Positions 1 through 64,000 of a DNA stretch of 64,000 nt are shown here, piece by piece. This DNA comes from Peristeroidobacter soli. GTDB lineage: Bacteria; Pseudomonadota; Gammaproteobacteria; Steroidobacterales; Steroidobacteraceae. Position 1 is the first letter of the stretch, and every line of letters begins with the position of its first letter. The stretch is taken from positions 1,276,640-1,340,639 of the forward strand of contig NZ_ML142848.1 in NCBI RefSeq assembly GCF_004138485.1, read 5' to 3'. A program made the position numbers and the translations under genes. The notes below the pieces were generated by a model. It did no database searches. It was not told where the DNA came from and was given only the letters and a program-made list of their open reading frames with translations.

Positions 1-785
1 TCCAGGATGTCCTTGAGCACATCGCGACGATCGCGCAGACGCAGATCGTTCAACAGCGCCTTCATGATGGCGGCGTGACCGGGATACCGGATCGTGCGGT
101 AGTTGAGATTGCGCACCTTGCCGCTCAAGGTCTCGCACAGCGAGCCCAGACCGCCGGAGGTGTTGAACGCCTCGTAAGTCACGCCGTCGAGCGAGAACTC
201 TTCGAGCTCTTCCATCGGCGGCACTTCGCGACGCTCGCCGTTGACGATGGCTTCGCAGGGCTCGCAGTACTCGTTGATGAGCCCTTCGGTGCTCCACGTC
301 AGGTTGTAGTTGAGCGCGTTCGACGGGAACTTCGGCAGCGCGCCGACGCGCATGCGAACGTCGTGCAGCGTATCGAAGCGACGGATCAGATCGTAAGCGG
401 CGATGGTGATGAAGCCCGGCGCGAGGCCGCACTGAGGAATGAACGCGGTCTGCGCGCCCTCCGCCAGCTTCTTCACCTTGCGCGTGGTCGCCACGTCTTC
501 GGTGAGATCCAGATAGTGAGCGCCGGTCTCTTTGGCCGCGACGGCAATATCGCCCGTCAGATTGAACGGCACCGCGCTCAGCACGGCGAAGCTGCCCTTG
601 AGCAACGCGCTCAGCTCGCGCGGATCGGTGACGTCGACCGCCTTGGTCTCGATCGCTGCGTTGAGGCCGCTGAAGCGACCCACCTGCCGGTCGGCCAGGG
701 TGACGCGATAGTCGCCGCTAGCGGCGAGCATATCGGCAATGGTGACGCCAATCTTGCCGGCGCCTGCGACCACGATGTGTTTCAT
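1..785 (-). CDS. Saccharopine dehydrogenase family protein (C-terminus outside window)
   Basis: The reading frame starts at ATG 785 and runs leftwards off the window, so 261 residues are visible. It opens with a Rossmann nucleotide-binding motif (VVAGAGKIG, residues 5-13). It continues with the fold of saccharopine reductase/dehydrogenase, including TKAVDVTDP, the LSAVPFNLTGDIAVAAKETG region and the QCGLAPGF motif that follows the cofactor domain. Family members interconvert saccharopine with glutamate and aminoadipate semialdehyde using NAD(P), in lysine metabolism, but many bacterial relatives have untested substrates. The gene is divergent from an Lrp/AsnC regulator, which fits control of an amino-acid catabolic gene by its neighbour. 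Family assignment is firm; exact substrate is inference. Confidence 0.85.
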   Translation of the reverse strand, partial: MKHIVVAGAGKIGVTIADMLAASGDYRVTLADRQVGRFSGLNAAIETKAVDVTDPRELSALLKGSFAVLSAVPFNLTGDIAVAAKETGAHYLDLTEDVATTRKVKKLAEGAQTAFIPQCGLAPGFITIAAYDLIRRFDTLHDVRMRVGALPKFPSNALNYNLTWSTEGLINEYCEPCEAIVNGERREVPPMEELEEFSLDGVTYEAFNTSGGLGSLCETLSGKVRNLNYRTIRYPGHAAIMKALLNDLRLRDRRDVLKDIL

Positions 786-904
786 GGCGGGCATTGTCGG
801 CAAGGCCCCGGTCGACGGGTATTGCCAAAGCGCCGAGCTGTCGGCAATGTTTCGGCGTTTTGTCGGTTCCCTTCGTCATTTCGCCGAGACACCGCCGTTT
901 TCGC
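786..904. promoter_or_regulatory. Divergent control region between dehydrogenase and Lrp-type regulator
   Basis: This 119-bp gap separates two divergent starts (785 and 905) and must hold both promoters. It is rich in related words on both strands (for example TCGGCAATGTTTCGGCG near 841 and TTTTGTCGG near 858). Lrp-type octamers commonly bind such spaced degenerate repeats. No clear -35/-10 pair stands out. Assignment rests on gene layout rather than on a recognised operator. Confidence 0.4.
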
Positions 905-1351
905 ATGAAGCCCCGCCCGCAACCGCTCGATTCCGTCGACCAGCAACTCATCGCGCTGTTGCGCGAGAACGCTCGTGCTCCGACCGCCGTCCTCGCCCGC
1001 AGTCTCGGCCTGTCACGCACCACCGTGCAGAGCCGGCTGGAGCGGCTGGAGCGATCCAAGGTCATCACCGGCTATTCGGTGCGGCTCTCGGAAGCTCAGG
1101 AACGCGGCGCCGTGCACGCCTACATCATGATCACGGTGAAGCCGAAGCACGCCAGCCAGGTCGAACGCGAGGTGCGCAAGCTGAAGGACGTGCGCGTCCT
1201 GCAAGCGGTCAGCGGCGCCTTCGACCTGATGGCGCTGGCCGTCACCGATTCGATCACCGACATGGACGAGTTGATCGACTCCATCGGCGAGCTCGACGGC
1301 GTCGAGCGCACCACTTCATCGATCGTGCTGTCGACCAAGTTCGAGCGCTGA
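905..1351 (+). CDS. Lrp/AsnC family transcriptional regulator
   Basis: A 148-residue protein with an N-terminal winged helix-turn-helix (DQQLIALLRENARAPTAVLA, then LSRTTVQSRLERLERSKVI) and a C-terminal RAM/ligand-binding domain (HAYIMITVKPKHASQV; LQAVSGAFDLMALAVTDS). This is the normal size and layout for the family. I chose ATG 905 because homologues begin just before the DxVDxQ helix; an upstream in-frame start at 794 would add a tail resembling translated intergenic DNA. No strong ribosome-binding site is visible. Proteins of this family sense amino acids and usually regulate the divergent neighbour as well as themselves, here the saccharopine dehydrogenase. Confidence 0.88.
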   Translation: MKPRPQPLDSVDQQLIALLRENARAPTAVLARSLGLSRTTVQSRLERLERSKVITGYSVRLSEAQERGAVHAYIMITVKPKHASQVEREVRKLKDVRVLQAVSGAFDLMALAVTDSITDMDELIDSIGELDGVERTTSSIVLSTKFER

Positions 1352-1424
1352 AAGCTGCCAGTTCTTTGGGATCTGAGCGCCTTCGCCCGACAGCAATGCC
1401 TCGAGCTTGCGCCCCGCCTCCGAG

Positions 1425-1440
1425 CTGTATATACAGCCAG
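1425..1440 (+). promoter_or_regulatory. SOS-like (LexA-type) box at start of repair operon
   Basis: The sequence CTGTATATACAGCCAG lies 2 bases before the ATG at 1443. It contains a perfect 12-bp palindrome CTGTATATACAG and, read as CTGT-N8-CCAG, matches the gammaproteobacterial LexA consensus CTGT-N8-ACAG with one mismatch. It closely resembles the better box at 23074-23089 in this window. Its position over the start codon would suit repression of the four repair genes that follow. Because of the mismatch, it could instead be an operator for another palindrome-binding factor. Confidence 0.5.
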
Positions 1441-1442
1441 AC

Positions 1443-2663
1443 ATGGACCTGGAGACCAAACTCGCCATCCTGGCCGACGCCGCCAAGTACGACGCCTCAT
1501 GCGCCAGCAGTGGCGCGCCCAAGCGCAGCGCGGCTCCGGGCAAAGGCATGGGCTCCACTACAGGCATGGGCATCTGCCATAGCTATACACCCGACGGCCG
1601 CTGCGTCTCGTTGCTCAAGATCCTGCTGACCAACTTCTGTCTGTACGACTGTCTCTATTGCATCAACCGCCGTTCGAGCGACATTCCACGAGCGCGCTTC
1701 TCGGCGCAGGAAGTGGTGGACCTGACGCTCTGCTTCTACAGGCGCAACTACATCGAAGGGTTGTTCCTCAGCTCCGGCATCATCCGGACCGCCGATTACA
1801 CGATGGAGCAACTGGTCGAGGTCGCGCGCACGCTGCGAGAGGAACACGAGTTTCGCGGCTACATTCATTTGAAGACCATTCCGGAAGCGAGCCCCGAGTT
1901 GGTCGCAGCCGCCGGCCGCTATGCCGATCGCTTGAGCGTCAACATCGAATTGCCCACGCGCGAGGCGCTGACGACGCTGGCACCGGAGAAGAGCGATGTC
2001 TCCATCAAGCGCGCCATGGGTGAGATTCGGCTCAAGCTCGACGAGAAAGCGGACGGTGGAGCAAAGGCGCCGCGCTTCTCACCGGCAGGTCAGAGCACGC
2101 AACTCATCGTCGGCGCCGACGAAAGCTCCGATGCCTCCATCATGGAGACGGCGGACACGCTGTATCGCTCGTACAAGCTGCGTCGAATCTATTACTCAGC
2201 TTTCAGTCCGATTCAACGCACGTCCGCGCTCCTGCCCAACAAAGCGCCACCGCTGATGCGCGAGCATCGGTTGTACCAAGCCGATTGGCTGATGCGTTAT
2301 TACGAGTTCTCGCTGGGTGAGCTGTCGCAGGCCATGCCGGGCGGGAAGCTGGACTTGAGCGTCGATCCGAAGACCACCTGGGCGCTGGCGAATCGTCACC
2401 AATTCCCGGTGGACGTGAACACAGCCGACCGGCATCAACTGCTGCGCGTGCCGGGTCTCGGCGTGCGCGTGATCGATCGCATCATCAGCTCACGCCGGCA
2501 TCGTAAGCTGCGTTACGAAGACCTGAAAACGCTCGGAGCGACACTGAAGCGCGCCCGTCATTTCATTTGCACGGCTGATTATCGGCCGCAACAAAGTGAT
2601 CGCAGCTCCGACGGCCTGCGACATGCGTTGATCTCGGCTCCCGAACAGCAGTCATTGTTCTGA
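1443..2663 (+). CDS. Putative DNA modification/repair radical SAM protein (SplB-like)
   Basis: A 406-residue radical SAM enzyme. The [4Fe-4S]-binding CxxxCxxC motif is at C66, C70 and C73 (CLYDCLYC). An N-terminal KYDASCASSG segment is typical of the family always found next to UDG-domain proteins (the TIGR03916 type, by recollection). The C-terminal part carries a helix-hairpin-helix DNA-binding element (VNTADRHQLLRVPGLGVRVI). ATG 1443 is preferred because homologues begin at this MxLxxKLAILADAAKYD segment; a TTG at 1407 is possible. No Shine-Dalgarno is visible, so translation may be leaderless. It is separated by 2 bases from the UdgX gene and is probably co-transcribed with the exonuclease and ligase. 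The lesion it acts on is unknown. Confidence 0.88.
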   Translation: MDLETKLAILADAAKYDASCASSGAPKRSAAPGKGMGSTTGMGICHSYTPDGRCVSLLKILLTNFCLYDCLYCINRRSSDIPRARFSAQEVVDLTLCFYRRNYIEGLFLSSGIIRTADYTMEQLVEVARTLREEHEFRGYIHLKTIPEASPELVAAAGRYADRLSVNIELPTREALTTLAPEKSDVSIKRAMGEIRLKLDEKADGGAKAPRFSPAGQSTQLIVGADESSDASIMETADTLYRSYKLRRIYYSAFSPIQRTSALLPNKAPPLMREHRLYQADWLMRYYEFSLGELSQAMPGGKLDLSVDPKTTWALANRHQFPVDVNTADRHQLLRVPGLGVRVIDRIISSRRHRKLRYEDLKTLGATLKRARHFICTADYRPQQSDRSSDGLRHALISAPEQQSLF

Positions 2664-2665
2664 CC

Positions 2666-4042
2666 ATGTATTCGGCCTGCGTCCAAGAGTTCACGCAGTG
2701 GCGCGAGGTGGCGCGCCCACTGTTATCCACCGGCACTGTTCCGGAGGACATGGAGTGGAAACTGGGCCGACACTTCGAACCTCTGGCGCCTTCCCTCACA
2801 GCACCGACACCGTTGCGACTGTCGCGTCAACTGATCGAGCTATTGGAAACCATCAGCTGCTATCGACACGACGGCCGCTGGGACTTGATGTATCGCCTGG
2901 CTTGGCGTTCGTTACGGCAGCCGCACTTATTGGAGGACGCCGCCGATCCCGACGTTCACCGCGCCATGCAGATGGCCAGCGCCGTGAACCGCGAGATCCA
3001 CAAGATGCACGCGTTCGTTCGCTTCCGCGAAATGACCGACGAGCAAGGCGAAAAGAAATATTTCGCGTGGTTCGAGCCCACGCACCAAGTCCTGCGCCTG
3101 GGCGTGCCGTTCTTTTGCAAACGCTTCCCGAACATGGAATGGATGATCGCCACGCCCGACGGCACCGCGCTGTGGCGCAACGGCGAGCTGCGATTCATCG
3201 AGACGCCGGACAAGTCGACGCTGCCCAAAGCGGATGCGCACGAAGGACTGTGGCGCACTTACTATCGAAACATCTGTAACGTGTCGCGCATCAACCCGCC
3301 AGCCATGCGACGCGAGATGCCGCAGCGATATTGGCGCAATCTGCCGGAGTCGGTCGAGATTCAAACGCTGTTGCGCGACGGTCAGTCGAGCTTTGCTCAG
3401 CGCCAGCGTGAAGCCATGGATCTGGAGCTCGCCAAAGCGCGAGCCATGCAACGCGCGTTGGCGGATCTCCCGGATCACTCTGGCGGCCCCTCGGCGTGTC
3501 GTCGTTGTGACATCTGGCGTCACGCGACTCAAGCCGTGCTCGGTGAAGGCTCGACCTCGGCATTCATCATGCTCGTCGGCGAACAGCCCGGCGATGAAGA
3601 GGATCTGCGCGGTCGGCCTTTCGTCGGTCCCGCTGGCCGCGTGCTCGATGAAGCATTGAAAGTCGCCGGACTGGAGCGCGGCGATCTCTACGTCACCAAC
3701 GCCGTCAAACATTTCAAATGGCAACCACGCGGTAAGCGCCGGCTGCACCAGCGACCAGCCGCAAGCGAACTGGCTGCCTGCAACCATTGGCTCGATGCCG
3801 AGGTCTCGCAAGTCAAACCTCGCATCATCGTGGCGCTTGGCGTATCGGCACTACGCGCCGTCGCGGGCCTGACCGACTCGATCGAATCGGCTCGCCAGCT
3901 GCAGATTCCTCACGCGAGCGGAGCGCAGGTTGTCTGTACCTATCATCCGTCAGCGATCCTCCGCGCCGATCCTGCAAACGCAGATCAACTGCGCACCCAC
4001 TTGGTGGACGATTTGCGTCGTGCCCGGGAACTTGCCGCGTGA
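2666..4042 (+). CDS. DUF4130 plus UdgX-type uracil-DNA glycosylase fusion
   Basis: 458 residues in two parts. Residues 1-255 match the 'probable DNA metabolism protein' domain linked to the upstream radical SAM family. Residues 270-458 are a uracil-DNA glycosylase superfamily domain of the UdgX kind. Visible UDG motifs are GEQPGDEED (305-313), the KRRLH loop (357-361) and HPSAILR (427-433). C278, C281, C372 and C424 are placed to ligate a 4Fe-4S cluster. In characterised UdgX the histidine of the KRRxH loop bonds covalently to the deoxyribose after uracil excision, so H361 predicts a suicide-type, uracil-specific binder. Start ATG follows the radical SAM stop by 2 bases, indicating translational coupling. 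Confidence 0.9.
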   Translation: MYSACVQEFTQWREVARPLLSTGTVPEDMEWKLGRHFEPLAPSLTAPTPLRLSRQLIELLETISCYRHDGRWDLMYRLAWRSLRQPHLLEDAADPDVHRAMQMASAVNREIHKMHAFVRFREMTDEQGEKKYFAWFEPTHQVLRLGVPFFCKRFPNMEWMIATPDGTALWRNGELRFIETPDKSTLPKADAHEGLWRTYYRNICNVSRINPPAMRREMPQRYWRNLPESVEIQTLLRDGQSSFAQRQREAMDLELAKARAMQRALADLPDHSGGPSACRRCDIWRHATQAVLGEGSTSAFIMLVGEQPGDEEDLRGRPFVGPAGRVLDEALKVAGLERGDLYVTNAVKHFKWQPRGKRRLHQRPAASELAACNHWLDAEVSQVKPRIIVALGVSALRAVAGLTDSIESARQLQIPHASGAQVVCTYHPSAILRADPANADQLRTHLVDDLRRARELAA

Positions 4043-4060
4043 CCGTACGCTTCCTCTAAG

Positions 4061-5068
4061 ATGTCCGCCGCCCCGCCACCGCTTGTGACCGTCACAGAGA
4101 ACGGCCTGTATTGCCCGGCCGGTAGATTCCACATTGATCCCTGGCGGCCAGTCGAGACCGCTGTCATCACGCACGCCCATGGCGATCATCTGCGCCAGGG
4201 CGGCACGCGGTATCTACTCGCCGAACCTGGCCTCGCAATCGCGAGCCATCGCCTGGGCGCGGATCATCAGCCGACGCCGGTGAAATACGGCGAGCAACTG
4301 CAACTCGGCGCAACGACGATCTCACTGCACCCGGCCGGCCACATTCTCGGCTCGGCGCAGCTGCGCATCGAGCATGAAGGACAAGTGTGGGTCGTGTCCG
4401 GCGACTACAAGCGACAGCCCGATCCAACCTGCGCGCCATTCGAGCCACTGACCTGCGACGTATTCATCAGCGAGGCCACGTTCGCCTTGCCGGTGTATCA
4501 ATGGCAGCCAACCGGCGAAGTGATCGAAGAAATCTTCCACTGGTGGCGAGCCAACAGGGAGCGCGGGCTCGCGTCCGTGTTGTTCTGTTACGCGCTCGGC
4601 AAGGCCCAACGCGTGTTGGCAGAACTGCGAGCATTCACCGACGAGACGGTGTACTTGCACGGCGCCGTGAATGTGTTGACGGACGTCTATCGGCAGCAAG
4701 ACATCGAGATGCTCCCGACGATGCCCGTCACCGGCGAAAAGAAAACGGACTATCGCGGCGCTTTGATCATCGCTCCGCCGAGCGCCGCCGGCACGCCGTG
4801 GATGCGACGCTTCGGCGATCATTCCAGCGGTTTCTGCTCCGGCTGGATGCGAGTGCGCGGCAATCGACGGCGGCGTGGCTATGACCGCGGCTTCGTACTT
4901 TCCGATCACGTCGATTGGCCGGGCCTCATCGATACATTCAAGAGCACTGGCGCGAGCAAAATCCTGCTGACTCACGGCTACTCCGACGCTCTCGCTCGCT
5001 ACATGAACGAGCTGGGCCTCTCCGCTGGCGCGCTTCAGACAGCGTACGGCGACGAGGAGCAGCAATGA
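4061..5068 (+). CDS. Ligase-associated DNA exonuclease (metallo-beta-lactamase fold)
   Basis: 335 residues of the MBL/beta-CASP nuclease type. The metal site THAHGDH is at 37-43; the C-terminal part has the beta-CASP-like VLSDHVDWPGL and ILLTHGYSDALARY segments typical of the ligase-associated exonuclease family (TIGR04122-type, by recollection). Such proteins process DNA ends before sealing by the partner ligase. The gene lies 18 bases after udgX and its stop overlaps the ligase start by four bases (ATGA), so exonuclease and ligase are translationally coupled. The usual third and fourth members of the ligase cassette, an Lhr-type helicase and a phosphoesterase, are not adjacent. Confidence 0.9.
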   Translation: MSAAPPPLVTVTENGLYCPAGRFHIDPWRPVETAVITHAHGDHLRQGGTRYLLAEPGLAIASHRLGADHQPTPVKYGEQLQLGATTISLHPAGHILGSAQLRIEHEGQVWVVSGDYKRQPDPTCAPFEPLTCDVFISEATFALPVYQWQPTGEVIEEIFHWWRANRERGLASVLFCYALGKAQRVLAELRAFTDETVYLHGAVNVLTDVYRQQDIEMLPTMPVTGEKKTDYRGALIIAPPSAAGTPWMRRFGDHSSGFCSGWMRVRGNRRRRGYDRGFVLSDHVDWPGLIDTFKSTGASKILLTHGYSDALARYMNELGLSAGALQTAYGDEEQQ

Positions 5069-6687
5069 GAACCTTCGCCGCGCTGTACGAAGAGCTCGAC
5101 ACGACGCAGTCGACCAACCTCAAAGTCGCGGCGATGTCCCGCTACTTTCGCGAAGCACCGCCCGCCGACGCGGCGTGGGCGACGTACATTCTCTCGGGCC
5201 GCCGGCTGAAACGTTTCATCGGACCGGCGCTGTTGAAACGCTGGTTGATCGACGAGGCCGCGCTGCCGGAGTGGCTGATCGATGAATCCTACAATTCGGT
5301 CGGCGACCTGGCCGAAACCATCGCGCTACTCACGGCTGGTACAGCTCACGGCGAAGCCGGCACTGACGATATCGCCCTCGCCGACTGGATCGAGGACCGC
5401 CTGTTGCCATTGCGCGAGGCGGAGGAAGACGTGCAACGCCAGACCATCACCGGCTGGTGGCGCGAGCTGCCTTATCGACAATGTTTCCTGTTGAATAAAC
5501 TGCTCACGGGCGAGTTGCGCGTCGGCGTGTCGCAGCTGCTGGTCACACGAGCGCTCGCTGATGTCACCGGCATCGAACGCACCGAGCTAGCCGGTCGATT
5601 GATGGGCGACTGGCAGCCCGGCGCTCTCTTCTGGCAAGCGCTGCATGCGGCCGAGAGCCCGCGCACCGATCCTGCCGTTCCGTATCCTTTCTTCCTCGCG
5701 TCGCCGCTCGAAGGCGAACCGGGTCAACTCGGCGACCGCGACGCCTGGCAGGCCGAGTGGAAATGGGATGGCATTCGCGGCCAGCTGATCCGCCGCGCCA
5801 GCGAATGTCACTTGTGGTCGCGAGGTGAGGAACGTATCACCGACCGGTTTCCCGAGATCGTCGACGCGGCAGGCACGCTGCCCGACGGCGTCGTGCTCGA
5901 TGGCGAAGTCGTCGCGTGGAAGGACGGACGGATCCAGCCCTTCGCTTTGTTACAGCAGCGCATCGGGCGCAAGAAGCTCACCGCCGCGATTCTGGCCACC
6001 GTGCCCGTGCAGTTCCTCGCCTATGACTTGCTCGAATTCAACGGCGAGGATCTTCGCGCGGCACCGCTTCGAGAACGCCGCGCTCACTTGGAAAAACTGC
6101 TGACGAACGCGTCGCCCATCCTGCAGGTCTCGCCCTTGGTCACCGCGCCGAGCTGGGAAGAACTCGCTCTGGCGCGCGCCGACTCACGGCAACGCAACGT
6201 CGAAGGCTTGATGCTGAAAGCGCTCGACTCGAGCTACGGTACCGGCCGTCAACGCGGCGCGTGGTGGAAGTGGAAGATCGAACCGCATTCATTCGATGCG
6301 GTCATGATCTACGCCCAACCCGGTCAAGGGCGCCGCTCGAACCTGTACACGGATTACACGTTCGGCGTCTGGCGGGATCGAGAGCTGGTGCCGGTCGCGA
6401 AAGCCTATTCAGGCTTGAGCAATCCCGAAGTGGAACAGCTCGATCGCTGGATTCGTGCTCACACCGTGGAGAAATTCGGCCCGGTGCGTTCCGTCGAGCC
6501 GAGCCAGGTGTTCGAGCTGGCGTATGAAGGCATCGCCGCTTCCGGCCGTCACAAATCCGGCATCGCGCTGCGTTTTCCACGAATTCTGCGCTGGCGCACC
6601 GACAAACCCGCCAGCGAAGCCGACACACTCGCGAATCTGCAAGCCGTGCTCACGCCGGCGCCCGACGCACCGGCTAACATTCGATAA
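5065..6687 (+). CDS. ATP-dependent DNA ligase
   Basis: 540 residues. An N-terminal helical DNA-binding domain (1-200) precedes the nucleotidyl-transferase domain with motif I EWKWDGIR (catalytic Lys233 adenylated by ATP), motif III LDGEVVAW, motif IV VEGLMLK and motif V WWKWKIEP, then an OB-fold C-terminus. This is the domain order of the bacterial cisplatin-type/LigB-like ATP ligases that accompany an MBL exonuclease. ATG 5065 is chosen because it overlaps the exonuclease stop; a longer in-frame opening from 4915 is only read-through of the upstream gene. Most bacteria replicate with an NAD-dependent ligase, so this one probably serves repair. Confidence 0.92.
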   Translation: MRTFAALYEELDTTQSTNLKVAAMSRYFREAPPADAAWATYILSGRRLKRFIGPALLKRWLIDEAALPEWLIDESYNSVGDLAETIALLTAGTAHGEAGTDDIALADWIEDRLLPLREAEEDVQRQTITGWWRELPYRQCFLLNKLLTGELRVGVSQLLVTRALADVTGIERTELAGRLMGDWQPGALFWQALHAAESPRTDPAVPYPFFLASPLEGEPGQLGDRDAWQAEWKWDGIRGQLIRRASECHLWSRGEERITDRFPEIVDAAGTLPDGVVLDGEVVAWKDGRIQPFALLQQRIGRKKLTAAILATVPVQFLAYDLLEFNGEDLRAAPLRERRAHLEKLLTNASPILQVSPLVTAPSWEELALARADSRQRNVEGLMLKALDSSYGTGRQRGAWWKWKIEPHSFDAVMIYAQPGQGRRSNLYTDYTFGVWRDRELVPVAKAYSGLSNPEVEQLDRWIRAHTVEKFGPVRSVEPSQVFELAYEGIAASGRHKSGIALRFPRILRWRTDKPASEADTLANLQAVLTPAPDAPANIR

Positions 6688-6699
6688 CAGGAGGCGATC

Positions 6700-7047
6700 A
6701 TGAAATACACAGGCAGCTGCCATTGCGGCGACGTCGCGTTCGAGTTCGAGGGAACATTCGACGAGGTGATGGAGTGCAACTGTTCTCACTGCAGTCGCAA
6801 AGGTTATCTGTTGACCTTCATCCCGCACGAACAGTTGACAGTGAGCAAAGGCACCGAGAGCTTGAGTACCTACACTTTCAACAAGCACGTCATTCAGCAT
6901 CACTTCTGCCAGAAGTGCGGCTGCGCGCCGTTCGGTGTAGGCATGAACCCGAAGGGCGGCAAGATGGCCGCCATCAACGTGCGTTGCCTGGAAGAGTTCG
7001 ATCTGGCGGGCATCAAGCGCAAGCCAGTGGACGGCAAATCGTACTGA
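6700..7047 (+). CDS. GFA/CENP-V family zinc protein
   Basis: 115 residues with the cysteine pattern of the glutathione-dependent formaldehyde-activating enzyme family: SCHCGDV near residue 6, CNCSHCSRKGY near 25 and CQKCGCAPFG near 70, which bind two zinc ions. A strong Shine-Dalgarno (AGGAGG) sits 6 bases before ATG 6700, 12 bases after the ligase stop, so it may be the last gene of the repair operon or have its own translation unit. Most members are not true formaldehyde-glutathione enzymes, and no partner gene here suggests that reaction. Function is therefore best left at family level. Confidence 0.85.
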   Translation: MKYTGSCHCGDVAFEFEGTFDEVMECNCSHCSRKGYLLTFIPHEQLTVSKGTESLSTYTFNKHVIQHHFCQKCGCAPFGVGMNPKGGKMAAINVRCLEEFDLAGIKRKPVDGKSY

Positions 7048-7127
7048 CCGGCACATCGAACGAGGGATCGGGCATTCTGCCACGCCCCTCGTGCGAGTCG
7101 GCAAAAGGCGCGACTTTTGCCTCTCGC

Positions 7128-7161
7128 CGCCGCCTGCGGCGTCGAGGTACATCCATGTACC
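7128..7161. terminator. Two adjacent hairpins between convergent genes
   Basis: A 6-bp stem with a 2-base loop (CGCCGC-CT-GCGGCG, 7128-7141) is followed directly by a 7-bp stem with a 2-base loop (GGTACAT-CC-ATGTACC, 7146-7161, shared flank). They lie between the convergent ends of the GFA gene (7047) and the hypothetical gene (7174). Neither is followed by a clear T-run, and 2-base loops are sterically tight, so a simple intrinsic terminator is only one possibility. Confidence 0.4.
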
Positions 7162-7173
7162 CGGTGGTGCTTC

Positions 7174-7671
7174 TCAGCTCAGGATCGCGGTCTGATAGTT
7201 CTGGGCAAGCGGCATCGGCTCCATCGCCAGTGCCAGCGCCTCGCGCGCCAGTTCGACCAGGCGCCGCGTGCAGTATTCGTACTCGCCGCGAGTGACGATG
7301 ATGGACCAGGACACCGCGCCGGCCTGCTCCGTCACACGCAACATCGCCCGGGCCGGATCGAGGCGGGCCGGATCGCGGCCCGCCGTCTGCGCGGCCCGCG
7401 CCAACCCCTTCAATTCCCGATACAACGCCGAGCCGGCGCCTGCTTCCATCAAGCCGGCAAATGTGAGTGTCGCGGCTTCGATGTCGATGCGCAGCCTGCT
7501 GACACGGCCGTCCGGCCATTCGATGTCGATGGGCATGCGGCCGACGCGCAACTTGCCTTCTTGAAAGCTTCGCAGCTCGCCGCGTTCCACCAGGACGCGC
7601 AGGGCCGCGCAAACCGCCTTGACCTCTTTCGAGCGGCGGATGGGCGCGACAAAGTCACAGGAGTGGGTCAT
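7174..7671 (-). CDS. Hypothetical protein, 165 residues
   Basis: I do not recognise a family. The protein is soluble (no signal peptide or membrane segment), begins MTHSCDFVAP, and ends with a helical stretch rich in Ala and Leu (RRLVELAREALALA). A central stretch of mixed strands (KLRVGRMPIDIEWPDGRV; LRIDIEAATLTFAG) suggests an alpha/beta fold. Codon use matches the neighbours, and the frame is open over 165 codons. It is divergent from malic enzyme, with a TACC-n4-GGTA palindrome in the shared upstream region. The ribosome-binding site is weak. Confidence 0.65.
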   Translation of the reverse strand: MTHSCDFVAPIRRSKEVKAVCAALRVLVERGELRSFQEGKLRVGRMPIDIEWPDGRVSRLRIDIEAATLTFAGLMEAGAGSALYRELKGLARAAQTAGRDPARLDPARAMLRVTEQAGAVSWSIIVTRGEYEYCTRRLVELAREALALAMEPMPLAQNYQTAILS

Positions 7672-7702
7672 GTCCGTGGTGATTACTCATAACCTGATTC
7701 GC

Positions 7703-7716
7703 CTACCGATTGGTAG
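7703..7716. promoter_or_regulatory. CTACC-GATT-GGTAG palindrome upstream of maeB
   Basis: A 5-bp inverted repeat with a 4-base spacer in the 183-bp region between the divergent starts at 7671 and 7855. TACC-n4-GGTA symmetry is common in TetR-type operators. No TetR gene is in the window, so the binding factor is unknown. Confidence 0.35.
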
Positions 7717-7854
7717 ACGACGCATAGGATAGGCTGTCACGGCGGCCGGCTCCAGTACCCTTTCGCAACTTGTATCCAGACCTGTGGGAATGGAATACAG
7801 TGGCGCCCCCAAATCTGCATGAATTTATCTCCAGGTCAGCAAGAGTTCGGGTGA

Positions 7855-10194
7855 ATGAGTCAAGACAGCTCCTTGTCAGCAAACGCGCGCGATAATCTCC
7901 GCCAGGCGGCCCTCGCCTACCACGAGCACCCGACCCCTGGAAAACTGGCCATCACGGCCACCAAGCAGTTGACCAACCAGCGCGATCTGGCGCTGGCGTA
8001 TTCGCCCGGCGTGGCCGCGGCGTGCGAAGCAATTGCCGACGATCCTCTGGCGGCATTTCGTTACACCGCCCGCGGCAATCTCGTTGCGGTCATCACCAAC
8101 GGCACGGCAGTGCTCGGTCTGGGCGCCATCGGCCCGCTGGCCGCCAAGCCGGTGATGGAAGGCAAGGCGGTGCTGTTCAAGAAATTTGCCGGTATCGACG
8201 TGTTCGATATCGAGCTGGACGTGAACGATCCGGACCGGCTGGTCGACGTGATCGCCGCGCTCGAGCCCACGTTCGGCGGCATCAATCTCGAGGACATCAA
8301 GGCCCCCGAGTGCTTCATCATCGAGCGCCGCCTGCGCGAACGCATGAAAATCCCGGTGTTTCATGACGATCAGCACGGCACCGCCATCATCGTCGCCGCC
8401 GCCGTGTTGAACGGTCTGCAAGTGGTCGACAAGGACATCAAGTCGGTGAAGCTGGCGGTCAGCGGCGCCGGTGCCGCCGCGCTGGCCTGCGTCGATCTGC
8501 TGGTCGACATCGGCCTGCCCCGCGAAAACGTCTGGCTCACCGATCTCGCCGGCGTCGTGTATGCGGGCCGCAAGGAATTGATGGATCCGGAGAAGGAGCG
8601 CTTCGCGCAGCCGACCGACAAGCGCACGCTCGCCGAGATCATCGTCGACGCTGACATATTCCTGGGCCTGTCGGCCGGCGGCGTGTTGAAGCCGCCCATG
8701 GTCGCCACCATGAAGCCGCACCCACTGATTCTTGCGCTCGCCAATCCGACGCCGGAAATCCTGCCGGAAGAGGTCGCGGCCGTACGTAGCGACGCGGTGA
8801 TGGCCACCGGCCGCACCGATTATCCGAATCAGGTGAACAACGTGCTGTGCTTCCCGTACATCTTCCGGGGCGCGCTCGATGTTGGTGCAACGACGATCAC
8901 GCGCTCGATGGAAATCGCCGCGGTCCATGCGATCGCGGAACTGGCCCGCCAGGAACAGAACGACATCGTCGCCAGTGCCTACAACACCGAAAATCTTACC
9001 TTCGGTCCCCACTACATCATCCCGAAACCGTTCGATCCGCGGCTGATCGTGAAGATCGCGCCGGCGGTCGCGAAGGCGGCGATGGACAGCGGCGTGGCGA
9101 GCCGGCCGATTCAGGATTTCGACGCCTACAGCCAGAAGCTGCAACAGTTCGTGTATCACAGCGGCACCTTCATGCAGCCGGTGTTCGCCGCGGCCCGCCG
9201 CGTCGATCGCCAGCATGCACGCATCATCTTCGCCGAGGGCGAGGAAGAGCGCGTGCTGCGCGCCGCTCAGATTCTGGTCGATGAAAAGCTGGGGCAGCCG
9301 ATTCTGATCGGCCGTCGCGCCGTCATCGACAAACGCATCCAGAAGTACGGCCTGCGCCTGAAGCGTGACGAGCACTTCACCAATGTCGATCCCGAATACG
9401 ATCCTCGCTATCGCGAATACTGGGAAGAATATCGTCAGCGCATGGGCCGCGAAGGCGTGACCGCGCAGTACGCCAAGCTCGAAATGCGCCGACGCACGAC
9501 ACTGATCGCGGCGATGCTGCTGAAGAAGGGCGAAGGCGATGGCTTGATCTGCGGCACGATCAGCAGCAGTGGCCGACATCTGAAATACGTCGATCGCGTG
9601 CTGGGCAAGAAGCCTGGAACCACCGTGTACGGCGCGATGAGCGCGCTGGTATTACCCGGCCGGCAGCTGTTCATCGTCGATACGCACGTGAATCTGGATC
9701 CCACTGCCGAGCAGCTCGCGGAGATCACGGTGCTCGCCGCCGCCGAAGTCAGAAACTTCGGCATCGAACCGAAAATCGCGCTGATCTCTCATTCCAACTT
9801 CGGCACCAGCAATGCGCCGTCGGCGGTGAAAATGCGTCGCGTGCTCGAGCTGGTGCGCGCGGCTGCACCGGAGCTGGATATCGATGGCGAAATGCACGGC
9901 GACTCGGCGCTCGACGAAGCGATCCGCAAGACCGCGCTGCCCGAGTCGACGCTGCATGGCTCGGCGAACCTGCTGGTGCTGCCGAACCTCGACGCCGCCA
10001 ATATTTCTTATAACTTGCTGAAGACCGCGGCCGGTCAGAACGTGGCCATCGGGCCGATTCTGCTGGGCTGTGCCGCGCCGGTCACCATCCTGACGCCGTC
10101 GGTGACGGTGCGCCGGATCGTGAACATGGCGGCGCTGACCGTCGTGCACGCCAACGCCGCGAAGCAGGTTCAACTGGGGCTGTCCTCGCCCTGA
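7855..10194 (+). CDS. maeB: NADP-dependent malic enzyme with phosphotransacetylase-like domain
   Basis: 779 residues, the standard length of MaeB. Residues 1-430 form the malic enzyme: [19 protein letters not shown] near the N-terminus, the [10 protein letters not shown] metal-binding region, [10 protein letters not shown], and the Rossmann element [18 protein letters not shown]. Residues 440-779 are a phosphate acetyl/butyryltransferase-like domain ([17 protein letters not shown]) that in MaeB is regulatory rather than catalytic. It decarboxylates malate to pyruvate, producing NADPH and linking the TCA cycle to gluconeogenesis and lipid supply. The start ATG has only a GGGTGA-type ribosome-binding site. 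A strong hairpin follows the stop. Confidence 0.97.
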
Positions 10195-10208
10195 GCTGGA
10201 TGCGCGGC

Positions 10209-10232
10209 GGTCCCTCCCGGATGGGAGGGACC
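10209..10232. terminator. Bidirectional hairpin after maeB
   Basis: GGTCCCTCCC-GGAT-GGGAGGGACC forms a perfect 10-bp stem with a 4-base loop, 14 bases after the maeB stop and 11 bases beyond the 3' end of the minus-strand PepSY gene. There is no T-run on either side, so it may act as a shared stop or mRNA-stabilising structure rather than as a classical intrinsic terminator. Confidence 0.7.
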
Positions 10233-10243
10233 CGCCTGCAACG

Positions 10244-10570
10244 TTACTTGCGCCAGCGCTTGTGATCGTCGTCCTCGTATTTATGTGACAGCGTCTCGCC
10301 ATTGCGGCGATCGATCACGATCTCGATCTCACGGCCCTGCGCGTCATAGCCCTCGACCTTGGCAATCAGATCGCGGACCTTGATCTCCTTGACCTTGATG
10401 CCCTGGGCGCTGAGCCGGCTCTCGATGTCGCCGATGCTCAAGGCGTTGGCCGGCACGCTGACCACGCCCGAAGTCGGGCTCTGCGCCCAGGCCGAGGCGC
10501 CGGCCACACCCGCCAGCGTCACCACCGCCGCCATCACCAGCGCTCGCGCGCCGCTCGTTCCAATAGTCAT
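10244..10570 (-). CDS. Periplasmic PepSY-domain protein
   Basis: 108 residues. ATG 10570 is chosen: it has a good Shine-Dalgarno (CAGGAGCGCAG) and opens a clear signal peptide (ARALVMAAVVTLAGVAGASAWA). The mature part holds one PepSY domain (IGDIESRLSAQGIKVKEIKV ... DRRNGETLSHKYEDDD). PepSY proteins often modulate proteases or sensor kinases in the periplasm. It is divergent from a second PepSY gene that leads the response-regulator/kinase operon, with repeated GTCAGC sites between them. A role as target or modulator of that two-component system is inference. Confidence 0.85.
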   Translation of the reverse strand: MTIGTSGARALVMAAVVTLAGVAGASAWAQSPTSGVVSVPANALSIGDIESRLSAQGIKVKEIKVRDLIAKVEGYDAQGREIEIVIDRRNGETLSHKYEDDDHKRWRK

Positions 10571-10667
10571 ATCTGCGCTCCTGTGTAAAACTGCCTGAAT
10601 CTTGGCGACCCGACGCCGCAAACGATCGATTTCGGGCTGCCATGGCGACGTAATCTACGTGCCGCAC

Positions 10668-10708
10668 GCTGACGACAGCCCGTCAGCCATCGTCAGCTTC
10701 ACGTCAGC
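10668..10708. promoter_or_regulatory. GTCAGC repeats, probable OmpR/PhoP-type regulator sites
   Basis: CGTCAGC occurs three times as direct repeats at 10681-10687, 10691-10697 and 10702-10708 (10- and 11-base spacing, one helical turn). The inverted form GCTGACG is at 10668-10674. The array sits between two divergent PepSY genes and just upstream of the operon encoding an OmpR-family regulator. Tandem half-sites at helical spacing are how OmpR/PhoP-type dimers bind, so autoregulation by the 11049 product is likely. Confidence 0.6.
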
Positions 10709-10730
10709 GCCTGGCAGTCACAGTAGTGCC

Positions 10731-11048
10731 ATGAAATCCAGACACTGGGTCACCCTCGCCTTGCTGCTCAGCGCCCTGCCGCTGGGGATGTCCACGGGGC
10801 TGGCCGACAAGAAGGACAACGAGCGCCAGATCGTGCGAGACGCCCTGCTGCGCGGCGAAGTGCTGCCACTGGTGAAAATCCTGGCCATCGCCAACCAGCA
10901 GGTGCCCGGCGACGTGATCAAGGTCGAGCTCGAGCAGGAAAAGATCGGACTGATCTATGAAATAAAAATACTCACTGGCACCGGCCGGGTCCGCGAAGTG
11001 AAAATAGACGCGCGCACCGGCAAGGTGATCAAGATCGAGGACGATTGA
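10731..11048 (+). CDS. PepSY-domain exported protein leading the two-component operon
   Basis: 105 residues from ATG 10731 (SRHWVTLALLLSALPLGMSTGLA signal peptide follows). The mature region has a PepSY fold: IVRDALLRGEVLPLVKIL, then LEQEKIGLIYEIKILTGTGR and VKIDARTGKVIKIEDD. It ends directly against the TTG start of the response regulator (TGA then TTG, no gap), so the three genes form one transcript. Small PepSY genes commonly precede PhoPQ-like pairs, and the protein may tune the kinase's periplasmic sensor domain. A longer frame from 10602 lacks a signal and is rejected. Confidence 0.85.
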   Translation: MKSRHWVTLALLLSALPLGMSTGLADKKDNERQIVRDALLRGEVLPLVKILAIANQQVPGDVIKVELEQEKIGLIYEIKILTGTGRVREVKIDARTGKVIKIEDD

Positions 11049-11714
11049 TTGCGTGCCCTGGTGATCGAAGACGAGGCGGCGGTCGCTCAGGACGTAGCTC
11101 AGGCCCTGTCCGGCGCCGGCTTCGTCGTGGACATCGCCACTGAAGGCGAAGACGCCTGGTACAAAGGCAGCGTCGAAGACTACGACGTCGCGGTACTGGA
11201 CCTCGGCCTGCCTCGCATCGACGGCCTGTCCGTGCTGAAACGCTGGCGTGGCGCGCAGCGCACCTTCCCCGTGCTGATTCTCTCCGCCCGCAACGACTGG
11301 ACCGAAAAGGTCGCGGGCATCGAAGCCGGTGCCGACGATTATCTCGGCAAGCCCTTCGAAATGGGCGAGCTCATTGCACGCATTCGCGGCCTGGTCCGGC
11401 GCGCCGCGGGCCGCGCCTCCTCGACCATCGAAGTCGGCGAGCTCGTGCTCGACACGCATCGCATGTCGGCCACGTTCGCCGGCCGGCCGATCCGATTGTC
11501 ACAATTGGAATTTCGGTTCCTCGACTATCTCGCTCACCAGAGCGGCCGCGCCGTCTCGGCCGGCGAGCTTGCGGAACATTTGTATGGTGCCGACGAGCCC
11601 GGCGATTCCAACGCCATCGAAGCTCTGGTCGTGCGGCTGCGGCGCAAGATCGGCCCGCAGGTGATCGAGACCCGGCGCGGCTTTGGCTATCTGCTCGCGG
11701 GTGACGGTGGGTGA
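11049..11714 (+). CDS. OmpR/PhoP-family response regulator
   Basis: 221 residues: receiver domain 1-115 with acidic pocket IEDE, phosphoacceptor Asp51 (VLDLGLPRIDG) and conserved Lys in LGKPFEMGEL; winged-helix DNA-binding domain 125-220 (LSQLEFRFLDYLAHQSGRAVS; SNAIEALVVRLRRKI). The start is TTG 11049, immediately after the PepSY stop; no better start keeps the beta-1 strand. Its stop overlaps the kinase GTG start by four bases. Likely targets are the GTCAGC repeats upstream and therefore both PepSY genes. The signal is unknown; PhoPQ-type systems respond to divalent cations, low pH or antimicrobial peptides. Confidence 0.93.
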   Translation: MRALVIEDEAAVAQDVAQALSGAGFVVDIATEGEDAWYKGSVEDYDVAVLDLGLPRIDGLSVLKRWRGAQRTFPVLILSARNDWTEKVAGIEAGADDYLGKPFEMGELIARIRGLVRRAAGRASSTIEVGELVLDTHRMSATFAGRPIRLSQLEFRFLDYLAHQSGRAVSAGELAEHLYGADEPGDSNAIEALVVRLRRKIGPQVIETRRGFGYLLAGDGG

Positions 11715-13081
11715 AACCCCGATCCCTGCGCGTTCGGCTGCTGCTGAGCGCCGCGATCGCCATCTTCCTCGCACTGGCCGCCGCCTGGATGGCCATGACG
11801 GTGCTGTTCGAACGTCACATCGAACATCGCATCGAAGCCGATCTGATTCGCGACGGCTTGCAGCTGGCCGCGGCGCTGTCCGTCGGCGCGGACGGCACGC
11901 CGGCACTGGAGCATGAGCCTGGCGACTCCCGTTTCTTCGAGCCCGCGAGCGGCCTGTATTGGCAGGTCTCCACACTGCAGGGAGCATTGAACTCACGCTC
12001 GCTGTGGGATCAGCATCTGCCCGAGCCGAAGAATGCGACTTCGCTGCAATGGAAGAGCCGCACCGTCGAGGGGCCTTTCAATCAGCAGGTGCTGCTGGTC
12101 GAACGTTACATCCGCCCCGAACGCGCCGGCGCCGACGTGCTGGTCCAGCTCGCCCACGAGCAAAAGTCGCTGCACGAAGCGCGAGAAGAATTCGGCGAGG
12201 AGCTGGCGCTGTTCCTGGCGATTCTGTGGTTCATCTTGTCCGCGGCCGAGTGGGTGCAGGTCGAACTGGGATTGCGACCGCTGCGTCACGTGCGCAACGA
12301 GGTGGAAACATTGAAGCGCAACCCTCGCGAGCGCATGGCCGCGGCACACGTTGCAGAGATCGAGCCGCTGACGCTGGCAATCAATGAGCTTGCCGATGCC
12401 CGCGAGAAAGATCTGAGTCGCGCGCGTCGACGCGCCGCCGATCTCGCTCATGGATTGAAGACACCGCTGGCTGCGTTGTCGGCGCAGAGCCGCCGGGCTC
12501 GCGAGGCCGGCGCGACAGACGCCGCCGACGGATTGGATCACGCTATTGCCGCAGCCACGTCGGCCATCGAAGGTGAGCTTGCTCGCAGCCGAGCCGCCGC
12601 CATTCGTGCGGCTCCGAGCGGCGACACCACCATTGCGCTGCCATTGATCGAGTCGCTCGTCGGCGTCGTGGAGAAAACCGAGTTCGGTGCGCGGCTGGTG
12701 TTCGAAGTGAACATTCCCGAGGAGCTGCGCCTGCCGGTGGCCGGTGAAGATTTACTCGAGATCGCCGGCGCTCTGATCGAGAACGCCGCGCGCTATGCAC
12801 GCCGACGCGTGCGTATTACGGGACAGGCGGTCGAAGGGGGCGTGTTGTTGGTCGAGGACGACGGCCCGGGCATCGAATCGGAAAAGGTCGCCGAAGCACT
12901 GATGCGCGGCGGACGACTCGACGAAGCCGGCCCGGGCCACGGCCTGGGCCTCGCCATCGCTCACGATCTCGTCGACGCCACGCGCGGCGCCATCACGCTG
13001 TTACGATCGGAACTCGGCGGACTCAAGGTCACTGTCGCCTGGCGAGCGCCAGAGCTCGTCACCCGCGGCCAAGAAAGCTGA
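11711..13081 (+). CDS. PhoQ-like membrane sensor histidine kinase
   Basis: 456 residues from GTG 11711 (GTGA overlap with the regulator stop). Two membrane segments (about 10-32 and 160-182) bracket a periplasmic sensor of about 125 residues. The H-box LAHGLKTPLAAL carries the phosphorylated histidine; the N-box is LIENAARYA, G1 VEDDGPGIE and G2 GHGLGLAIAHDLV. The short dimerisation region and LKTPLAAL wording are typical of PhoQ-like kinases. It would phosphorylate the 11049 regulator. Membrane, cytoplasmic kinase domain. Confidence 0.92.
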   Translation: MKPRSLRVRLLLSAAIAIFLALAAAWMAMTVLFERHIEHRIEADLIRDGLQLAAALSVGADGTPALEHEPGDSRFFEPASGLYWQVSTLQGALNSRSLWDQHLPEPKNATSLQWKSRTVEGPFNQQVLLVERYIRPERAGADVLVQLAHEQKSLHEAREEFGEELALFLAILWFILSAAEWVQVELGLRPLRHVRNEVETLKRNPRERMAAAHVAEIEPLTLAINELADAREKDLSRARRRAADLAHGLKTPLAALSAQSRRAREAGATDAADGLDHAIAAATSAIEGELARSRAAAIRAAPSGDTTIALPLIESLVGVVEKTEFGARLVFEVNIPEELRLPVAGEDLLEIAGALIENAARYARRRVRITGQAVEGGVLLVEDDGPGIESEKVAEALMRGGRLDEAGPGHGLGLAIAHDLVDATRGAITLLRSELGGLKVTVAWRAPELVTRGQES

Positions 13082-13099
13082 CGATCCAGCTGGCTATTC

Positions 13100-13804
13100 T
13101 CAGCGCGACGCGCTGAGGAAGTTACGAATCCATCCCGCCACGCGCCCGCCATCGTTCGGCTTCTGCAACGACGCCACCGCCGCGTCGGCGAAATCCTTCT
13201 GATAACGCGTGCCCCGACGCAGATCGATCAAGGCCGTGGCGTACTCCGGCGAGAACTCCGGATGGCCTTGAAATGAAATCGCACGACGCTCCGGATACTC
13301 GAGCACCGCGTACGGCGTGAACTCGCTGGCGGCGAGCACCTTCGCGTCCGGCGGCAGATCGATGATCTGATCCTGATGCGATACCGGAATGCTCAGCGTC
13401 AGCTCGGCATCCGAATTCATCCAGTCGGCGCGGCGTGTGATGTCATAACGGTGCAGCCCGGCGCCCCACCCTTTCGGCGACTTGGTCACATGCCCGCCGT
13501 AGGCTTCGGCCATGATCTGATGACCGAAACAGATGCCGACCACGGGCGCATGCCCGGAGGATTGCTGAATGAACTGTTTGAGCGGCTCGATCCAGGGCTC
13601 GCCGTCATACACACCGGCGGCGGAGCCGGTGATGAGATAGGCGTCGTGGCGCCCCACCTGCTCGGGCAGTTTCCCGCCGCGCACGTCGTAGTACGAGTAG
13701 TGATAGTCCGGCCCCAACATCTGCCGGAACATGTCGCCATACGAGCCAAAATGGTTCTTCAAATCGGCCGGCGGAGCGCCGGTCTCGAGAATGCCCAGGT
13801 CCAT
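13100..13804 (-). CDS. Class I glutamine amidotransferase-like protein
   Basis: 234 residues with the class I amidotransferase fold: oxyanion strand DAYLITGSAAGVYD, nucleophile Cys in GICFGHQIMAEA and the His-Glu pair in FQGHPEFSPEY, so the catalytic triad is complete. It is a stand-alone GATase of the GMP-synthase-like kind, releasing ammonia from glutamine or hydrolysing a gamma-glutamyl bond (as PuuD does). Homologues start at MxLGILETG, so ATG 13804 with upstream GGGA is preferred over ATG 13834, which would add ten residues. It converges on the kinase gene, 18 bases away. Substrate unknown. Confidence 0.85.
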   Translation of the reverse strand: MDLGILETGAPPADLKNHFGSYGDMFRQMLGPDYHYSYYDVRGGKLPEQVGRHDAYLITGSAAGVYDGEPWIEPLKQFIQQSSGHAPVVGICFGHQIMAEAYGGHVTKSPKGWGAGLHRYDITRRADWMNSDAELTLSIPVSHQDQIIDLPPDAKVLAASEFTPYAVLEYPERRAISFQGHPEFSPEYATALIDLRRGTRYQKDFADAAVASLQKPNDGGRVAGWIRNFLSASR

Positions 13805-13893
13805 CGCGATCCCAAGAAAAGGACGATGGCCCATAGCTTAGCAAGCCGACAGCCCGCTGCGCCTAAGACATTCCCCGCGCTCACGGACAGCCC

Positions 13894-13922
13894 CATCCTT
13901 CACCGCCTTCGGCGGTGGGATG
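13894..13922. terminator. Hairpin at the end of the Tat-protein remnant
   Basis: CACCGCC-TTC-GGCGGTG (13901-13917) is a 7-bp stem with a 3-base loop, extended by CATCC/GGATG outside a two-base bulge. It coincides with the stop codon of the truncated Tat-signal frame. It looks like a terminator or REP-like palindrome and may mark the deletion junction that removed the rest of that gene. Confidence 0.5.
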
Positions 13923-14055
13923 TATCGTTTTGGTTGCGGCGTGGAGCTGCACGCTGCGCCGCTGTGGCTTCGGTGCCAGCCATCGCGAGCGTGAGCCCGC
14001 CGGCGGCACCGAGAAATGTTCGGCGATCAAGATCGGATTGTGACTCTCGACTCAT
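13900..14055 (-). pseudogene. Truncated Tat-signal exported protein (51-residue remnant)
   Basis: An ATG at 14055 opens 51 codons with a textbook twin-arginine signal: DRRTFLGAAGGLTLAMAG at residues 10-27, then a short run (ATAAQRAAPRRNQND) and a stop at 13900-13902 inside a hairpin. A Tat signal with almost no mature protein indicates a 3'-truncated gene; Tat-dependent oxidoreductases and sugar-acid enzymes are common beside TonB receptors. It starts 12 bases after the C-terminal scar of the decayed TonB receptor, as in an original receptor-enzyme operon. What the enzyme was cannot be told. Confidence 0.75.
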
Positions 14056-14067
14056 CGTTGGTTGTTC

Positions 14068-14329
14068 CTAGTACGACAGCGTCACTCGAATACCACCGTA
14101 GCGCCACCTTCGCCATGTCCGCGAACTCATGCACACCGGCGCTTTCCATTTGGCCTTCGGACACGACCGAGACAGCGAGCGGCACGTCCTGCACATTCTC
14201 GACGCGCTTCTGCGCCGTCACGGCCACCTCTTCGAGCTGGCGGCCGGACTCTTGATTGGTTTGAGCTTGAACCGGGACCACGACGAGGGCGCACGCAACC
14301 GCGCCCGCTCGCACAGCGAACTTATTCAT
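14068..14329 (-). pseudogene. TonB-dependent receptor with large internal deletion
   Basis: From ATG 14329 the frame has a signal peptide (VRAGAVACALVVVPVQA) and the start of a plug domain (LEEVAVTAQKRVENVQDVPL; VSEGQMESAGVHEFADMAKVA). It then breaks abruptly. In another frame at 14068-14103 lies RYGGIRVTLSY followed by TAG, the usual last strand of a TonB receptor barrel. The gene has therefore lost some 2 kb between plug and final strand, and the two ends are joined out of frame. The original receptor probably served the sugar-acid locus next door. Non-functional. Confidence 0.85.
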
Positions 14330-14440
14330 CTTTTGTACCCCCTGGCTCGAACGACCTCATGTCGTCCTTTGGCGAGCCGGTCCTGCGCATCCATGCGCTC
14401 CCGGCATTCGGGCATCCTGCCCAGCACGGACCGTGGCAGT

Positions 14441-14451
14441 TGGCCTGACCA
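14441..14451. promoter_or_regulatory. FadR/GntR-type operator, copy 1
   Basis: TGGCCTGACCA, the reverse complement of TGGTCAGGCCA. It is one of four copies of TGGTCANGCCA in the locus and lies upstream of the decayed TonB receptor on the side facing the regulator gene. FadR-subfamily regulators bind TGGT-n3-ACCA-like palindromes. Confidence 0.65.
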
Positions 14452-14555
14452 ATTACAAATCTAAGGTAAGGCCGATACCCAGGACCGCCTCTAAACGAGC
14501 AACCCTTGGTACCGGCCATTCAGCGGAATTTGCCGAGCCGGCCGCTTGTGGCAAT

Positions 14556-14566
14556 TGGTCAAGCCA
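14556..14566. promoter_or_regulatory. FadR/GntR-type operator, copy 2
   Basis: TGGTCAAGCCA, 45 bases before the regulator start at 14612. It suits autoregulation of the GntR-family gene and shares nine to ten of eleven positions with the other three copies. Confidence 0.65.
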
Positions 14567-14611
14567 GCAATAATCGACCCCTCCACGACTACCGGCCGAC
14601 GCCTGACGAAA

Positions 14612-15361
14612 ATGCCAGCAGACACTCAGCGACTGTACGAGCGCATCGCTCAGAAGCTGGCGGCCGGCATCGCGCGCGGCGAGTACAAAGTCGGCCAGCG
14701 CTTGCCTTCGGAGCGCGAGCTTGCGCAGTCCTTCTCGGTGTCGCGCCCGACCATTCGCGAAGCCATCATCGCGCTGGAACTGGATCGTCTGGTCGAGGTG
14801 CGCGTCGGCTCCGGCGTGTATGTCATGAATACCGAGCCGCCCGGGGGCAAAGCGGGCGCGACCGACATCGGCCCGTTCGAATTGCTCGAAGCGCGACGCT
14901 CCATCGAAGGCGAGGCTTGCGCGCTCGCCGCCACTCGCATCGACGATTCGCAGCTCGCCGAGCTGGCGACGCTGGTCAATGAAATGCGCACGGAAAACGA
15001 GCACGACGTGGTGCTCAGCGAAGACGCCGATCGGCGTTTTCATGAGCTGATCGCGGCCGCCACCCAGAACAGCGGCATGATCGCCGCGGTGAAAATGCTT
15101 TGGGATGCGCGCACCCGTTCACCGCAGAGTCGCTCGCTGAGCTCCAAGGTCCGCGCCACCGGCGTCAAGCCTCGCATCGACGAGCACACCGCCATCTTGA
15201 AAGCGCTCAAGCAACGCGATGCCGATGCGGCTCGCGAGGCCATGCGCGAGCATCTGTCGCGCGTCATCGACGCCCTGCTGAAAGCCACCGAGGTTCAGGA
15301 GCTGGAACGAGCCCGTCAGCAAATCGCCGAGCAGCGCAAGCGCTACGCCACGAAAAACTGA
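14612..15361 (+). CDS. GntR-family (FadR subfamily) regulator of the mannonate locus
   Basis: 249 residues. The N-terminal winged helix has the GntR signature (LAAGIARGEYKVGQRLPSER, then SRPTIREAIIALELDRLVEV). The all-helical FCD ligand-binding domain follows (ARRSIEGEACALAATRIDD; DADRRFHELIAAATQNSGM; DEHTAILKALKQRDADAARE). FCD regulators of the UxuR/ExuR kind respond to hexuronate intermediates. ATG 14612 is chosen over an upstream opening at 14546 because the latter would run through operator copy 2. Four operator copies flank this gene and the downstream dehydratase, so it most likely represses both and lets go when an intermediate binds. Confidence 0.92.
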   Translation: MPADTQRLYERIAQKLAAGIARGEYKVGQRLPSERELAQSFSVSRPTIREAIIALELDRLVEVRVGSGVYVMNTEPPGGKAGATDIGPFELLEARRSIEGEACALAATRIDDSQLAELATLVNEMRTENEHDVVLSEDADRRFHELIAAATQNSGMIAAVKMLWDARTRSPQSRSLSSKVRATGVKPRIDEHTAILKALKQRDADAAREAMREHLSRVIDALLKATEVQELERARQQIAEQRKRYATKN

Positions 15362-15434
15362 GGCGATCTTCTCATCGGTGAAAAAACCGTGAGCTGGCCG
15401 TGGGTTGGAGGATGCCGGCGTTGACATCGGGGAT

Positions 15435-15459
15435 TGGTCAGGCCACAGTGGCATGACCA
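15435..15459. promoter_or_regulatory. Paired FadR/GntR-type operators before manD
   Basis: TGGTCAGGCCA (15435-15445) and TGGCATGACCA (15449-15459, reverse complement TGGTCATGCCA) stand with centres 14 bases apart, 30 bases before the manD ATG. Together with copies at 14441 and 14556 they define the consensus TGGTCANGCCA. The pairing suggests cooperative binding of two regulator dimers at the manD promoter. Confidence 0.7.
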
Positions 15460-15489
15460 ATATTCAACCCGACCCGCGACCCCGACCGC

Positions 15490-16701
15490 ATGCACACCAT
15501 CGTCGACGCCCGCGTCATCATTAGCTGCCCGGGCCGCAACTTCGTCACTCTCAAGATCACCACCAAGAGCGGTGTCCATGGCTTGGGCGACGCCACGCTC
15601 AATGGCCGCGAGCTCGCGGTCGCGAGCTATCTCACCGACCATGTGATTCCTTGCCTCATCGGCAAGGACGCGCGACAGATCGAAGACATCTGGCAATTCT
15701 TTTATCGAGGTGCCTATTGGCGCCGGGGGCCGGTCACGATGACCGCGATCGCCGCCGTCGACGTCGCGCTGTGGGACATCAAGGCCAAGAACGCGAACAT
15801 GCCGCTCTACGATCTGCTCGGCGGCGCGAGTCGCACCGGCGTGATGGTCTACGGCCACGCCAACGGCAACGATCTCGACGAGACCATCGCGCAAGCGAAG
15901 AAGTACCAGGAGCTGGGCTACAAGGCGATCCGCTTGCAGAGCGGCGTGCCCGGCCTGGCGTCGACCTACGGCGTTTCCAAAGACAAGCTCTACTACGAAC
16001 CGGCCGACGCCGCGAAGCCGACGGAAAACGTCTGGTCGACCAGCAAGTACCTGCCGACCGTGCCGAAATTGTTTGCTGCCGCCCGCGAGGCGCTCGGTTG
16101 GGACGTGCATCTGCTCCACGACGTGCATCACCGCCTGACACCGCTCGAAGCAGGCCGCCTCGGCAAGGATCTCGAACCGTTCCGTCCGTTCTGGCTCGAA
16201 GACGCCACGCCGGCGGAAAATCAGGCCGGCTTCCGCACGATCCGCCAGCACACGACGACGCCGCTCGCGGTCGGCGAAGTGTTCAATTCAGTGTGGGACG
16301 CGAAGCAATTGCTCGATGAGCAATTGATCGACTACATCCGCACGACCATCGTGCACGCCGGCGGCATCAGCCATGTCCGTCGCATCGCTCACCTCGCCGA
16401 GCTCAACAATGTGAGAACCGGGTTCCACGGCGCCACCGACCTGTCGCCGGTGTGCATGGGCGCGGCGCTGCATTTCGATCTGTGGGTGCCGAACTTCGGC
16501 ATTCAGGAATACATGCGCCACACCGATGAGACCGATGCGGTGTTCCCGCACGCCTACACGTTCTCGAAAGGCGATCTGCATCCGGGTGAAGCGCCCGGAC
16601 ACGGCGTCGATATCGACGAGGCGCTGGCCGCGAAATATCCCTATCGCCCGGCGAGTCTGCCGGTCAACCGGCTCGAGGACGGCACGCTGTTCAATTGGTA
16701 A
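15490..16701 (+). CDS. manD: D-mannonate dehydratase (enolase superfamily)
   Basis: 403 residues, the standard ManD length. It matches the remembered Novosphingobium ManD throughout: [15 protein letters not shown] at the start, [24 protein letters not shown], the metal-ligand Asp in [12 protein letters not shown], the Glu of [12 protein letters not shown], the Glu of [10 protein letters not shown], the C-terminal [14 protein letters not shown] and final LEDGTLFNW. The enzyme dehydrates D-mannonate to 2-keto-3-deoxy-D-gluconate, a step of glucuronate breakdown; some relatives act on gluconate instead. Preceded by the regulator gene and paired operators. The 3' end overlaps the convergent kinase gene by 11 bases. 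Confidence 0.93.
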
Positions 16702-17842
16702 CGGTGTCGGTCTCGGGCGTCGAGAGCGGCAGCGTGAAATGCACGGCCGTGCCTTTGCCCAGCTCGCTGTCGATCCAGATGCGCCCTTCGTGCGCTTCGA
16801 CGATGCGCTTGGTGATATACAACCCGAGGCCGGTGCCATTGCGCCGGTTCTTGGCGCCCGAGAAATAGGCGTCGAACACCAGCGGCAGATCCTCGCTGGC
16901 AATGCCCGGCCCCGTATCGATCACCGACGCCTGCATCTCATCGCCGATGCGCTGCACGCTGACGCGAATCTGATCACCATGACGACAGAACTTGATCGCG
17001 TTCCCCAGCAGATTGGAGAACACCTGCAGGATGCGCTCGCGATCGCATAACACGACGGCGGCAAGCGCATCGCACTCGGCGACCAGCCGAATGCCTTTCT
17101 GCTGAGCCAACGGCTCGTGCACGGCGACGGCCTCATTCACCAGGTGCGCGGCAATCTCAGGGCGCAATTTCACCTCGATACGACCGGTACGGATGCTCGC
17201 CATGTCGAGCAAGTCCGCGATCACACGACTCATCAAATCGACGGTGCTCGACAGCCGGCCATGAATCGCCACTCGGGCATCGGCGCCGAGCTTCTCCGGC
17301 GGCTTGTTCAACATCTGCACGCCACTCTTGATCGCCTGCAGGAAGTTGCGAATGTCATGCGAGACCACCGCTAGCACGTCTTCGCGCGCCTGCACGGCGT
17401 CGCGTAGCAATCCCTCGCTCTCCTGCAACTGCTCGTATTGCTCAGCGAGCTTCTTGCGCTGCTGATCCAGACCGATGAAAGTATCGGTCTTGTGACGCAG
17501 GATGTTCGGATCGACCGGCTTGAACAGAAAGTCCACCGCGCCGGACTCATAGCCGCGAAACACTCGATTCGCTTCGCCCGTGCCCGCGGTCAGGAAAATG
17601 ATCGGAATGTATTTGGAACGCTCGGTGCCGCGCATGTATTCGGCCAGCTCGAAGCCGTTCATCTCCGGCATCTGCACGTCGACGAACGCCAGCGCGAACT
17701 CATACTGCAGAATCAGCTCCAGCGCCTCGTTGCCCGAGCGGGCGGTGACGATATCGGCATCGTCCCGGCGCAGCAGCGCTTCCAGCGCGACCAGATTCTC
17801 CTCGATGTCGTCGACCACCAGGATGCGTGAACGCTCGGTCAC
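16691..17842 (-). CDS. Receiver-histidine kinase (REC-HisKA-HATPase)
   Basis: 383 residues: receiver 1-120 ([18 protein letters not shown]; phosphoacceptor Asp in [15 protein letters not shown]; Lys in LFKPVD), a coiled coil near 130-165, H-box [16 protein letters not shown], and HATPase with [14 protein letters not shown] and [16 protein letters not shown]. No membrane segment, so cytosolic. GTG 17842 is chosen: it overlaps the CheB stop (GTGA) and has GGAGG seven bases upstream. It is the last gene of the hybrid kinase-CheR-CheB operon and would receive phosphate on its receiver and pass it on. No dedicated DNA-binding output is encoded nearby. Confidence 0.92.
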
Positions 17843-18408
17843 GACGACCTCCGGCTCAACAGTTGTGTCAATCCAGAGGCTATCTCGTTGGGCGACCATA
17901 CGTAGGTGGGCTCGAACAGGGCCAGCGCGGCCGCCGGCATGATGGCGACCTCGGCGGAAAGCGGCGATTGCACGATGGTCGTGCCACCCGCCGCGTGAAT
18001 CTCATGTAATCCGGCGGCGCCGTCTTCGCTCGCGCCGCTCAGCAGAACGCCGACCAGCCCGGCGCGATACACGTCGCTCGCCGTCTCGAACAGCACGTCG
18101 ATGGACGGCCGTGAGAAATGCACCGGCGGATCGACCGAAAGCGCAAAGCTGTCCCGTGACTCCATCAACAGGTGATAACTCGGGGGCGCGATGTAGATCG
18201 TGCCCCCGACAATCGGCTCTTTGTCTTCCACCTGCTTGACCGTCAACGACGTATCGGCACCCAGCAACTCGGCAAGACCGCTGGGATGCGGCGGCAGATG
18301 AATGACGATCACCACCGGGCAGGCCAGCGACTGCGGCAACTCACGCACTATCATGCGCAACACGTCGAGCGCGCCGGCCGAGCCACCGATGACGACCGCG
18401 GCGGCCAT
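17839..18408 (-). CDS. CheB-type methylesterase, receiver-less
   Basis: 189 residues covering only the CheB catalytic domain. The triad is visible: Ser in IGGSAGALDVL, His in VIHLPPHPSGL and Asp in LSGASEDGAAGL. There is no N-terminal receiver, so activity is not controlled by its own phosphorylation. ATG 18408 shares one base with the CheR stop and follows a GGAGGG site. Classical CheB demethylates glutamates on chemoreceptors; no receptor is encoded here, so its substrate may be a distant receptor or another protein. CheB and CheR are always found together, as here. Confidence 0.9.
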   Translation of the reverse strand: MAAAVVIGGSAGALDVLRMIVRELPQSLACPVVIVIHLPPHPSGLAELLGADTSLTVKQVEDKEPIVGGTIYIAPPSYHLLMESRDSFALSVDPPVHFSRPSIDVLFETASDVYRAGLVGVLLSGASEDGAAGLHEIHAAGGTTIVQSPLSAEVAIMPAAALALFEPTYVWSPNEIASGLTQLLSRRSS

Positions 18409-19225
18409 CAATCCACCCTCCGGTAGATCCTCTGCTCGCCGCTCAGTTCCTGGAATCGCTGCGCGTAAGCCGAAAATCGCACGGACTCCTTGGTGCCCAG
18501 ACACAGAAAGCCGCGCCGGCACAGGGCGTCGTTGAACAGGCCCAGCGCCCGATCCTGCAAGGTCCGATCGAAATAGATCAGCACGTTCCGGCACGACACC
18601 AGCTGCACTTCGGAGAAAATGCTGTCGGTCGCGAGACTGTGATCAGCGAACGTGATGCGCTGCTTGAGCGTCGGCGACATCACCGCGCTGTCCTGAACCG
18701 CGTGATAGTGATCGGACAGCGAACCATGACCGCCCGCGCCGCGATGGTTCATCGTGAATTGCTTCATCCGGTCGAGCGCGTACACGCCCTTCTGCGCCTT
18801 GCGCAGGCTCTGATCGTTGATGTCGGTGGCGTAGATGCGTGAGCGCTCCAGCAGTCCTTCTTCGGCCAGCAGGATCGCGTACGAATACGCTTCCTCACCG
18901 GTACTGCAGCCGGCCACCCAGATCTTGAGCGACGGATAAGTGGCGAGCAGCGGAACTACCTGCTGCCGCACGGCCAGGAAGAACTCGGGGTCGCGAAACA
19001 AATCGCTGACCTGCACGGTGAGGTATTCGAGCAGGCGTGGAAATGCGCTCTCATCCTTCAGCAAACGATCCTGAAGCTGCCTCAGCGTGGCGCATTGAAA
19101 GTGCGTCAGCGCCTGCTGCAGCCGGCGCTTCAGCGAGGCGGTGGCATACTGGCGAAAGTCGTAATGATAGCGCCGGTAGATGATCTCCAGCAGCTGGCTG
19201 ATCTCGGACTCTGAGATATCCAGCC

Positions 19226-19229
<4 letters not shown>
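18408..19229 (-). CDS. CheR-type protein-glutamate methyltransferase
   Basis: 273 residues. An N-terminal helical domain (ISQLLEIIYRRYHYDFRQYA) precedes the SAM-binding fold with WVAGCSTGEEAYSYAILL, YATDINDQSLRKAQKG and the C-terminal CRNVLIYFD motif, all hallmarks of CheR. I place the start at TTG 19229: it overlaps the hybrid kinase stop in a TTGA arrangement and has AGGAG eight bases upstream, just as the next two genes show GTGA/TGATG overlaps. Transfers methyl groups from SAM to glutamates of signalling proteins. Receptor partners are not in the window. Confidence 0.9.
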
Positions 19230-22324
<3,095 letters not shown>

Positions 22325-22442
22325 TTTTTCGCTGGATTTCGTCGGGCCTGTCGCGGCGTCAGGAGCCTGGCCGCGACTTAGTATTTGGCATCTCGCCGAA
22401 CGAGCGAAACCGTGGAAAAGTTCCCGAGGGCCGGCGCCTTTT

Positions 22443-22976
22443 TTACGGCCCGGGCTGCAGCCTCTTATAGAAAATGTGAGTGGCGCAGAACGCGCCGTCG
22501 GGCATGAGCGCGTAATCGGGAATCGTGCCGCTGTATTGCCAGCCCTGTCGTCGATACAGACGTTCGGCATCGTCGCTCGCCGTATCGAGCACGAGCACGG
22601 TCTTGCCCGCAGCCAATGCGCCCTGCTCGGCGGCCGTCAGCAAGGCCGCCCCAACACCGAGCTTGCGCGCCTTCCGATGCACCAACATCTTCGACACGTC
22701 ACCCCGATGCGGCTGATTTTCCGGCAGGTCGAGCACCACCTGAACCGTGCCGACGATGGCACCTGAACCGTCCTCGGCGGCGTAAATGAGCCGCTCGCCC
22801 CGAGCCGCGCTTTCTGCTGCTTTCGCCCAGAAGGCGCGCGCCTTCTCGACCGTCATGGGCCACATGAAGCTCACCGACGCGCCGCCCTCGACGCAATCGA
22901 TCAGCACGTCGCTCAAGGCTCGAATTTCCCGTTCGCCAATGACTTGCAGGCGACGGATCTGAATGCCATCCGGCAC
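22443..22976 (-). CDS. GNAT family N-acetyltransferase
   Basis: 177 residues starting at GTG 22976, which follows an AAGGAAG ribosome-binding site; longer frames to 23087 run into the SOS-box region. The acetyl-CoA-binding core is visible: VSKMLVHRKARKLGVGAALLTAAEQGA with its Rx2GxG/A turn, and the C-terminal YRRQGWQYSGTIPDYAL. The substrate is not predictable; layout is like small-molecule acetyltransferases acting on antibiotics or amines. It is divergent from the helicase and may share the LexA-controlled promoter region. Confidence 0.88.
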   Translation of the reverse strand: MPDGIQIRRLQVIGEREIRALSDVLIDCVEGGASVSFMWPMTVEKARAFWAKAAESAARGERLIYAAEDGSGAIVGTVQVVLDLPENQPHRGDVSKMLVHRKARKLGVGAALLTAAEQGALAAGKTVLVLDTASDDAERLYRRQGWQYSGTIPDYALMPDGAFCATHIFYKRLQPGP

Positions 22977-23073
22977 GGAGCTTCCTTTGCAGGCCTGGCC
23001 TGCGAGTGCGGAAAAGATATACAGGCGCGGATAGGTGTTCAATGGCTGGCACAGTCGGCGGGCAATGGTGATA

Positions 23074-23089
23074 CTGTATATATCCACAG
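23074..23089 (+). promoter_or_regulatory. LexA (SOS) box
   Basis: CTGTATATATCCACAG is an exact CTGT-N8-ACAG LexA site with an AT-rich core, 15 bases before the helicase ATG at 23105. It also lies in the upstream region of the divergent acetyltransferase. The downstream product is a DinG/XPD-type helicase, a class frequently under SOS control, which supports the call. Confidence 0.8.
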
Positions 23090-23104
23090 ACTTTCCGTAT
23101 CCCC

Positions 23105-25417
23105 ATGTCGACCGCGCCGTCCATTGCGAACACAGCCTCCGCGAGCATGTCGGTCGCCGTGCGAGTGTTGTGCCAGTTCACCGCCAAGCGCGGCGATCTG
23201 GATTTGCGCTTCACTCCCGCGCCGAGCGCTCGCGAAGGCGTCGCGGGCCACATCATGGTCGCCTCTCGCCGCAGCAGTCGCGACTATCAAGCGGAGATGC
23301 CGCTTGAAGGCATCCACGACGGTCTGCATGTGCGCGGCCGCGCCGATGGCTACGACAGCAAGACGCGGCGTCTCGACGAATGCAAAACCTATCGCGGCGA
23401 TCTCGCCCGCATGCCCGACAACCACCGCGCGTTGCATTGGGCGCAAGCAAAGATGTATGGAGCGATGCTGTGTCGAAAGCAGCAGTTGCGCGAGCTGCGC
23501 GTCGCGCTGGTGTATTTCGATGTGGACACCGAGGACGAGACGGTGGTGGCGGAAGATTTCCGCGCCGATGAGCTGGAAGCATTCTTCGAGGAACACTGCG
23601 CCAGTTACGGCGTGTGGGCCCGTTCGGAGCTGGCGCATCGTCAGGCTCGCGATCGAGCGCTGCTCGCACTGAGCTTTCCGTACGATTTCTATCCAACGCA
23701 ACGTCAGCTCGCCGAGACGGTTTATCGTGCCGCTGCGATGAACGAGCATCTGCTCGCCCAAGCCCCGACGGGCGTGGGCAAGACGATGGGCACACTGTTT
23801 CCCATGCTCAAAGCTATCGGCGCACGGAAGATCGACCGGATCTTTTATCTCACGGCCAAGACCACTGGCCGTCAGCTCGCGCTCGACGCCTTGCAGGCGC
23901 TGGCACCCCCCGATCTGAAGCTCCGCGTTCTGGAGATCACGGCGCGCGAAAAGGTTTGCAGATATCCGGACTCCGCGTGTCACGGCGATTCCTGCCCGCT
24001 CGCCAAGAAATTCTACGACCGCTTGCCCGCCGCGCGGACCACGGCGCTGCAGCTGGGCACGATGACCCAAAAGGTCATTGGCAGTGTCGCGATCGAGCAC
24101 GGCGTGTGTCCTTATTTCCTTTCTCAGGAACTGGCGCGCTGGAGCGATGTGATCATCGGCGACTACAACTATTACTTCGATCAAAGCGCGTTCTTGTATG
24201 GGCTCGCCCAGGAACAGGGCTGGCGCGTCGGCGTGCTGGTGGATGAAGCGCACAACTTGATCGAGCGGGCGCGGCGCATGTATTCGGCGTCCATCGATGC
24301 CGAGACTCTGCAGCGGGCGAAGAAAGAGGCGCCGACATCGCTGGTTCGCGCGATCGGACGACTCGGCACGGAATTCCATCGCATCGCCAATGCGCAACAG
24401 ACGCCGTATCAGGTTTATGAGAATCCGCCGAAATCGTTCCTGAAGGCGCTGGACACCTACCTCAGCCAGCAAAGCGCACTGGCCGATCAAGCGGCGCTGT
24501 TCCCGGAACACGTGCAGAAGCTGTTCTTCGATGCTCTGGGGTTTTATGGACTCGCGGAGGAGTTCGCCGAGCATTCGCTGTTCGACATCACTCATCCCGA
24601 GCATGCGACGTTCACCCTCCGGAACATCGTACCCGGGCCGTTTCTGAAACTTCGTTTCGCGAACACGAGCTGCGTGGTGCTGTTCTCCGCCACGCTGACG
24701 CCGCGCCAGTTTTATCTGGACTTGCTGGGCCTGCCGGACACGACCCGCTGGCTGGACGTGGAGTCGCCGTTCACGCCGGATCAGCTCGACGTGCAACTGG
24801 TGCCGCACATTTCTACCCGTTATCAGCATCGCAGCGATTCGATCGCGCCCATGGTCGAGCTCATCGTCCGGCAGTTCGAGCGCAGGCCGGGCAACTATCT
24901 GGTGTTCGCCAGCAGCTTCGATTACCTGGCGCGGATCGCGGAAGAACTGGATCGGGTCGCTCCGCATATTCCCAATCGGCTGCAATCCCGCAACATGTCG
25001 GAGGCCGAGCGCAAACAATTCCTCGACGGCTTCGCTCCCGAGGGCCGCAGTCTCGCACTCGCTGTTTTGGGCGGCGCGTTCGGCGAAGGCATCGATCTGC
25101 CGGGCGAGCGCATGATCGGCGCGTTCATCGCCACTCTCGGCCTGCCGCAGCTCAACGAAGTGAGCGAACAGATGCGCCAGCGCCTGGATGAGTTGTTCGA
25201 TGCCGGCTATGCGTACACGTATTTATATCCAGGCCTGCAGAAAGTGATTCAAGCCGCGGGACGCGTGATCCGGACCCGGCATGATCGCGGGGTCGTGTAC
25301 TTGATCGATGACCGGTTCGGACAGCGCGAGGTCAGGAAGCTGTTGCCGAAGTGGTGGCGGTTGCAGAAATTGCCGGCTCCCGGCCGGAAAGCGACAAGTT
25401 CTGACCGGACGAGTTAA
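23105..25417 (+). CDS. PD-(D/E)XK nuclease fused to DinG/XPD-type DNA helicase
   Basis: 770 residues. Residues 1-170 carry a Cas4/RecB-like nuclease core (GRADGYDSKTRRLDECK, with the D-x-E-x-K type ending). Residues 195-770 are an XPD/DinG superfamily 2 helicase: Walker A LAQAPTGVGKTMGT, four cysteines of an iron-sulfur domain (CRYPDSACHGDSC and a later CPYF), DEAH box LVDEAHN, and motif VI near AAGRVIRTRHDRGVVYLID. Predicted 5'-3' unwinding of damaged or branched DNA coupled to strand cutting. ATG 23147 is an alternative start closer to homologues. A consensus LexA box stands directly upstream. Confidence 0.9.
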   Translation: MSTAPSIANTASASMSVAVRVLCQFTAKRGDLDLRFTPAPSAREGVAGHIMVASRRSSRDYQAEMPLEGIHDGLHVRGRADGYDSKTRRLDECKTYRGDLARMPDNHRALHWAQAKMYGAMLCRKQQLRELRVALVYFDVDTEDETVVAEDFRADELEAFFEEHCASYGVWARSELAHRQARDRALLALSFPYDFYPTQRQLAETVYRAAAMNEHLLAQAPTGVGKTMGTLFPMLKAIGARKIDRIFYLTAKTTGRQLALDALQALAPPDLKLRVLEITAREKVCRYPDSACHGDSCPLAKKFYDRLPAARTTALQLGTMTQKVIGSVAIEHGVCPYFLSQELARWSDVIIGDYNYYFDQSAFLYGLAQEQGWRVGVLVDEAHNLIERARRMYSASIDAETLQRAKKEAPTSLVRAIGRLGTEFHRIANAQQTPYQVYENPPKSFLKALDTYLSQQSALADQAALFPEHVQKLFFDALGFYGLAEEFAEHSLFDITHPEHATFTLRNIVPGPFLKLRFANTSCVVLFSATLTPRQFYLDLLGLPDTTRWLDVESPFTPDQLDVQLVPHISTRYQHRSDSIAPMVELIVRQFERRPGNYLVFASSFDYLARIAEELDRVAPHIPNRLQSRNMSEAERKQFLDGFAPEGRSLALAVLGGAFGEGIDLPGERMIGAFIATLGLPQLNEVSEQMRQRLDELFDAGYAYTYLYPGLQKVIQAAGRVIRTRHDRGVVYLIDDRFGQREVRKLLPKWWRLQKLPAPGRKATSSDRTS

Positions 25418-25426
25418 TCTAGGCGC

Positions 25427-26194
25427 ATGACGACTGCGCCCAGCACCTTCGCTATCCGGCGTCCCGCGGGCGGGCTGGCGCGCCATGTCAGTCAGTACTG
25501 GCTCAGTCTCAACAATACGTCGAGCGTGTACGCGGCCTTGCCGGACGGATGTGTGGATCTGGTGCTCGAAGTCACATCGAGCGGCTATCGCTCGTGGATC
25601 TATGGCAGCACGACCCGACCCACCGCGATTCCTTGCAAGGCTGGCACTCATTACCTGGGCATTCGATTTCGTCCCGGGCAGAGTCGTCACTTCATTAACG
25701 CCGCCGCGCATGAGATCACGGACGGTCGTGAAGACTTGCGAACACTGATGCGGTTTCCGGCGGCGCGCGTTGCTGCTCACATTGCGAGCGAGGCATTGTT
25801 CGATGAGCTCGATGCGATCTTGATCGCCGCGCTGAGCCGCACGCCGCCGGTCGAGAGTTACATCGATGGCATCGTTCAGCACGTCGACGCTCACCGCGGT
25901 GTCGCGAGAGTCGATGATATCGCTGTTCGCTTCGGCAAGAGCCGGAGGCAGATGGAGCGCGTGTTTCTGCAGACCGTCGGCGTGCCGCTGAAATTCTTTT
26001 GCATGATCTCGCGGCTCAAGCACGCCGCCGATTTGATCGTCCACCCGGCATCGCGCTCTTTGACGACGGTCGCTCACGACGCCGGTTATTCCGATCAAGC
26101 CCACATGACCCGCGACTTCACCCGCCTCGCCGGTGTCTCTCCCGGCCAGCTGCGGGTCGATGACGCATTTTTTCAATACCACTCGCCCCGCTGA
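25427..26194 (+). CDS. AraC-family transcriptional regulator
   Basis: 255 residues. An N-terminal cupin-like sensing domain of the DUF6597 kind (LARHVSQYWLSLN; LPDGCVDLVLEV; YLGIRFRPGQSRHF) is followed by a C-terminal AraC double helix-turn-helix (VARVDDIAVRFGKSRRQMER; SRSLTTVAHDAGYSDQAHMT). It begins 9 bases after the helicase stop, and a VOC-family gene follows 36 bases after it, which is the usual partner of such regulators in stress or resistance loci. Inducer unknown. Confidence 0.88.
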   Translation: MTTAPSTFAIRRPAGGLARHVSQYWLSLNNTSSVYAALPDGCVDLVLEVTSSGYRSWIYGSTTRPTAIPCKAGTHYLGIRFRPGQSRHFINAAAHEITDGREDLRTLMRFPAARVAAHIASEALFDELDAILIAALSRTPPVESYIDGIVQHVDAHRGVARVDDIAVRFGKSRRQMERVFLQTVGVPLKFFCMISRLKHAADLIVHPASRSLTTVAHDAGYSDQAHMTRDFTRLAGVSPGQLRVDDAFFQYHSPR

Positions 26195-26230
26195 GCGCAT
26201 GCTCGCGTTTTCTCCCCGCGAGGTCCCGTC

Positions 26231-26644
26231 ATGCACCTGGAATCCGCCTATCCGGTCATCGTCACCGATGCCATCGGCGCCTGCCGCGACTTCTATGTGC
26301 GGCACTTCGGATTCGACGTGGTGTTCGAATCGTCGTGGTTCATCTATCTGGCGTCGAAAGCCAATCCCGTGCTGGCCATCGCCTTCATGTCACCCGACCA
26401 TCCCTCCTCGCCTCCCGGGCCCGAGCGGTTCAACGGCCAAGGCATGTTCTTCACCTTGCAGGTCGGCGACGCCGCTGCTGAATTTCACAAGCTGCGAACG
26501 TCGGGCGCACGCATTTCATATGAATTGCGCGACGAGCCTTGGGGGCAGCGCCGGTTCGGGATGGTCGATCCGTCCGGCACCTGGGTCGATGTGGTCCAGC
26601 AGATCGAGCCTGTGGCCGGGTTCTGGGATCCTTATATGAAATAG
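26231..26644 (+). CDS. VOC (glyoxalase/bleomycin-resistance) superfamily protein
   Basis: 137 residues with paired beta-alpha-beta-beta-beta units: YPVIVTDAIGACRDFYVRHFGF, then GMFFTLQVGDAAAEFHKL and GMVDPSGTWVDVVQQ. A GAGGT ribosome-binding site stands before the ATG. Only one clear metal-type residue pair is visible, so binding or sequestration of a small toxic molecule is as likely as catalysis. Its position downstream of an AraC regulator suggests a small inducible unit. Confidence 0.85.
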   Translation: MHLESAYPVIVTDAIGACRDFYVRHFGFDVVFESSWFIYLASKANPVLAIAFMSPDHPSSPPGPERFNGQGMFFTLQVGDAAAEFHKLRTSGARISYELRDEPWGQRRFGMVDPSGTWVDVVQQIEPVAGFWDPYMK

Positions 26645-26739
26645 ACGCCGCCGATTGAAATGTGATTGTCCACACACTGAAGGAGTCGCCGCGCGGTCAT
26701 AATCCCGACAATTCAGGACGAATCGTCAACGGATCAACC

Positions 26740-27993
26740 ATGTTCAAGACCGGCGCTCTGGTTGTCGGCATGCTCGCCGCGGTTACCTGCCAGGCTCACG
26801 ACGGCACAGTCAACGCCGAAGAGCTGGAGCTCATTCGCAAGGCCAAAGTGATCGTCATCGTCCCGCAGGACAAGGTCCTGGCGGGCTTCACCGAGTCGCG
26901 CGCCGGCAAGGACTATGGCCTGATCGGCTTTGCCATCGACGTATTCCAGACCAAGGGAATGCTCGACAAGATGCATGAGGCGCTGAAGCCGGTTCAACAG
27001 GCGAGCAGCGACCTGGATTTCCGCCGCGATTTTCTCGCTCAATTGAAGGGCCTGGGAATCTTCGATTCGAGCCGCATCGAAGTCATCTCGAAAGCCCCCG
27101 AAAGCAAGTCGCAACGGCTGAAACTCACCGAGGCCGGCGGCGAGCCCGTGGTGCTGATCGACGCCGAATATCAATTCGCTCAGGACACCTACCGGACGCT
27201 CATAGTGGAGCTCACGATGACGTTGTGGGCGGACGGCAAGAAGAAGCCGCTGCACACCAACGGCATCAGCCACATCTCTGTGCCCGTGAATCTTTCGCAG
27301 GCCTGGGATATCGGCCCGATATCGATGCCGCTTTGGGCCCGAGACGGCGCACGCCGCTATCGAGCGGCTTATGCGGAAGGCATTGCTGGATCGATCGACC
27401 TGCTCGGCAAACTGATGGGGACGACGCTTCCACCCCGGGGATCGCCCACGGAGACCCGCATCAACTATTGCGATCTCACGCTCAAGAACGTACAGCGCGG
27501 CTTTGTGATCGAGGAGGCGGACGAGCGGGTCGTGCTGTTCGACGATGTGGGCATGACGATGCGATCCCTGCCCGTCGTTCCGACTTTCGCCAAGCGGCAG
27601 GCGGATATGAGACCCGTGAAGGATTCCGCCGCACGCGTGTACTTCTACCGGCCGGCGGATTCGGGCGTTTACTTCATCGAGCCGAGCGTCTACGCAAGCG
27701 GCTCGAAACTGGGCGAGCTCCCCGTGGCCACTTACGCGTCCATCGATGTCCCTCCCGGCAACTACTCTTTCCGCGTGAAATACGACGGCGATGCCCCGAG
27801 CGCAGGCATCGCCCGCAGTCAGATGGACCAGATCGCCCCGGTGACACTCGATGTGCAGGCCGGCAATGAATACTTCATCCAGTTCGAAACCTACAAAGGC
27901 ATCCGGACCAAGAACGACGTGCTGAAGAGCATGGACCCGGCGGCTGCGCGCGAGGACCTGCAGGCGTTGTTGCCAGTGTGGTGGACGCTTTAG
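26740..27993 (+). CDS. Secreted protein with C-terminal DUF2846-like domain
   Basis: 417 residues from ATG 26740, which opens a signal peptide (KTGALVVGMLAAVTCQA). The N-terminal 250 residues are unfamiliar: an alpha/beta segment (VIVIVPQDKVLAGFTESRAG) and a strand-rich part resembling envelope or lipoprotein-assembly proteins. The last 110 residues (ARVYFYRPADSGVYF; GNYSFRVKYDGD; AGNEYFIQFETYKG) match the DUF2846 beta-sandwich found in small exported proteins. A longer frame from 26662 lacks the signal at its start and is rejected. Probably periplasmic; function unknown. Confidence 0.75.
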   Translation: MFKTGALVVGMLAAVTCQAHDGTVNAEELELIRKAKVIVIVPQDKVLAGFTESRAGKDYGLIGFAIDVFQTKGMLDKMHEALKPVQQASSDLDFRRDFLAQLKGLGIFDSSRIEVISKAPESKSQRLKLTEAGGEPVVLIDAEYQFAQDTYRTLIVELTMTLWADGKKKPLHTNGISHISVPVNLSQAWDIGPISMPLWARDGARRYRAAYAEGIAGSIDLLGKLMGTTLPPRGSPTETRINYCDLTLKNVQRGFVIEEADERVVLFDDVGMTMRSLPVVPTFAKRQADMRPVKDSAARVYFYRPADSGVYFIEPSVYASGSKLGELPVATYASIDVPPGNYSFRVKYDGDAPSAGIARSQMDQIAPVTLDVQAGNEYFIQFETYKGIRTKNDVLKSMDPAAAREDLQALLPVWWTL

Positions 27994-28027
27994 AGCGACT
28001 GACTACCGGCACGCTCGGTATGGACCG

Positions 28028-28210
28028 CTGACTCCGCGTCGCATTCGCCCGGCCATATACGTTACGGCAGGAGTAACTGCCGAAGTGCTCCAGCGTCGCG
28101 ACCTTCTGCCCGAAGTGCGCCTGCGCGGCGGGTTCCAGAACATGCCGCTCCCATAACGCCAATGAGACCGCCGCCCGGCAGCTCAATGAGAACGGCTTGC
28201 CGACCCGGCT
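28028..28210 (-). pseudogene. Fragment of an extensin-like C-terminal domain protein
   Basis: On the minus strand this stretch translates without stops as GKPFSLSCRAAVSLALWE, then a continuing ERHVLEPAAQAHFG and FGSYSCRNVYGRANATRSQ. That is the characteristic core of the bacterial extensin-like (Extensin_C) domain, which normally continues with an HATANAIDIAGF-type motif. Here homology stops at TRSQ and an upstream TAG near 28223 removes the N-terminus. Both ends of the gene are gone, leaving about 60 codons. This explains most of the 309-bp gap between 27993 and 28303. A short hairpin CGGCAG-n6-CTGCCG lies at 28065-28082 within it. Confidence 0.7.
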
Positions 28211-28302
28211 CGCTGTTCTCTAGCAAAATCAGTGGGCGCATGGATCGAGAACCCGTGCCCCGCTACAAAGGTTTCATGCGCGGCGCCGCTCGTGGATGCT
28301 GA

Positions 28303-28782
28303 TCAGGTTGTTCCCGGCGTCGGCCGATCGCCTCGCAACGCCGCGGCTGCAGGCGTTAACGGGAGATTCGACGGCAACATGCGAAGTACGGCGCGAGCGA
28401 CGCCACGATCCCTGATCATGACGTGCAGCTGTTCGCCGCGGCCGGCGAAAGTCACCTGCGTGCCGTGGAACAGCGATTTGTAAGCTTCGACTCGTTTGAA
28501 GTCGGCAAAGCTCCGCTCGTTCGGTTTGAAAACCTTGAATCGAAGTCCGCTATGGGTCAACCACAGCTTGGGGGAGATGCCGTTAGTCGTATGCCCCCAC
28601 AGACGGCGATGTATTAGCTGGGACACCGGCACAATCATAGCGCCATCGCTTTCGCGCTCCAGCACCACACCATTCGGCACGTCACCCCAGTCGGGCACGC
28701 GACGCCGGTGCCAGCGCACGATCACTACAAATAACGCAACGATGAAGAGCGGCCAGATCTGGGCGATGACGGAACCTGTCAC
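28303..28782 (-). CDS. Small membrane-anchored hypothetical protein
   Basis: 159 residues from GTG 28782. One N-terminal membrane helix (IWPLFIVALFVVIV) precedes a basic stop-transfer (RWHRRR) and a cytoplasmic domain with strands such as WLTHSGLRFKVF and GTQVTFAGRGEQLHVMIRD. I recognise no family. It lies 14 bases downstream of the alpha/beta hydrolase gene on the same strand and may be co-transcribed. The start is uncertain because the ribosome-binding site is weak. Confidence 0.6.
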   Translation of the reverse strand: MTGSVIAQIWPLFIVALFVVIVRWHRRRVPDWGDVPNGVVLERESDGAMIVPVSQLIHRRLWGHTTNGISPKLWLTHSGLRFKVFKPNERSFADFKRVEAYKSLFHGTQVTFAGRGEQLHVMIRDRGVARAVLRMLPSNLPLTPAAAALRGDRPTPGTT

Positions 28783-28796
28783 TGCGTCGCACCTGT

Positions 28797-29690
28797 TCAG
28801 TTGGACGCCGCTTCGCGAGCTTGCGTTACGAGACCGGTGATGGCGTCGAGAACGAGCTGCGGCTCATCGAGCTGAATATTGTGGCCCGCCTTGCTGGCGA
28901 TGATGTGCCTGCCGTCCGTAGAGACAGCAACGAGCTCTCGTTGTAACTGCTGATGCACCGATCCGATGGCGATCTGCCACTCGCGCGGCAATGGATTTTT
29001 GTCGCTCGGCGCCTGGGGCGCCGCCGTGAGGACGATGAGCGGAAGGCTGCCGACGCTCATATGATCCCGGAATTGTTCGCCATTCTTCGCGAAATCGAAC
29101 CATTCGCCGCCCATCGCTGTTCTGCCAGGCCCCTCGCGAAACCCGCGCATCAGCTCCGACTCATCCGCTCGCCGCTCGGGTAGCGCTGCATTCATGCGCG
29201 GCAGTTGCTGGGGATGCGAGGAGTCGATCAATACGAGTCCCACAACTTCATCGCGATAACGATTCGCGAATGCCAGAGCGTTCATTCCGCCGAGCGACTG
29301 ACCGGCCAGCACATAAGGAGGAGCAACTTTCTCGACGGAGAGCAGCGCATGAAGCTCAGTCGCCACATCGAAACTCGTTCGCGCACGCTCCGCCTTGCTG
29401 CTGTGGCCGAGTCCGACGCGGTCGTAAACACAAATGCGCGTCAGTGACGCAATCTTCGGCGCGAGGGCGGCCCAGCCGACCGGCTGCTTCCAGGAAAAGA
29501 CGGCTTCGACGGAGATCCCACCGCCCTGTTCAATGATCACAGTCGGGCGGCCCACGCCTTGACAGTAGTAACGAATCCTCAGGCCTTCGACTTGCGCATC
29601 CCGGAAGCCAACGGTCGCGGCGGGCGCCGGATCTGCTGGCGTTGCCAGTGGTACGACGAGCAAAGACAGGGCTGCGATCAACCGGCTCAT
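28797..29690 (-). CDS. Exported alpha/beta hydrolase
   Basis: 297 residues starting at ATG 29690, preceded by a GGAG site and followed by a signal peptide (SRLIAALSLLVVPLATPADP). The alpha/beta hydrolase core shows the oxyanion strand VIIEQGGG, the arginine-containing CVYDRVGLGHSS, nucleophile elbow GQSLGG, an acid in VLIDSSHP and the catalytic His in SKAGHNIQLDEP. Periplasmic esterase or lipase-like activity is likely; the substrate cannot be told. Confidence 0.88.
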   Translation of the reverse strand: MSRLIAALSLLVVPLATPADPAPAATVGFRDAQVEGLRIRYYCQGVGRPTVIIEQGGGISVEAVFSWKQPVGWAALAPKIASLTRICVYDRVGLGHSSKAERARTSFDVATELHALLSVEKVAPPYVLAGQSLGGMNALAFANRYRDEVVGLVLIDSSHPQQLPRMNAALPERRADESELMRGFREGPGRTAMGGEWFDFAKNGEQFRDHMSVGSLPLIVLTAAPQAPSDKNPLPREWQIAIGSVHQQLQRELVAVSTDGRHIIASKAGHNIQLDEPQLVLDAITGLVTQAREAASN

Positions 29691-29788
29691 GTTGGCTCCA
29701 TTGTCAGGCGCAGACACTTTACTCATTTGCCGCACGCTCCGCCGCTGCCAAAAGAACCGGAGAGCAGCGACGGGCGGCGCGCATCGGC

Positions 29789-30655
29789 CTAAACCGCCGC
29801 GATCTCCTTGACGAAATCAGCATACGTCCGCAAAGGACGTCCCAGAATCGCCTGCACTCGATCCACCGCGTCCGCCGCACCGAGCATGCCGAACTTCTGG
29901 ATGCCTGCCATCATCAGGCGCATGTCATAGGCCATCCAGGCAGGAGCGAACGCAGCCATCTGCGCTTCGAACGCGGCCACGTCGTCTCCGGCGTAAGTCA
30001 CATTGCGCCCCAGAGCTGAACTCCAGATCTTCGCCGCTGACTCACCCGTGAGCGGCTCCGGACCGACCACATCCAACATCGTTCGCGGCAGCGGAGCGGG
30101 AGCGCGGTCGCGACGGAGCAGTTCTGCTACCGCGATGTCGGCGATGTCTCGCGTATCGACCATCGACACGCCAGCCGAGCCGATCGGCATCGGGTACACG
30201 CCGTACCCCTGAATAGCCTGATGAACGCTATGTTCGTTCTGCATGAAGTAGGCAGGACGCAGCACGGTCGCCGGCATGTCGAAACTTTCGATCATGCGCT
30301 CGACCGTATGTTTGCTGGTGAAGTGCGGCACATTTGTGTACTGGTCCGCATGGATGACCGAGAGATAGACGACGCGCTCGATGCCCGCGTCGCGAGCCAG
30401 GTTCAATGCGATGAGCGCCTGAGTCACTTCGTCGGGCGTCACTGCATTCAAAAGAAACAGCGTTCGTACCGACGACAGCGCGGCGCGCATCGAAGTCACG
30501 TCCGTCAGGTCGCCGACAACTTCAGTGACACCAGCCGGGAATGTCAGCTTGTCTGGCTGGCGAACCAGCGCTTTGACGTCCGCACCGGCGGCGGCGAGGC
30601 GTTGAACGACGAGAGAACCGACGGTGCCGGTCGCACCGGTAACGAGAATGCTCAT
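29789..30655 (-). CDS. NmrA-like NAD(P)-binding oxidoreductase
   Basis: 288 residues from ATG 30655 (CGGAG ribosome-binding site). The N-terminus has the Rossmann motif LVTGATGTVGSLVVQRL; VVYLSVIHADQY and TVLRPAYFMQN follow, as in NmrA/quinone-reductase-like atypical SDRs (QorB kind). These proteins sense or use NADPH and lack the YxxxK catalytic pair. It is divergent from a LysR regulator, 107 bases away, which probably controls it. A longer frame to 30802 runs through the promoter and is rejected. Confidence 0.9.
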   Translation of the reverse strand: MSILVTGATGTVGSLVVQRLAAAGADVKALVRQPDKLTFPAGVTEVVGDLTDVTSMRAALSSVRTLFLLNAVTPDEVTQALIALNLARDAGIERVVYLSVIHADQYTNVPHFTSKHTVERMIESFDMPATVLRPAYFMQNEHSVHQAIQGYGVYPMPIGSAGVSMVDTRDIADIAVAELLRRDRAPAPLPRTMLDVVGPEPLTGESAAKIWSSALGRNVTYAGDDVAAFEAQMAAFAPAWMAYDMRLMMAGIQKFGMLGAADAVDRVQAILGRPLRTYADFVKEIAAV

Positions 30656-30743
30656 GGGAGTCTCCGGGGAAGAAGGGGTTGCCACGGCGATCAAGATAGG
30701 CCGTTGCTTTGGTAATACGAAGACGCGAAAATGAAGACAGACC

Positions 30744-30759
30744 GTTTCAATAATGGAAC
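30744..30759. promoter_or_regulatory. Candidate LysR operator
   Basis: GTTTCAATAATGGAAC is an inverted repeat (GTTYC-n6-GRAAC) in the divergent NmrA-lysR region, ending 3 bases before the lysR start. LysR proteins bind dyads with T-n11-A cores in exactly such divergent regions. Confidence 0.45.
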
Positions 30760-30762
30760 AGC

Positions 30763-31638
30763 ATGGATCTGAACGCTCTGGCCGATTTCGCGCTGGTCGC
30801 ATCGAATGGCGGGCTGGGAAAGGCGAGTCGCGCGAGCGGCCGTTCGAAGGCGACCTTGTCCCGGCGCATCGCGGACCTGGAACAGCAGCTCGGCGTGCGG
30901 CTCATCGAGCGAAGCGCGCGCGGACTGAAGCTCACCGAAGCGGGACAGTCGCTGATGGCGCGAACCGAAGGACCGATGCTTGAAGTGGCCGAGGCCATGA
31001 CGGCAACCCGCGAGGGACAGTCGGCGCCTCGCGGACGTTTGCGGGTGGCTTCCCCGATGTTGTTTTCTCAGCTGGCGATGGGCCGCATCAGCGCCGAGTT
31101 CTGCACGGCCTATCCAGAGGTCACCTGCGAAGTCGTGGCGGAAGACCGCTTGGTGGATCTCGTCGAGGAACAGTTCGACGTCACCATTCGCATCAACCCA
31201 CGCCCGGACGGCAACCTGGTCGGCCGCTGCTTCGCCAAGGATCGGCTGGTCGTGGTGGCCGCGCCTGCCGTGACGCGGCCGAGACCCGGCGCGATCAGGC
31301 AAGTCCCTGGCATCGTGTTTTCAAATTTTCAACCGACGACCTGGACCCTCGACGGTGGCCGTTTGATCCTGGATCCTCTCCCCAAGCTCAGACTGTCCTC
31401 GTTCCTGATGATTCGCGACGCCGCGGTCGCCGGCGCGGGCGCCGCTCTCCTTCCGCAGTCCATCGCATGGAGTCAACTGGCTCGCGGAGAACTGGTTCAG
31501 TGGGGAGTGATTTCAGGCGTAGAGATCGAGCTCTGGGTGTTACATACGTCGCGGCGCCTTCCCGCCCCGAAGGTTCGTGCGTTCGTCGACTTCATGTGCG
31601 ACCAATATCCGGACGTGTCTCTGGTGCTGAAAGGATAG
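30763..31638 (+). CDS. LysR-family transcriptional regulator
   Basis: 291 residues. The N-terminal winged helix (LADFALVASNGGLGKASRAS; SKATLSRRIADLEQQLGV) is normal for the family, and the two-lobed effector domain follows (RLRVASPMLFSQLAMGRI; FDVTIRINPRPDG). It is divergent from the NmrA-like reductase, the standard LysR arrangement, and so probably controls it. Wording in the effector domain is that of the large CrgA/aaeR-like group regulating oxidoreductases. Effector unknown. Confidence 0.92.
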   Translation: MDLNALADFALVASNGGLGKASRASGRSKATLSRRIADLEQQLGVRLIERSARGLKLTEAGQSLMARTEGPMLEVAEAMTATREGQSAPRGRLRVASPMLFSQLAMGRISAEFCTAYPEVTCEVVAEDRLVDLVEEQFDVTIRINPRPDGNLVGRCFAKDRLVVVAAPAVTRPRPGAIRQVPGIVFSNFQPTTWTLDGGRLILDPLPKLRLSSFLMIRDAAVAGAGAALLPQSIAWSQLARGELVQWGVISGVEIELWVLHTSRRLPAPKVRAFVDFMCDQYPDVSLVLKG

Positions 31639-31822
31639 ACGTCGCTCAAGTATTCAAACCGCCCGACGTTGATATCCTGCGGTTCGCCGTAGCGTTACGC
31701 CGAGCTCGAGGGCGTGGCCCGGTTCGCGATGCGATGCTGGGACGATCGCACACTACAGAAGAAACAAAAGAGTTCGGTTCCATGACAGCCGCTGTCAGCG
31801 ACCGAACGCTACCATTGCCGGC

Positions 31823-32377
31823 ATGCAAACCATCTACTACGCCGCCGCCACCCTCGACGGCTTCATCGCCACCGAGGACGACTCGTTGGAATGGCTGTTC
31901 TGCCTGGGGACTTTGAACGACTCCAGCTATCCCGAGTTCATTGCAGGCGTGGGCGCGTTGGCGATGGGATCGGCGACGTACGAGTGGATGCTCGGGAACG
32001 CAGACAAAGTCGCGGCGGAAACAGGTTCCGCATGGCCCTACAGTCAGCCCGCATGGATATTCTCCACTCGCAAGCTGCCCGCGATAGCGGGAGCTGACAT
32101 CCGCGTCGTCAGCGGAGATGTTCGAAACGTACATGCGGAGATGAGAGCGGCTGCCGGCACCAAGAACCTCTGGATCGTCGGCGGCGGCGATCTCGCCGGC
32201 CAGTTCCACGATTGCGGTCTGCTCGATCGACTCATCATTCAAATTGGATCGTGCACGCTAGGCACGGGAAAACCGCTGTTGCCGCGCAGGCTGCTCGGCC
32301 CGGCACTGCGCCTGGAGTCTGTTCGTCAGATGGGCTCGGGCATGGCCGAATTGCGTTACGAAGTACGGAAGCCGTGA
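31823..32377 (+). CDS. Dihydrofolate reductase/RibD C-terminal family protein
   Basis: 184 residues with the DHFR/RibD reductase fold: YYAAATLDGFIATEDDSLEW at the start, GSATYEWMLG, a WIFSTRKLP strand and WIVGGGDLAGQFHDCGLLD near the cofactor. Bacteria carry many such small NADPH-binding proteins whose reaction is unknown; this is not the essential folate enzyme. The gene ends 7 bases from the convergent MocR regulator. The 184-bp stretch before it (31639-31822) shows no further gene. Confidence 0.88.
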   Translation: MQTIYYAAATLDGFIATEDDSLEWLFCLGTLNDSSYPEFIAGVGALAMGSATYEWMLGNADKVAAETGSAWPYSQPAWIFSTRKLPAIAGADIRVVSGDVRNVHAEMRAAAGTKNLWIVGGGDLAGQFHDCGLLDRLIIQIGSCTLGTGKPLLPRRLLGPALRLESVRQMGSGMAELRYEVRKP

Positions 32378-32384
32378 GGCTGGC

Positions 32385-33797
32385 TCAGATCAGCGCGCGG
32401 ATGATGCGTCCGAGTTCGGCGACGGCGTCCTCGACCTGGGGGGTCCAGGGATGGCCGTAGTTCAGGCGCAGACAATTGCGGAACTGCCGGCGCGCTGAAA
32501 ACATCGGGCCCGGTGCAATGCTGATGTGGGCGTCGATGGCGCGGCGATGGACTTCGAGTGCGTCCACTTGTTCCGGCAATTCGATCCACAGGAAGTAGCC
32601 CCCCTCCGGCGTTGCGACTCGAAAGCCCGAGGGGAAATGTTGCTTGAGAGACGCCAGCGCCGCGCCCTGCTGTGAGCGCAACGCCTGGCGCAATTTCTCC
32701 AGGTGGCGGTCGTACCCTTCATTGCGAAGCATCTGCGCGATGCCGTTCTGAATGGGCACGCTCGTGGCGAGTGAAGTCGTCACCTTGCGGCGTTGGACCG
32801 CCGGCGCGAATCGTCCCGCCGCCGTCCAGCCCAATCGATAGCCGGGCGCGAGACACTTGGAGAACGAGCCGCAGTTGAGCACCAGCCCTTTGCGATCGAA
32901 CGCCTTCGCCGGCTTGGGTCGCTGCTCGTCGAAATGCAGCTCGGCGTAAACATCATCTTCGATCAACGGGATCTCGTGCTCGGCGAGCAGGTGCACGAGG
33001 TCGCGCTTCTTTTCTTCCGGCAGCGAGGCGCCGAGTGGATTCTGGAACGTCGTCATGAACCAGCACGCACGTACATTGTGCTTGGTGATGGCCTGCTCCA
33101 ACGCACCGAGATCGATGCCCTCGCGCGGATGTGTCGGAATCTCCACCGCTCGCAAGCCCCACGTTTCAATGGCCTGCAGGCAAGCGTAGAACGCAGGCGC
33201 TTCAATCGCGACCGTATCGCCGGGACGTGTGACGGTTTGCAAACACAACGTCAGCGCTTCGAGCGCGCCCGAGGTGACGACGATCTCATCCGCCGGCACC
33301 CGCGAACCAAACTGCAAATAGCGACGCGCAATCTGACGCCTCAATTCCGGGCTGCCGGGCGGCAGACTCTCAACAGTGCTCCACGGATCCATGTTCCTGG
33401 CGCTGCTACCCAGGTGTCGTGCGAGCTTCGCCCAAGGAAACAGCGTCGGACTGGGGAAAGCCGAGCCCAGCGGCACCACATCGCGATCACGCGATGCTTC
33501 GAGAATGTTGAAGACGAGATCGCTGACATCGACCTGCGTCGTGCGTGACGACGGCCGCGAGGCGCGCGGCTCGCTCGGTGCCTGTTGCCAACGATTGCTG
33601 ACGTAGTAGCCCGAGCGGTGACGGCTTTCGACCAGACCGTTTGCTTCGAGTACGTCGTAGGCGCGCATCGCCGTGGCAGGACTCACTCCTCGCTCACGGC
33701 ACAGCTCGCGCACCGATGGAATCCGCTCGCCCGCTTGCAGCGTGCCTTGCTGGATGAGCGATGTGAGATCGGCGGCCAGCTCCTGATACAGCTTCAT
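32385..33797 (-). CDS. MocR/PdxR-type regulator (GntR plus aminotransferase)
   Basis: 470 residues from ATG 33797. A GntR winged helix (LYQELAADLTSLIQQGTLQA; VSPATAMRAYDVLEANGLVE) is fused to a fold-type I aminotransferase domain. PLP-binding features are present: VVTSGALEALTLCLQ, WFMTTFQNPLG, LIEDDVYAELHF and the Schiff-base lysine in CGSFSKCLAPGYRLGW. MocR proteins use PLP or PLP-amino acid adducts as effectors and rarely catalyse. No pyridoxal gene is adjacent. A longer frame to 33842 overlaps the upstream small gene and is rejected. Confidence 0.92.
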   Translation of the reverse strand: MKLYQELAADLTSLIQQGTLQAGERIPSVRELCRERGVSPATAMRAYDVLEANGLVESRHRSGYYVSNRWQQAPSEPRASRPSSRTTQVDVSDLVFNILEASRDRDVVPLGSAFPSPTLFPWAKLARHLGSSARNMDPWSTVESLPPGSPELRRQIARRYLQFGSRVPADEIVVTSGALEALTLCLQTVTRPGDTVAIEAPAFYACLQAIETWGLRAVEIPTHPREGIDLGALEQAITKHNVRACWFMTTFQNPLGASLPEEKKRDLVHLLAEHEIPLIEDDVYAELHFDEQRPKPAKAFDRKGLVLNCGSFSKCLAPGYRLGWTAAGRFAPAVQRRKVTTSLATSVPIQNGIAQMLRNEGYDRHLEKLRQALRSQQGAALASLKQHFPSGFRVATPEGGYFLWIELPEQVDALEVHRRAIDAHISIAPGPMFSARRQFRNCLRLNYGHPWTPQVEDAVAELGRIIRALI

Positions 33798-33807
33798 GCG
33801 CCTGTTG

Positions 33808-33999
33808 TCAGTTGGGTTCCAGCGCCCCCATGTACCAGCCAATCATGAGGAAGGCAAACAACGCGACCGACAACGCCACGCGCACCGTCAGCGCCTTCAC
33901 CATGGCTTTGGAATCGGTGGGACCGGACACCATGCTGAACATGGCGTGGCCCAGACTGATGACGATACCGATGATGGTGAGGATGATGAGTTCTTTCAT
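33808..33999 (-). CDS. Twin transmembrane helix small protein (DUF2909-like)
   Basis: 63 residues, two membrane helices (ELIILTIIGIVISLGHAMF and a second near VRVALSVALFAFLMIGWYM) joined by a charged turn ending SKAMVKALTVRV. This matches the small DUF2909 proteins of proteobacteria. The start ATG has a GGAG site and overlaps the stop of the upstream small membrane gene by four bases, so the two are translationally coupled. Function unknown; relatives sit near cytochrome oxidase genes. Confidence 0.8.
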   Translation of the reverse strand: MKELIILTIIGIVISLGHAMFSMVSGPTDSKAMVKALTVRVALSVALFAFLMIGWYMGALEPN

Positions 34000-34217
34000 G
34001 ACTGCTCCGATGCATTCGCCTTGGCTGCAACACGCCGCGCTTCTTCGGCGGCCTCGCGACGGATCGTGTAGACCAGCGAGCTGAAGGCGACCGCGATCAA
34101 TCCCATCAGCGCCACCATCAGGATCACCAGGCCACCGGCCTGCCGGTACGCCTCGTAAATCGCGCCTGCCACGCCGATGGGCGTCGTCACCAGCAGCAGA
34201 GGTTTGGCAATCCGCAT
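33996..34217 (-). CDS. Small membrane protein, two helices
   Basis: 73 residues starting at ATG 34217, which has a strong AAGGAGA site. Two membrane helices (KPLLLVTTPIGVAGAIYEAY and GGLVILMVALMGLIAVAFSS) are followed by a charged helical tail (RREAAEEARRVAAKANASEQS). I know no family. Coupled (ATGA) to the DUF2909-like gene, so the pair probably act together in the membrane. The longer frame to 34364 is promoter sequence. Confidence 0.7.
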   Translation of the reverse strand: MRIAKPLLLVTTPIGVAGAIYEAYRQAGGLVILMVALMGLIAVAFSSLVYTIRREAAEEARRVAAKANASEQS

Positions 34218-34376
34218 CGCTTGTCTCCTTAGGTCGGAGGCCATGGTAGGGCTCATCTGTGCTGCATAACAGATGCAGATCGGCTCAAAAAAAGTGACAC
34301 AGCAGGCACTGAAATCCCTACGGAACCGACCCCGACGCGGCCCGTTACTCCTGCATCGATCCATGGAGAAACTCCA

Positions 34377-34961
34377 ATGCGCCCATTAACTTACGTTGTA
34401 GCGATTGCAGCCCTCGCAGGCTGGGCGAGTGTCTGTGCTCAAAGTACCGGCGGCCCGGGCGGCGCCCAGAACACGGCAAATCCGAATGCGACGCCTGGGG
34501 CGCAAGCGCCGGTGAATCAGCCTCAGACTTCCACGCCGCCATCGACGCCGACACCGGCGACCCGCAGTGTGCCTACACCCTCGTCGCAGTCTACCCAGCA
34601 GCCTGCGCAGACGACGCCGACGCAACCCACTCAGCCAAACGCAGCTCAGCAGACCCAGCCTGCGCAGCCGAGCTCGACGACTCAGCAGACGATGCCGGCT
34701 CAGCGCAATTCGACGCCCCAGCAGACCGTGCTCCCGCCCAACTCACAGAACACGACTCGGAACAATCCCACGACCAATAACTCGGTGAACAATCAGCAGC
34801 GCGTGCCGCCAGCTTCGCGCGGCGTGGGTACGACGGCCAATCGACCGGACTGTTCCAGGCTGCGGGGACTCGAGAAATCAGAGTGCGAGCGACGCGACAC
34901 ATCGCGTGACGATCTGCCGGCAGGCGTAACTACGACGCAGCCTGAGAAACCGCAGCAGTAA
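34377..34961 (+). CDS. Secreted Pro/Thr/Gln-rich low-complexity protein
   Basis: 194 residues. A signal peptide (PLTYVVAIAALAGWASVCAQ) is followed by about 125 residues almost wholly of Pro, Thr, Gln, Ser and Asn. A short C-terminal block has two cysteines (CSRLRGLEKSEC, then ERRD). A GGAG site precedes the ATG. The cysteine block resembles a motif seen at the end of other small exported gammaproteobacterial proteins; it may form a disulfide. The disordered region suggests a cell-envelope spacer or an exported matrix protein. Function unknown. Confidence 0.75.
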   Translation: MRPLTYVVAIAALAGWASVCAQSTGGPGGAQNTANPNATPGAQAPVNQPQTSTPPSTPTPATRSVPTPSSQSTQQPAQTTPTQPTQPNAAQQTQPAQPSSTTQQTMPAQRNSTPQQTVLPPNSQNTTRNNPTTNNSVNNQQRVPPASRGVGTTANRPDCSRLRGLEKSECERRDTSRDDLPAGVTTTQPEKPQQ

Positions 34962-34967
34962 CCGTAG

Positions 34968-37565
34968 CTACGCCTTCGCTGAAATGATGCCGAGGCGGTA
35001 GGCGGCACTGACCGCCTCGGCTCGCGTTGAAACATCCAACTTGGTGAAAATCGCAGCCAGGTGATGATCGATGGTTCTCGACGAGCGATTCAGTCGTTCG
35101 CCGATCTCCTTATTGCGCAAGCCTTGTGAAAGCAGGCCCAGCACCTCGATTTCCTTGGTCGTCAGTCCCGCAAGATTGTTCTGCGTGCTCTCCCGCGGGC
35201 CTCGCCGCAAGCCACGAACGCCTGCGGAGCGCAGTTTGTAACGCATCCGTTCGATCATGGGCCGCGCACCGAATGACTCGAACACGGTGAGGGCTTCGCG
35301 CTGCGCGGACTCATCGCCTTCCATCATCGCGCGCGCCGCTTCGAACGGACACTTCAATTCGCGCCACTTCTCAGCGGCCTCCTGCCAGCGGCCGTGGATC
35401 TCCATCGCGAAGGGCATCTGCATGCAGAACTCGGGCATGCCGCCGGGCAGCGAGCCTTCGCCTTGCCAACACCAAAACAATAGCTCCGACGCAAACCACG
35501 GATGCTGCTTGCGTACTGCCAGCTCGACGCCGGCGCAGCCTTCACTCGCCGCTTCAGCCGTTCGTCCTTCGAACCACGCCGCCTCGGCACGCGCGGCCTG
35601 CATCAGCGCAACTCGTTGCAAGGTTTTGGTATTGCCCGCGAGCTCCTGCGCTTCATGCAAAGCTTCCCACACCGCTGGATCGCCACGACGCGCTCGCACG
35701 CGCCCCAGCGCGATCAACGCAGTGATACGAGCAATCACCGGCGAGCGTCGATCGGCGAGCACGACATGCGCCGTACCGGATGCCTCTGTCCACCGCCCAC
35801 GATACATCCACACCAGCGCCTGCCACGACAGCTGATATAGCCGCGAGAAATCGATGTCGCGCTCGCTGCAAAAGTCGATGCCACGACGAAGATAGTTGTC
35901 GGCGAGGTCGAATCGATAAACCTCGCCACACGCCGAGCCCAGATTGACGAAGGCGCTCGCAACCCACGAGTCCGACCGGATCTCCTCGGCAAGGGCACGG
36001 CTGCGTTCCAACTGCGCGCAGCCCTCGTCCACCCGACCGGCGATGATCAGCGACGAACCTATCGTGTTCAGACAATGAACGATGGATTCCCGATCGCCGA
36101 GTCGTTCGGCGGCCGCCTTCGCCAACTCGCCTTCGTGAATGGCCTGCGTCACGTCGCGATCGAGCATGCGCAGATGTGCCGCCCAACGACGCACCACAAC
36201 CGCCGCGGCGCCCGACGCGTCGTCCGCGACCAACGACGCCGCCTCGCGCATCGTCACCTCGCTTTCCGCATTCTTTCCCGAAACCACCAGCGCATGCGCG
36301 AGCCGCGCAAGCGAGATCGCTTGTTTGCTTCGCTCGCCGAGAGTTCGCCAGAGCTCTACAGCGCTGAGTCGTGCGTCGATCGCATCGCTCACCATTCCGC
36401 TGAGCTGACATTCGGACGCATAGTCATCCAGCAATGCCGCGCGCTGAGCGGTCGATGCCGTCGCAAACTTCAGCGCCCGCGCCAGCTGCTGAGCCGCCTG
36501 TCGATGCGCCCCCTTCGCCGCCGCTTCACGAGCCGCCGCCGGAGCCAGCTGTAACACGGCATCTTCAAACGCGGCGCCTTCAGCGTGATGCGCGAGCCGC
36601 GCGAGATCCGGCGTCGCGCGTGATTGCAGCGCCTGTAACACCATGCGATGCAGGCTCATGGCTTTCGTGGGAGTCAACGCGTCGAGCACGGCTTCGCGAG
36701 CCAGCTCATGACGAAACATGAAGGCGCCGTTCTGTGCACACAGCACGCCGGTCGCGAGACATTCGTCGATCCAGCCACTCTCCGCCGCGGTCAACTCCTG
36801 CAACAACCACGGCTCGACTCGTGGACCCGCAACAGCAGCGGCATCGAGAATCGCTCGTGCAGATGGTCGCAAGCGGCCAGCGCGCGCAAGCACGGCGTCT
36901 CGCACTGTCGCCGGCATTGCAACGCCGCCCGCGGCGACGACTTCAGTAACAAAGAAAGGATTGCCGCCCGTCTTGGTCTGTAACTCAGCGGCATCGACGT
37001 CGCGATCGCCAATCAGCTCCTGAATCGCGGCAATCGACAAAGGCTGCAGTGACAGGCGCTTCGCACCGCTGGTGGCAAGATCGCCGAGCACCAGACGTAA
37101 CGCGTGCGACGGCCCCACTTCGTCGCTACGAAAACTCACGACCAGCAGCGCATGAGTGCGACCGATGCGTCGACCGACATAACGCAGGAAATCCAGCGTC
37201 GCTTCGTCGGCCCAGTGCAGATCCTCGAGCACGATCAACGCCGGTGGGCGCGCCAGTTCGGTCAGAAAGCTGCTGAAAATCTGCAGACGCTCGACGTTGC
37301 TGTTGAGCGCGATCTGCCATTCGCCCTGGATTTGTGCGGCGATATCGAACAGGGGACCGAGCGGCCGAGGCGTCTGCAGAGCGTCGCAGGCGCCCCAATA
37401 CACCGGCATCTGAGCGCGCTGGGATTCGGCGAAGGCTCGTAGCAGCGAGGTCTTGCCGATGCCGGCCTCGCCTTCGAGAAACAACAAGCTGCCCTGGCCC
37501 GCCGCGGCATTACGCAGCAGTCCCTGTAGCGAGGTCAGCAGTTCATCCCGCTCCAACAGCTTCAT
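34968..37565 (-). CDS. LuxR-family regulator with AAA ATPase and TPR-like domains
   Basis: 865 residues from ATG 37565 (a GTG at 37580 would add five). An STAND/AAA ATPase occupies the first 270 residues: Walker A GEAGIGKTSLL and Walker B LIVLEDLHWADE. A long helical-repeat region (about 330-770) has TPR-like pairs. The end holds a LuxR helix-turn-helix (LTTKEIEVLGLLSQGLRNKE; RSSRTIDHHLAAIFTKLDV). The layout is that of MalT/LAL-type activators that bind ATP and an inducer before oligomerising. It converges on the Pro/Thr-rich gene, 6 bases away. Target genes are not evident. Confidence 0.9.
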   Translation of the reverse strand: MKLLERDELLTSLQGLLRNAAAGQGSLLFLEGEAGIGKTSLLRAFAESQRAQMPVYWGACDALQTPRPLGPLFDIAAQIQGEWQIALNSNVERLQIFSSFLTELARPPALIVLEDLHWADEATLDFLRYVGRRIGRTHALLVVSFRSDEVGPSHALRLVLGDLATSGAKRLSLQPLSIAAIQELIGDRDVDAAELQTKTGGNPFFVTEVVAAGGVAMPATVRDAVLARAGRLRPSARAILDAAAVAGPRVEPWLLQELTAAESGWIDECLATGVLCAQNGAFMFRHELAREAVLDALTPTKAMSLHRMVLQALQSRATPDLARLAHHAEGAAFEDAVLQLAPAAAREAAAKGAHRQAAQQLARALKFATASTAQRAALLDDYASECQLSGMVSDAIDARLSAVELWRTLGERSKQAISLARLAHALVVSGKNAESEVTMREAASLVADDASGAAAVVVRRWAAHLRMLDRDVTQAIHEGELAKAAAERLGDRESIVHCLNTIGSSLIIAGRVDEGCAQLERSRALAEEIRSDSWVASAFVNLGSACGEVYRFDLADNYLRRGIDFCSERDIDFSRLYQLSWQALVWMYRGRWTEASGTAHVVLADRRSPVIARITALIALGRVRARRGDPAVWEALHEAQELAGNTKTLQRVALMQAARAEAAWFEGRTAEAASEGCAGVELAVRKQHPWFASELLFWCWQGEGSLPGGMPEFCMQMPFAMEIHGRWQEAAEKWRELKCPFEAARAMMEGDESAQREALTVFESFGARPMIERMRYKLRSAGVRGLRRGPRESTQNNLAGLTTKEIEVLGLLSQGLRNKEIGERLNRSSRTIDHHLAAIFTKLDVSTRAEAVSAAYRLGIISAKA

Positions 37566-37654
37566 GCCCGGGCCCGCCACGCCGACGCCGTCGATCCTCG
37601 AAAAGCCTCGGGATCATAGCGCGGCTGACAGTGCCCGGGCGCGAGCCCTCGGGG

Positions 37655-37927
37655 TCAGTACAGGAAATACGGATCCAGCACCCGGACTTCGGAGATACGG
37701 TCGACCGGCAAGCCATTGCGACCGGCCACGGACCGGATCGCCTCGGGTGACGGGCCGTCGTAGATGCAGTAGGTCTTTTTGCGATCCGGGGTCACATAGG
37801 AATGGATCCAGGTCACGCCCTCCTGGGCGTTATTGCTGACCACATTCGACGCCGCCTTGGCGCCTTCCGCATTGGTGGGCAGGCCGAGACCGTCCGGGAA
37901 AGTACGTTCAATCAGATAACGGGGCAT
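37655..37927 (-). CDS. DUF4242 (SCO4226-like) small protein
   Basis: 90 residues from ATG 37927, which follows a consensus AGGAGA. Ferredoxin-like beta-alpha-beta pairs are visible (PRYLIERTFPDGL; VTWIHSYVTPDRKKTYCIYD; SPEAIRSVAGRNGLP). This pattern is typical of the DUF4242 family, one member of which binds nickel. Cytosolic. A longer frame to 37960 lies upstream of the good ribosome-binding site and is rejected. Role unknown. Confidence 0.85.
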   Translation of the reverse strand: MPRYLIERTFPDGLGLPTNAEGAKAASNVVSNNAQEGVTWIHSYVTPDRKKTYCIYDGPSPEAIRSVAGRNGLPVDRISEVRVLDPYFLY

Positions 37928-37999
37928 GTTCGTCTCCTCGATAGGGGGATGCCCGGTCACGATACGAATCCACCCCGCCGGCCAATACGGCGGGATTGC

Positions 38000-38230
38000 C
38001 TATATTGCGGACCTTACTTTGGTCAGGCCTCGGGCCCGCAGCGAAATGCCATGCAAACCGGCTTTATTCTTGATCGCGGACGGCGAGCGGCCCAGGGTCG
38101 TGGCAATCGCCTCGATCGACAGATTGCGGCCAGCGAGCTCTCTCAGGCGACGAACATCGGCGACGGACCAGGCATTGGGAAGCGCGGCGCGACGTGCCGC
38201 CGAACGAGCGTAATCATCGGACCAGAACAT
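38000..38230 (-). CDS. Small SANT/Myb-like helix-turn-helix protein
   Basis: 76 residues from ATG 38230 with GGAG upstream. The core WSVADVRRLRELAGRNLSIE followed by AIATTLGRSPSAIKNKAGLH is a three-helix, SANT/Myb-like DNA-binding unit common in short proteobacterial proteins of unknown role. The N-terminus is basic and the C-terminus short, leaving no effector domain. It may be a nucleoid- or promoter-binding protein; no target is evident. Confidence 0.7.
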   Translation of the reverse strand: MFWSDDYARSAARRAALPNAWSVADVRRLRELAGRNLSIEAIATTLGRSPSAIKNKAGLHGISLRARGLTKVRSAI

Positions 38231-38378
38231 CACATCTCCACATCTGCGGTATCCCTCACGGGACCGAAGCCGGGCTTCGTCGCCAAAGTTCTACGGCAGT
38301 CGGCCCGGAGCGGCAAGTGAAAATCCCATTAGGTGCGCTCGCGGGAGCGCGCTGGATCTTCAGGAGATTGACGGGATT

Positions 38379-38798
38379 TCAGGCCGCGGGCCCGCTCATC
38401 CGCAGCTTGGCGATGTGGCCGCCGAGCACGGCGGCGGGCAGGCTCAGGATCAGGCCGAGGATTTTGAACCACAGCGGCAGATCGCCGGTGCCGATCATGC
38501 TGATGAGCATGCCCAGCACCCCGAAGGCCAGCGCATTGAAATACGGCATGCTGCGTGCGAAGCGGGCGGCGAGATAGCCGCCGAGGACGGTGGACGCTGT
38601 GCCCAGGATCATGCCCAACGTCAGATAGCGGACATCCTGCATCAACACCTGATAGGCATGCCGGATTTCCTCTTTCGACAGGTCGGAGCTGAACCCCGGG
38701 CCGCCGAACATCTGGGTCAACAGCATGCCCGAGAGGATGTCGACGCCCATGACGGCAAGAGTTGCAAGAATGACGGCGCGGATGCTGATGTTCGGCAT
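38379..38798 (-). CDS. Four-helix membrane protein of unknown function
   Basis: 139 residues starting at ATG 38798 (start of PNISIRAVILATLAVMGVDI). Four membrane helices are visible: about 6-28, a second near RYLTLGMILGTASTVLGGYL, a third near NALAFGVLGMLISMIG and a fourth near FKILGLILSLPAAVLGGHIA. I recognise no family. It lies 42 bases downstream of the sarcosine oxidase operon on the same strand but is unlikely to be part of that enzyme. Confidence 0.7.
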   Translation of the reverse strand: MPNISIRAVILATLAVMGVDILSGMLLTQMFGGPGFSSDLSKEEIRHAYQVLMQDVRYLTLGMILGTASTVLGGYLAARFARSMPYFNALAFGVLGMLISMIGTGDLPLWFKILGLILSLPAAVLGGHIAKLRMSGPAA

Positions 38799-38840
38799 AC
38801 CGCAAGAGTAGGAGCCTGCCGGCGCTTTCGCCAGCACCCG

Positions 38841-39452
38841 CTAGCCGCGGCCGTTCATCCTGACGCCGAATTCGGCGGCACTTTCAGACAAGGCACGCCA
38901 GAAACTTTCGGCAAGGCTGCGGAACACCGCAATTTCGAACACCGCGTGACCGCTCGGGTCATCGTCGAGCCGCCATAGCGTCGCGCCGACATGGGCTGCG
39001 ACGGTCGCCGCCACAGCGCCGCTGCGAAATATGCGCGGATGCAAATCGATGGGCACGATCTTGCACAGCGCCTCGCGCGCCTTCGGCCCCGACACACGCA
39101 ACACCGCCTGGCCGTCGCTCTGATCGGAAATGGCGGCGAGATCACCGAGCGCATCGGTCAACGATGTGACACAGCCGTTACTTGCCCTTTCTACTGTCAC
39201 AATCCACGCACCCGGCCCCGTAGCGATGAACGCGCACCCGCCGGCAGCCGAGCGTCTTGGCCCGGGCGACAGCTCGATACCAAATCGTTCGCGGACCCGC
39301 TTCGTCAACGCCTCATGCTGTCCACGCCTGGCCAGCACCGAAGCGATGCCCAACTCATCGCGCTCCTGCACGACCACACCGCTGCCAGGGGCTGTGATCG
39401 GCAGATCCGCGAAGGCCGCACGCGGCGTGAGTTCAATCTGTGAGTGAGCCAT
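38841..39452 (-). CDS. soxG: Sarcosine oxidase gamma subunit
   Basis: 203 residues with the SoxG/YgfZ-like fold (SGVVVQERDELGIASVLAR; ALGDLAAISDQSDGQAVLRV; SAAEFGVRMNGRG). It is the last gene of soxBDAG and starts 4 bases after soxA stops. In heterotetrameric sarcosine oxidase gamma is structural. The enzyme oxidises sarcosine to glycine and, with tetrahydrofolate, captures the methyl carbon as 5,10-methylene-THF while reducing O2 to H2O2. Assignment is strengthened by the intact subunit order. Confidence 0.9.
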   Translation of the reverse strand: MAHSQIELTPRAAFADLPITAPGSGVVVQERDELGIASVLARRGQHEALTKRVRERFGIELSPGPRRSAAGGCAFIATGPGAWIVTVERASNGCVTSLTDALGDLAAISDQSDGQAVLRVSGPKAREALCKIVPIDLHPRIFRSGAVAATVAAHVGATLWRLDDDPSGHAVFEIAVFRSLAESFWRALSESAAEFGVRMNGRG

Positions 39453-39456
39453 GCCT

Positions 39457-42426
39457 TCAACCTTTCAAGCGTGCGCCTTCGGGATCGAAGAACACAGGCG
39501 AGACGACCTCGACTTCGATTTCGCCGCTACGCAATGGGTCATACGCGCGCAGCCGTTCGCCGACACGTGCCTGGCCCCGAGCGAGCAAGCCCAAGCCAAT
39601 CCAGTGATCGAGCATCGGCGAGAACGCGACGGACGTGAGATAACCTTGATCGTTGTTCAATGCCACCGTCGCGCCGCTCGAAAGAAAGTGCGCGCCGGCG
39701 AACAATCGTTTGCTTCGATCCACCGGTTTGAGACCGACCAAGGCGGGTCGATTCGCATCCACCAACCCTGGCCGCCCCGCCAGCACGCGCCCGATGAAGT
39801 CTTTCTTCGTCGACATCATGCGACCCAGGCCGAGATCGGCCGCGGTCGTCATCCCGTTCAACTCGTTGCCGGCGACATGCCCCTTCTCGATGCGCATGAC
39901 GCCAAGAGCTTCGAGACCGTACGGAACGACGCCCCACTCCTGGCCCGCAGTCATGAGCGCGCGAATGGTGGCATCGCCGTAGCGCGCGGGCACCGCCAGT
40001 TCGAAAGCGAGCTCACCCGAGAACGAGACGCGGAACAGACGGGCTCGCATGCTCTGCCATTGAAACTCGGCGCAGGCCAGATAGGGGAATGCCTCGTTGG
40101 ACACATCGATGGCGCCGCCGAGCAATCGCTCCAGCAAACGTCGCGAGTTCGGCCCTGCGATCGAGTATTGCGCCCATTGCTCTGTGATTGAGACGATCTG
40201 TACGTCCAGCTCCGGCCAGGTCACTTGCCGCGCATGTTCCAAGTGCTGCATGACCTTGCCGGCGTTCACGGTTGTCGTCGACATCACGTAGTGGCCGGGC
40301 GCAATGTGAGCCGTCGTGCCGTCGTCCATGACGAAGCCATCTTCACGCAACATGATTCCGTAGCGCGTCTTACCGACCGGCAACGTCGAGATCATGTTGA
40401 TGTAGACCCGATCGAGAAACGTCGCGGCATCCTTGCCTTGAATATCGATCTTGCCCAGCGTCGATACGTCGCACACGCCGACGCTCGAACGCACCGACTT
40501 CACTTCGCGGTTCACCGTTTGCAGCCAGTCGGTCTCGCCCGGCTCGGCAAACCATTGCGCTCGCAGCCATTGCGCGGCTTCAACGAATGTCGCGCCTCGC
40601 TCCGCTGCCCAGCGATGACTGGCGGTAAGCCGCGTCGGCCGAAAGTCCTTGCCGCGATGATGCCCCACGAAAGCGCCGAACGAGACCGGCGTGTATGGCG
40701 GACGAAACACCGTCGTGCCCACTTCAGGAATGGTTCGTCCGGTAGCGGCTGCCAGCAACGCGAGACCGTTGACGTTGGACGTGCGGCCTTGATCGGTCCC
40801 CATGCCGAGCGTCGTGTAGCGCTTCAGATGCTCGACCGACGTGAATCCTTCGCGCGCCGCGAGCGTCACATCGTCGGCGGTCACGTCGTTCTGAAAATCG
40901 ACGAACGCTTTGCCTCTCGAATCGGCGATGCGCCAGCAGGGCGTGACTCCCGACAGCTCATCATCCACTGTCGGCGCCGACCAGGCTGGCGCGTCATGAC
41001 CGGTTGATTGAGCCGCCTCGGCGCCAGCTGCAGCGCCTTCTCTGAGCGCGGCAGCAAGCGTGAACGAACCGCGGGCCGCGCCTGCGACGATCGTTCCGCG
41101 TAACTCACTTGGCAGGAAGACCGAGAGCTCATCGCTCCAACGCGGGCGGCCACCGAGATGCGTCGACAAGGCGATGTTCGGATTCCATCCGCCGGACATG
41201 CACAACGCATCAGCCTTCAGATTCTCCATGCCGCCATCGTGCTTTCGGACCGTCACGCGAGTCAGCCCGTGCGAGCCCTGCGTGGCGACCACTTGCGCGC
41301 CCAGCAACGTGTAGATGCCGGTTTGCTTCGCGCCGGAGAGCAGCGACGCCGATATTTTCGTTCGCGTGTCGATGACAGCCCGAACCGCGATGCCGGCACG
41401 AGCCAGATCGAACGCGGTCACCCAGCCATCATCCGTCGATGTGAACACGACGGGGCTGTGGCCGACAGCAACACCAAATCGATGAAGATAGGTGCGAGCG
41501 GCGGAGGACATCATCACGCCCGGCCGGTCGTTGTCACCGAACACCAGCGGGCGCTCGATCGCGCCGGTCGCCAGCACAATGCGCCTGGCCACGATCTTCC
41601 ACAGGCGCTGACGTGGCTGATGCGGTGACGGCGTCGGCAAATGATCGGAAACCCGCTCGACCGCACCGAACGTATTGCCGTCGTAAGCACCGAACACGGT
41701 CGTTCGACGCATCACTCGCACGTCCGGCAAGGATTCGAGCTCAGCTGCCGCCCGTTGCGTCCACTCCACGCCGCTGCAGCCACCGATCTCGCGACGATCG
41801 CCATTCAAGCGGCCCCCTAAAACGAAATCCTCGTCGCAGAGAATGACGCGAGCGCCAGCGCGTGCTGCGCTCAGCGCTGCTGCCAATCCAGCCGCGCCAC
41901 CACCGATCACCAGCACATCGCAAAACGCATGCGCCTTCTCGTAAATGTCGGGATCGGATTGTTCGCTGGCACGCCCCAGACCGGCGGCCTTTCGAATCAG
42001 CGGCTCGTACACCTTTTCCCAAAACGCCGCCGGCCACATGAAGGTCTTGTAGTAGAACCCGGCGACGAAGATGGGTGAGAGCAGCGAGTTGATCGCGCCG
42101 ACATCGAACCCGAGCGACGGCCAGCGATTCTGGCTGGTGGCTTCCAGGCCATCGAACAGTTCAGCCACCGTGGCCCGCGTGTTCGGCTCGCGACGCGCCC
42201 CGGTGCGCAGCTCGACGAGTGCGTTCGGCTCTTCGGAGCCGGCCGTGAGAATGCCGCGTGGACGATGGTATTTGAATGAGCGACCGACCAGTTGGACGCC
42301 GTTCGCGAGCAGCGCCGACGCCACCGTGTCGCCCGCATGCCCCGTGAAGCGACGGCCATCGAACTGAAACGTCAGCGCACGCTGACGATCGATCAGGCCG
42401 CCTTTGCCGAGCCGATGACCGCTCAT
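39457..42426 (-). CDS. soxA: Sarcosine oxidase alpha subunit
   Basis: 989 residues, typical of heterotetrameric SoxA. The N-terminus has the 2Fe-2S-like fold without cluster ligands (LTFQFDGRRFTGHAGDTVAS); a dinucleotide-binding domain follows (DVLVIGGGAAGLAAALSA). The C-terminal 380 residues are a GCV_T-like, folate-binding domain (VGVCDVSTLGKIDIQGKDA; GYLTSVAFSPMLDHWIGLG). Carries NAD and the THF site. ATG 42426 overlaps the soxD stop in an ATGA arrangement. Part of the soxBDAG operon; folate genes (glyA, folD, purU) that often accompany it are not in the window. Confidence 0.95.
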   Translation of the reverse strand: MSGHRLGKGGLIDRQRALTFQFDGRRFTGHAGDTVASALLANGVQLVGRSFKYHRPRGILTAGSEEPNALVELRTGARREPNTRATVAELFDGLEATSQNRWPSLGFDVGAINSLLSPIFVAGFYYKTFMWPAAFWEKVYEPLIRKAAGLGRASEQSDPDIYEKAHAFCDVLVIGGGAAGLAAALSAARAGARVILCDEDFVLGGRLNGDRREIGGCSGVEWTQRAAAELESLPDVRVMRRTTVFGAYDGNTFGAVERVSDHLPTPSPHQPRQRLWKIVARRIVLATGAIERPLVFGDNDRPGVMMSSAARTYLHRFGVAVGHSPVVFTSTDDGWVTAFDLARAGIAVRAVIDTRTKISASLLSGAKQTGIYTLLGAQVVATQGSHGLTRVTVRKHDGGMENLKADALCMSGGWNPNIALSTHLGGRPRWSDELSVFLPSELRGTIVAGAARGSFTLAAALREGAAAGAEAAQSTGHDAPAWSAPTVDDELSGVTPCWRIADSRGKAFVDFQNDVTADDVTLAAREGFTSVEHLKRYTTLGMGTDQGRTSNVNGLALLAAATGRTIPEVGTTVFRPPYTPVSFGAFVGHHRGKDFRPTRLTASHRWAAERGATFVEAAQWLRAQWFAEPGETDWLQTVNREVKSVRSSVGVCDVSTLGKIDIQGKDAATFLDRVYINMISTLPVGKTRYGIMLREDGFVMDDGTTAHIAPGHYVMSTTTVNAGKVMQHLEHARQVTWPELDVQIVSITEQWAQYSIAGPNSRRLLERLLGGAIDVSNEAFPYLACAEFQWQSMRARLFRVSFSGELAFELAVPARYGDATIRALMTAGQEWGVVPYGLEALGVMRIEKGHVAGNELNGMTTAADLGLGRMMSTKKDFIGRVLAGRPGLVDANRPALVGLKPVDRSKRLFAGAHFLSSGATVALNNDQGYLTSVAFSPMLDHWIGLGLLARGQARVGERLRAYDPLRSGEIEVEVVSPVFFDPEGARLKG

Positions 42427-42707
42427 GCGCGTGCCGCTTCCTGGTTTGTTTCGGTGGTCGCGTCGTTATACATCTCGACGGTGAATATCTCGTGGGTGCG
42501 CGTATCGCGAGTCACGCGCAGCCAGCTGCGACACCCGAAGCCGTGATACCACAGCTCCTCGTGGCGGCCCGCCGGGTTGTCACGCAGGTACACCGCCTCG
42601 AAGTATTGCTCCGGCGCACTGGGATCCGGACGGCGCACCGTCGCGTCGCCCAGATAGGTGAACTCGCTGGAATCCCGCTCGCCGCAGAACGGACATTGGA
42701 TACGCAT
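42423..42707 (-). CDS. soxD: Sarcosine oxidase delta subunit
   Basis: 94 residues. The zinc-binding residues of SoxD are visible: CPFC near residue 5 and HGFGC in YHGFGCRSWL. It is overlapped by soxB before it (one base) and soxA after it (four bases), an arrangement that supports stoichiometric synthesis. Delta is a small structural subunit near the electron-transfer interface. Length and position are normal for the family. Confidence 0.95.
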   Translation of the reverse strand: MRIQCPFCGERDSSEFTYLGDATVRRPDPSAPEQYFEAVYLRDNPAGRHEELWYHGFGCRSWLRVTRDTRTHEIFTVEMYNDATTETNQEAARA

Positions 42708-43957
42708 CAGTGCAAGTTGGGCTGCGCGCCCACTCCCTTTTCGTCGATCAGATGGCCGATGGCGAAGCGGTCGAGGCGATAGTCGCGCCCGACTTCATGC
42801 AGTTCATCGCGAGCCAGCAGATGAGCGAAACACCAGCCCGACGCCGGCGTCGCCTTGAAACCGCCGTAGCACCAACCGGTATTCAGATACAGGCCGGACA
42901 GCGGCGTGCGATCGATGATGGGCGAACCATCCATCGACATGTCCATCACACCGCCCCATGAGCGCAGCACACGCACGCGCCCCAGCGATGGAATGACGGC
43001 CATGCCGCCTTCGCAAACATCTTCGACCGTGGGCAGGTTGCCGCGTTGAGCGTAGGAGTTGTAACCGTCGATGTCGCCGCCGAACACCAGCCCGCCCTTG
43101 TCCGACTGGCTCACATAGAAATGCCCCGCGCCGAAGGTGATCACGCCCGGAATGCGCGGCTTGATCGACTCGGATACGAATGCCTGCAGGACGTGACTTT
43201 CGATGGGCAGCCGCAGACCGGCCAGATTGGTCAGCCTGGAGGTGTTACCTGCCACCGCAAGGCCGATCTTCGCTGCTTTGATTTCACCGCGCGAAGTGGT
43301 CACGCCGGCGATGCGGCCCGCCTCGCGAATGAATCCGGTGACTTCGCAGTTCTGAATGATATCCACGCCGCGATCGCTGGCCGCGCGTGCGTAGCCCCAG
43401 ACGACTGCGTCATGCCGTGCCGTTCCACCGCGCCGCTGTAGCAAACCGCCCTGGATCGGAAAGCGGGCGTTGTCGAAATCCATGAACGGCGCGATGCGCC
43501 GGACCGCGTTCGCATCGAGCAGCTCGGCGTCGATGCCATGCATGCGCATCGCGTTGCCACGTCGCGCATAGGCGTCGCGCTGGGCGTCGGAGTGATACAA
43601 ATTCAGAATGCCGCGCTGACTCACCATCGCGTTGTAGTTCAGGTCCTGCTCCAGCCCTTCCCAGAGCCGCATCGAGAACTCATAGAACGGCACATTGCCG
43701 GACAGCAGATAGTTGGAACGAATGATGGTGGTGTTACGGCCGGCGTTGCCCGAACCGATCCAGCCCTTCTCGAGCACGGCGACCCGGGTGATGCCGTGCA
43801 CCTTGGAAAGATAGTGAGCCGTCGCGAGCCCGTGCCCGCCACCGCCGACGATGATGACGTCATAAGCCGGTTTGGGAACGGCGTCGCGCCACGCGGGAGT
43901 CCAGTCGCGATGACCCCGCAGCGCCTGACGCATGAGACTGAAGATGGAATAGCGCAT
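42707..43957 (-). CDS. soxB: Sarcosine oxidase beta subunit
   Basis: 416 residues from ATG 43957, the usual SoxB start (RYSIFSLMRQALRGHRDWTP). The FAD-binding motif YDVIIVGGGGHGLATAHYL and the DAO-fold C-terminus (MDMSMDGSPIIDRTPLSGLY) are present. SoxB holds FAD and the covalently bound FMN and dehydrogenates sarcosine. A longer frame to 44122 crosses the divergent regulator's promoter and is rejected. There is no clear Shine-Dalgarno; instead a 15-bp inverted repeat begins 11 bases upstream, which may control translation or binding of a regulator. Confidence 0.95.
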   Translation of the reverse strand: MRYSIFSLMRQALRGHRDWTPAWRDAVPKPAYDVIIVGGGGHGLATAHYLSKVHGITRVAVLEKGWIGSGNAGRNTTIIRSNYLLSGNVPFYEFSMRLWEGLEQDLNYNAMVSQRGILNLYHSDAQRDAYARRGNAMRMHGIDAELLDANAVRRIAPFMDFDNARFPIQGGLLQRRGGTARHDAVVWGYARAASDRGVDIIQNCEVTGFIREAGRIAGVTTSRGEIKAAKIGLAVAGNTSRLTNLAGLRLPIESHVLQAFVSESIKPRIPGVITFGAGHFYVSQSDKGGLVFGGDIDGYNSYAQRGNLPTVEDVCEGGMAVIPSLGRVRVLRSWGGVMDMSMDGSPIIDRTPLSGLYLNTGWCYGGFKATPASGWCFAHLLARDELHEVGRDYRLDRFAIGHLIDEKGVGAQPNLH

Positions 43958-43967
43958 ATGTGTGCTA

Positions 43968-44017
43968 GGGCTGCGCTTTGCGCCTTGCTGCAGGCGATTG
44001 GAGGCGCAACGCAGCCC
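43968..44017. promoter_or_regulatory. Large inverted repeat between soxB and its regulator
   Basis: GGGCTGCGCTTTGCGCC (43968-43984) and GGCGCAACGCAGCCC (44003-44017) pair over 8 and 7 bp around a two-base bulge, with an 18-base loop. It starts 11 bases from the soxB start codon, which lacks a clear ribosome-binding site, and lies upstream of the divergent GbdR-like gene. It may be an operator for that activator or an mRNA structure gating soxB translation. Confidence 0.6.
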
Positions 44018-44108
44018 ACCCAATGAGTGTTCACAGGCCTTGCATCTTAGGCAGGGGCCTGCGCGGCAATTGCTCATTTGCGACACGCTCTGTACAGTTT
44101 CCGCCATC

Positions 44109-45122
44109 GTGCCGCGACCCAAACCATTGCCCGGCGAATTGCCAGGGACCGTTCCGCCCGTAGAGTCGGTGGGCTTCCTGTTGATTCCTGGCTTTGCCTT
44201 GATGAGCTACGCCTGCGCGGTCGAGCCGCTGCGGGCAGCCAATGTACTGGCGGGCAAGACACTTTATAAATGGTGGAACGCCGCGCCCGCCGATAAACCC
44301 GCGCTCGCTTCGAATGGCGCGGCGGTGCTGCCGGACTTCAAGTTCGGTGCCGAGGTGGGTTCGCTCGATCTCATGCTGGTGTGTGCCGGCGGCAATCCGG
44401 CGACCTTCAACGATCGGCGGACATTCAGCTGGCTGAAGAAACTGGCGGCACGCGGCATCACCATCGGCGGCATTTCCGGCGGCCCGTTTATTCTCGCCAG
44501 GGCCGGCCTGCTGTCCGGCCGCCGCTGCACCGTGCATTGGGAACACATGCCCGCGTTTCAGGAAGCGTTCCCCGATGTGAAACTGACCCGTTCCTTGTTC
44601 GAATTCGACCGCGACCGCGCGACGTGTTCGGGCGGCGTTGCCGGGCTCGACATGATGGTGGCGTTGATCAGACGCGATCACGGCCATGAGCTGGCCGCCG
44701 CCGTCAGCGATTGGTTGTTACATACGCAGGTGAGAGAAGGCGCGGGGCCGCAACGAATGGATCTGCGCTTTCGACTGGGCGTGGGTGACGCGAAGCTGCT
44801 CAAAGCGCTGCGCGCGATGGAGGCGCACATCGAAACGCCGTTATCCCGCGACCGACTCGCGACGCTCGCGGGTGTGTCACTTCGGCAGCTCGAGCGCTCC
44901 TTCAACGGCGAACTGGGGCGCGGCGTACACGAGCACTATCTGGTCGTACGGCTGGCCAGATCCAGGCAACTGTTGCGTGAAACCTCGCTGTCCATCCTTG
45001 AAGTCGCGCTCGCCACCGGCTTTGCCTCCGCCAGTCAATTCTCGCGGGCGTTCCGCCGCAGCTTTGGATTCACGCCACGCGATGCTCGTGAACGCGAACA
45101 ACGCGTCATCGATCCAAAGTAA
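44109..45122 (+). CDS. GbdR/GlxA-type AraC-family regulator
   Basis: 337 residues from GTG 44109. An N-terminal DJ-1/PfpI-like amidotransferase domain (VGFLLIPGFALMSYACAVEP; GISGGPFILARAGLL, with Ser where enzymes have Cys) is fused to a C-terminal AraC helix-turn-helix (LSRDRLATLAGVSLRQLERS; LSILEVALATGFASASQFSR). This is the make-up of GbdR, which activates choline, betaine and sarcosine catabolism. Its divergence from soxBDAG makes it the likely activator of that operon. Effector would be dimethylglycine/glycine betaine by analogy. The 3' end overlaps the convergent rhodanese gene by 17 bases. Confidence 0.9.
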   Translation: MPRPKPLPGELPGTVPPVESVGFLLIPGFALMSYACAVEPLRAANVLAGKTLYKWWNAAPADKPALASNGAAVLPDFKFGAEVGSLDLMLVCAGGNPATFNDRRTFSWLKKLAARGITIGGISGGPFILARAGLLSGRRCTVHWEHMPAFQEAFPDVKLTRSLFEFDRDRATCSGGVAGLDMMVALIRRDHGHELAAAVSDWLLHTQVREGAGPQRMDLRFRLGVGDAKLLKALRAMEAHIETPLSRDRLATLAGVSLRQLERSFNGELGRGVHEHYLVVRLARSRQLLRETSLSILEVALATGFASASQFSRAFRRSFGFTPRDAREREQRVIDPK

Positions 45123-45498
45123 AGCCTTCATCCAGCCAGCCGGTGATGCCGCCGATCATCAGCTTCACGGGGCGACCGAGCCGCGCCAGTCGGATCGCGC
45201 CACGGTGCGCGCCATTGCAGTGAGGACCTGCGCAGTACACCACGAAGACAGTGTCGGCCGGATAGTCGCGCAGCGTTGCTTCGATGATCTTTCCATGCGG
45301 CAGACTCACCGCGCCCGGCACGTGGCCCGCCTCGTAGAGCGCGTGACTTCGCACGTCGAGCAGCACGAAATCCTGCTTGCCGCTGGCCATCACGTCGTGC
45401 ACATCCCAGCAGTCCGTTTCAAATTCGAGCGCGGTCGCGAAATGCTTCAGGGCGCGATCGCTGCTGGCAGGAGCGACGGCGGTGACGGCGGTGGTCAT
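45106..45498 (-). CDS. Rhodanese-like domain protein
   Basis: 130 residues with a single rhodanese domain: DFVLLDVRSHALYEAGHVPG and the active Cys in VVYCAGPHCNGAHRGAIRL. A GGAGG site precedes the ATG at 45498. Single-domain rhodaneses move sulfane sulfur or, if divergent, act as sensors. The gene is divergent from an FtrA-type regulator; rhodanese beside ftrA is a recurring pair, so it is the probable target of that regulator. Confidence 0.88.
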   Translation of the reverse strand: MTTAVTAVAPASSDRALKHFATALEFETDCWDVHDVMASGKQDFVLLDVRSHALYEAGHVPGAVSLPHGKIIEATLRDYPADTVFVVYCAGPHCNGAHRGAIRLARLGRPVKLMIGGITGWLDEGFTLDR

Positions 45499-45591
45499 AA
45501 AATCCTCCAGGCTCGGTCGATGCAGGCATTCTGCGCAAAATCAGCCCTGGAGCCCACTGGCGCCGACGCCATAGATCGGTAACATCGCGCC

Positions 45592-46563
45592 ATGAGCAAG
45601 CAATCCCGCTCCAGCCGGCATCGCGTCGTCGCCCTCGCTTACGACGGCCTGTGCACGTTCGAATTCGGCTGTGTCGTCGAGCTGTTCGCGCTCGACCGGC
45701 CGGAGCTGGGCGTGGAGTGGTACGACTTCGCGGTGTGCTCCGCCGAGCGCGGACCATTGCGCGCCGCCGGCGGCATCGAGGTCCGAGTACCCAACTCGCT
45801 GGCCTTGCTCGATGAGGCCGACACCATCGTGATTCCCGGCTGGCGAAATGCGGATGAAGTGCCGCCGCCTGCCCTGCTGCGTCGGATTCGCGCGGCTCAT
45901 GAGCGAGGCGCGCGCCTTTGCACGATCTGCTCGGGTGTCTTCGTGCTCGCGGCAGCGGGTGTACTCGACGGCCGGACGGTCACGACCCATTGGCGCTACG
46001 CCGAGCGTCTGAGCAAACGTTATCCGACCGTGACGGTGGAACCAAACTCGCTTTATATCGATTCGGGACAGGTGCTCACCTCGGCCGGCTCCGCCGCGGG
46101 ATTGGACATGCTGCTGCATCTCGTGCGACGGGACTATGGCGCCAGAATCGCAAATCAGGTCGCGCAACGCCTGGTCATTCCGCCTCACCGCGAAGGCGGC
46201 CAGGCTCAATATCTGCCGCGGCCCATGCCGCAGGATGAGCGCAATCGTCTTTCGAAACTCATCGACTGGGTTCGCGCGCACCCTTCGCAAGCTCACACGT
46301 TGCGAACATTGGCACGTCGCGCCTCCATGAGCCCGCGCACGCTGCAACGTCAGTTTCAGGAAACGGTCGGCTTTGGACCGTACGAGTGGCTGATTCGCGA
46401 GCGCGTCGCGCTAGCCAAGGACTTGCTGCAAACGGGCGGCCATTCACTGCCACGAGTGGCCGAGGCGGTGGGCTTCAAGTCACAAGAGACATTCCGGCGC
46501 CACTTCCGCCGCGTCGCCGGCACCAGCCCGGCCACCTATCGTCGCCAGTTCGCGAGCCCCTGA
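45592..46563 (+). CDS. ftrA: FtrA-type GlxA/AraC transcriptional regulator
   Basis: 323 residues. DJ-1/PfpI domain (RVVALAYDGLCTFEFGCVVE; LCTICSGVFVLAAAGVLD, which keeps the Cys the GbdR-like neighbour lacks) and AraC domain (AHTLRTLARRASMSPRTLQR; HSLPRVAEAVGFKSQETFRR). The wording and divergent rhodanese match FtrA. It is a second GlxA-family regulator within 1.5 kb of the GbdR-like one. The MFS permease gene 46574 follows after 10 bases and is probably co-transcribed. Effector unknown. Confidence 0.9.
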   Translation: MSKQSRSSRHRVVALAYDGLCTFEFGCVVELFALDRPELGVEWYDFAVCSAERGPLRAAGGIEVRVPNSLALLDEADTIVIPGWRNADEVPPPALLRRIRAAHERGARLCTICSGVFVLAAAGVLDGRTVTTHWRYAERLSKRYPTVTVEPNSLYIDSGQVLTSAGSAAGLDMLLHLVRRDYGARIANQVAQRLVIPPHREGGQAQYLPRPMPQDERNRLSKLIDWVRAHPSQAHTLRTLARRASMSPRTLQRQFQETVGFGPYEWLIRERVALAKDLLQTGGHSLPRVAEAVGFKSQETFRRHFRRVAGTSPATYRRQFASP

Positions 46564-46573
46564 CGGCCACTCC

Positions 46574-47725
46574 ATGTCACGACCGAACCAGTTATTGCTG
46601 GTCCTGAGCTTCGTGGGATTCATCGCACTGGGCCTGCCGGATGCGGTGATCGGTGTCGTGTGGCCCGCGCTGCGCGTCCACTTCGGATTGAATCAGGATG
46701 CGTTGGGCCCGCTGTTCATCACAGTGACCGTGGGCTCGGTGATGGCGAGCACGGCCAGCGGCGTCATCCTGAGTCGAATGGGTATTGGCGACCTGCTCGC
46801 GTTCTCCTGCGCTCTGACGGCCGTCGCGCTGTTCGGCTATACGCTTGCGCCTTCGTGGACTGTTTTCGTCGCCATTGGGTTGCTGACGGGTTTCGGTGCG
46901 GGTGCCATCGACGCGGCAATCAACACTCACGCGGCGACGCGCTACTCAGCGCGGCTGGTCAATGTACTGCATGCGTTCTATGGCGTCGGCGCAGCGGCAG
47001 GACCGGCGTTGATGACCACCGTGCTGACGACAGGTCGCCCCTGGCAGCTCGGTTATCAAATCATCGTCGTCGTCGAGATCCTGCTTGCAGTTGCATTCGT
47101 TCTGTCGCGACGGCAGTGGCCGCCACCGGTGGCCTCGCATGAAGATCCTCTTCGACCGGCGCGTTTGATCGAGACGTTGCAGCTCGGCAAAGTTCAACTC
47201 TCATTGCTGGTGTTCCTGATCTACACAGGTTGCGAAGCTGCGGCGGGCGCGTGGGTATTCTCGTTGTTATACGAGGCTCGCGACATCACGACCGCAGCAG
47301 CGGGCACAGCCGTCACCCTGTATTGGGGCGGTTTGTTTGCGAGCCGACTCGGGTATGCGTTCCTGCCCTCGACCGTCAACCCGGAATCGATCGTCAAGCT
47401 CTGCATGATCGTAGCGCTTGCCGCTGTCGTGACGTTGCTGCTCGATCTGCACCCGAGGGTGGACACCGTGGCCATCGCCGTGATGGGCTTCGCCGCCGGA
47501 CCGATCTTTCCCTCGATGATCGCAACCACTCCAGCACGCGTCGGTCCCCGCCACACGGCGAACACCGTCGGCTTGCAGGTATCGATGGGCGCGGTGGGTC
47601 TCGCAGCATTGCCCGCGCTGTGCGGCTTGATCGCTCAGTACTGGGGATTGGAGCTGATCCCGGTGGTGCTGATCATAGGATGGACGGTACTGCTGTCGAC
47701 CTACCTCGCACTGCGCCGCCTATAG
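46574..47725 (+). CDS. MFS transporter
   Basis: 383 residues with about twelve membrane helices and the FucP/sugar-like small MFS layout (LLLVLSFVGFIALGLPDAVI; GFGAGAIDAAINTHAATRYS; LHAFYGVGAAAGPALMTTVL). It follows ftrA closely and is likely under its control. Direction and substrate are not predictable from sequence. Its stop overlaps the convergent VanB-type reductase gene by 6 bases. Confidence 0.88.
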   Translation: MSRPNQLLLVLSFVGFIALGLPDAVIGVVWPALRVHFGLNQDALGPLFITVTVGSVMASTASGVILSRMGIGDLLAFSCALTAVALFGYTLAPSWTVFVAIGLLTGFGAGAIDAAINTHAATRYSARLVNVLHAFYGVGAAAGPALMTTVLTTGRPWQLGYQIIVVVEILLAVAFVLSRRQWPPPVASHEDPLRPARLIETLQLGKVQLSLLVFLIYTGCEAAAGAWVFSLLYEARDITTAAAGTAVTLYWGGLFASRLGYAFLPSTVNPESIVKLCMIVALAAVVTLLLDLHPRVDTVAIAVMGFAAGPIFPSMIATTPARVGPRHTANTVGLQVSMGAVGLAALPALCGLIAQYWGLELIPVVLIIGWTVLLSTYLALRRL

Positions 47726-48685
47726 ATCCAGCACCAGTCGCGACGACTTCGCCCGCGAGCAACAGGGCGTCATCTGATCGTTCCGTGCCCGTTCCTGATC
47801 CGTGAGGAAAGAGTCTCGATGATCTGGCACGCCGGAGATCACGCGCGTCAGGCACGTGCCGCACACTCCCTGGTCGCACGACGTCGGGATCTCGATGCCC
47901 TGATCGAGCAGCACTTCGACTATAGGCTTGTCGGCGGGAATCACGAACACCTGGCCGCTGCTCGCCAACTCCACTTCGAACTGCCCGGCCGGCGTGGCCG
48001 ACTGCTCCGCCGGCGCGAAATACTCGCGATGCGTCTGCCCGTCCGGCCAGCCTCGAGCCTTGGCCGTCTGCAGCACATGGCTCATGAAGCCGCTCGGCCC
48101 GCACACATAGATATGAGTTCCCGGCAGCGGCTCGCCGAGCACCTGGTTCGCGTCGAACCGTTGCTCGTCCGGGCCATCGTCGAAGTGCACGCAGGCCTGC
48201 TTCGCGAACGTCGATTGTCGAATGCGCTCCAGGAACGCAGCTCGCGCCCGAGACCGCGTGCAGTAATGCATCTCGAAGTCGAGGCCGCGACGCGATAGAT
48301 ACTCGGCCATGGCCAGCAGCGGCGTCACGCCAATGCCGCCGGCAAGCAACAAGTGACGATCGGCGTTTGCCGCGAGCGGGAAATGATTCTTCGGCTCGCT
48401 GACTCGGATCACATCCGCCACTTTGACAGTATCGTGAAGCGCAACCGAGCCGCCACGCCCTTCAGGCTCACGAAGCGCGGCGATGAGGTAACGATGTTGT
48501 TCGCTCGGGTCGTTGCATAGCGAATACTGTCGAATCATGCCCGGCCCGAGCTCCACATCGACGTGAGCACCCGGCGTGAACGGAGGGAGCGCCCGCCCCT
48601 GCGGATCGATCAGCTCGAACGAGCAAATCTGTTGCGCTTCCTCACGGCGCGCAGCGACTTTCAGTTGCAGCCAGGAATGAATCAT
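47720..48685 (-). CDS. VanB/PDR-type oxygenase reductase
   Basis: 321 residues: flavin-binding domain 1-100 (GMIRQYSLCNDP), NAD-binding domain 105-225 (LLLAGGIGVTPLLAMAEYL; IYVCGPSGFMSHVL) and a plant-type 2Fe-2S domain at the end with CDQGVCGTC plus a fourth Cys in TPCCS. This is the phthalate-dioxygenase-reductase/VanB layout, which passes electrons from NADH to a Rieske oxygenase. No Rieske oxygenase gene is present. It is last in the TonB receptor-MFS-reductase operon, its ATG overlapping the permease stop (ATGA). It may serve the nearby P450s. Confidence 0.92.
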   Translation of the reverse strand: MIHSWLQLKVAARREEAQQICSFELIDPQGRALPPFTPGAHVDVELGPGMIRQYSLCNDPSEQHRYLIAALREPEGRGGSVALHDTVKVADVIRVSEPKNHFPLAANADRHLLLAGGIGVTPLLAMAEYLSRRGLDFEMHYCTRSRARAAFLERIRQSTFAKQACVHFDDGPDEQRFDANQVLGEPLPGTHIYVCGPSGFMSHVLQTAKARGWPDGQTHREYFAPAEQSATPAGQFEVELASSGQVFVIPADKPIVEVLLDQGIEIPTSCDQGVCGTCLTRVISGVPDHRDSFLTDQERARNDQMTPCCSRAKSSRLVLDL

Positions 48686-49938
48686 CGTGATACCGCTTGC
48701 GCAACCGGCTGCACGAACTGCATCGGTTGCTCACGCCTCGGATAGGGCCCCAGGGAAAGAAGAATCAAAGCGCCGACAGCGAACACCGCCGACGCAACGT
48801 AGAAGCTCACATCGTAGCTGGCGGTGCGATCGAACACGGTCGCGAACGCGACGGGAGCGACGCCCGAGCAAATCGCCAGCACCGCATACAGCACGGCGTA
48901 GATCTTGGCGTAGTGTTTCAAACCGAAGTAACGCGCGGTCAGGAACGACATCAGATCGAGCTCGGCGCCCGCCGCGAAACCGATCAGCAGCGCCGCGAAG
49001 CAGGCCAAATGGAACGACGGCGTTCCCACCAACATGAAACAGCCCACCACTGGCAGACACAACGCGACAGCGGCGACGCCCGGCGCCCAGAAGCGATCGA
49101 TCAGATAGCCGACGACCAGGCGACCGAGCACGATCGCGAGGCCATACATGCCTTGCACGCTCGCCGCATCGTGAGCGGACATGCCGTTGTCCGTGAGGGC
49201 CGGAATCAGGTTGGGACTGATGCCGGACACGGCCATGTACACACATAGAATGGAAATGAACAGGATCCAGAACTTGTAACCGCGGAACGCTTCGCCAAGC
49301 GTCAGCCCCCAGCTCGCGTCGGCTACCGGTCGTGCTTTGCCAGCGCCGGCGCCTTCGGGCCGGAAGCCGAGATAAACGATCGGCCCCGCGAACAGAATCG
49401 GCAGCAAGGCAAGGCCGATGTACGCCGCCCGCCAACCGAACGATTCAACCAGCCAGACGCCATACTGAGGCGCAAGCACGGCGCAGATCCCCGTACCCGT
49501 CAGCGTCAGCCCGAGCGCGATGCCTCGCGTGCGATCGAAGTTGGCGGTGATCGCGCTGGTCCACGTCACTGGCGTGGTCCCGGCGCCAAACACCGCCATC
49601 ACGCCATACGCGACATAGAGCATCCAGAGCTGTCCCTGGATGAACGCCGCGAAAATGAATCCCAGGCTCAATCCAAACAAGCCGACCAGCGCCGTGCGCC
49701 GCGCGCCGTAGCGATAAATGAGCCAGCCTACGACAGGTGCGATCAACGCGCCGAGGCCGGCGCTGAACAGGATCGAAGACTGGAACTGCGCTCGCGTCCA
49801 TCCAAACTCTGCGGTGAGCGGCTTGACCAGCACACCGATGGAATAGAACGGCAGCACCACCGAGCTGCAGGTGACGCCCGCGCAGGCTGCCAGGATCAGC
49901 AGCCAGCCGCGGCGCAGTTCGTCAGTGCGTCCGGTCAA
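48682..49938 (-). CDS. MFS transporter in the TonB receptor operon
   Basis: 418 residues from TTG 49938, which overlaps the receptor stop (TTGA). Twelve membrane helices, MFS loop GWLIYRYGARRTALVGLFGL, a TrpTSAITANFDRTRGIALGL segment and a second half with GMYGLAIVLGRLVVGYLIDR. The oxalate/formate antiporter or monocarboxylate-porter branch fits best. Likely inner-membrane uptake of what the receptor brings across the outer membrane. Longer frames to 50295 read through the receptor gene. A TTG start is chosen because no ATG precedes the first helix. Confidence 0.88.
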   Translation of the reverse strand: MTGRTDELRRGWLLILAACAGVTCSSVVLPFYSIGVLVKPLTAEFGWTRAQFQSSILFSAGLGALIAPVVGWLIYRYGARRTALVGLFGLSLGFIFAAFIQGQLWMLYVAYGVMAVFGAGTTPVTWTSAITANFDRTRGIALGLTLTGTGICAVLAPQYGVWLVESFGWRAAYIGLALLPILFAGPIVYLGFRPEGAGAGKARPVADASWGLTLGEAFRGYKFWILFISILCVYMAVSGISPNLIPALTDNGMSAHDAASVQGMYGLAIVLGRLVVGYLIDRFWAPGVAAVALCLPVVGCFMLVGTPSFHLACFAALLIGFAAGAELDLMSFLTARYFGLKHYAKIYAVLYAVLAICSGVAPVAFATVFDRTASYDVSFYVASAVFAVGALILLSLGPYPRREQPMQFVQPVAQAVSR

Positions 49939-52217
49939 AACGAGTATCCCACCGTCACGCCGTAGCTGCGGGGGGAGCCGCCGAACGCTTGGTAACCCAC
50001 ACCCAACGAGCGAATATCGACGTAGTCCGTGTTGGTGATATTCCGGCCGAACATCGAGAACGACCACGCGCCGAGGTCGTAGCCGATGCTCGCGTCGAGA
50101 ATGCCGTACTCCGGCATCACCAGCGCGTCGAAATTTCTCACGTCGGTGTCGGCCTCGGCACGACGCTCGTAGGCGAGGCGAGTTGCCAGCTTGCCTGCGC
50201 CGATATCGACCGTGTACGTGGCGGCGACATTCGCCTTCCACGGAATCACTCGATCGAACTTCAGATCGGTCGGATCGGTCACGCCGCCGCCGCATGGCGG
50301 ACAGGTGATACCGAGCAGCGTGTCGTACTTGGCATCCACCGTGCCGTAATTCACATCCAGACGCAGCGAATCGATGGGCAACCAGCTGACCTCCAGCTCC
50401 ACGCCCTGGATGGTTGCCGCGCCGGCGTTGAACAGGGTCGAGATCGGCGGATTGACGCCCGGCACGGTGCCGGTGCGTTGAATGTCCTTATAGTCCTGAT
50501 AGAAGTACGCCGCGTTCACGCGCAGGTTGGGCAGCAGATCGGTCTTCGCTCCGATCTCGTAAGCCGTGTTGGTCTCTGGATCGGCCGGCACTGGAATGGC
50601 GGCGGCACTGCCGCGAGCATTGTAATTACCGGCGCGATATCCCACTGCGTAACTGAGATAGGTCGTGATATCGCTGTTCGGCCGATATGTCAGCACCGCT
50701 CGCGGCGTGACCTTGCTCCACTTCGAAGAATCCTCGATCGGCTGATCGACGCACAGCGCATAGCTTGCGCCGCACGCCGTGAGCGGACGGCGCATGTGGA
50801 AGTCCTTCTCGTCCTCGGTGTAACGCAAGCCCGCCGACAGCGTCCATCGGTCGGTGAAGTGATAGTCGAGATTGGCGTAGACCGCCGAGGTCGTGGAGTC
50901 CTGATTCCAGTAAGACGCGAAGTGATTGACGATGGTCGAGGTGTTGCTGCGGATCTCGCGCAACTCGGTCACGTCGGACTTGGCATCCATGTAGAAGACG
51001 CCGACCAGATAGTCGAGATCGTCGGTGATGTTGCCGTTGAAGCGCGATTCGATGCTGAACTGCTCCGCCTTCTCGACGTTGTCCGGGAAGATGGTCAGGC
51101 TGAACGGCGTGCCGTCGACGTTGATGGTCGCCTTGTAGTCGAGGTCACGATGCGCGACCACCGTCGTCCAGGTGCCGGCGTCGAAGTCCCATTGCAGCTC
51201 ACCGATCGCGTGCCATGCCTCGATCTTGGTGTAGCCGGTCTCGGCCACGTTGGTTTCGTACTTGCCGGGATTCGGCGTGAAGCCCCACTGCGTATTGAGC
51301 GCCGTCGTCGCCGCGTCCCCGGGCACGACGGAGCGTGCGACGCCGCCGCCATCGTCGAAGTTCTGATACTGAGTCAGCAACGTGAATTTGACATCGTCGG
51401 TCGGCGTGAACACGAACGTCGGGCGCACGATCAAATGATCCTGAGCCGCGATTCTGCCGGTGGAGTGCTGCACCGGAGTGCCGTCGATATTGTTCACGTT
51501 GCAGTTCGGCGTTCCCGTCGGACACACCGGCACCGCCGCGTACGTGCCCTTCAGCGTGTTCTTGATGCGGCCGTCATCTTCGTGAGTCATGACGGCGAGA
51601 CGCGCCGCAAGCTTGTCCTCGATGAGACTGCCTTCGATCGCCGCCTTCACTTCGCGCGTGTTGGCATCGCCGATGGTGAAGTTGATATTGCCGTTGAAAT
51701 CGCCCGTCGGCCGACGCGAGCGCAGGACGATCGCGCCGCCGGACGCGTTACGGCCGAACAACACACCTTGTGGACCGCGCAGCACTTCGACGCTCTCGGC
51801 ATCGAACGTATCCAGCACCGCGCCGGCCTGATAGTCGATCACCATGCCGTCCTGGAGAATATTGACCGGCGCGTCGATGGATCGCGTGCTGTTGGTGTTG
51901 CCGACGCCGCGGATCACGAAGTTCGAGAAGCCCGGAAAAGTGCCGACCGGATCGAGCTGCGCGTTCGGCACGATGCGGCCGATGTCGGTCACGCTGACCA
52001 TCTGCGCCTGCTCGATCATGTTCCCGTCGACGGCGCTGACCGCCATGGGCACTTCCTGCACGGCGGTGCCGGCGGCTTTGCGCTCGGCGTAGACCAGCAC
52101 CTCTTCCAGCTTGGGCGCTTCACTGGCCGCCTCGTCCGCCGCCCATGCCGGCGTGCTCACGGTGCCGCCGACCGCGGCCAACGCCAGCCCCAACAGACCT
52201 CTGGTTTGCATCGACAT
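49935..52217 (-). CDS. TonB-dependent receptor
   Basis: 760 residues from ATG 52217 (GGGGG site six bases upstream). Signal peptide (RGLLGLALAAVGGTVSTPAWA), then plug domain (LEEVLVYAERKAAGTAVQEV; FVIRGVGNTNSTRSIDAPVN; VEVLRGPQGVLFGRNASGGA) and a 22-strand barrel ending VTVGYSF. It belongs to the broad iron/vitamin/organic-substrate group whose members in Xanthomonadales and Steroidobacter take up aromatic or terpenoid compounds. It heads an operon with an MFS permease and a VanB reductase. Two operator-like palindromes lie 94-130 bases upstream. Confidence 0.93.
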   Translation of the reverse strand: MSMQTRGLLGLALAAVGGTVSTPAWAADEAASEAPKLEEVLVYAERKAAGTAVQEVPMAVSAVDGNMIEQAQMVSVTDIGRIVPNAQLDPVGTFPGFSNFVIRGVGNTNSTRSIDAPVNILQDGMVIDYQAGAVLDTFDAESVEVLRGPQGVLFGRNASGGAIVLRSRRPTGDFNGNINFTIGDANTREVKAAIEGSLIEDKLAARLAVMTHEDDGRIKNTLKGTYAAVPVCPTGTPNCNVNNIDGTPVQHSTGRIAAQDHLIVRPTFVFTPTDDVKFTLLTQYQNFDDGGGVARSVVPGDAATTALNTQWGFTPNPGKYETNVAETGYTKIEAWHAIGELQWDFDAGTWTTVVAHRDLDYKATINVDGTPFSLTIFPDNVEKAEQFSIESRFNGNITDDLDYLVGVFYMDAKSDVTELREIRSNTSTIVNHFASYWNQDSTTSAVYANLDYHFTDRWTLSAGLRYTEDEKDFHMRRPLTACGASYALCVDQPIEDSSKWSKVTPRAVLTYRPNSDITTYLSYAVGYRAGNYNARGSAAAIPVPADPETNTAYEIGAKTDLLPNLRVNAAYFYQDYKDIQRTGTVPGVNPPISTLFNAGAATIQGVELEVSWLPIDSLRLDVNYGTVDAKYDTLLGITCPPCGGGVTDPTDLKFDRVIPWKANVAATYTVDIGAGKLATRLAYERRAEADTDVRNFDALVMPEYGILDASIGYDLGAWSFSMFGRNITNTDYVDIRSLGVGYQAFGGSPRSYGVTVGYSF

Positions 52218-52310
52218 GCCGATCCCCCAATGCTGTTTTCTAGGATTTGAAGCCCGCCTCGTGGGCCGGCCGCCCACTGCGGGCTCGAAGCACAGACTAC
52301 ACTCGTTTAC

Positions 52311-52346
52311 ATCGATTTCGATACATCATTTTTCATCGATATCGAT
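52311..52346 (-). promoter_or_regulatory. Twin palindromic operators before the TonB receptor operon
   Basis: ATCGATTTCGATA (52311-52323) and the perfect palindrome ATCGATATCGAT (52335-52346) lie 24 bases apart. The first is identical in 13 bases to a site at 61435-61447 before the P450 operon. Two or more helical turns between them would suit binding by paired dimers. The second site forms the last codons and stop of the 52333 gene, so the operon end and this promoter region overlap. No convincing -10 element is seen. Confidence 0.65.
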
Positions 52347-53154
52347 ATTTATGCGCGCGTAGCGACTTTGTGGCGCCCAGGGCACAGCGGGCCCGGACCG
52401 CGTAATCGAGAGTTTCGTGGGCCGTGTTCGGCACTTCGATGCTGAGCGGCACGCCGTCGGGCAACGCGTCCAGGAGCGCCCCCAGTGGCAATGCCCCTTC
52501 GCCCGGAGGCAGACGAGCGGTGCGCGCCTCCCGAGCCAATAGCTCGTCGGGCGGCGCAGCGGCCGGCGCGTCGCAAAGCTGCGCAAGAGCGATGCTGTCC
52601 GGTGACAGCGTCGCGACTTGTTCGGGAGTGCCGCCCGAGCGCGCCAGGTGCAACGCGTCGATCAACACCTGCACATTCGGCCGTCCAGCGAGATCTATCA
52701 GCCGCATGGCGGACTGCAGATCGGTCACAGCGCGAAAACGCATGAACTCCAGCGCAACCCCGGTCTTCGCTGCCGCCGCGATATCGGCCAGCTCGGCAAG
52801 TCGATCTGCCGCGCGCCGCGCATCTGAATCCTCGACGACGGTTTGAATGAAGCTGAATCCCAGCTCCGCCGCCACATCGACGACGGCTTGCAGCTGCGCC
52901 CGAGTCGAGACTGGAGTGAGACTGACGACTTCGGCATCGAGCAACGAGACTCCAGACTCGCTGCACGCTCGCTTGATCGCGCGTATCAGCGGAACATTGC
53001 CGACCACCGCCGGCGCGCCGGCGAGATGTCGCGGCGGCAGAATTCGCAGCCCCGCCGATTGGTAGCCCGCCTCGGCGGCGGCCGCGATGTGTTCCAACGG
53101 GCCGGCGCCATCGACGGTCAAATATGCCAGCGAGAAAGCCCCCTGCCGCCACAT
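52333..53154 (-). CDS. Sugar phosphate isomerase/epimerase-like TIM-barrel protein
   Basis: 273 residues of the xylose-isomerase-like/AP-endonuclease-2 superfamily: SLAYLTVDGAGPLEHIAAAA, TGVALEFMRFRAVTDLQSAM, VQVLIDALHLARSGGTPEQV and a late IEVPNT, giving several of the metal-ligand acids of the fold (Glu, Asp, His, Glu). In catabolic operons these proteins isomerise or cleave cyclic intermediates. Last gene of the ten-gene operon, 12 bases after the ACMSD-like gene. Its last codons coincide with an operator. Confidence 0.85.
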   Translation of the reverse strand: MWRQGAFSLAYLTVDGAGPLEHIAAAAEAGYQSAGLRILPPRHLAGAPAVVGNVPLIRAIKRACSESGVSLLDAEVVSLTPVSTRAQLQAVVDVAAELGFSFIQTVVEDSDARRAADRLAELADIAAAAKTGVALEFMRFRAVTDLQSAMRLIDLAGRPNVQVLIDALHLARSGGTPEQVATLSPDSIALAQLCDAPAAAPPDELLAREARTARLPPGEGALPLGALLDALPDGVPLSIEVPNTAHETLDYAVRARCALGATKSLRAHKYRYR

Positions 53155-53166
53155 GTGCCGCTGCGC

Positions 53167-54162
53167 TCAGCTCTGACGCAGCAGCCGACGTGCGTTGTCG
53201 GCGAGCTGCTGCGATATGTGGTGCGCATCCATGTGCTCAGGCTGATCCCAACCCGCGAAGTTCGTGCCCAACACCAGCCGATCGGCACCGACGAGGCGCT
53301 CGAGCATTTGTCGTGACATCGGATCGTGAACGTGATCGTCGTACCAGAGGCGGCGCAGCCGCTGCACGAAGGCGTCCTCGTCTCGCAGCGGCCCCTGCGA
53401 CCATGGCCGCTTACGCGCGGCTTGTGAGAAACGGCCCGCAAGAAACGCAATGGCGCCGCCGCCATGACTGACGCATATGTCCAGATCCGGATGCCGATCC
53501 AGTACGCCGCCATAGATCAATGTTCCGACCGCGATTGTTTCCTGCGCGGCGAAGCCGATCAGCAGATCCAGGTCGAAATGACCGACGGCGGGAAATGCCG
53601 CCGGGCCATCGATGCCCGCCGGCGCCGGATGCAGGAACAGAGGAACATTCAATTCCACGAAGCGCCGATACAAAGGATCCAACCGCGGCGAATCGAGACG
53701 AATGCCGAACTCGGTGCCCACGTAGGCCCCCCACATGCCCAGCTCCCGCACCGCTCGCGTCAATTCCAAAGCCGCCAGCTCCGGCTCCTGCATGGGCAAC
53801 GCGGCGAATCCGGCGAGGCGCTCCGGATAGCGCTCGACCAGTTGCGCCAGCGTGTCGTTGTGCCGGCGACAGAAGCTCACTGCCGAGGCGGCCTCGACAA
53901 AATGAAAGTACGTCAGTGGATTCGGCGACAGCACCTGAAAGTCGATGCCCGCTTTGTCCATGGCGGCGATGCGCAGGTCCGCATCCATGAAGGCGCTGCC
54001 ACGATAACGTACGCCATGCAGCTCGTAGCCGCCGACGCGAAACAGCGGCCGACCGTCGGGCGCCGTCGTCAGCTCGGGGCCATGGTGGCCCGCCGTGCCG
54101 AAAGTTTCTTCGAGCACGGCGTGCGCGTGAATGTCGATGGTGCGTGCGGTCTTGATGGACAT
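53167..54162 (-). CDS. ACMSD-like amidohydrolase family protein with altered metal ligand
   Basis: 331 residues of the aminocarboxymuconate-semialdehyde decarboxylase (Amidohydro_2) family. The N-terminal HxH is IDIHAH (H12, H14), further histidines are in LFLHPAP and VSHGGGA. Where ACMSD and relatives have a metal-ligand Asp in a GxD motif, this protein has Asn301 (VLGTNFAGWDQP). Family members are zinc-dependent decarboxylases or hydrolases of aromatic or cyclic acids. The change could mean a different metal mode, a hydratase-like activity or loss of catalysis. Starts 5 bases after the epoxide hydrolase-like gene. Confidence 0.85.
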   Translation of the reverse strand: MSIKTARTIDIHAHAVLEETFGTAGHHGPELTTAPDGRPLFRVGGYELHGVRYRGSAFMDADLRIAAMDKAGIDFQVLSPNPLTYFHFVEAASAVSFCRRHNDTLAQLVERYPERLAGFAALPMQEPELAALELTRAVRELGMWGAYVGTEFGIRLDSPRLDPLYRRFVELNVPLFLHPAPAGIDGPAAFPAVGHFDLDLLIGFAAQETIAVGTLIYGGVLDRHPDLDICVSHGGGAIAFLAGRFSQAARKRPWSQGPLRDEDAFVQRLRRLWYDDHVHDPMSRQMLERLVGADRLVLGTNFAGWDQPEHMDAHHISQQLADNARRLLRQS

Positions 54163-54167
54163 GAGAT

Positions 54168-54569
54168 TCAGTGTGCTGGCTTGCCGAGCTGGCGCCGATA
54201 GGTATCCATGTCAAAGTAGTCGCGCCAGGCCCTGATCCTGCCGTCCTGGATTTCGAACGTGCCCATGATGGGCAGGCTGACCTCGACACCGCCGATGCTG
54301 AAATCGTCGACGCGCTCCGTCAGCACGCGGTCGCCGTCGACCGCGATGGCCAACAGCCGCCAATTGATCCAGTCGAAGCCGCCTTTGCTGGCGAGATACT
54401 CCGCGACCGCGCGACGTCCATCGAGCGGCGCGACCGGCATGTTGTGATAGCGGACGTTCTCGTCCAGCAACGCCAGCACGCGATCCATATCGTTGGCGTT
54501 CCAGGCCGCGATGAAGTCGTGCACGACTGCAAGCGCCGTCGCCTCGCGGTGTCGATCACGATCAGCCAT
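54168..54569 (-). CDS. Limonene-1,2-epoxide hydrolase-like protein (SnoaL fold)
   Basis: 133 residues of the SnoaL/NTF2-like fold. All five catalytic residues of limonene-1,2-epoxide hydrolase have clear counterparts: Tyr41 and Asn43 (YHNMP), Arg86 and Asp88 (ERVDD), and Asp117 (WRDYF). The set acts as one-step acid/base hydration of an epoxide. Steroid delta-isomerases share the fold but not this residue set. In a P450-containing operon, opening of an epoxide made by the P450s is an attractive role. ATG 54569 overlaps the preceding SDR stop by eight bases. Confidence 0.85.
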   Translation of the reverse strand: MADRDRHREATALAVVHDFIAAWNANDMDRVLALLDENVRYHNMPVAPLDGRRAVAEYLASKGGFDWINWRLLAIAVDGDRVLTERVDDFSIGGVEVSLPIMGTFEIQDGRIRAWRDYFDMDTYRRQLGKPAH

Positions 54570-55353
54570 ACGATTGCGCCGCTCCGCCGTCCACCGCTAA
54601 CGCCGTGCCTGTGAGGTAACTCGCGCGTTCGGAGCTCAAGAACGCCACAGCCGACGCGATCTCATTCGGCTCGGCCAGGCGCCCGAGCGGAATTCCAGAG
54701 GCAATGCGAGCCTCGACGGCGTCGACATCGGTGCCGGCGGCGCCCGCCTGCGAAGTGAAGATCTGCTGAACCCGATCGGTCCGCGTCCAGCCGGGACAAA
54801 CGGTATTCACGAGCACGTTGTCCGCGGCCACTTCGTTCGCCAGCGTCTTCGCCCAGCCCAGCATGGCCATGCGAACGCTATTGGAGAGCATCAGGCCGGG
54901 AATCGGTTGTTTCACCGAGTACGACGAGACGTTCACGATGCGCCCCCATCGCTGCTCGCGCATGAAGGGCAGCGCCAGACGAGTCACGCGAACCGCGGAC
55001 ATCAATGTGAGATCGACGGCGGCTTGCCATGCGCTGTCATCAAGCGCGGTGAAGGTCCCCGGACGCGGGCCGCCGACGTTATTGATCAGTACGTGAATCC
55101 TCGAGTAGCGAGCAACAACCGCATCGATGAGCTTCGCCGCCCCCGGCTCATCCGAAAGATCGGCAGCTACGGGCAGCACGCGTCCCGTGCGTTCCGGATC
55201 GAGCGCATTTGCCGCGGCCTCGATGCTCGCTTGGTTACGCGAACAGATGGCCACGTTCGCACCCTCAGCAACGAACGCGCGCGCCGACTCGAAGCCGATA
55301 CCTGCGCTCGCGCCGCAGACGATGACGATCTTGCCTTGCAACCCCAGGTCCAT
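54562..55353 (-). CDS. SDR-family protein with non-standard catalytic residues
   Basis: 263 residues. Rossmann glycine motif IVCGASAGIGFESARAF, NNVGG after strand 4, and C-terminal LTGTALAVDGG. The usual Tyr-x3-Lys is replaced by Ser157 and Arg161 (LMLSNSVRMAML), while SSYSVKQP precedes it. I recall a sub-group of SDRs with SVKQP and LSN-x-x-R in these places, so this is a family trait rather than damage, but whether it reduces ketones is doubtful. Gene spacing (3 bases to the next) keeps it in the operon. Confidence 0.85.
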   Translation of the reverse strand: MDLGLQGKIVIVCGASAGIGFESARAFVAEGANVAICSRNQASIEAAANALDPERTGRVLPVAADLSDEPGAAKLIDAVVARYSRIHVLINNVGGPRPGTFTALDDSAWQAAVDLTLMSAVRVTRLALPFMREQRWGRIVNVSSYSVKQPIPGLMLSNSVRMAMLGWAKTLANEVAADNVLVNTVCPGWTRTDRVQQIFTSQAGAAGTDVDAVEARIASGIPLGRLAEPNEIASAVAFLSSERASYLTGTALAVDGGAAQSYG

Positions 55354-55356
55354 GAG

Positions 55357-56118
55357 TCAGCCCGGTGACAAGCCGAGGCCAAGGCCACCATCGACTTCGA
55401 GCACCGCACCGGTCGTCCACTCGGCGCAACTCAGATAGGCGATGGCCTCCGCGATCTCTTCCTCCGTGCCGATCCTTCCCAGAACGTGGCTGCTCGCCAT
55501 GGCATCTAGCCGCTTGCGAGCCGCAGCGTCGTCGAGCAACCCAGCACGCTGATTGATCTCGGTGAACACCGCGCCCGGAACGACGCAGTTCACCCGAATC
55601 TTCTGCGAGCCGAGCTCGGCCGCCAGCACCCGGGTCAGTACTTCAACCGCCCCCTTGGTCGCTGCATACGGCGACGCGCCGGGATAAGCGCGGCGGGTAT
55701 GCACGGAGCCGATGAAAACAATTGCGCCTCGAGTCCTGGCCAGATGCGGGACGGCAAGTCCGCTCAGCATCATCGCGGAGACTACATTGGAGTTGAACAC
55801 GTCGAGCAGTTGCCGCTCCTCCAGCTCGACCAACGGTCCGCGATACATATTGCCGGCGTTGTTGATCAGCGCGTGCAGCCCATCGCCATGCGCGATGGCG
55901 GCGCCGAGAATGCCGGCGCGATCGTTCGCGTTGGTGATGTCACCCTCGACGAAATGACACGCCGGCCCGATGCTGTTTGCGACCGCCTCGAGCTTGCCAC
56001 GCCGGCGGCCGCAGATCGTGACCCTCGCGCCACGCGCGGCAAAGTGCCTGGCAGTGCCCTCGCCCAAGCCCGAGCCGCCGCCTGTCACCAGCACTGACAT
56101 GCCCGCGATATCACGCAT
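55357..56118 (-). CDS. Classical SDR oxidoreductase
   Basis: 253 residues. Motif TGxxxGxG is VLVTGGGSGLGEGTA; NNAGN follows; catalytic Ser in FIGSVHTRRAYPG and the intact Tyr-x3-Lys in YAATKGAVEVLTRVLAAELG. C-terminal TGAVLEVDGG is usual. NAD(P)-dependent alcohol/ketone oxidoreductase of unknown substrate. The start ATG overlaps the ThuA stop by eight bases; a second Met seven residues in (56100) is possible. Confidence 0.92.
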   Translation of the reverse strand: MRDIAGMSVLVTGGGSGLGEGTARHFAARGARVTICGRRRGKLEAVANSIGPACHFVEGDITNANDRAGILGAAIAHGDGLHALINNAGNMYRGPLVELEERQLLDVFNSNVVSAMMLSGLAVPHLARTRGAIVFIGSVHTRRAYPGASPYAATKGAVEVLTRVLAAELGSQKIRVNCVVPGAVFTEINQRAGLLDDAAARKRLDAMASSHVLGRIGTEEEIAEAIAYLSCAEWTTGAVLEVDGGLGLGLSPG

Positions 56119-56848
56119 GCGCCTCGAGCCCCCGTTTAGCTTCGTTCATCATCGCGGGCTCGAGCAGCCACTGCACGGCGCGCTTCAAAATACTCAAATG
56201 GGTCGGCTCAGCGATCGAATCCGGCCCATGCCCCAGAGCGTCGTAGATCACGCGCCCCGCACCATAGCGATAGCGCCACATCACCGGATGAGATTCGTCA
56301 TCGCTTGCGGCGCGAGCTCGTAACAGTGGCTCGGCTTCCGGCGCGACTTGCAGACCTCGATATACTTCGTCGAACACTTCGAAGGGCGGCGCGGCGGCAA
56401 CGATGCCGTCACCATCGATCGTGCGCTCCACTCGAACCTTGCCCGCCGGCGGATGAGACGACTGACCCCACACCCAACCGGCACCAAGAATCCTGGCCCA
56501 TTGCGCCCAGCCGTCGAAGCAGATGCTTGCCGTGTGGAGCCCAAGCAACGAGCCACCCTCGCGCACGTAACGCTCGACGCTGTCACGCGCACCGGACGAC
56601 AACTCGAACGCATACTGTTCGCGAAGCGGCGCGTACTTCTCATGCTGGGTCATCGTGAACAACAGTGCGTCGATAGTCAGCAGCTCGCAGTTGCTCACAT
56701 CGATATTGCGCAACGCCGCGTCAGCGCCGGACACAATGGTCGTCTGCACTCCCATGGGCTCGATGGCCCCCGCGAATGCCGCCGCTGTGGCCGCGAAATC
56801 GTGATAGATGCCGCCAGTCACCAAGAGTTGTCGCAGAAGCTTCGCCAC
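56111..56848 (-). CDS. ThuA-like (trehalose utilization-type) protein
   Basis: 245 residues of the ThuA amidotransferase-like fold: RQLLVTGGIYHDFAATAAAF, YVREGGSLLGLHTASICFDGW, PFEVFDEVYRGLQV, and the glycine-rich YGAGRVIYDALGHGPDS. The H-D/H-T residues shared by the family are visible. I place the start at GTG 56848, 5 bases after the upstream SDR stop; alternatives run into that gene. ThuA-family proteins sit in sugar and cyclic-compound catabolic operons; for most the reaction is unknown. Confidence 0.85.
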   Translation of the reverse strand: MAKLLRQLLVTGGIYHDFAATAAAFAGAIEPMGVQTTIVSGADAALRNIDVSNCELLTIDALLFTMTQHEKYAPLREQYAFELSSGARDSVERYVREGGSLLGLHTASICFDGWAQWARILGAGWVWGQSSHPPAGKVRVERTIDGDGIVAAAPPFEVFDEVYRGLQVAPEAEPLLRARAASDDESHPVMWRYRYGAGRVIYDALGHGPDSIAEPTHLSILKRAVQWLLEPAMMNEAKRGLEAHA

Positions 56849-56853
56849 CCGGA

Positions 56854-57594
56854 TCAGTCCCGGGGCAGTTGCATCAGGATGCTGTTGACCACGCCGCCAT
56901 CCACGACCAGCTCGTGACCGTTGATGTAGGCCGCCTGCTCCGATGCCAGAAACAGCACTGCATTCGCGATGTCGTCGGCGACGCCGAGCCGGCGCTGCGG
57001 AACCGCGCCGCCTCGCAGCTTGCGCACTTTTGGATCCGCATAGATCGGCGCCGACATGCCCGCATCGATAAAGCCCGGAGCGATCGCGTTGATGCGCAAC
57101 CCCGCCGGCGCCCATTCCAGCGACATGTGCTGGGTGAGCGAGGCCACCGCGGCCTTGCTCGCCGGATACGCTCCGGCACCCGGGCCCGGATGCACGGCAT
57201 TGATCGATGTAATGTTGATGATCGAGCCACTGCCTCGCCCGACCATGCGTCTGGCCACCGCCTTGGCGCTGATGAAGCAGCCAATCAAATTCACCTCGAC
57301 CACTTTCTTGAACGACTCCGCCGACTGTTCGAGCAGCGGCCCGAAGCGCACGATGCCGGCGTTGTTCACCAGCACGTCGGGAACCTCGCCGAACTGATCG
57401 AGCACAGCCTCGACATCGGCTTCGCTGCTGGTGTCGGCGCGATAGCCGACCGCATTCGGGATGCGAGCGGCAGCGGCCTTGACACGCTGCTCATCGACGT
57501 CGACCAGACCGACCCGATAGCCCGCCTGACTCGCGCGCAAGGCGATCTGCTCGCCGAGCCCGCCGCCGGCCCCCGTCACAATCATCGTTTTCAT
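56854..57594 (-). CDS. SDR oxidoreductase following the P450 pair
   Basis: 246 residues starting at ATG 57594, which overlaps the P450 stop (ATGA). MIVTGAGGGLGEQIALRASQ, NNAGIVRFG, Ser in INITSINAVHP, and the catalytic Tyr-x3-Lys in YPASKAAVASLTQHMSLEW. The proline after Tyr is unusual but common in ketoreductase branches. C-terminal INGHELVVDGG. Would dehydrogenate alcohols generated by the P450s; NAD versus NADP preference cannot be fixed (LVDVDE after strand 2 favours NAD). Confidence 0.92.
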   Translation of the reverse strand: MKTMIVTGAGGGLGEQIALRASQAGYRVGLVDVDEQRVKAAAARIPNAVGYRADTSSEADVEAVLDQFGEVPDVLVNNAGIVRFGPLLEQSAESFKKVVEVNLIGCFISAKAVARRMVGRGSGSIINITSINAVHPGPGAGAYPASKAAVASLTQHMSLEWAPAGLRINAIAPGFIDAGMSAPIYADPKVRKLRGGAVPQRRLGVADDIANAVLFLASEQAAYINGHELVVDGGVVNSILMQLPRD

Positions 57595-58793
57595 CGCGTG
57601 AACACCACGGGGTAGCGGCCCCAATTCGGACGTTGAGTATGTGCATCGGGCACCGGCGGCTGGTCGGGATCCGGCCGCACACCCGCATCGAGCAGCGCGC
57701 CGATCAGCAGCGAGATCAACCCGTACTGATGTTTGGCTGGATCGGTATCGGGCTTCGCGATCACACCGCCGTCGAGATCACGGCCGAGACACGTGTGCAC
57801 ACCGGAGCTGAAGGTCAGCCCGAACGGAAAGTGACCTCGCGGAATGACACGCGACGGATTGAACTCGCCCGCATCGGCGCCGTAGATCGACGGATCGCGA
57901 TTGGCCGAGGCCAGATCGATCACGACCCGATCCTGCTCGGTCAACGCGTCGCCGCCCTGCATCGAGAACGGACACGTCGGCCGGCGCCATGCCACCGGAC
58001 TGGCCGGATGCAGTCGCAGGCTTTCATGCACACAGCGTTGCAGAAACAGGCGGTCTTCGACGACCCGCTGCCAGTCCTCCGGATGACGCTCGCACCAGAG
58101 GAAGATCTCGTGCATCGCATGCGCCAGGGAATTCGACGTACTGTGCGACCCGGCCTGCAGATAGAACGCCATCTCTCGCAACAATACGTCGGGCGGCAAT
58201 TCGACGCGGTCTTCATTCCGAAGCAGCACAGTGAGAATGTCTCGAGGCAGCTCCTCTTCGGAAAGCTCGCCGCGGCCGAATTTCGCGATCAGCTGTTGTC
58301 GTCGGCGGATGGACGGCTGCACGAAGCGCGCATCCAACACCTGCAGCGCCGCTCGCACCTCCGACTCGACTTCACTCTTCACTCGTTTCGAGTGCACGAG
58401 CGTCGCGCCCTCGCTGAAGATCTTCACCAGCTCGAACAGCACGGCGGTTTCATCGGCGGAACCCTCCGGACGATCGATGCCCGCAAAATCCGCCGTGAGA
58501 TTCATCGTGACCCGGCGACCAAAGTCGATCAGATCCATGCGGCCGGCATCGAGATACGACGCCAGCGTCGCGGTCAGCGTCGCGGGAAACACGTCGCGCT
58601 CGTAGTACGCCAGGAACTCCTTGCGGAACACCCGGTTCTCGAGCAGGCGACGCAGCCGATGCTCTTCGCCGTCGAGCGTAAGCAGCGTCTTGTGCATGAT
58701 CACGGCGCCAGCGTCGTACAACGCCTGGACCATCTGCGGGTGGCGCAGCGCTTCGACGGCGCCGGCGTAAGAGCTGACGTGATGTTCTTTCAT
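57591..58793 (-). CDS. Unusual cytochrome P450, copy 1
   Basis: 400 residues. Heme signature FSSGVHTCLG with Cys335, ExxR at E257-R260 (ESLRLHP), substrate-recognition and B-C region L-x-L-DGEEHRLRRLL near residue 40. Three oddities: the N-terminus is about 50 residues shorter than in ordinary bacterial P450s; the I-helix acid-alcohol pair is replaced by AGSHST (His217); and about 18 extra residues follow the heme loop (DGGVIAKPDTDPAKHQYG). The paralogous copy next door shares all three. ATG overlaps the stop of that copy (ATGA). Electron partner unknown. Confidence 0.9.
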   Translation of the reverse strand: MKEHHVSSYAGAVEALRHPQMVQALYDAGAVIMHKTLLTLDGEEHRLRRLLENRVFRKEFLAYYERDVFPATLTATLASYLDAGRMDLIDFGRRVTMNLTADFAGIDRPEGSADETAVLFELVKIFSEGATLVHSKRVKSEVESEVRAALQVLDARFVQPSIRRRQQLIAKFGRGELSEEELPRDILTVLLRNEDRVELPPDVLLREMAFYLQAGSHSTSNSLAHAMHEIFLWCERHPEDWQRVVEDRLFLQRCVHESLRLHPASPVAWRRPTCPFSMQGGDALTEQDRVVIDLASANRDPSIYGADAGEFNPSRVIPRGHFPFGLTFSSGVHTCLGRDLDGGVIAKPDTDPAKHQYGLISLLIGALLDAGVRPDPDQPPVPDAHTQRPNWGRYPVVFTR

Positions 58794-60001
58794 CGGGCGA
58801 ACACGAGGGGATAGGCCAACCAGGTTTCACGCTCGGTGGACAGGTCCTGCTCCGCCTTGCGAGTCGGATCCGGACGCGCGCCGTGCGCGAGAAACGCCCT
58901 TGCCAGCAACGTGACCGTTCCGAGCTGATGAGTTTCCGGATTGGTCGTCGCGGTCGGCAAGTCGCCCGCCGCCAGGTTCTTGCCAAGGCACGAATGCACA
59001 CCTACGCCGAACGTGATGCCGTAGGGCATGCGCGGCGGAACTCTCGTGCGATGCGGATTGAACGATGCCGCGTCGTCACCGAAGGCATCGACTTGACGAT
59101 TGGCCTGATACAGATCGATGACGATCGTGTCGGTGGTCGTCGCCGCTTGCCCGTTCGGTAGCGACATCGGGCACATCGCCTTGCGCTTCGACACGGGGCT
59201 GGACGGATGCAGCCGGAAACTCTCGTGCACACAGCGCTGCAGGAACAGCACGTCTTTTTCCAGACGCTCCCGCTCGGCCGGATTGCGCTCGCACAGCGCG
59301 AAGATCTCGTGCATGGCATGCGACAACGAGTGGATCGATGTATGCGCGCCGGCCAGAAAGTAGAACGCCGTCTCGCGCAGCACCCGCTCGCGTGGCAGAT
59401 CGAGATTGAGCTCGTTGCGAAGCAGCAGCGTCAGGATGTCGCGCGGCAAGGCCGCTTCGTCGATCTCCCCGTTCCTGAACTTCGCCAACAGTGCTTCGCG
59501 CCGGGCGACCGACGGGCCGAAGAATCGTTCGTCGAACTCGCGCATGCCGTCGACGACCCGCTTCTTCAACTCCTCCGCCTCACTCGGCGTGCCCTTGAAC
59601 TGCCCCATCGTCGCGGCGTGCCCGAACACGCGCAGCAGTCTCACCAGATCCGCCGTCTCCTCCGGCACGCGCCGCTGGCGATCGATTCCCGCGAAGTCGG
59701 CGGTCAGGCCGATCATCGCTCGATAGCCGATCTCGACCACGTCACCTCGGCCGGCCGCGACGAACGGACGCAACGTTTCCTCGACGACCGGCGGCAGGAC
59801 CTCCTTTTCGTAGTACGAAAAAAAGTCCCGACGGAACACACTCATTTCCAGCGCGCGGCGTTGCTTGTGATCCTCGCCGTGCAGATTGACGAGCACGTCG
59901 GCCATGAGCGCCGCGCCCTCGTCGTACAGCGCCTGGCTCAGGTCCGGAATCGACAGCGTCTGCTGTGCTTCCTTGTAGCCGGTGACGGTGATGGTGCTCA
60001 T
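58790..60001 (-). CDS. Unusual cytochrome P450, copy 2
   Basis: 403 residues, paralogous to copy 1 along its whole length. Heme loop FGVGVHSCLG (Cys338), ExxR E260-R263 (ESFRLHP), I-helix AGAHTS (His220 at the usual acidic position, Thr kept). Shares the short N-terminus and the post-heme insertion (AAGDLPTATTNPETHQLG). The start ATG 60001 shares one base with the amidohydrolase stop; longer frames run back into that gene. The coupled, paralogous pair could form a heterodimer or act on successive positions. Substrate unknown. Confidence 0.9.
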   Translation of the reverse strand: MSTITVTGYKEAQQTLSIPDLSQALYDEGAALMADVLVNLHGEDHKQRRALEMSVFRRDFFSYYEKEVLPPVVEETLRPFVAAGRGDVVEIGYRAMIGLTADFAGIDRQRRVPEETADLVRLLRVFGHAATMGQFKGTPSEAEELKKRVVDGMREFDERFFGPSVARREALLAKFRNGEIDEAALPRDILTLLLRNELNLDLPRERVLRETAFYFLAGAHTSIHSLSHAMHEIFALCERNPAERERLEKDVLFLQRCVHESFRLHPSSPVSKRKAMCPMSLPNGQAATTTDTIVIDLYQANRQVDAFGDDAASFNPHRTRVPPRMPYGITFGVGVHSCLGKNLAAGDLPTATTNPETHQLGTVTLLARAFLAHGARPDPTRKAEQDLSTERETWLAYPLVFAR

Positions 60002-61353
60002 CAATTGGAATTCCTGGAACGCATGGCCAGCTCGCGCGTGAGAATGGCCTTGGAGTAATTGCTGGTACGCCAGCCGCTGATGAGCTGGCGCGGCGGAATG
60101 GGTCGCTGCAGATCGATGAACCGGCCATCCGCGATGACATGCTTGAGGCGGGCGCGGTCGCCGAGGATGGTCACGTCCTTCGACGGGTCGCCATCGACGA
60201 TGATGACGTCGGCAAGTTGATCGGGCGCGATCAAGCCGACTTTTCCCTCGAGTTTCAGCGCGCGGGCCGCGTCGAAGGTGGCGGCACGAATGGCCTGCAA
60301 TGCGGTGAAGCCAAGATCGCGAACGAACACTTCGAGCTCGCGATAGTTCCAATCGCCGAGCGGCGTCAGCGAGAAACCGCCTTCGGTGCCGCACAGGATG
60401 GGAACGCCGGCAGCATGCAGACGCTGCAGCGTCGCGGCGCTGTCCGCGATCTCGCGACGGAACATTTCCTGGAGCGCCGGATCGGCTCCCACTGCCGAAC
60501 CGAAGTCCGCCAGGTTGGCCTGGAACGTGAACGTCGGCACCACCGGAACTTTCCGCTCACACACAGCTTCGATGGCTTCCTCGTCCATATATGTGCCGTG
60601 CAGGATCATGTCGAAGCCCGCTCTGGCGGCATCTCGAGCGCTGCTCGCGTTCCGACAATGACCGACGACAGGAATACCCAGCGCGTGAGCGGTATCGCAA
60701 ACCGCACGCAATTCGTCGTAAGTCCAGACAGTGAGCTCACCGCGAGCGCGCTGGCGCGGCACCAGTCCGGTGACATGGACTTTGATCCAGTCGACGCCAT
60801 GTTTGATCTGCCGCCGCACCTCGCTCACGATCTCGTCGCGAGTCCGCGTGATCACCGCGTAGCCGCGTACGCCTTCATCGGGAATCAGGCGGCCTGCCGT
60901 GCCGCCGACCGAAGTCATCAACGCGTAACCGCCAGTGGCCATGCGCGGGCCTTCGATCACACCGGTTTCAATCGCGTCGCGCAGATCGACGCCGATCTCG
61001 AAGATGGAGTCGGCGTCGAAGAATCCGGTGACGCCGGCATACAGGAGCCGGCGCACATCCACGGCGGCGATGATCGCCGACAAGCCATGACGCCGGTGAA
61101 AAAACAGCTCGTCGTTGGAAATGGGGGCGTCGAAGGTGACGTGACAATGCGCGTCGATCAATCCGGGCATCAACGTCATGCCCGGCGCCGCCAGCCTGCG
61201 AACGTCCTGCAGGGTCGCGGCGCGGGTCGCGGCGGAAACGCCAACCGCCTTGATGCGCGAGCCTTCGATCAGCACGTCCGCAGCGAAGGGTGCGGAGCCG
61301 CTACCGTCGATGACGTTGCACCCCGTGATCAGAGTGACATTACTCAAGCACAC
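60001..61353 (-). CDS. Metal-dependent amidohydrolase, first gene of the P450 operon
   Basis: 450 residues from GTG 61353; TTG 61347 with GGGGG five bases upstream is an equally good start. Imidazolonepropionase/prolidase-like amidohydrolase: LMPGLIDAHCHVTF (HxH metal site), IKVHVTG, VVGHCRN, ILHGTYMDEE, and LCGTEGGFS where relatives have GTDAG, so the last acidic residue is Glu. C-terminal DQLADVIIVDGDP. Likely hydrolyses an amide, lactone or ester of the imported compound. Preceded by a sigma-70-like promoter and the 13-bp operator shared with the receptor operon. Confidence 0.9.
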   Translation of the reverse strand: MCLSNVTLITGCNVIDGSGSAPFAADVLIEGSRIKAVGVSAATRAATLQDVRRLAAPGMTLMPGLIDAHCHVTFDAPISNDELFFHRRHGLSAIIAAVDVRRLLYAGVTGFFDADSIFEIGVDLRDAIETGVIEGPRMATGGYALMTSVGGTAGRLIPDEGVRGYAVITRTRDEIVSEVRRQIKHGVDWIKVHVTGLVPRQRARGELTVWTYDELRAVCDTAHALGIPVVGHCRNASSARDAARAGFDMILHGTYMDEEAIEAVCERKVPVVPTFTFQANLADFGSAVGADPALQEMFRREIADSAATLQRLHAAGVPILCGTEGGFSLTPLGDWNYRELEVFVRDLGFTALQAIRAATFDAARALKLEGKVGLIAPDQLADVIIVDGDPSKDVTILGDRARLKHVIADGRFIDLQRPIPPRQLISGWRTSNYSKAILTRELAMRSRNSN

Positions 61354-61406
61354 CCCCGAATCCGATTTTGGCCGGACCGTGGCCCGTCCGATTCTCGTGT
61401 GCCGCT

Positions 61407-61435
61407 TTTATACCGTCGCGCCTTGGGCATTTCAA
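61407..61435 (-). promoter_or_regulatory. Sigma-70 promoter of the P450 operon
   Basis: On the minus strand TTGAAA (61435-61430) and TATAAA (61412-61407) are separated by exactly 17 bases, a near-consensus housekeeping promoter 54 bases before the amidohydrolase start. The -35 element abuts the palindromic operator at 61435-61447, so a bound protein would block or contact polymerase. Confidence 0.7.
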
Positions 61436-61447
61436 TCGATTTCGATA
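61435..61447 (-). promoter_or_regulatory. Operator ATCGATTTCGATA before the P450 operon
   Basis: Identical over 13 bases to 52311-52323 and similar to the palindrome at 52335-52346, both upstream of the TonB receptor operon. Overlaps the -35 of the promoter at 61407-61435. The regulator that reads it is not in the window. Confidence 0.7.
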
Positions 61448-61482
61448 TAAATTCTGGTCGGCGCCCGCAAGCCGATGATTCG

Positions 61483-62178
61483 TCACATGGCGGGCACGGG
61501 CGCGAGATCCCGCAACTCGTACAACACGACTTCGTTCGTAAGCACGGCTATCGGCTCGTCGCCCTCGCACGGGGCGGGCAAGGCATGGCGCAACTGCGTC
61601 CGTGCTCGAGCTGCATCCGACACCCGGTCGAACCAGAGCTCCTCGATGTAATCGTAGGGCAGCCCCCAGGGGCGGCCGGTTTCAGTGGGCTGAGCCTGGT
61701 TCTGCACGAAGCCGCGCATGCTCTGCCCGATCGGTGTCGCCAGCAGATTCATTGCGTGGAGCAACGCATCGGCGTCGAATTCTTCGCGCATCACGCCTGC
61801 CTGGAGCTTCGCGAATCGAATCAGCTTTACGCGCGCCGACGGACGCGGCTCTTGAACCGTCCGCTCCTCCATCAACGCGCAGAAATTCACGACGAGCCGG
61901 TCGAATGTTTGCACTTCGTCCGCCTCCATCGCGCCCTGCGAGCTCGTGTCTTCGCGGTGCGCGCGCCGTGATTCCGGCGACTTGTGCCACACGATGCCGA
62001 CGCCATCGTAGTCGTCGCCAGACTCGGGCAGCACGTCGCAATGAACGTAGCGCCAGATGTTCTTCCACCGCGGCATGCTCATGCCGAGCGCGCCGTGCTG
62101 TCGCCACCGTGGAGTGAATTGTTCGCGAGACAGCGCCGGGTTGCGACGCGCTAGATACATCAGCTTGGGTCGGATCAT
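61483..62178 (-). CDS. Tandem EthD-domain protein
   Basis: 231 residues made of two EthD-type ferredoxin-like units: first RPKLMYLARRNPALSREQFT with the WRQHGAL helix, second RVKLIRFAKLQAGVMREEFD. EthD proteins accompany P450 and polyketide-type oxidations and may handle intermediates or act in non-oxidative ring chemistry. ATG 62178 has GGGGGC before it; a TTG at 62193 overlapping the SDR stop is the alternative. Last gene of the operon entering from the right edge. Confidence 0.85.
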   Translation of the reverse strand: MIRPKLMYLARRNPALSREQFTPRWRQHGALGMSMPRWKNIWRYVHCDVLPESGDDYDGVGIVWHKSPESRRAHREDTSSQGAMEADEVQTFDRLVVNFCALMEERTVQEPRPSARVKLIRFAKLQAGVMREEFDADALLHAMNLLATPIGQSMRGFVQNQAQPTETGRPWGLPYDYIEELWFDRVSDAARARTQLRHALPAPCEGDEPIAVLTNEVVLYELRDLAPVPAM

Positions 62179-62189
62179 GCGAGCCCCCG

Positions 62190-62939
62190 TCAACGCACCG
62201 TCCGTCCTCCGTCGACGATGAGTTGCTCACCCGTGATAAAACTGGCGCGATCCGATAGCAGCCAGGCCGCGGCTTCCGCTTGTTCCTCGGGCGATGACAC
62301 GCGACCGAGCGGAATGCCCTTGGTTGTCTCCTGCTCACCGCCCGGGCGCGTTCGCATCTGAAGCTCCATCATCTCGGTGCGCGTCGTGCCCGGGCAGATG
62401 CAGTTCACTCGCACGCCAAACGGCGCAGCGTCCAGCGCCACCGACTTGGTCAAGCCGATCACCGCATGCTTGCTCGCGCTGTACAGCGACAGGCCAGGGA
62501 AACCTCGCGTGCCGGCGATGGAGGACGTGTTCACGACCGCCCCCGCGCGTTGACGCTGCATGATTCGCAACTCGTGACGCAGACACAGCCATACCGATCG
62601 AACGTTGGTATCGAAGACCTGCTCATACATCTCGGCCGGCGTATCGACGAGCGGCACGGCATCCTGCGTCATGGCTGCGTTGTTGAAGGCGCCGTCGAGT
62701 CGACCGAACTCGCTTTCAATGAAAGCGAACAGACCTTCGATGCTCGACGCGTCACGCAGATCGGCGGATTTGAAGCAAGCACTGGCGCCAGCGGCAGCGA
62801 TTGCCGCCCGCCCCTCCGCCTCACGCCGAGCCGTCGCGATGACTCGTGCGCCCTCACGGACGAACAAACCGACGGCAGCGCGGCCAATGCCGGCGCTCGC
62901 ACCGGTAACCAGAATGACCTTGCCTTCGAGCATGCCCAT
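62190..62939 (-). CDS. SDR oxidoreductase beside the old yellow enzyme gene
   Basis: 249 residues from ATG 62939 (GGGGG site six bases upstream; ATG 62933 is a close alternative). VILVTGASAGIGRAAVGLFV, NNAAM, Ser in VVNTSSIAGTRGFPG, catalytic Tyr-x3-Lys in YSASKHAVIGLTKSVAL, and ITGEQLIVDGG at the end. Classical NAD(P)-dependent dehydrogenase, likely working with the enoate reductase upstream and EthD protein downstream in one operon. Confidence 0.92.
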   Translation of the reverse strand: MGMLEGKVILVTGASAGIGRAAVGLFVREGARVIATARREAEGRAAIAAAGASACFKSADLRDASSIEGLFAFIESEFGRLDGAFNNAAMTQDAVPLVDTPAEMYEQVFDTNVRSVWLCLRHELRIMQRQRAGAVVNTSSIAGTRGFPGLSLYSASKHAVIGLTKSVALDAAPFGVRVNCICPGTTRTEMMELQMRTRPGGEQETTKGIPLGRVSSPEEQAEAAAWLLSDRASFITGEQLIVDGGRTVR

Positions 62940-62950
62940 ACAACACCCCC

Positions 62951-64000
62951 TCAATGCAGCCGATCGAGCATGTCGCGCGAGAACGGCTGCAACGCCTCGG
63001 CGCCGCGCTCGGCAACTGTGCGCACCCAGTCGGGATTCGCCAACAACGCGCGCCCAACGGCGACCAAGTCGAACTCGCCGCGCGCAAGGAAATCTTCCAG
63101 GCGATCGATAGCTGCCTGATCGATCGCCGCGAACTGTTTGCCCTGAGGAGATTTGAAATCGTTGCCGAGCGTCACCGAGCCCACCGCGATGGTCGGCCGT
63201 CCCGATAGTTTTCGCGTCCAGCCCGCGAGCGTCAGATCGCTACCTGTGAACGCCGGATCCCAGAAGCGTCGGGTCGAACAATGGAAGACATCGACGCCGG
63301 CATCGACCAGTGGGCGCAGGAACCGCGTCAATTCATCCGGCGATGTGAACAGCTTCGCGTCGTAGTCGAGCTGCTTCCACTGCGAGAAGCGCAGCAGCAC
63401 GGGGAACGACGGGCCAACGCGCCGGCGAATCTCCTGGACGACTTCGACGGCAAAGCGGCCACGCCGTTCGAGCCCGCCGCCATAGCGATCGGATCGCTGA
63501 TTCGTGGTCGACCAGAAGAATTGATCGAGCAAATAGCCGTGCGCGCCGTGAATCTCGACGCCATCGCAGCCCAGCCGTTGCGCCAATACGGCGGCGGCCG
63601 CGAAGGATTCGATCGCCGCATCGATATCGGCCTGGGCCATCGCGCGCCCGATGGGACGATTCGCAGCCGCGAGGCCCGACGGACTGATGCGCGTCGCGGC
63701 GGCCAGTGTATCGGTCATGCCGACCATCGAGGGTTCGAACGCACCGACGTGCCACAGCTGCGGCACCAGGCACGCCCCCTCCTCGTGCACGGCTCGAGCC
63801 ATTTCCCGCCAGGCCGGCGCGGATTCGGCGTTCAATCGCGGCACGCAAGCACCGAACGCACCGATCTCATCGGGCGCGCAGCCTTCAGTGATGATCATCG
63901 CGACCCCGCCCGCCGCTCGACGCCGGTAGTAAGCCATAACCTCCGGGCCCGGAACGCCGCCGGGCGAACGTTCGCGCGTCATCGGCGCCATCACCACGCG
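62951..64000 (-). CDS. Old yellow enzyme-family flavin oxidoreductase (5' end outside window)
   Basis: Reads in from the right edge; 349 residues are visible and only the first few are missing. FMN-barrel signatures: VVMAPMTRERSPGG, the His pair in VEIHGAHGYLLDQFFW, NQRSDRYGGGLERRGRF, and FDLVAVGRALLANPDW near the phosphate site. Family members reduce alpha,beta-unsaturated ketones (enone reduction of terpenoids or steroids) with NAD(P)H. Head gene visible of a third catabolic operon whose promoter is beyond the window. Stop TGA lies 11 bases before the SDR start. Confidence 0.93.
   Translation of the reverse strand, partial: RVVMAPMTRERSPGGVPGPEVMAYYRRRAAGGVAMIITEGCAPDEIGAFGACVPRLNAESAPAWREMARAVHEEGACLVPQLWHVGAFEPSMVGMTDTLAAATRISPSGLAAANRPIGRAMAQADIDAAIESFAAAAVLAQRLGCDGVEIHGAHGYLLDQFFWSTTNQRSDRYGGGLERRGRFAVEVVQEIRRRVGPSFPVLLRFSQWKQLDYDAKLFTSPDELTRFLRPLVDAGVDVFHCSTRRFWDPAFTGSDLTLAGWTRKLSGRPTIAVGSVTLGNDFKSPQGKQFAAIDQAAIDRLEDFLARGEFDLVAVGRALLANPDWVRTVAERGAEALQPFSRDMLDRLH

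Follow-up and report, generated by a model that had tools for sequence, protein, structure and literature searches.

A conserved operator-linked gene cluster of Peristeroidobacter soli with two P450 genes, probably encoding an apparently undescribed catabolic pathway

In this study, we describe a cluster of 16 minus-strand genes in Peristeroidobacter soli, which very probably encodes a genuine pathway, apparently not described before, that breaks down some small organic compound. The cluster runs from position 47720 of the window (the whole 64,000-nucleotide stretch of DNA analysed) to 93 bp beyond position 64000. We firmly believe, with little doubt left, that these genes form one dedicated catabolic regulon.

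Gene content and organization

The 16 translated proteins were scanned against Pfam and NCBIfam to assign families (Table 1). The TonB receptor, permease, reductase, P450s, SDR and OYE enzymes, epoxide hydrolase-like protein, amidohydrolases, ThuA protein and TIM barrel that an earlier note had listed were all confirmed by these scans. The three operons of mostly overlapping genes described there were also recovered, and they are set by two gaps of approximately 115 bp (52218-52332) and 129 bp (61354-61482). Elsewhere in the cluster, neighbours overlap or sit no more than about 15 bp apart, with start codons of our choice; the start of the TonB receptor was set at an ATG, and its ORF opens at 52277. 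A tandem EthD protein had also been claimed, which held for the first half of the protein, with an EthD match, but not for the second half (61483-61842), where no Pfam match was obtained even at E ≤ 10. When the sequence was extended past 64 kb, the cluster was found to continue with the last 93 bp of the OYE gene, a small divergent ORF and then a MarR regulator gene (C1:1341099-1341629) just outside the window.

Table 1. Genes and operator copies of the cluster in window coordinates
Feature	Position	Strand	Remarks
OYE-type flavin oxidoreductase	62951..64000, on to ~64093 outside the window	-	Oxidored_FMN; first gene of operon 1
SDR_D, short-chain dehydrogenase	62190..62939	-	adh_short_C2
EthD protein	61483..62178	-	EthD domain in first half only
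AH1, Amidohydro_1 family hydrolase	60001..61353	-	Pfam; first gene of operon 2
P450a	58790..60001	-	Pfam p450; tree; I-helix alignment
P450b	57591..58793	-	Pfam p450; alignment; structure model
SDR_C, canonical YxxxK	56854..57594	-	Family scan and motif alignment
ThuA-like protein	56111..56851	-	Pfam ThuA; model and fold search
SDR_B, canonical YxxxK	55357..56118	-	Family scan and motif alignment
SDR_A, atypical SDR, SxxxR at YxxxK site	54562..55353	-	Scan, alignment, solved-chain matches
LEH, limonene-1,2-epoxide-hydrolase family	54168..54569	-	Pfam LEH above cut-off
AH2, Amidohydro_2	53167..54162	-	Pfam; solved-chain comparison
Xylose-isomerase-like TIM barrel	52333..53154	-	Family scan; last gene of operon 2
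TonB-dependent receptor	49935..52217	-	Family scan; first gene of operon 3
MFS carrier	48682..49941	-	Pfam; NCBIfam models below cut-off
NAD-dependent reductase, C-terminal 2Fe-2S domain	47720..48685	-	Scan; candidate P450 electron donor
Operator copy TATCGAAATCGATTGAAA	61430..61447	-	Before AH1 operon
Operator copy TATCGAAATCGATGTAAA	52306..52323	-	Before TonB operon
Second operator copy, one mismatch	52330..52347	-	Overlaps 3' end of TIM-barrel gene

The absence of a ring-cleaving dioxygenase and a CoA ligase, also claimed in the earlier note, was borne out for the 16 proteins by the family scans, which detected no thiolase or acyl-CoA dehydrogenase among them either. The steroid 9,10-seco pathway needs genes for CoA activation, thiolase or acyl-CoA dehydrogenase and a ring-cleaving dioxygenase. 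A plain steroid pathway was therefore ruled out for the cluster itself.

Conservation in other genomes

The relatives set comprised 98 genomes with the own genome counted, and 6 of them had the P450, each time as two genes; AH1, AH2, LEH and SDR genes surround it in those carriers in a changed order (G008 included). The second Steroidobacter carrier keeps the cluster genes at 71-92% identity, spread over two contigs, with its reductase at 83% identity. A wider set comprised the best-scoring 80 of 195 relatives, and long-locus counts refer to the 32 of those 80 loci of at least 21 kb, all from other genomes. In these P450-bearing long loci, SDR_B, SDR_C, AH1 and ThuA were present in 32, 31, 31 and 30 of 32, respectively, AH2 and SDR_A in 24 and 22; the number of P450 genes was exactly two in 30 loci. 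Rarely present were OYE (5/32), TonB (3/32), SDR_D (2/32), EthD (1/32) and TIM (1/32); among the 80 loci, the reductase was recognised only through its congener. The two surveys are not independent at L020, L021, L022, L031 and L061, whose contigs are those of G008, G015, G032, G053 and G035. Some record titles are MAG labels and possibly wrong (L060 'Klebsiella pneumoniae', L080 'Janthinobacterium lividum', L090 'Pelagibacterales').

The gene set thus recurs as a unit, in shuffled order, in dozens of genomes with alpha-, beta- and gammaproteobacterial records, including Steroidobacteraceae, sphingomonads and Comamonadaceae. A plasmid of Novosphingobium THN1 also carries the cluster; a link to microcystin was considered and dropped, as the one P450 passage found in the expression paper on this strain does not concern this cluster.

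Shared operator and MarR regulator

A palindrome, ATCGAWWTCGAT, lies upstream of all three operons. When its extended pattern was searched with up to one mismatch, the 9.37 Mb genome gave four matches, all in the cluster, and the reversed control gave none; a loose form of the site has one exact match elsewhere in the window, at 18567. Exact operator matches occurred in 1 of 13 congeners, which is the other cluster carrier, before its AH1 and TonB genes, and a one-mismatch palindrome precedes its OYE gene. Two congeners that lack the P450 have one single-mismatch match each.

Among the best 80 of 195 loci, 45 upstream sites were found in 30 loci, against a mean of 0.73 and a maximum of 5 for 59 permuted half-site controls, and 20 of the 24 MarR-bearing loci had an operator site. 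In the other 50 loci, the 250 bp upstream of the labelled genes contained no site. With one mismatch allowed, 51 sites fell inside labelled genes (500,903 positions) versus the 45 upstream (44,081 positions). A looser operator pattern gave 93 forward versus 8 reversed-control matches in 21 carrier genomes, with control matches in 8 of the 21.

Because a rare operator is shared upstream of the three operons, has its four genome matches all here and recurs elsewhere, we consider the three operons to be one regulon, and their co-expression is predicted. Two marks expected of a MarR-controlled regulon are present, a gene for such a regulator next to the cluster and a palindrome common to its operons, and the MarR regulator is probably the protein that binds the palindrome.

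That unrelated operons are neighbours here by accident is extremely improbable. EthD, SDR_D, OYE, TIM, TonB and reductase genes are indeed missing from most other loci, but each of the three operons is preceded by the rare operator, and the second Steroidobacter carrier keeps both the genes and the operators. A chance neighbourhood was rejected on the basis of conservation and the shared operator.

The P450 pair

P450a and P450b form an isolated, duplicated family of two clades tied to this cluster, according to a tree built by a quick method and rooted at the midpoint. Both exceed the Pfam p450 cut-off. The alignments were limited to sequences that had no stop, covered 85% or more of the query and were 33% or more identical to it. 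E257 and R260 (ExxR) and the heme-loop C335 were at least 97% conserved in 93 P450b-type sequences, as were the matching sites in 52 P450a-type sequences. An acid-alcohol pair in the I helix is usual for P450s, though not universal, and the cluster P450s do not have it. At the acid position, the P450b-type sequences had His in 76, Gln in 14, Phe in 2 and Gly in 1, and the P450a-type had Phe in 26, His in 23, Gln in 2 and Leu in 1; with a single exception, the residue after it was Ser or Thr. His at this position is reminiscent of CYP51. With His, Gln or Phe in place of the acid, these enzymes may cleave C-C or C-O bonds instead of simply hydroxylating.

The pair has no close solved relative. 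CypX was the best profile match among solved chains (E 1.3e-16), and a fold search with the P450b model returned generic P450s at 16-21% identity. The P450 fold, ExxR and Cys heme loop are common to the cluster pair, CypX/CYP134A1-type and other bacterial P450s, whereas the match to CypX/CYP134A1-type enzymes is only partial and the cluster P450s differ from them in the replaced I-helix acid and in belonging to a cluster-tied two-clade family.

Streptantibioticus cattleyicolor has a single homologue (42% identity) beside large ORFs that resemble peptide synthetases by eye, and CypX is a cyclodipeptide-linked P450. Both points would suit a biosynthetic or tailoring cluster instead of a catabolic one. 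We regard this as very unlikely: the 16 proteins include no synthase or synthetase, the operator marks the TonB receptor and carrier genes, ABC importers with binding proteins adjoin the cluster in other lineages, and the other cluster genes were not found around the Streptantibioticus gene.

Other enzymes of the cluster

The earlier note had described an epoxide hydrolase-like protein with all catalytic residues, and the LEH protein agrees with this description: it scores 76.5 bits against a Pfam cut-off of 24, and Y41, N43, R86, D88, W115 and D120, which we take to be catalytic, are the same in all 19 aligned sequences, that of the window among them. Its nearest solved chains are LEHs (E 4.6e-22), and with the Pfam match and these residues shared with the limonene-1,2-epoxide hydrolase family, it is a predicted hydrolase. 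Limonene pathway genes also include a flavin monooxygenase and a Baeyer-Villiger enzyme, but neither is among the 16 proteins.

YxxxK is kept in SDR_B (63/63) and SDR_C (60/60). SDR_A lacks this classical SDR motif and has SxxxR in 30 of 30 aligned sequences, as do the atypical SDRs PDB 2z1n and 1o5i, which it matches with E values of 2e-49 and 1.9e-48, respectively. These two say nothing about the SDR_A reaction, because their names are generic (dehydrogenase; 3-oxoacyl-ACP reductase). The nearest solved relatives of AH1 are arginine carboxypeptidase and prolidase-type amidohydrolases, and that of AH2 is aminocarboxymuconate-semialdehyde decarboxylase. The fold search with ThuA returned ThuA-like proteins of no stated function, followed by sugar hydrolase domains.

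Import genes and linked genes in other lineages

The nearest NCBIfam models of the MFS carrier are L-lactate and oxalate/formate carriers, below cut-off. In other lineages, MFS, LIV-type ABC or TRAP genes adjoin the cluster. We considered whether the cluster is a side branch in the degradation of steroids, bile acids or polycyclic terpenoids, in which the P450s would act on ring methyls or a side chain. Steroidobacteraceae, sphingomonads and Comamonadaceae are groups with steroid degraders, the sequence and fold matches include CYP125- and CYP142-type P450s, and a conjugated bile-salt carrier model is a distant match of the MFS protein, below cut-off. We think this side branch improbable, since those P450 matches are weak, the LIV-type ABC genes beside the cluster elsewhere suggest a smaller, polar substrate, and CoA ligase, thiolase, acyl-CoA dehydrogenase and extradiol dioxygenase are all absent among the 16 proteins.

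Genes for CoxL-type molybdenum hydroxylase and Rieske alpha subunits were found in 25 and 8 of 81 sequences, respectively (the best 80 of 195 loci and the window), and in one Erythrobacter and one Sphingosinicella genome operator copies stand before molybdenum hydroxylase or Rieske-type genes. Quinoprotein dehydrogenase, Rieske and 2-oxopentenoate-hydratase-like genes lie near the cluster in other genomes. The substrate hints from genes linked in other taxa are mutually inconsistent. The CoxL homologues of the own genome are distant (best 35% identity) and none lies in the cluster, which rules out molybdenum hydroxylase as a necessary part here.

These neighbours raise an aromatic N-heterocycle pathway, lumichrome-like, in which the P450s would oxidise ring methyls, the nitrogen ring would be cleaved by the amidohydrolases, and the route would be completed by a molybdenum hydroxylase and a Rieske oxygenase, encoded beside the cluster in some lineages and at other sites of the own genome. 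Of the published systems found, lumichrome catabolism comes closest. The lum operon of Nocardioides simplex serves lumichrome (riboflavin) catabolism, its P450 is proposed to attack a methyl group first, and hydrolases, xanthine oxidase and Rieske oxygenase are encoded (PMC12746152). The cluster resembles this catabolic operon in its several hydrolases and in a presumed first attack of a P450 on a methyl group, and counterparts of the lum molybdenum hydroxylase and Rieske oxygenase adjoin it in some other genomes (PMC12746152). Two P450s and two amidohydrolases are present in every near-complete cluster seen, which also suits such a route. In contrast, most defining parts differ: the lum P450 fused to redox domains, thiamin-dependent decarboxylase pair and extradiol dioxygenase (PMC12746152) were not detected among the 16 proteins by family scans, and the P450s of the cluster are a small pair of a different kind, accompanied by LEH, OYE, three or four SDRs and ThuA. 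With these lum parts missing, lumichrome catabolism in its published form was ruled out. The broader N-heterocycle route leaves no clear role for LEH, OYE and SDR_A and meets the same distant CoxL homologues, and we consider it unlikely, though less so than the steroid branch.

Proposed pathway

We return to a dedicated catabolic regulon, and infer the direction of transport, each reaction and the reaction order from the gene families. The MarR regulator would sit on the palindrome before each operon and be released by the substrate or an early product. The substrate would cross the outer membrane via the TonB receptor and the inner membrane via the MFS carrier. The two related P450s, with electrons from the 2Fe-2S reductase, may oxidise two positions, likeliest methyl groups or neighbouring ring carbons. 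The alcohols formed would be oxidised by SDR_B, SDR_C and SDR_D, and conjugated C=C bonds would be the targets of OYE and the atypical SDR_A. LEH is predicted to open an epoxide, AH2 may decarboxylate or hydrolyse, and AH1 with ThuA and the TIM barrel would open the remaining ring, lactone or amide. We believe that this regulon, with these steps, is the best overall explanation, and hold it to be rather more probable than not.

The undescribed import-and-oxidation pathway of the earlier note stands in so far as the unit is conserved, its operator is common to three operons including the TonB, MFS and reductase genes, and no published description of the gene set was found in the open-access journal full texts searched. 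The epoxide hydrolase, OYE, two P450s and two amidohydrolases would fit the cyclic natural compound that it proposed. The molybdenum hydroxylase, quinoprotein dehydrogenase and Rieske genes that adjoin the cluster or bear the operator elsewhere fit an aromatic or N-heterocyclic compound equally, and, with the 2-oxopentenoate-hydratase-like neighbours, do not point particularly to an alicyclic one. As for the substrate class, we tentatively suggest an acid or lactone that is small, mainly alicyclic and carries methyl groups.

The P450 pair is of interest for its unusual active-site helix, with no close solved relative. The operator common to the operons is also useful in practice: coupled to a reporter and combined with its own regulator, it could reveal the inducing compound directly, and it flags which extra genes join the pathway, lineage by lineage. 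We speculate, with no great confidence, that a common biogenic compound is degraded without CoA activation by a pathway that the acid-replaced P450 pair starts, maybe by C-C or C-O cleavage, and an SDR without the Tyr and Lys continues, and that this pathway is common to Steroidobacter, sphingomonads, Comamonadaceae, Rhodobacteraceae and uncultured PS1 and OCS116 records. If several proteobacterial classes, uncultured ones among them, share one pathway, its substrate would have to be a rather widespread organic compound, the breakdown of which we did not find described in the literature searched.

Gene content and layout of the cluster

Gaps of about 115 bp and 129 bp divide the 16 genes of the cluster into three units. 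The gene of the flavin oxidoreductase (OYE) extends 93 bp beyond the window end and is followed by a small divergent ORF and then by a gene for a MarR regulator; genes past MarR, on the adjoining stretch L001, were read by eye only. At the other end, a plus-strand group of regulators and a carrier abuts the reductase gene of the cluster, which sits on the opposite strand.

Features of the cluster, its surroundings and related loci (window = bases 1276640-1340639 of contig C1, NZ_ML142848.1, in a 9.37 Mb genome)
Feature	Position	Strand
Out-of-cluster site matching the shorter operator pattern exactly	18567-18578	+
ORFs like sarcosine oxidase subunits (by eye only)	39457-44122	-
Two GlxA/AraC-type regulators and an MFS carrier (by eye only)	43962-47725	+
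Cluster, in reading order: OYE, SDR_D, EthD, AH1, P450a, P450b, SDR_C, ThuA, SDR_B, SDR_A, LEH, AH2, TIM barrel, TonB receptor, MFS carrier, 2Fe-2S reductase	47720 to window end	-
SDR_A	54562-55353	-
P450b	57591-58793	-
P450a	58790-60001	-
RND efflux system (adaptor, pump, outer-membrane factor) beside a TetR-like regulator, ~8 kb past MarR (by eye only)	L001:13269-19036	
Additional exact operator copies, Erythrobacter genome G100	L123:8142-14714	
Near-complete cluster version, Novosphingobium sp. THN1 plasmid pTHN	L101:11174-41203	
Homologous P450, Streptantibioticus cattleyicolor plasmid pSCAT	L100:15001-16176	

Conservation across genomes

P450b (query P0011) had matches in 6 of the 98 genomes of the relatives set, its own included, with two genes per genome (E<=1e-20). 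The family is rare: at E<=1e-60, the own genome was the sole match among 398 sampled genomes of the phylum. The amidohydrolase AH1 adjoins the P450s in all five other carriers of the relatives set, and the amidohydrolase AH2, the limonene-epoxide-hydrolase-like LEH and the short-chain dehydrogenases (SDRs) recur there in varying order and strand arrangement. In the second Steroidobacter carrier, G008, one contig holds the reductase (83% identity), MFS (85%), TonB (90%), TIM (73%), AH2 (91%), LEH (77%), SDR_A (87%) and SDR_B (87%), and the genes absent from it sit on a second contig, namely MarR, OYE, SDR_D, EthD, AH1, both P450s, SDR_C and ThuA.

A scan of one genome per species (84,980 species) reported 195 relatives, the best 80 loci of which were kept; going by record titles, these are mostly from alpha-, beta- and gammaproteobacteria. 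The nearest P450b relative (90% identity) lies in a record titled Steroidobacter sp. Gene content was counted in the 32 of the 80 loci with a length of at least 21 kb. P450b-type and SDR_B genes were present in 32/32, SDR_C and AH1 in 31, ThuA in 30, P450a-type and AH2 in 24, SDR_A in 22, MarR in 16, LEH in 13, MFS in 11, OYE in 5, TonB in 3, SDR_D in 2, EthD and TIM in 1 each, and the 2Fe-2S reductase in none. All six core kinds occurred together in 21 of these loci, and P450 genes numbered two in 30, one in 1 and three in 1.

A putative shared operator

OYE, the AH1 operon and the TonB operon are each preceded by a similar palindrome built on ATCGAWWTCGAT, a putative operator. Across the whole 9.37 Mb genome, an 18-base pattern drawn from these palindromes had four matches at no more than one mismatch, two of them exact and all within the cluster, and its reversed control had none. 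With a shorter pattern, the window had 5 matches where 1.00 was expected, and 0/100 shuffles reached 5; the match at 18567, outside the cluster, is one of the 5. A comparison of 14 genomes of the genus gave four matches in the own genome, two exact ones in G008 (before AH1 and TonB), one single-mismatch match in each of two others, and none in the remaining 10.

Across the 80 loci, the regions upstream of labelled genes (44,081 positions) held 15 exact palindromes (ATCGANNTCGAT), spread over 14 loci, and the gene interiors (500,903 positions) held 1; at the one-mismatch level there were 45 sites upstream (30 loci) versus 51 inside, the upstream control with permuted half-sites (n=59) having a mean of 0.73 and a maximum of 5. 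Because the patterns behind all these operator counts were read off the window, the counts favour relatives of the window's own site. A site was present in 20 of the 24 MarR-bearing loci. It was found in none of 50 of the 80 loci, PS1/OCS116-type loci included, which counts against a shared operator.

The additional Erythrobacter copies lie about 8-14 kb from the cluster: ahead of a molybdenum hydroxylase operon, in the gap that separates a cytochrome-c-bearing quinoprotein gene from a TonB receptor gene, and ahead of an SDR with 32% identity to SDR_D. A divergent ORF in this region resembles, by eye, a molybdenum-cofactor nucleotidyltransferase. In Sphingosinicella, one-mismatch sites precede a Rieske oxygenase gene and a TonB gene that has molybdenum hydroxylase genes behind it.

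The P450 pair and other enzymes

The P450 family is isolated; its top solved match had an E of 6.5e-13 by single sequence, and by profile it was CypX (E 1.3e-16, partial coverage). The predicted P450b model had a mean pLDDT of 83. A quick tree of 146 rows gave the 71-row group holding P450a an SH-aLRT support of 100, which indicates that the two kinds split before their spread over these lineages. At the I-helix acid position, the 93 P450b-type sequences have H, Q, F or G and the 52 P450a-type sequences have F, H, Q or L; D, E and N occur in neither set. A histidine there is reminiscent of CYP51. The pSCAT P450 (42% identity) is flanked by large ORFs, peptide synthetases by eye, and the remaining cluster genes were not found around it.

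SDR_A has SxxxR instead of YxxxK in 30/30 orthologues; its solved relatives 2z1n and 1o5i, with generic names only, also have SxxxR at this site. The LEH residues taken as catalytic are identical in 19/19 aligned sequences. AH2 is closest to aminocarboxymuconate-semialdehyde decarboxylase (E 3.4e-42). Closest to AH1 are an arginine carboxypeptidase and hydrolases of the Xaa-Pro dipeptidase type; ochratoxinase and molinate hydrolase rank lower. In ThuA, His, Asp and Glu residues are invariant across 29 aligned sequences; the top fold matches of its confident predicted model (pLDDT 96.7) are ThuA-like proteins without stated function.

Probable pathway and possible mobility

An account of this gene cluster was not found in the open-access literature searched. 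Because an importer, oxygenases, dehydrogenases and hydrolases stand under one operator, and other importer genes (LIV-type ABC and TRAP) adjoin the cluster in other lineages, the cluster very probably encodes a catabolic pathway. Judging by the kinds of importer, the substrate may be small and perhaps anionic; the paired P450s hint at oxidation of methyl groups or neighbouring carbons. OYE, SDR_A and LEH give a hint of a C=C bond or an epoxide in the pathway, and AH1, AH2 and ThuA of ring, lactone or amide opening, or of decarboxylation; an N-heterocycle is a possible substrate.

The pTHN cluster includes molybdenum hydroxylase genes, OYE, SDR_D and EthD (cut by the end). Since this 1.16 Mb plasmid is typed as conjugative, the pathway may be mobile between strains.
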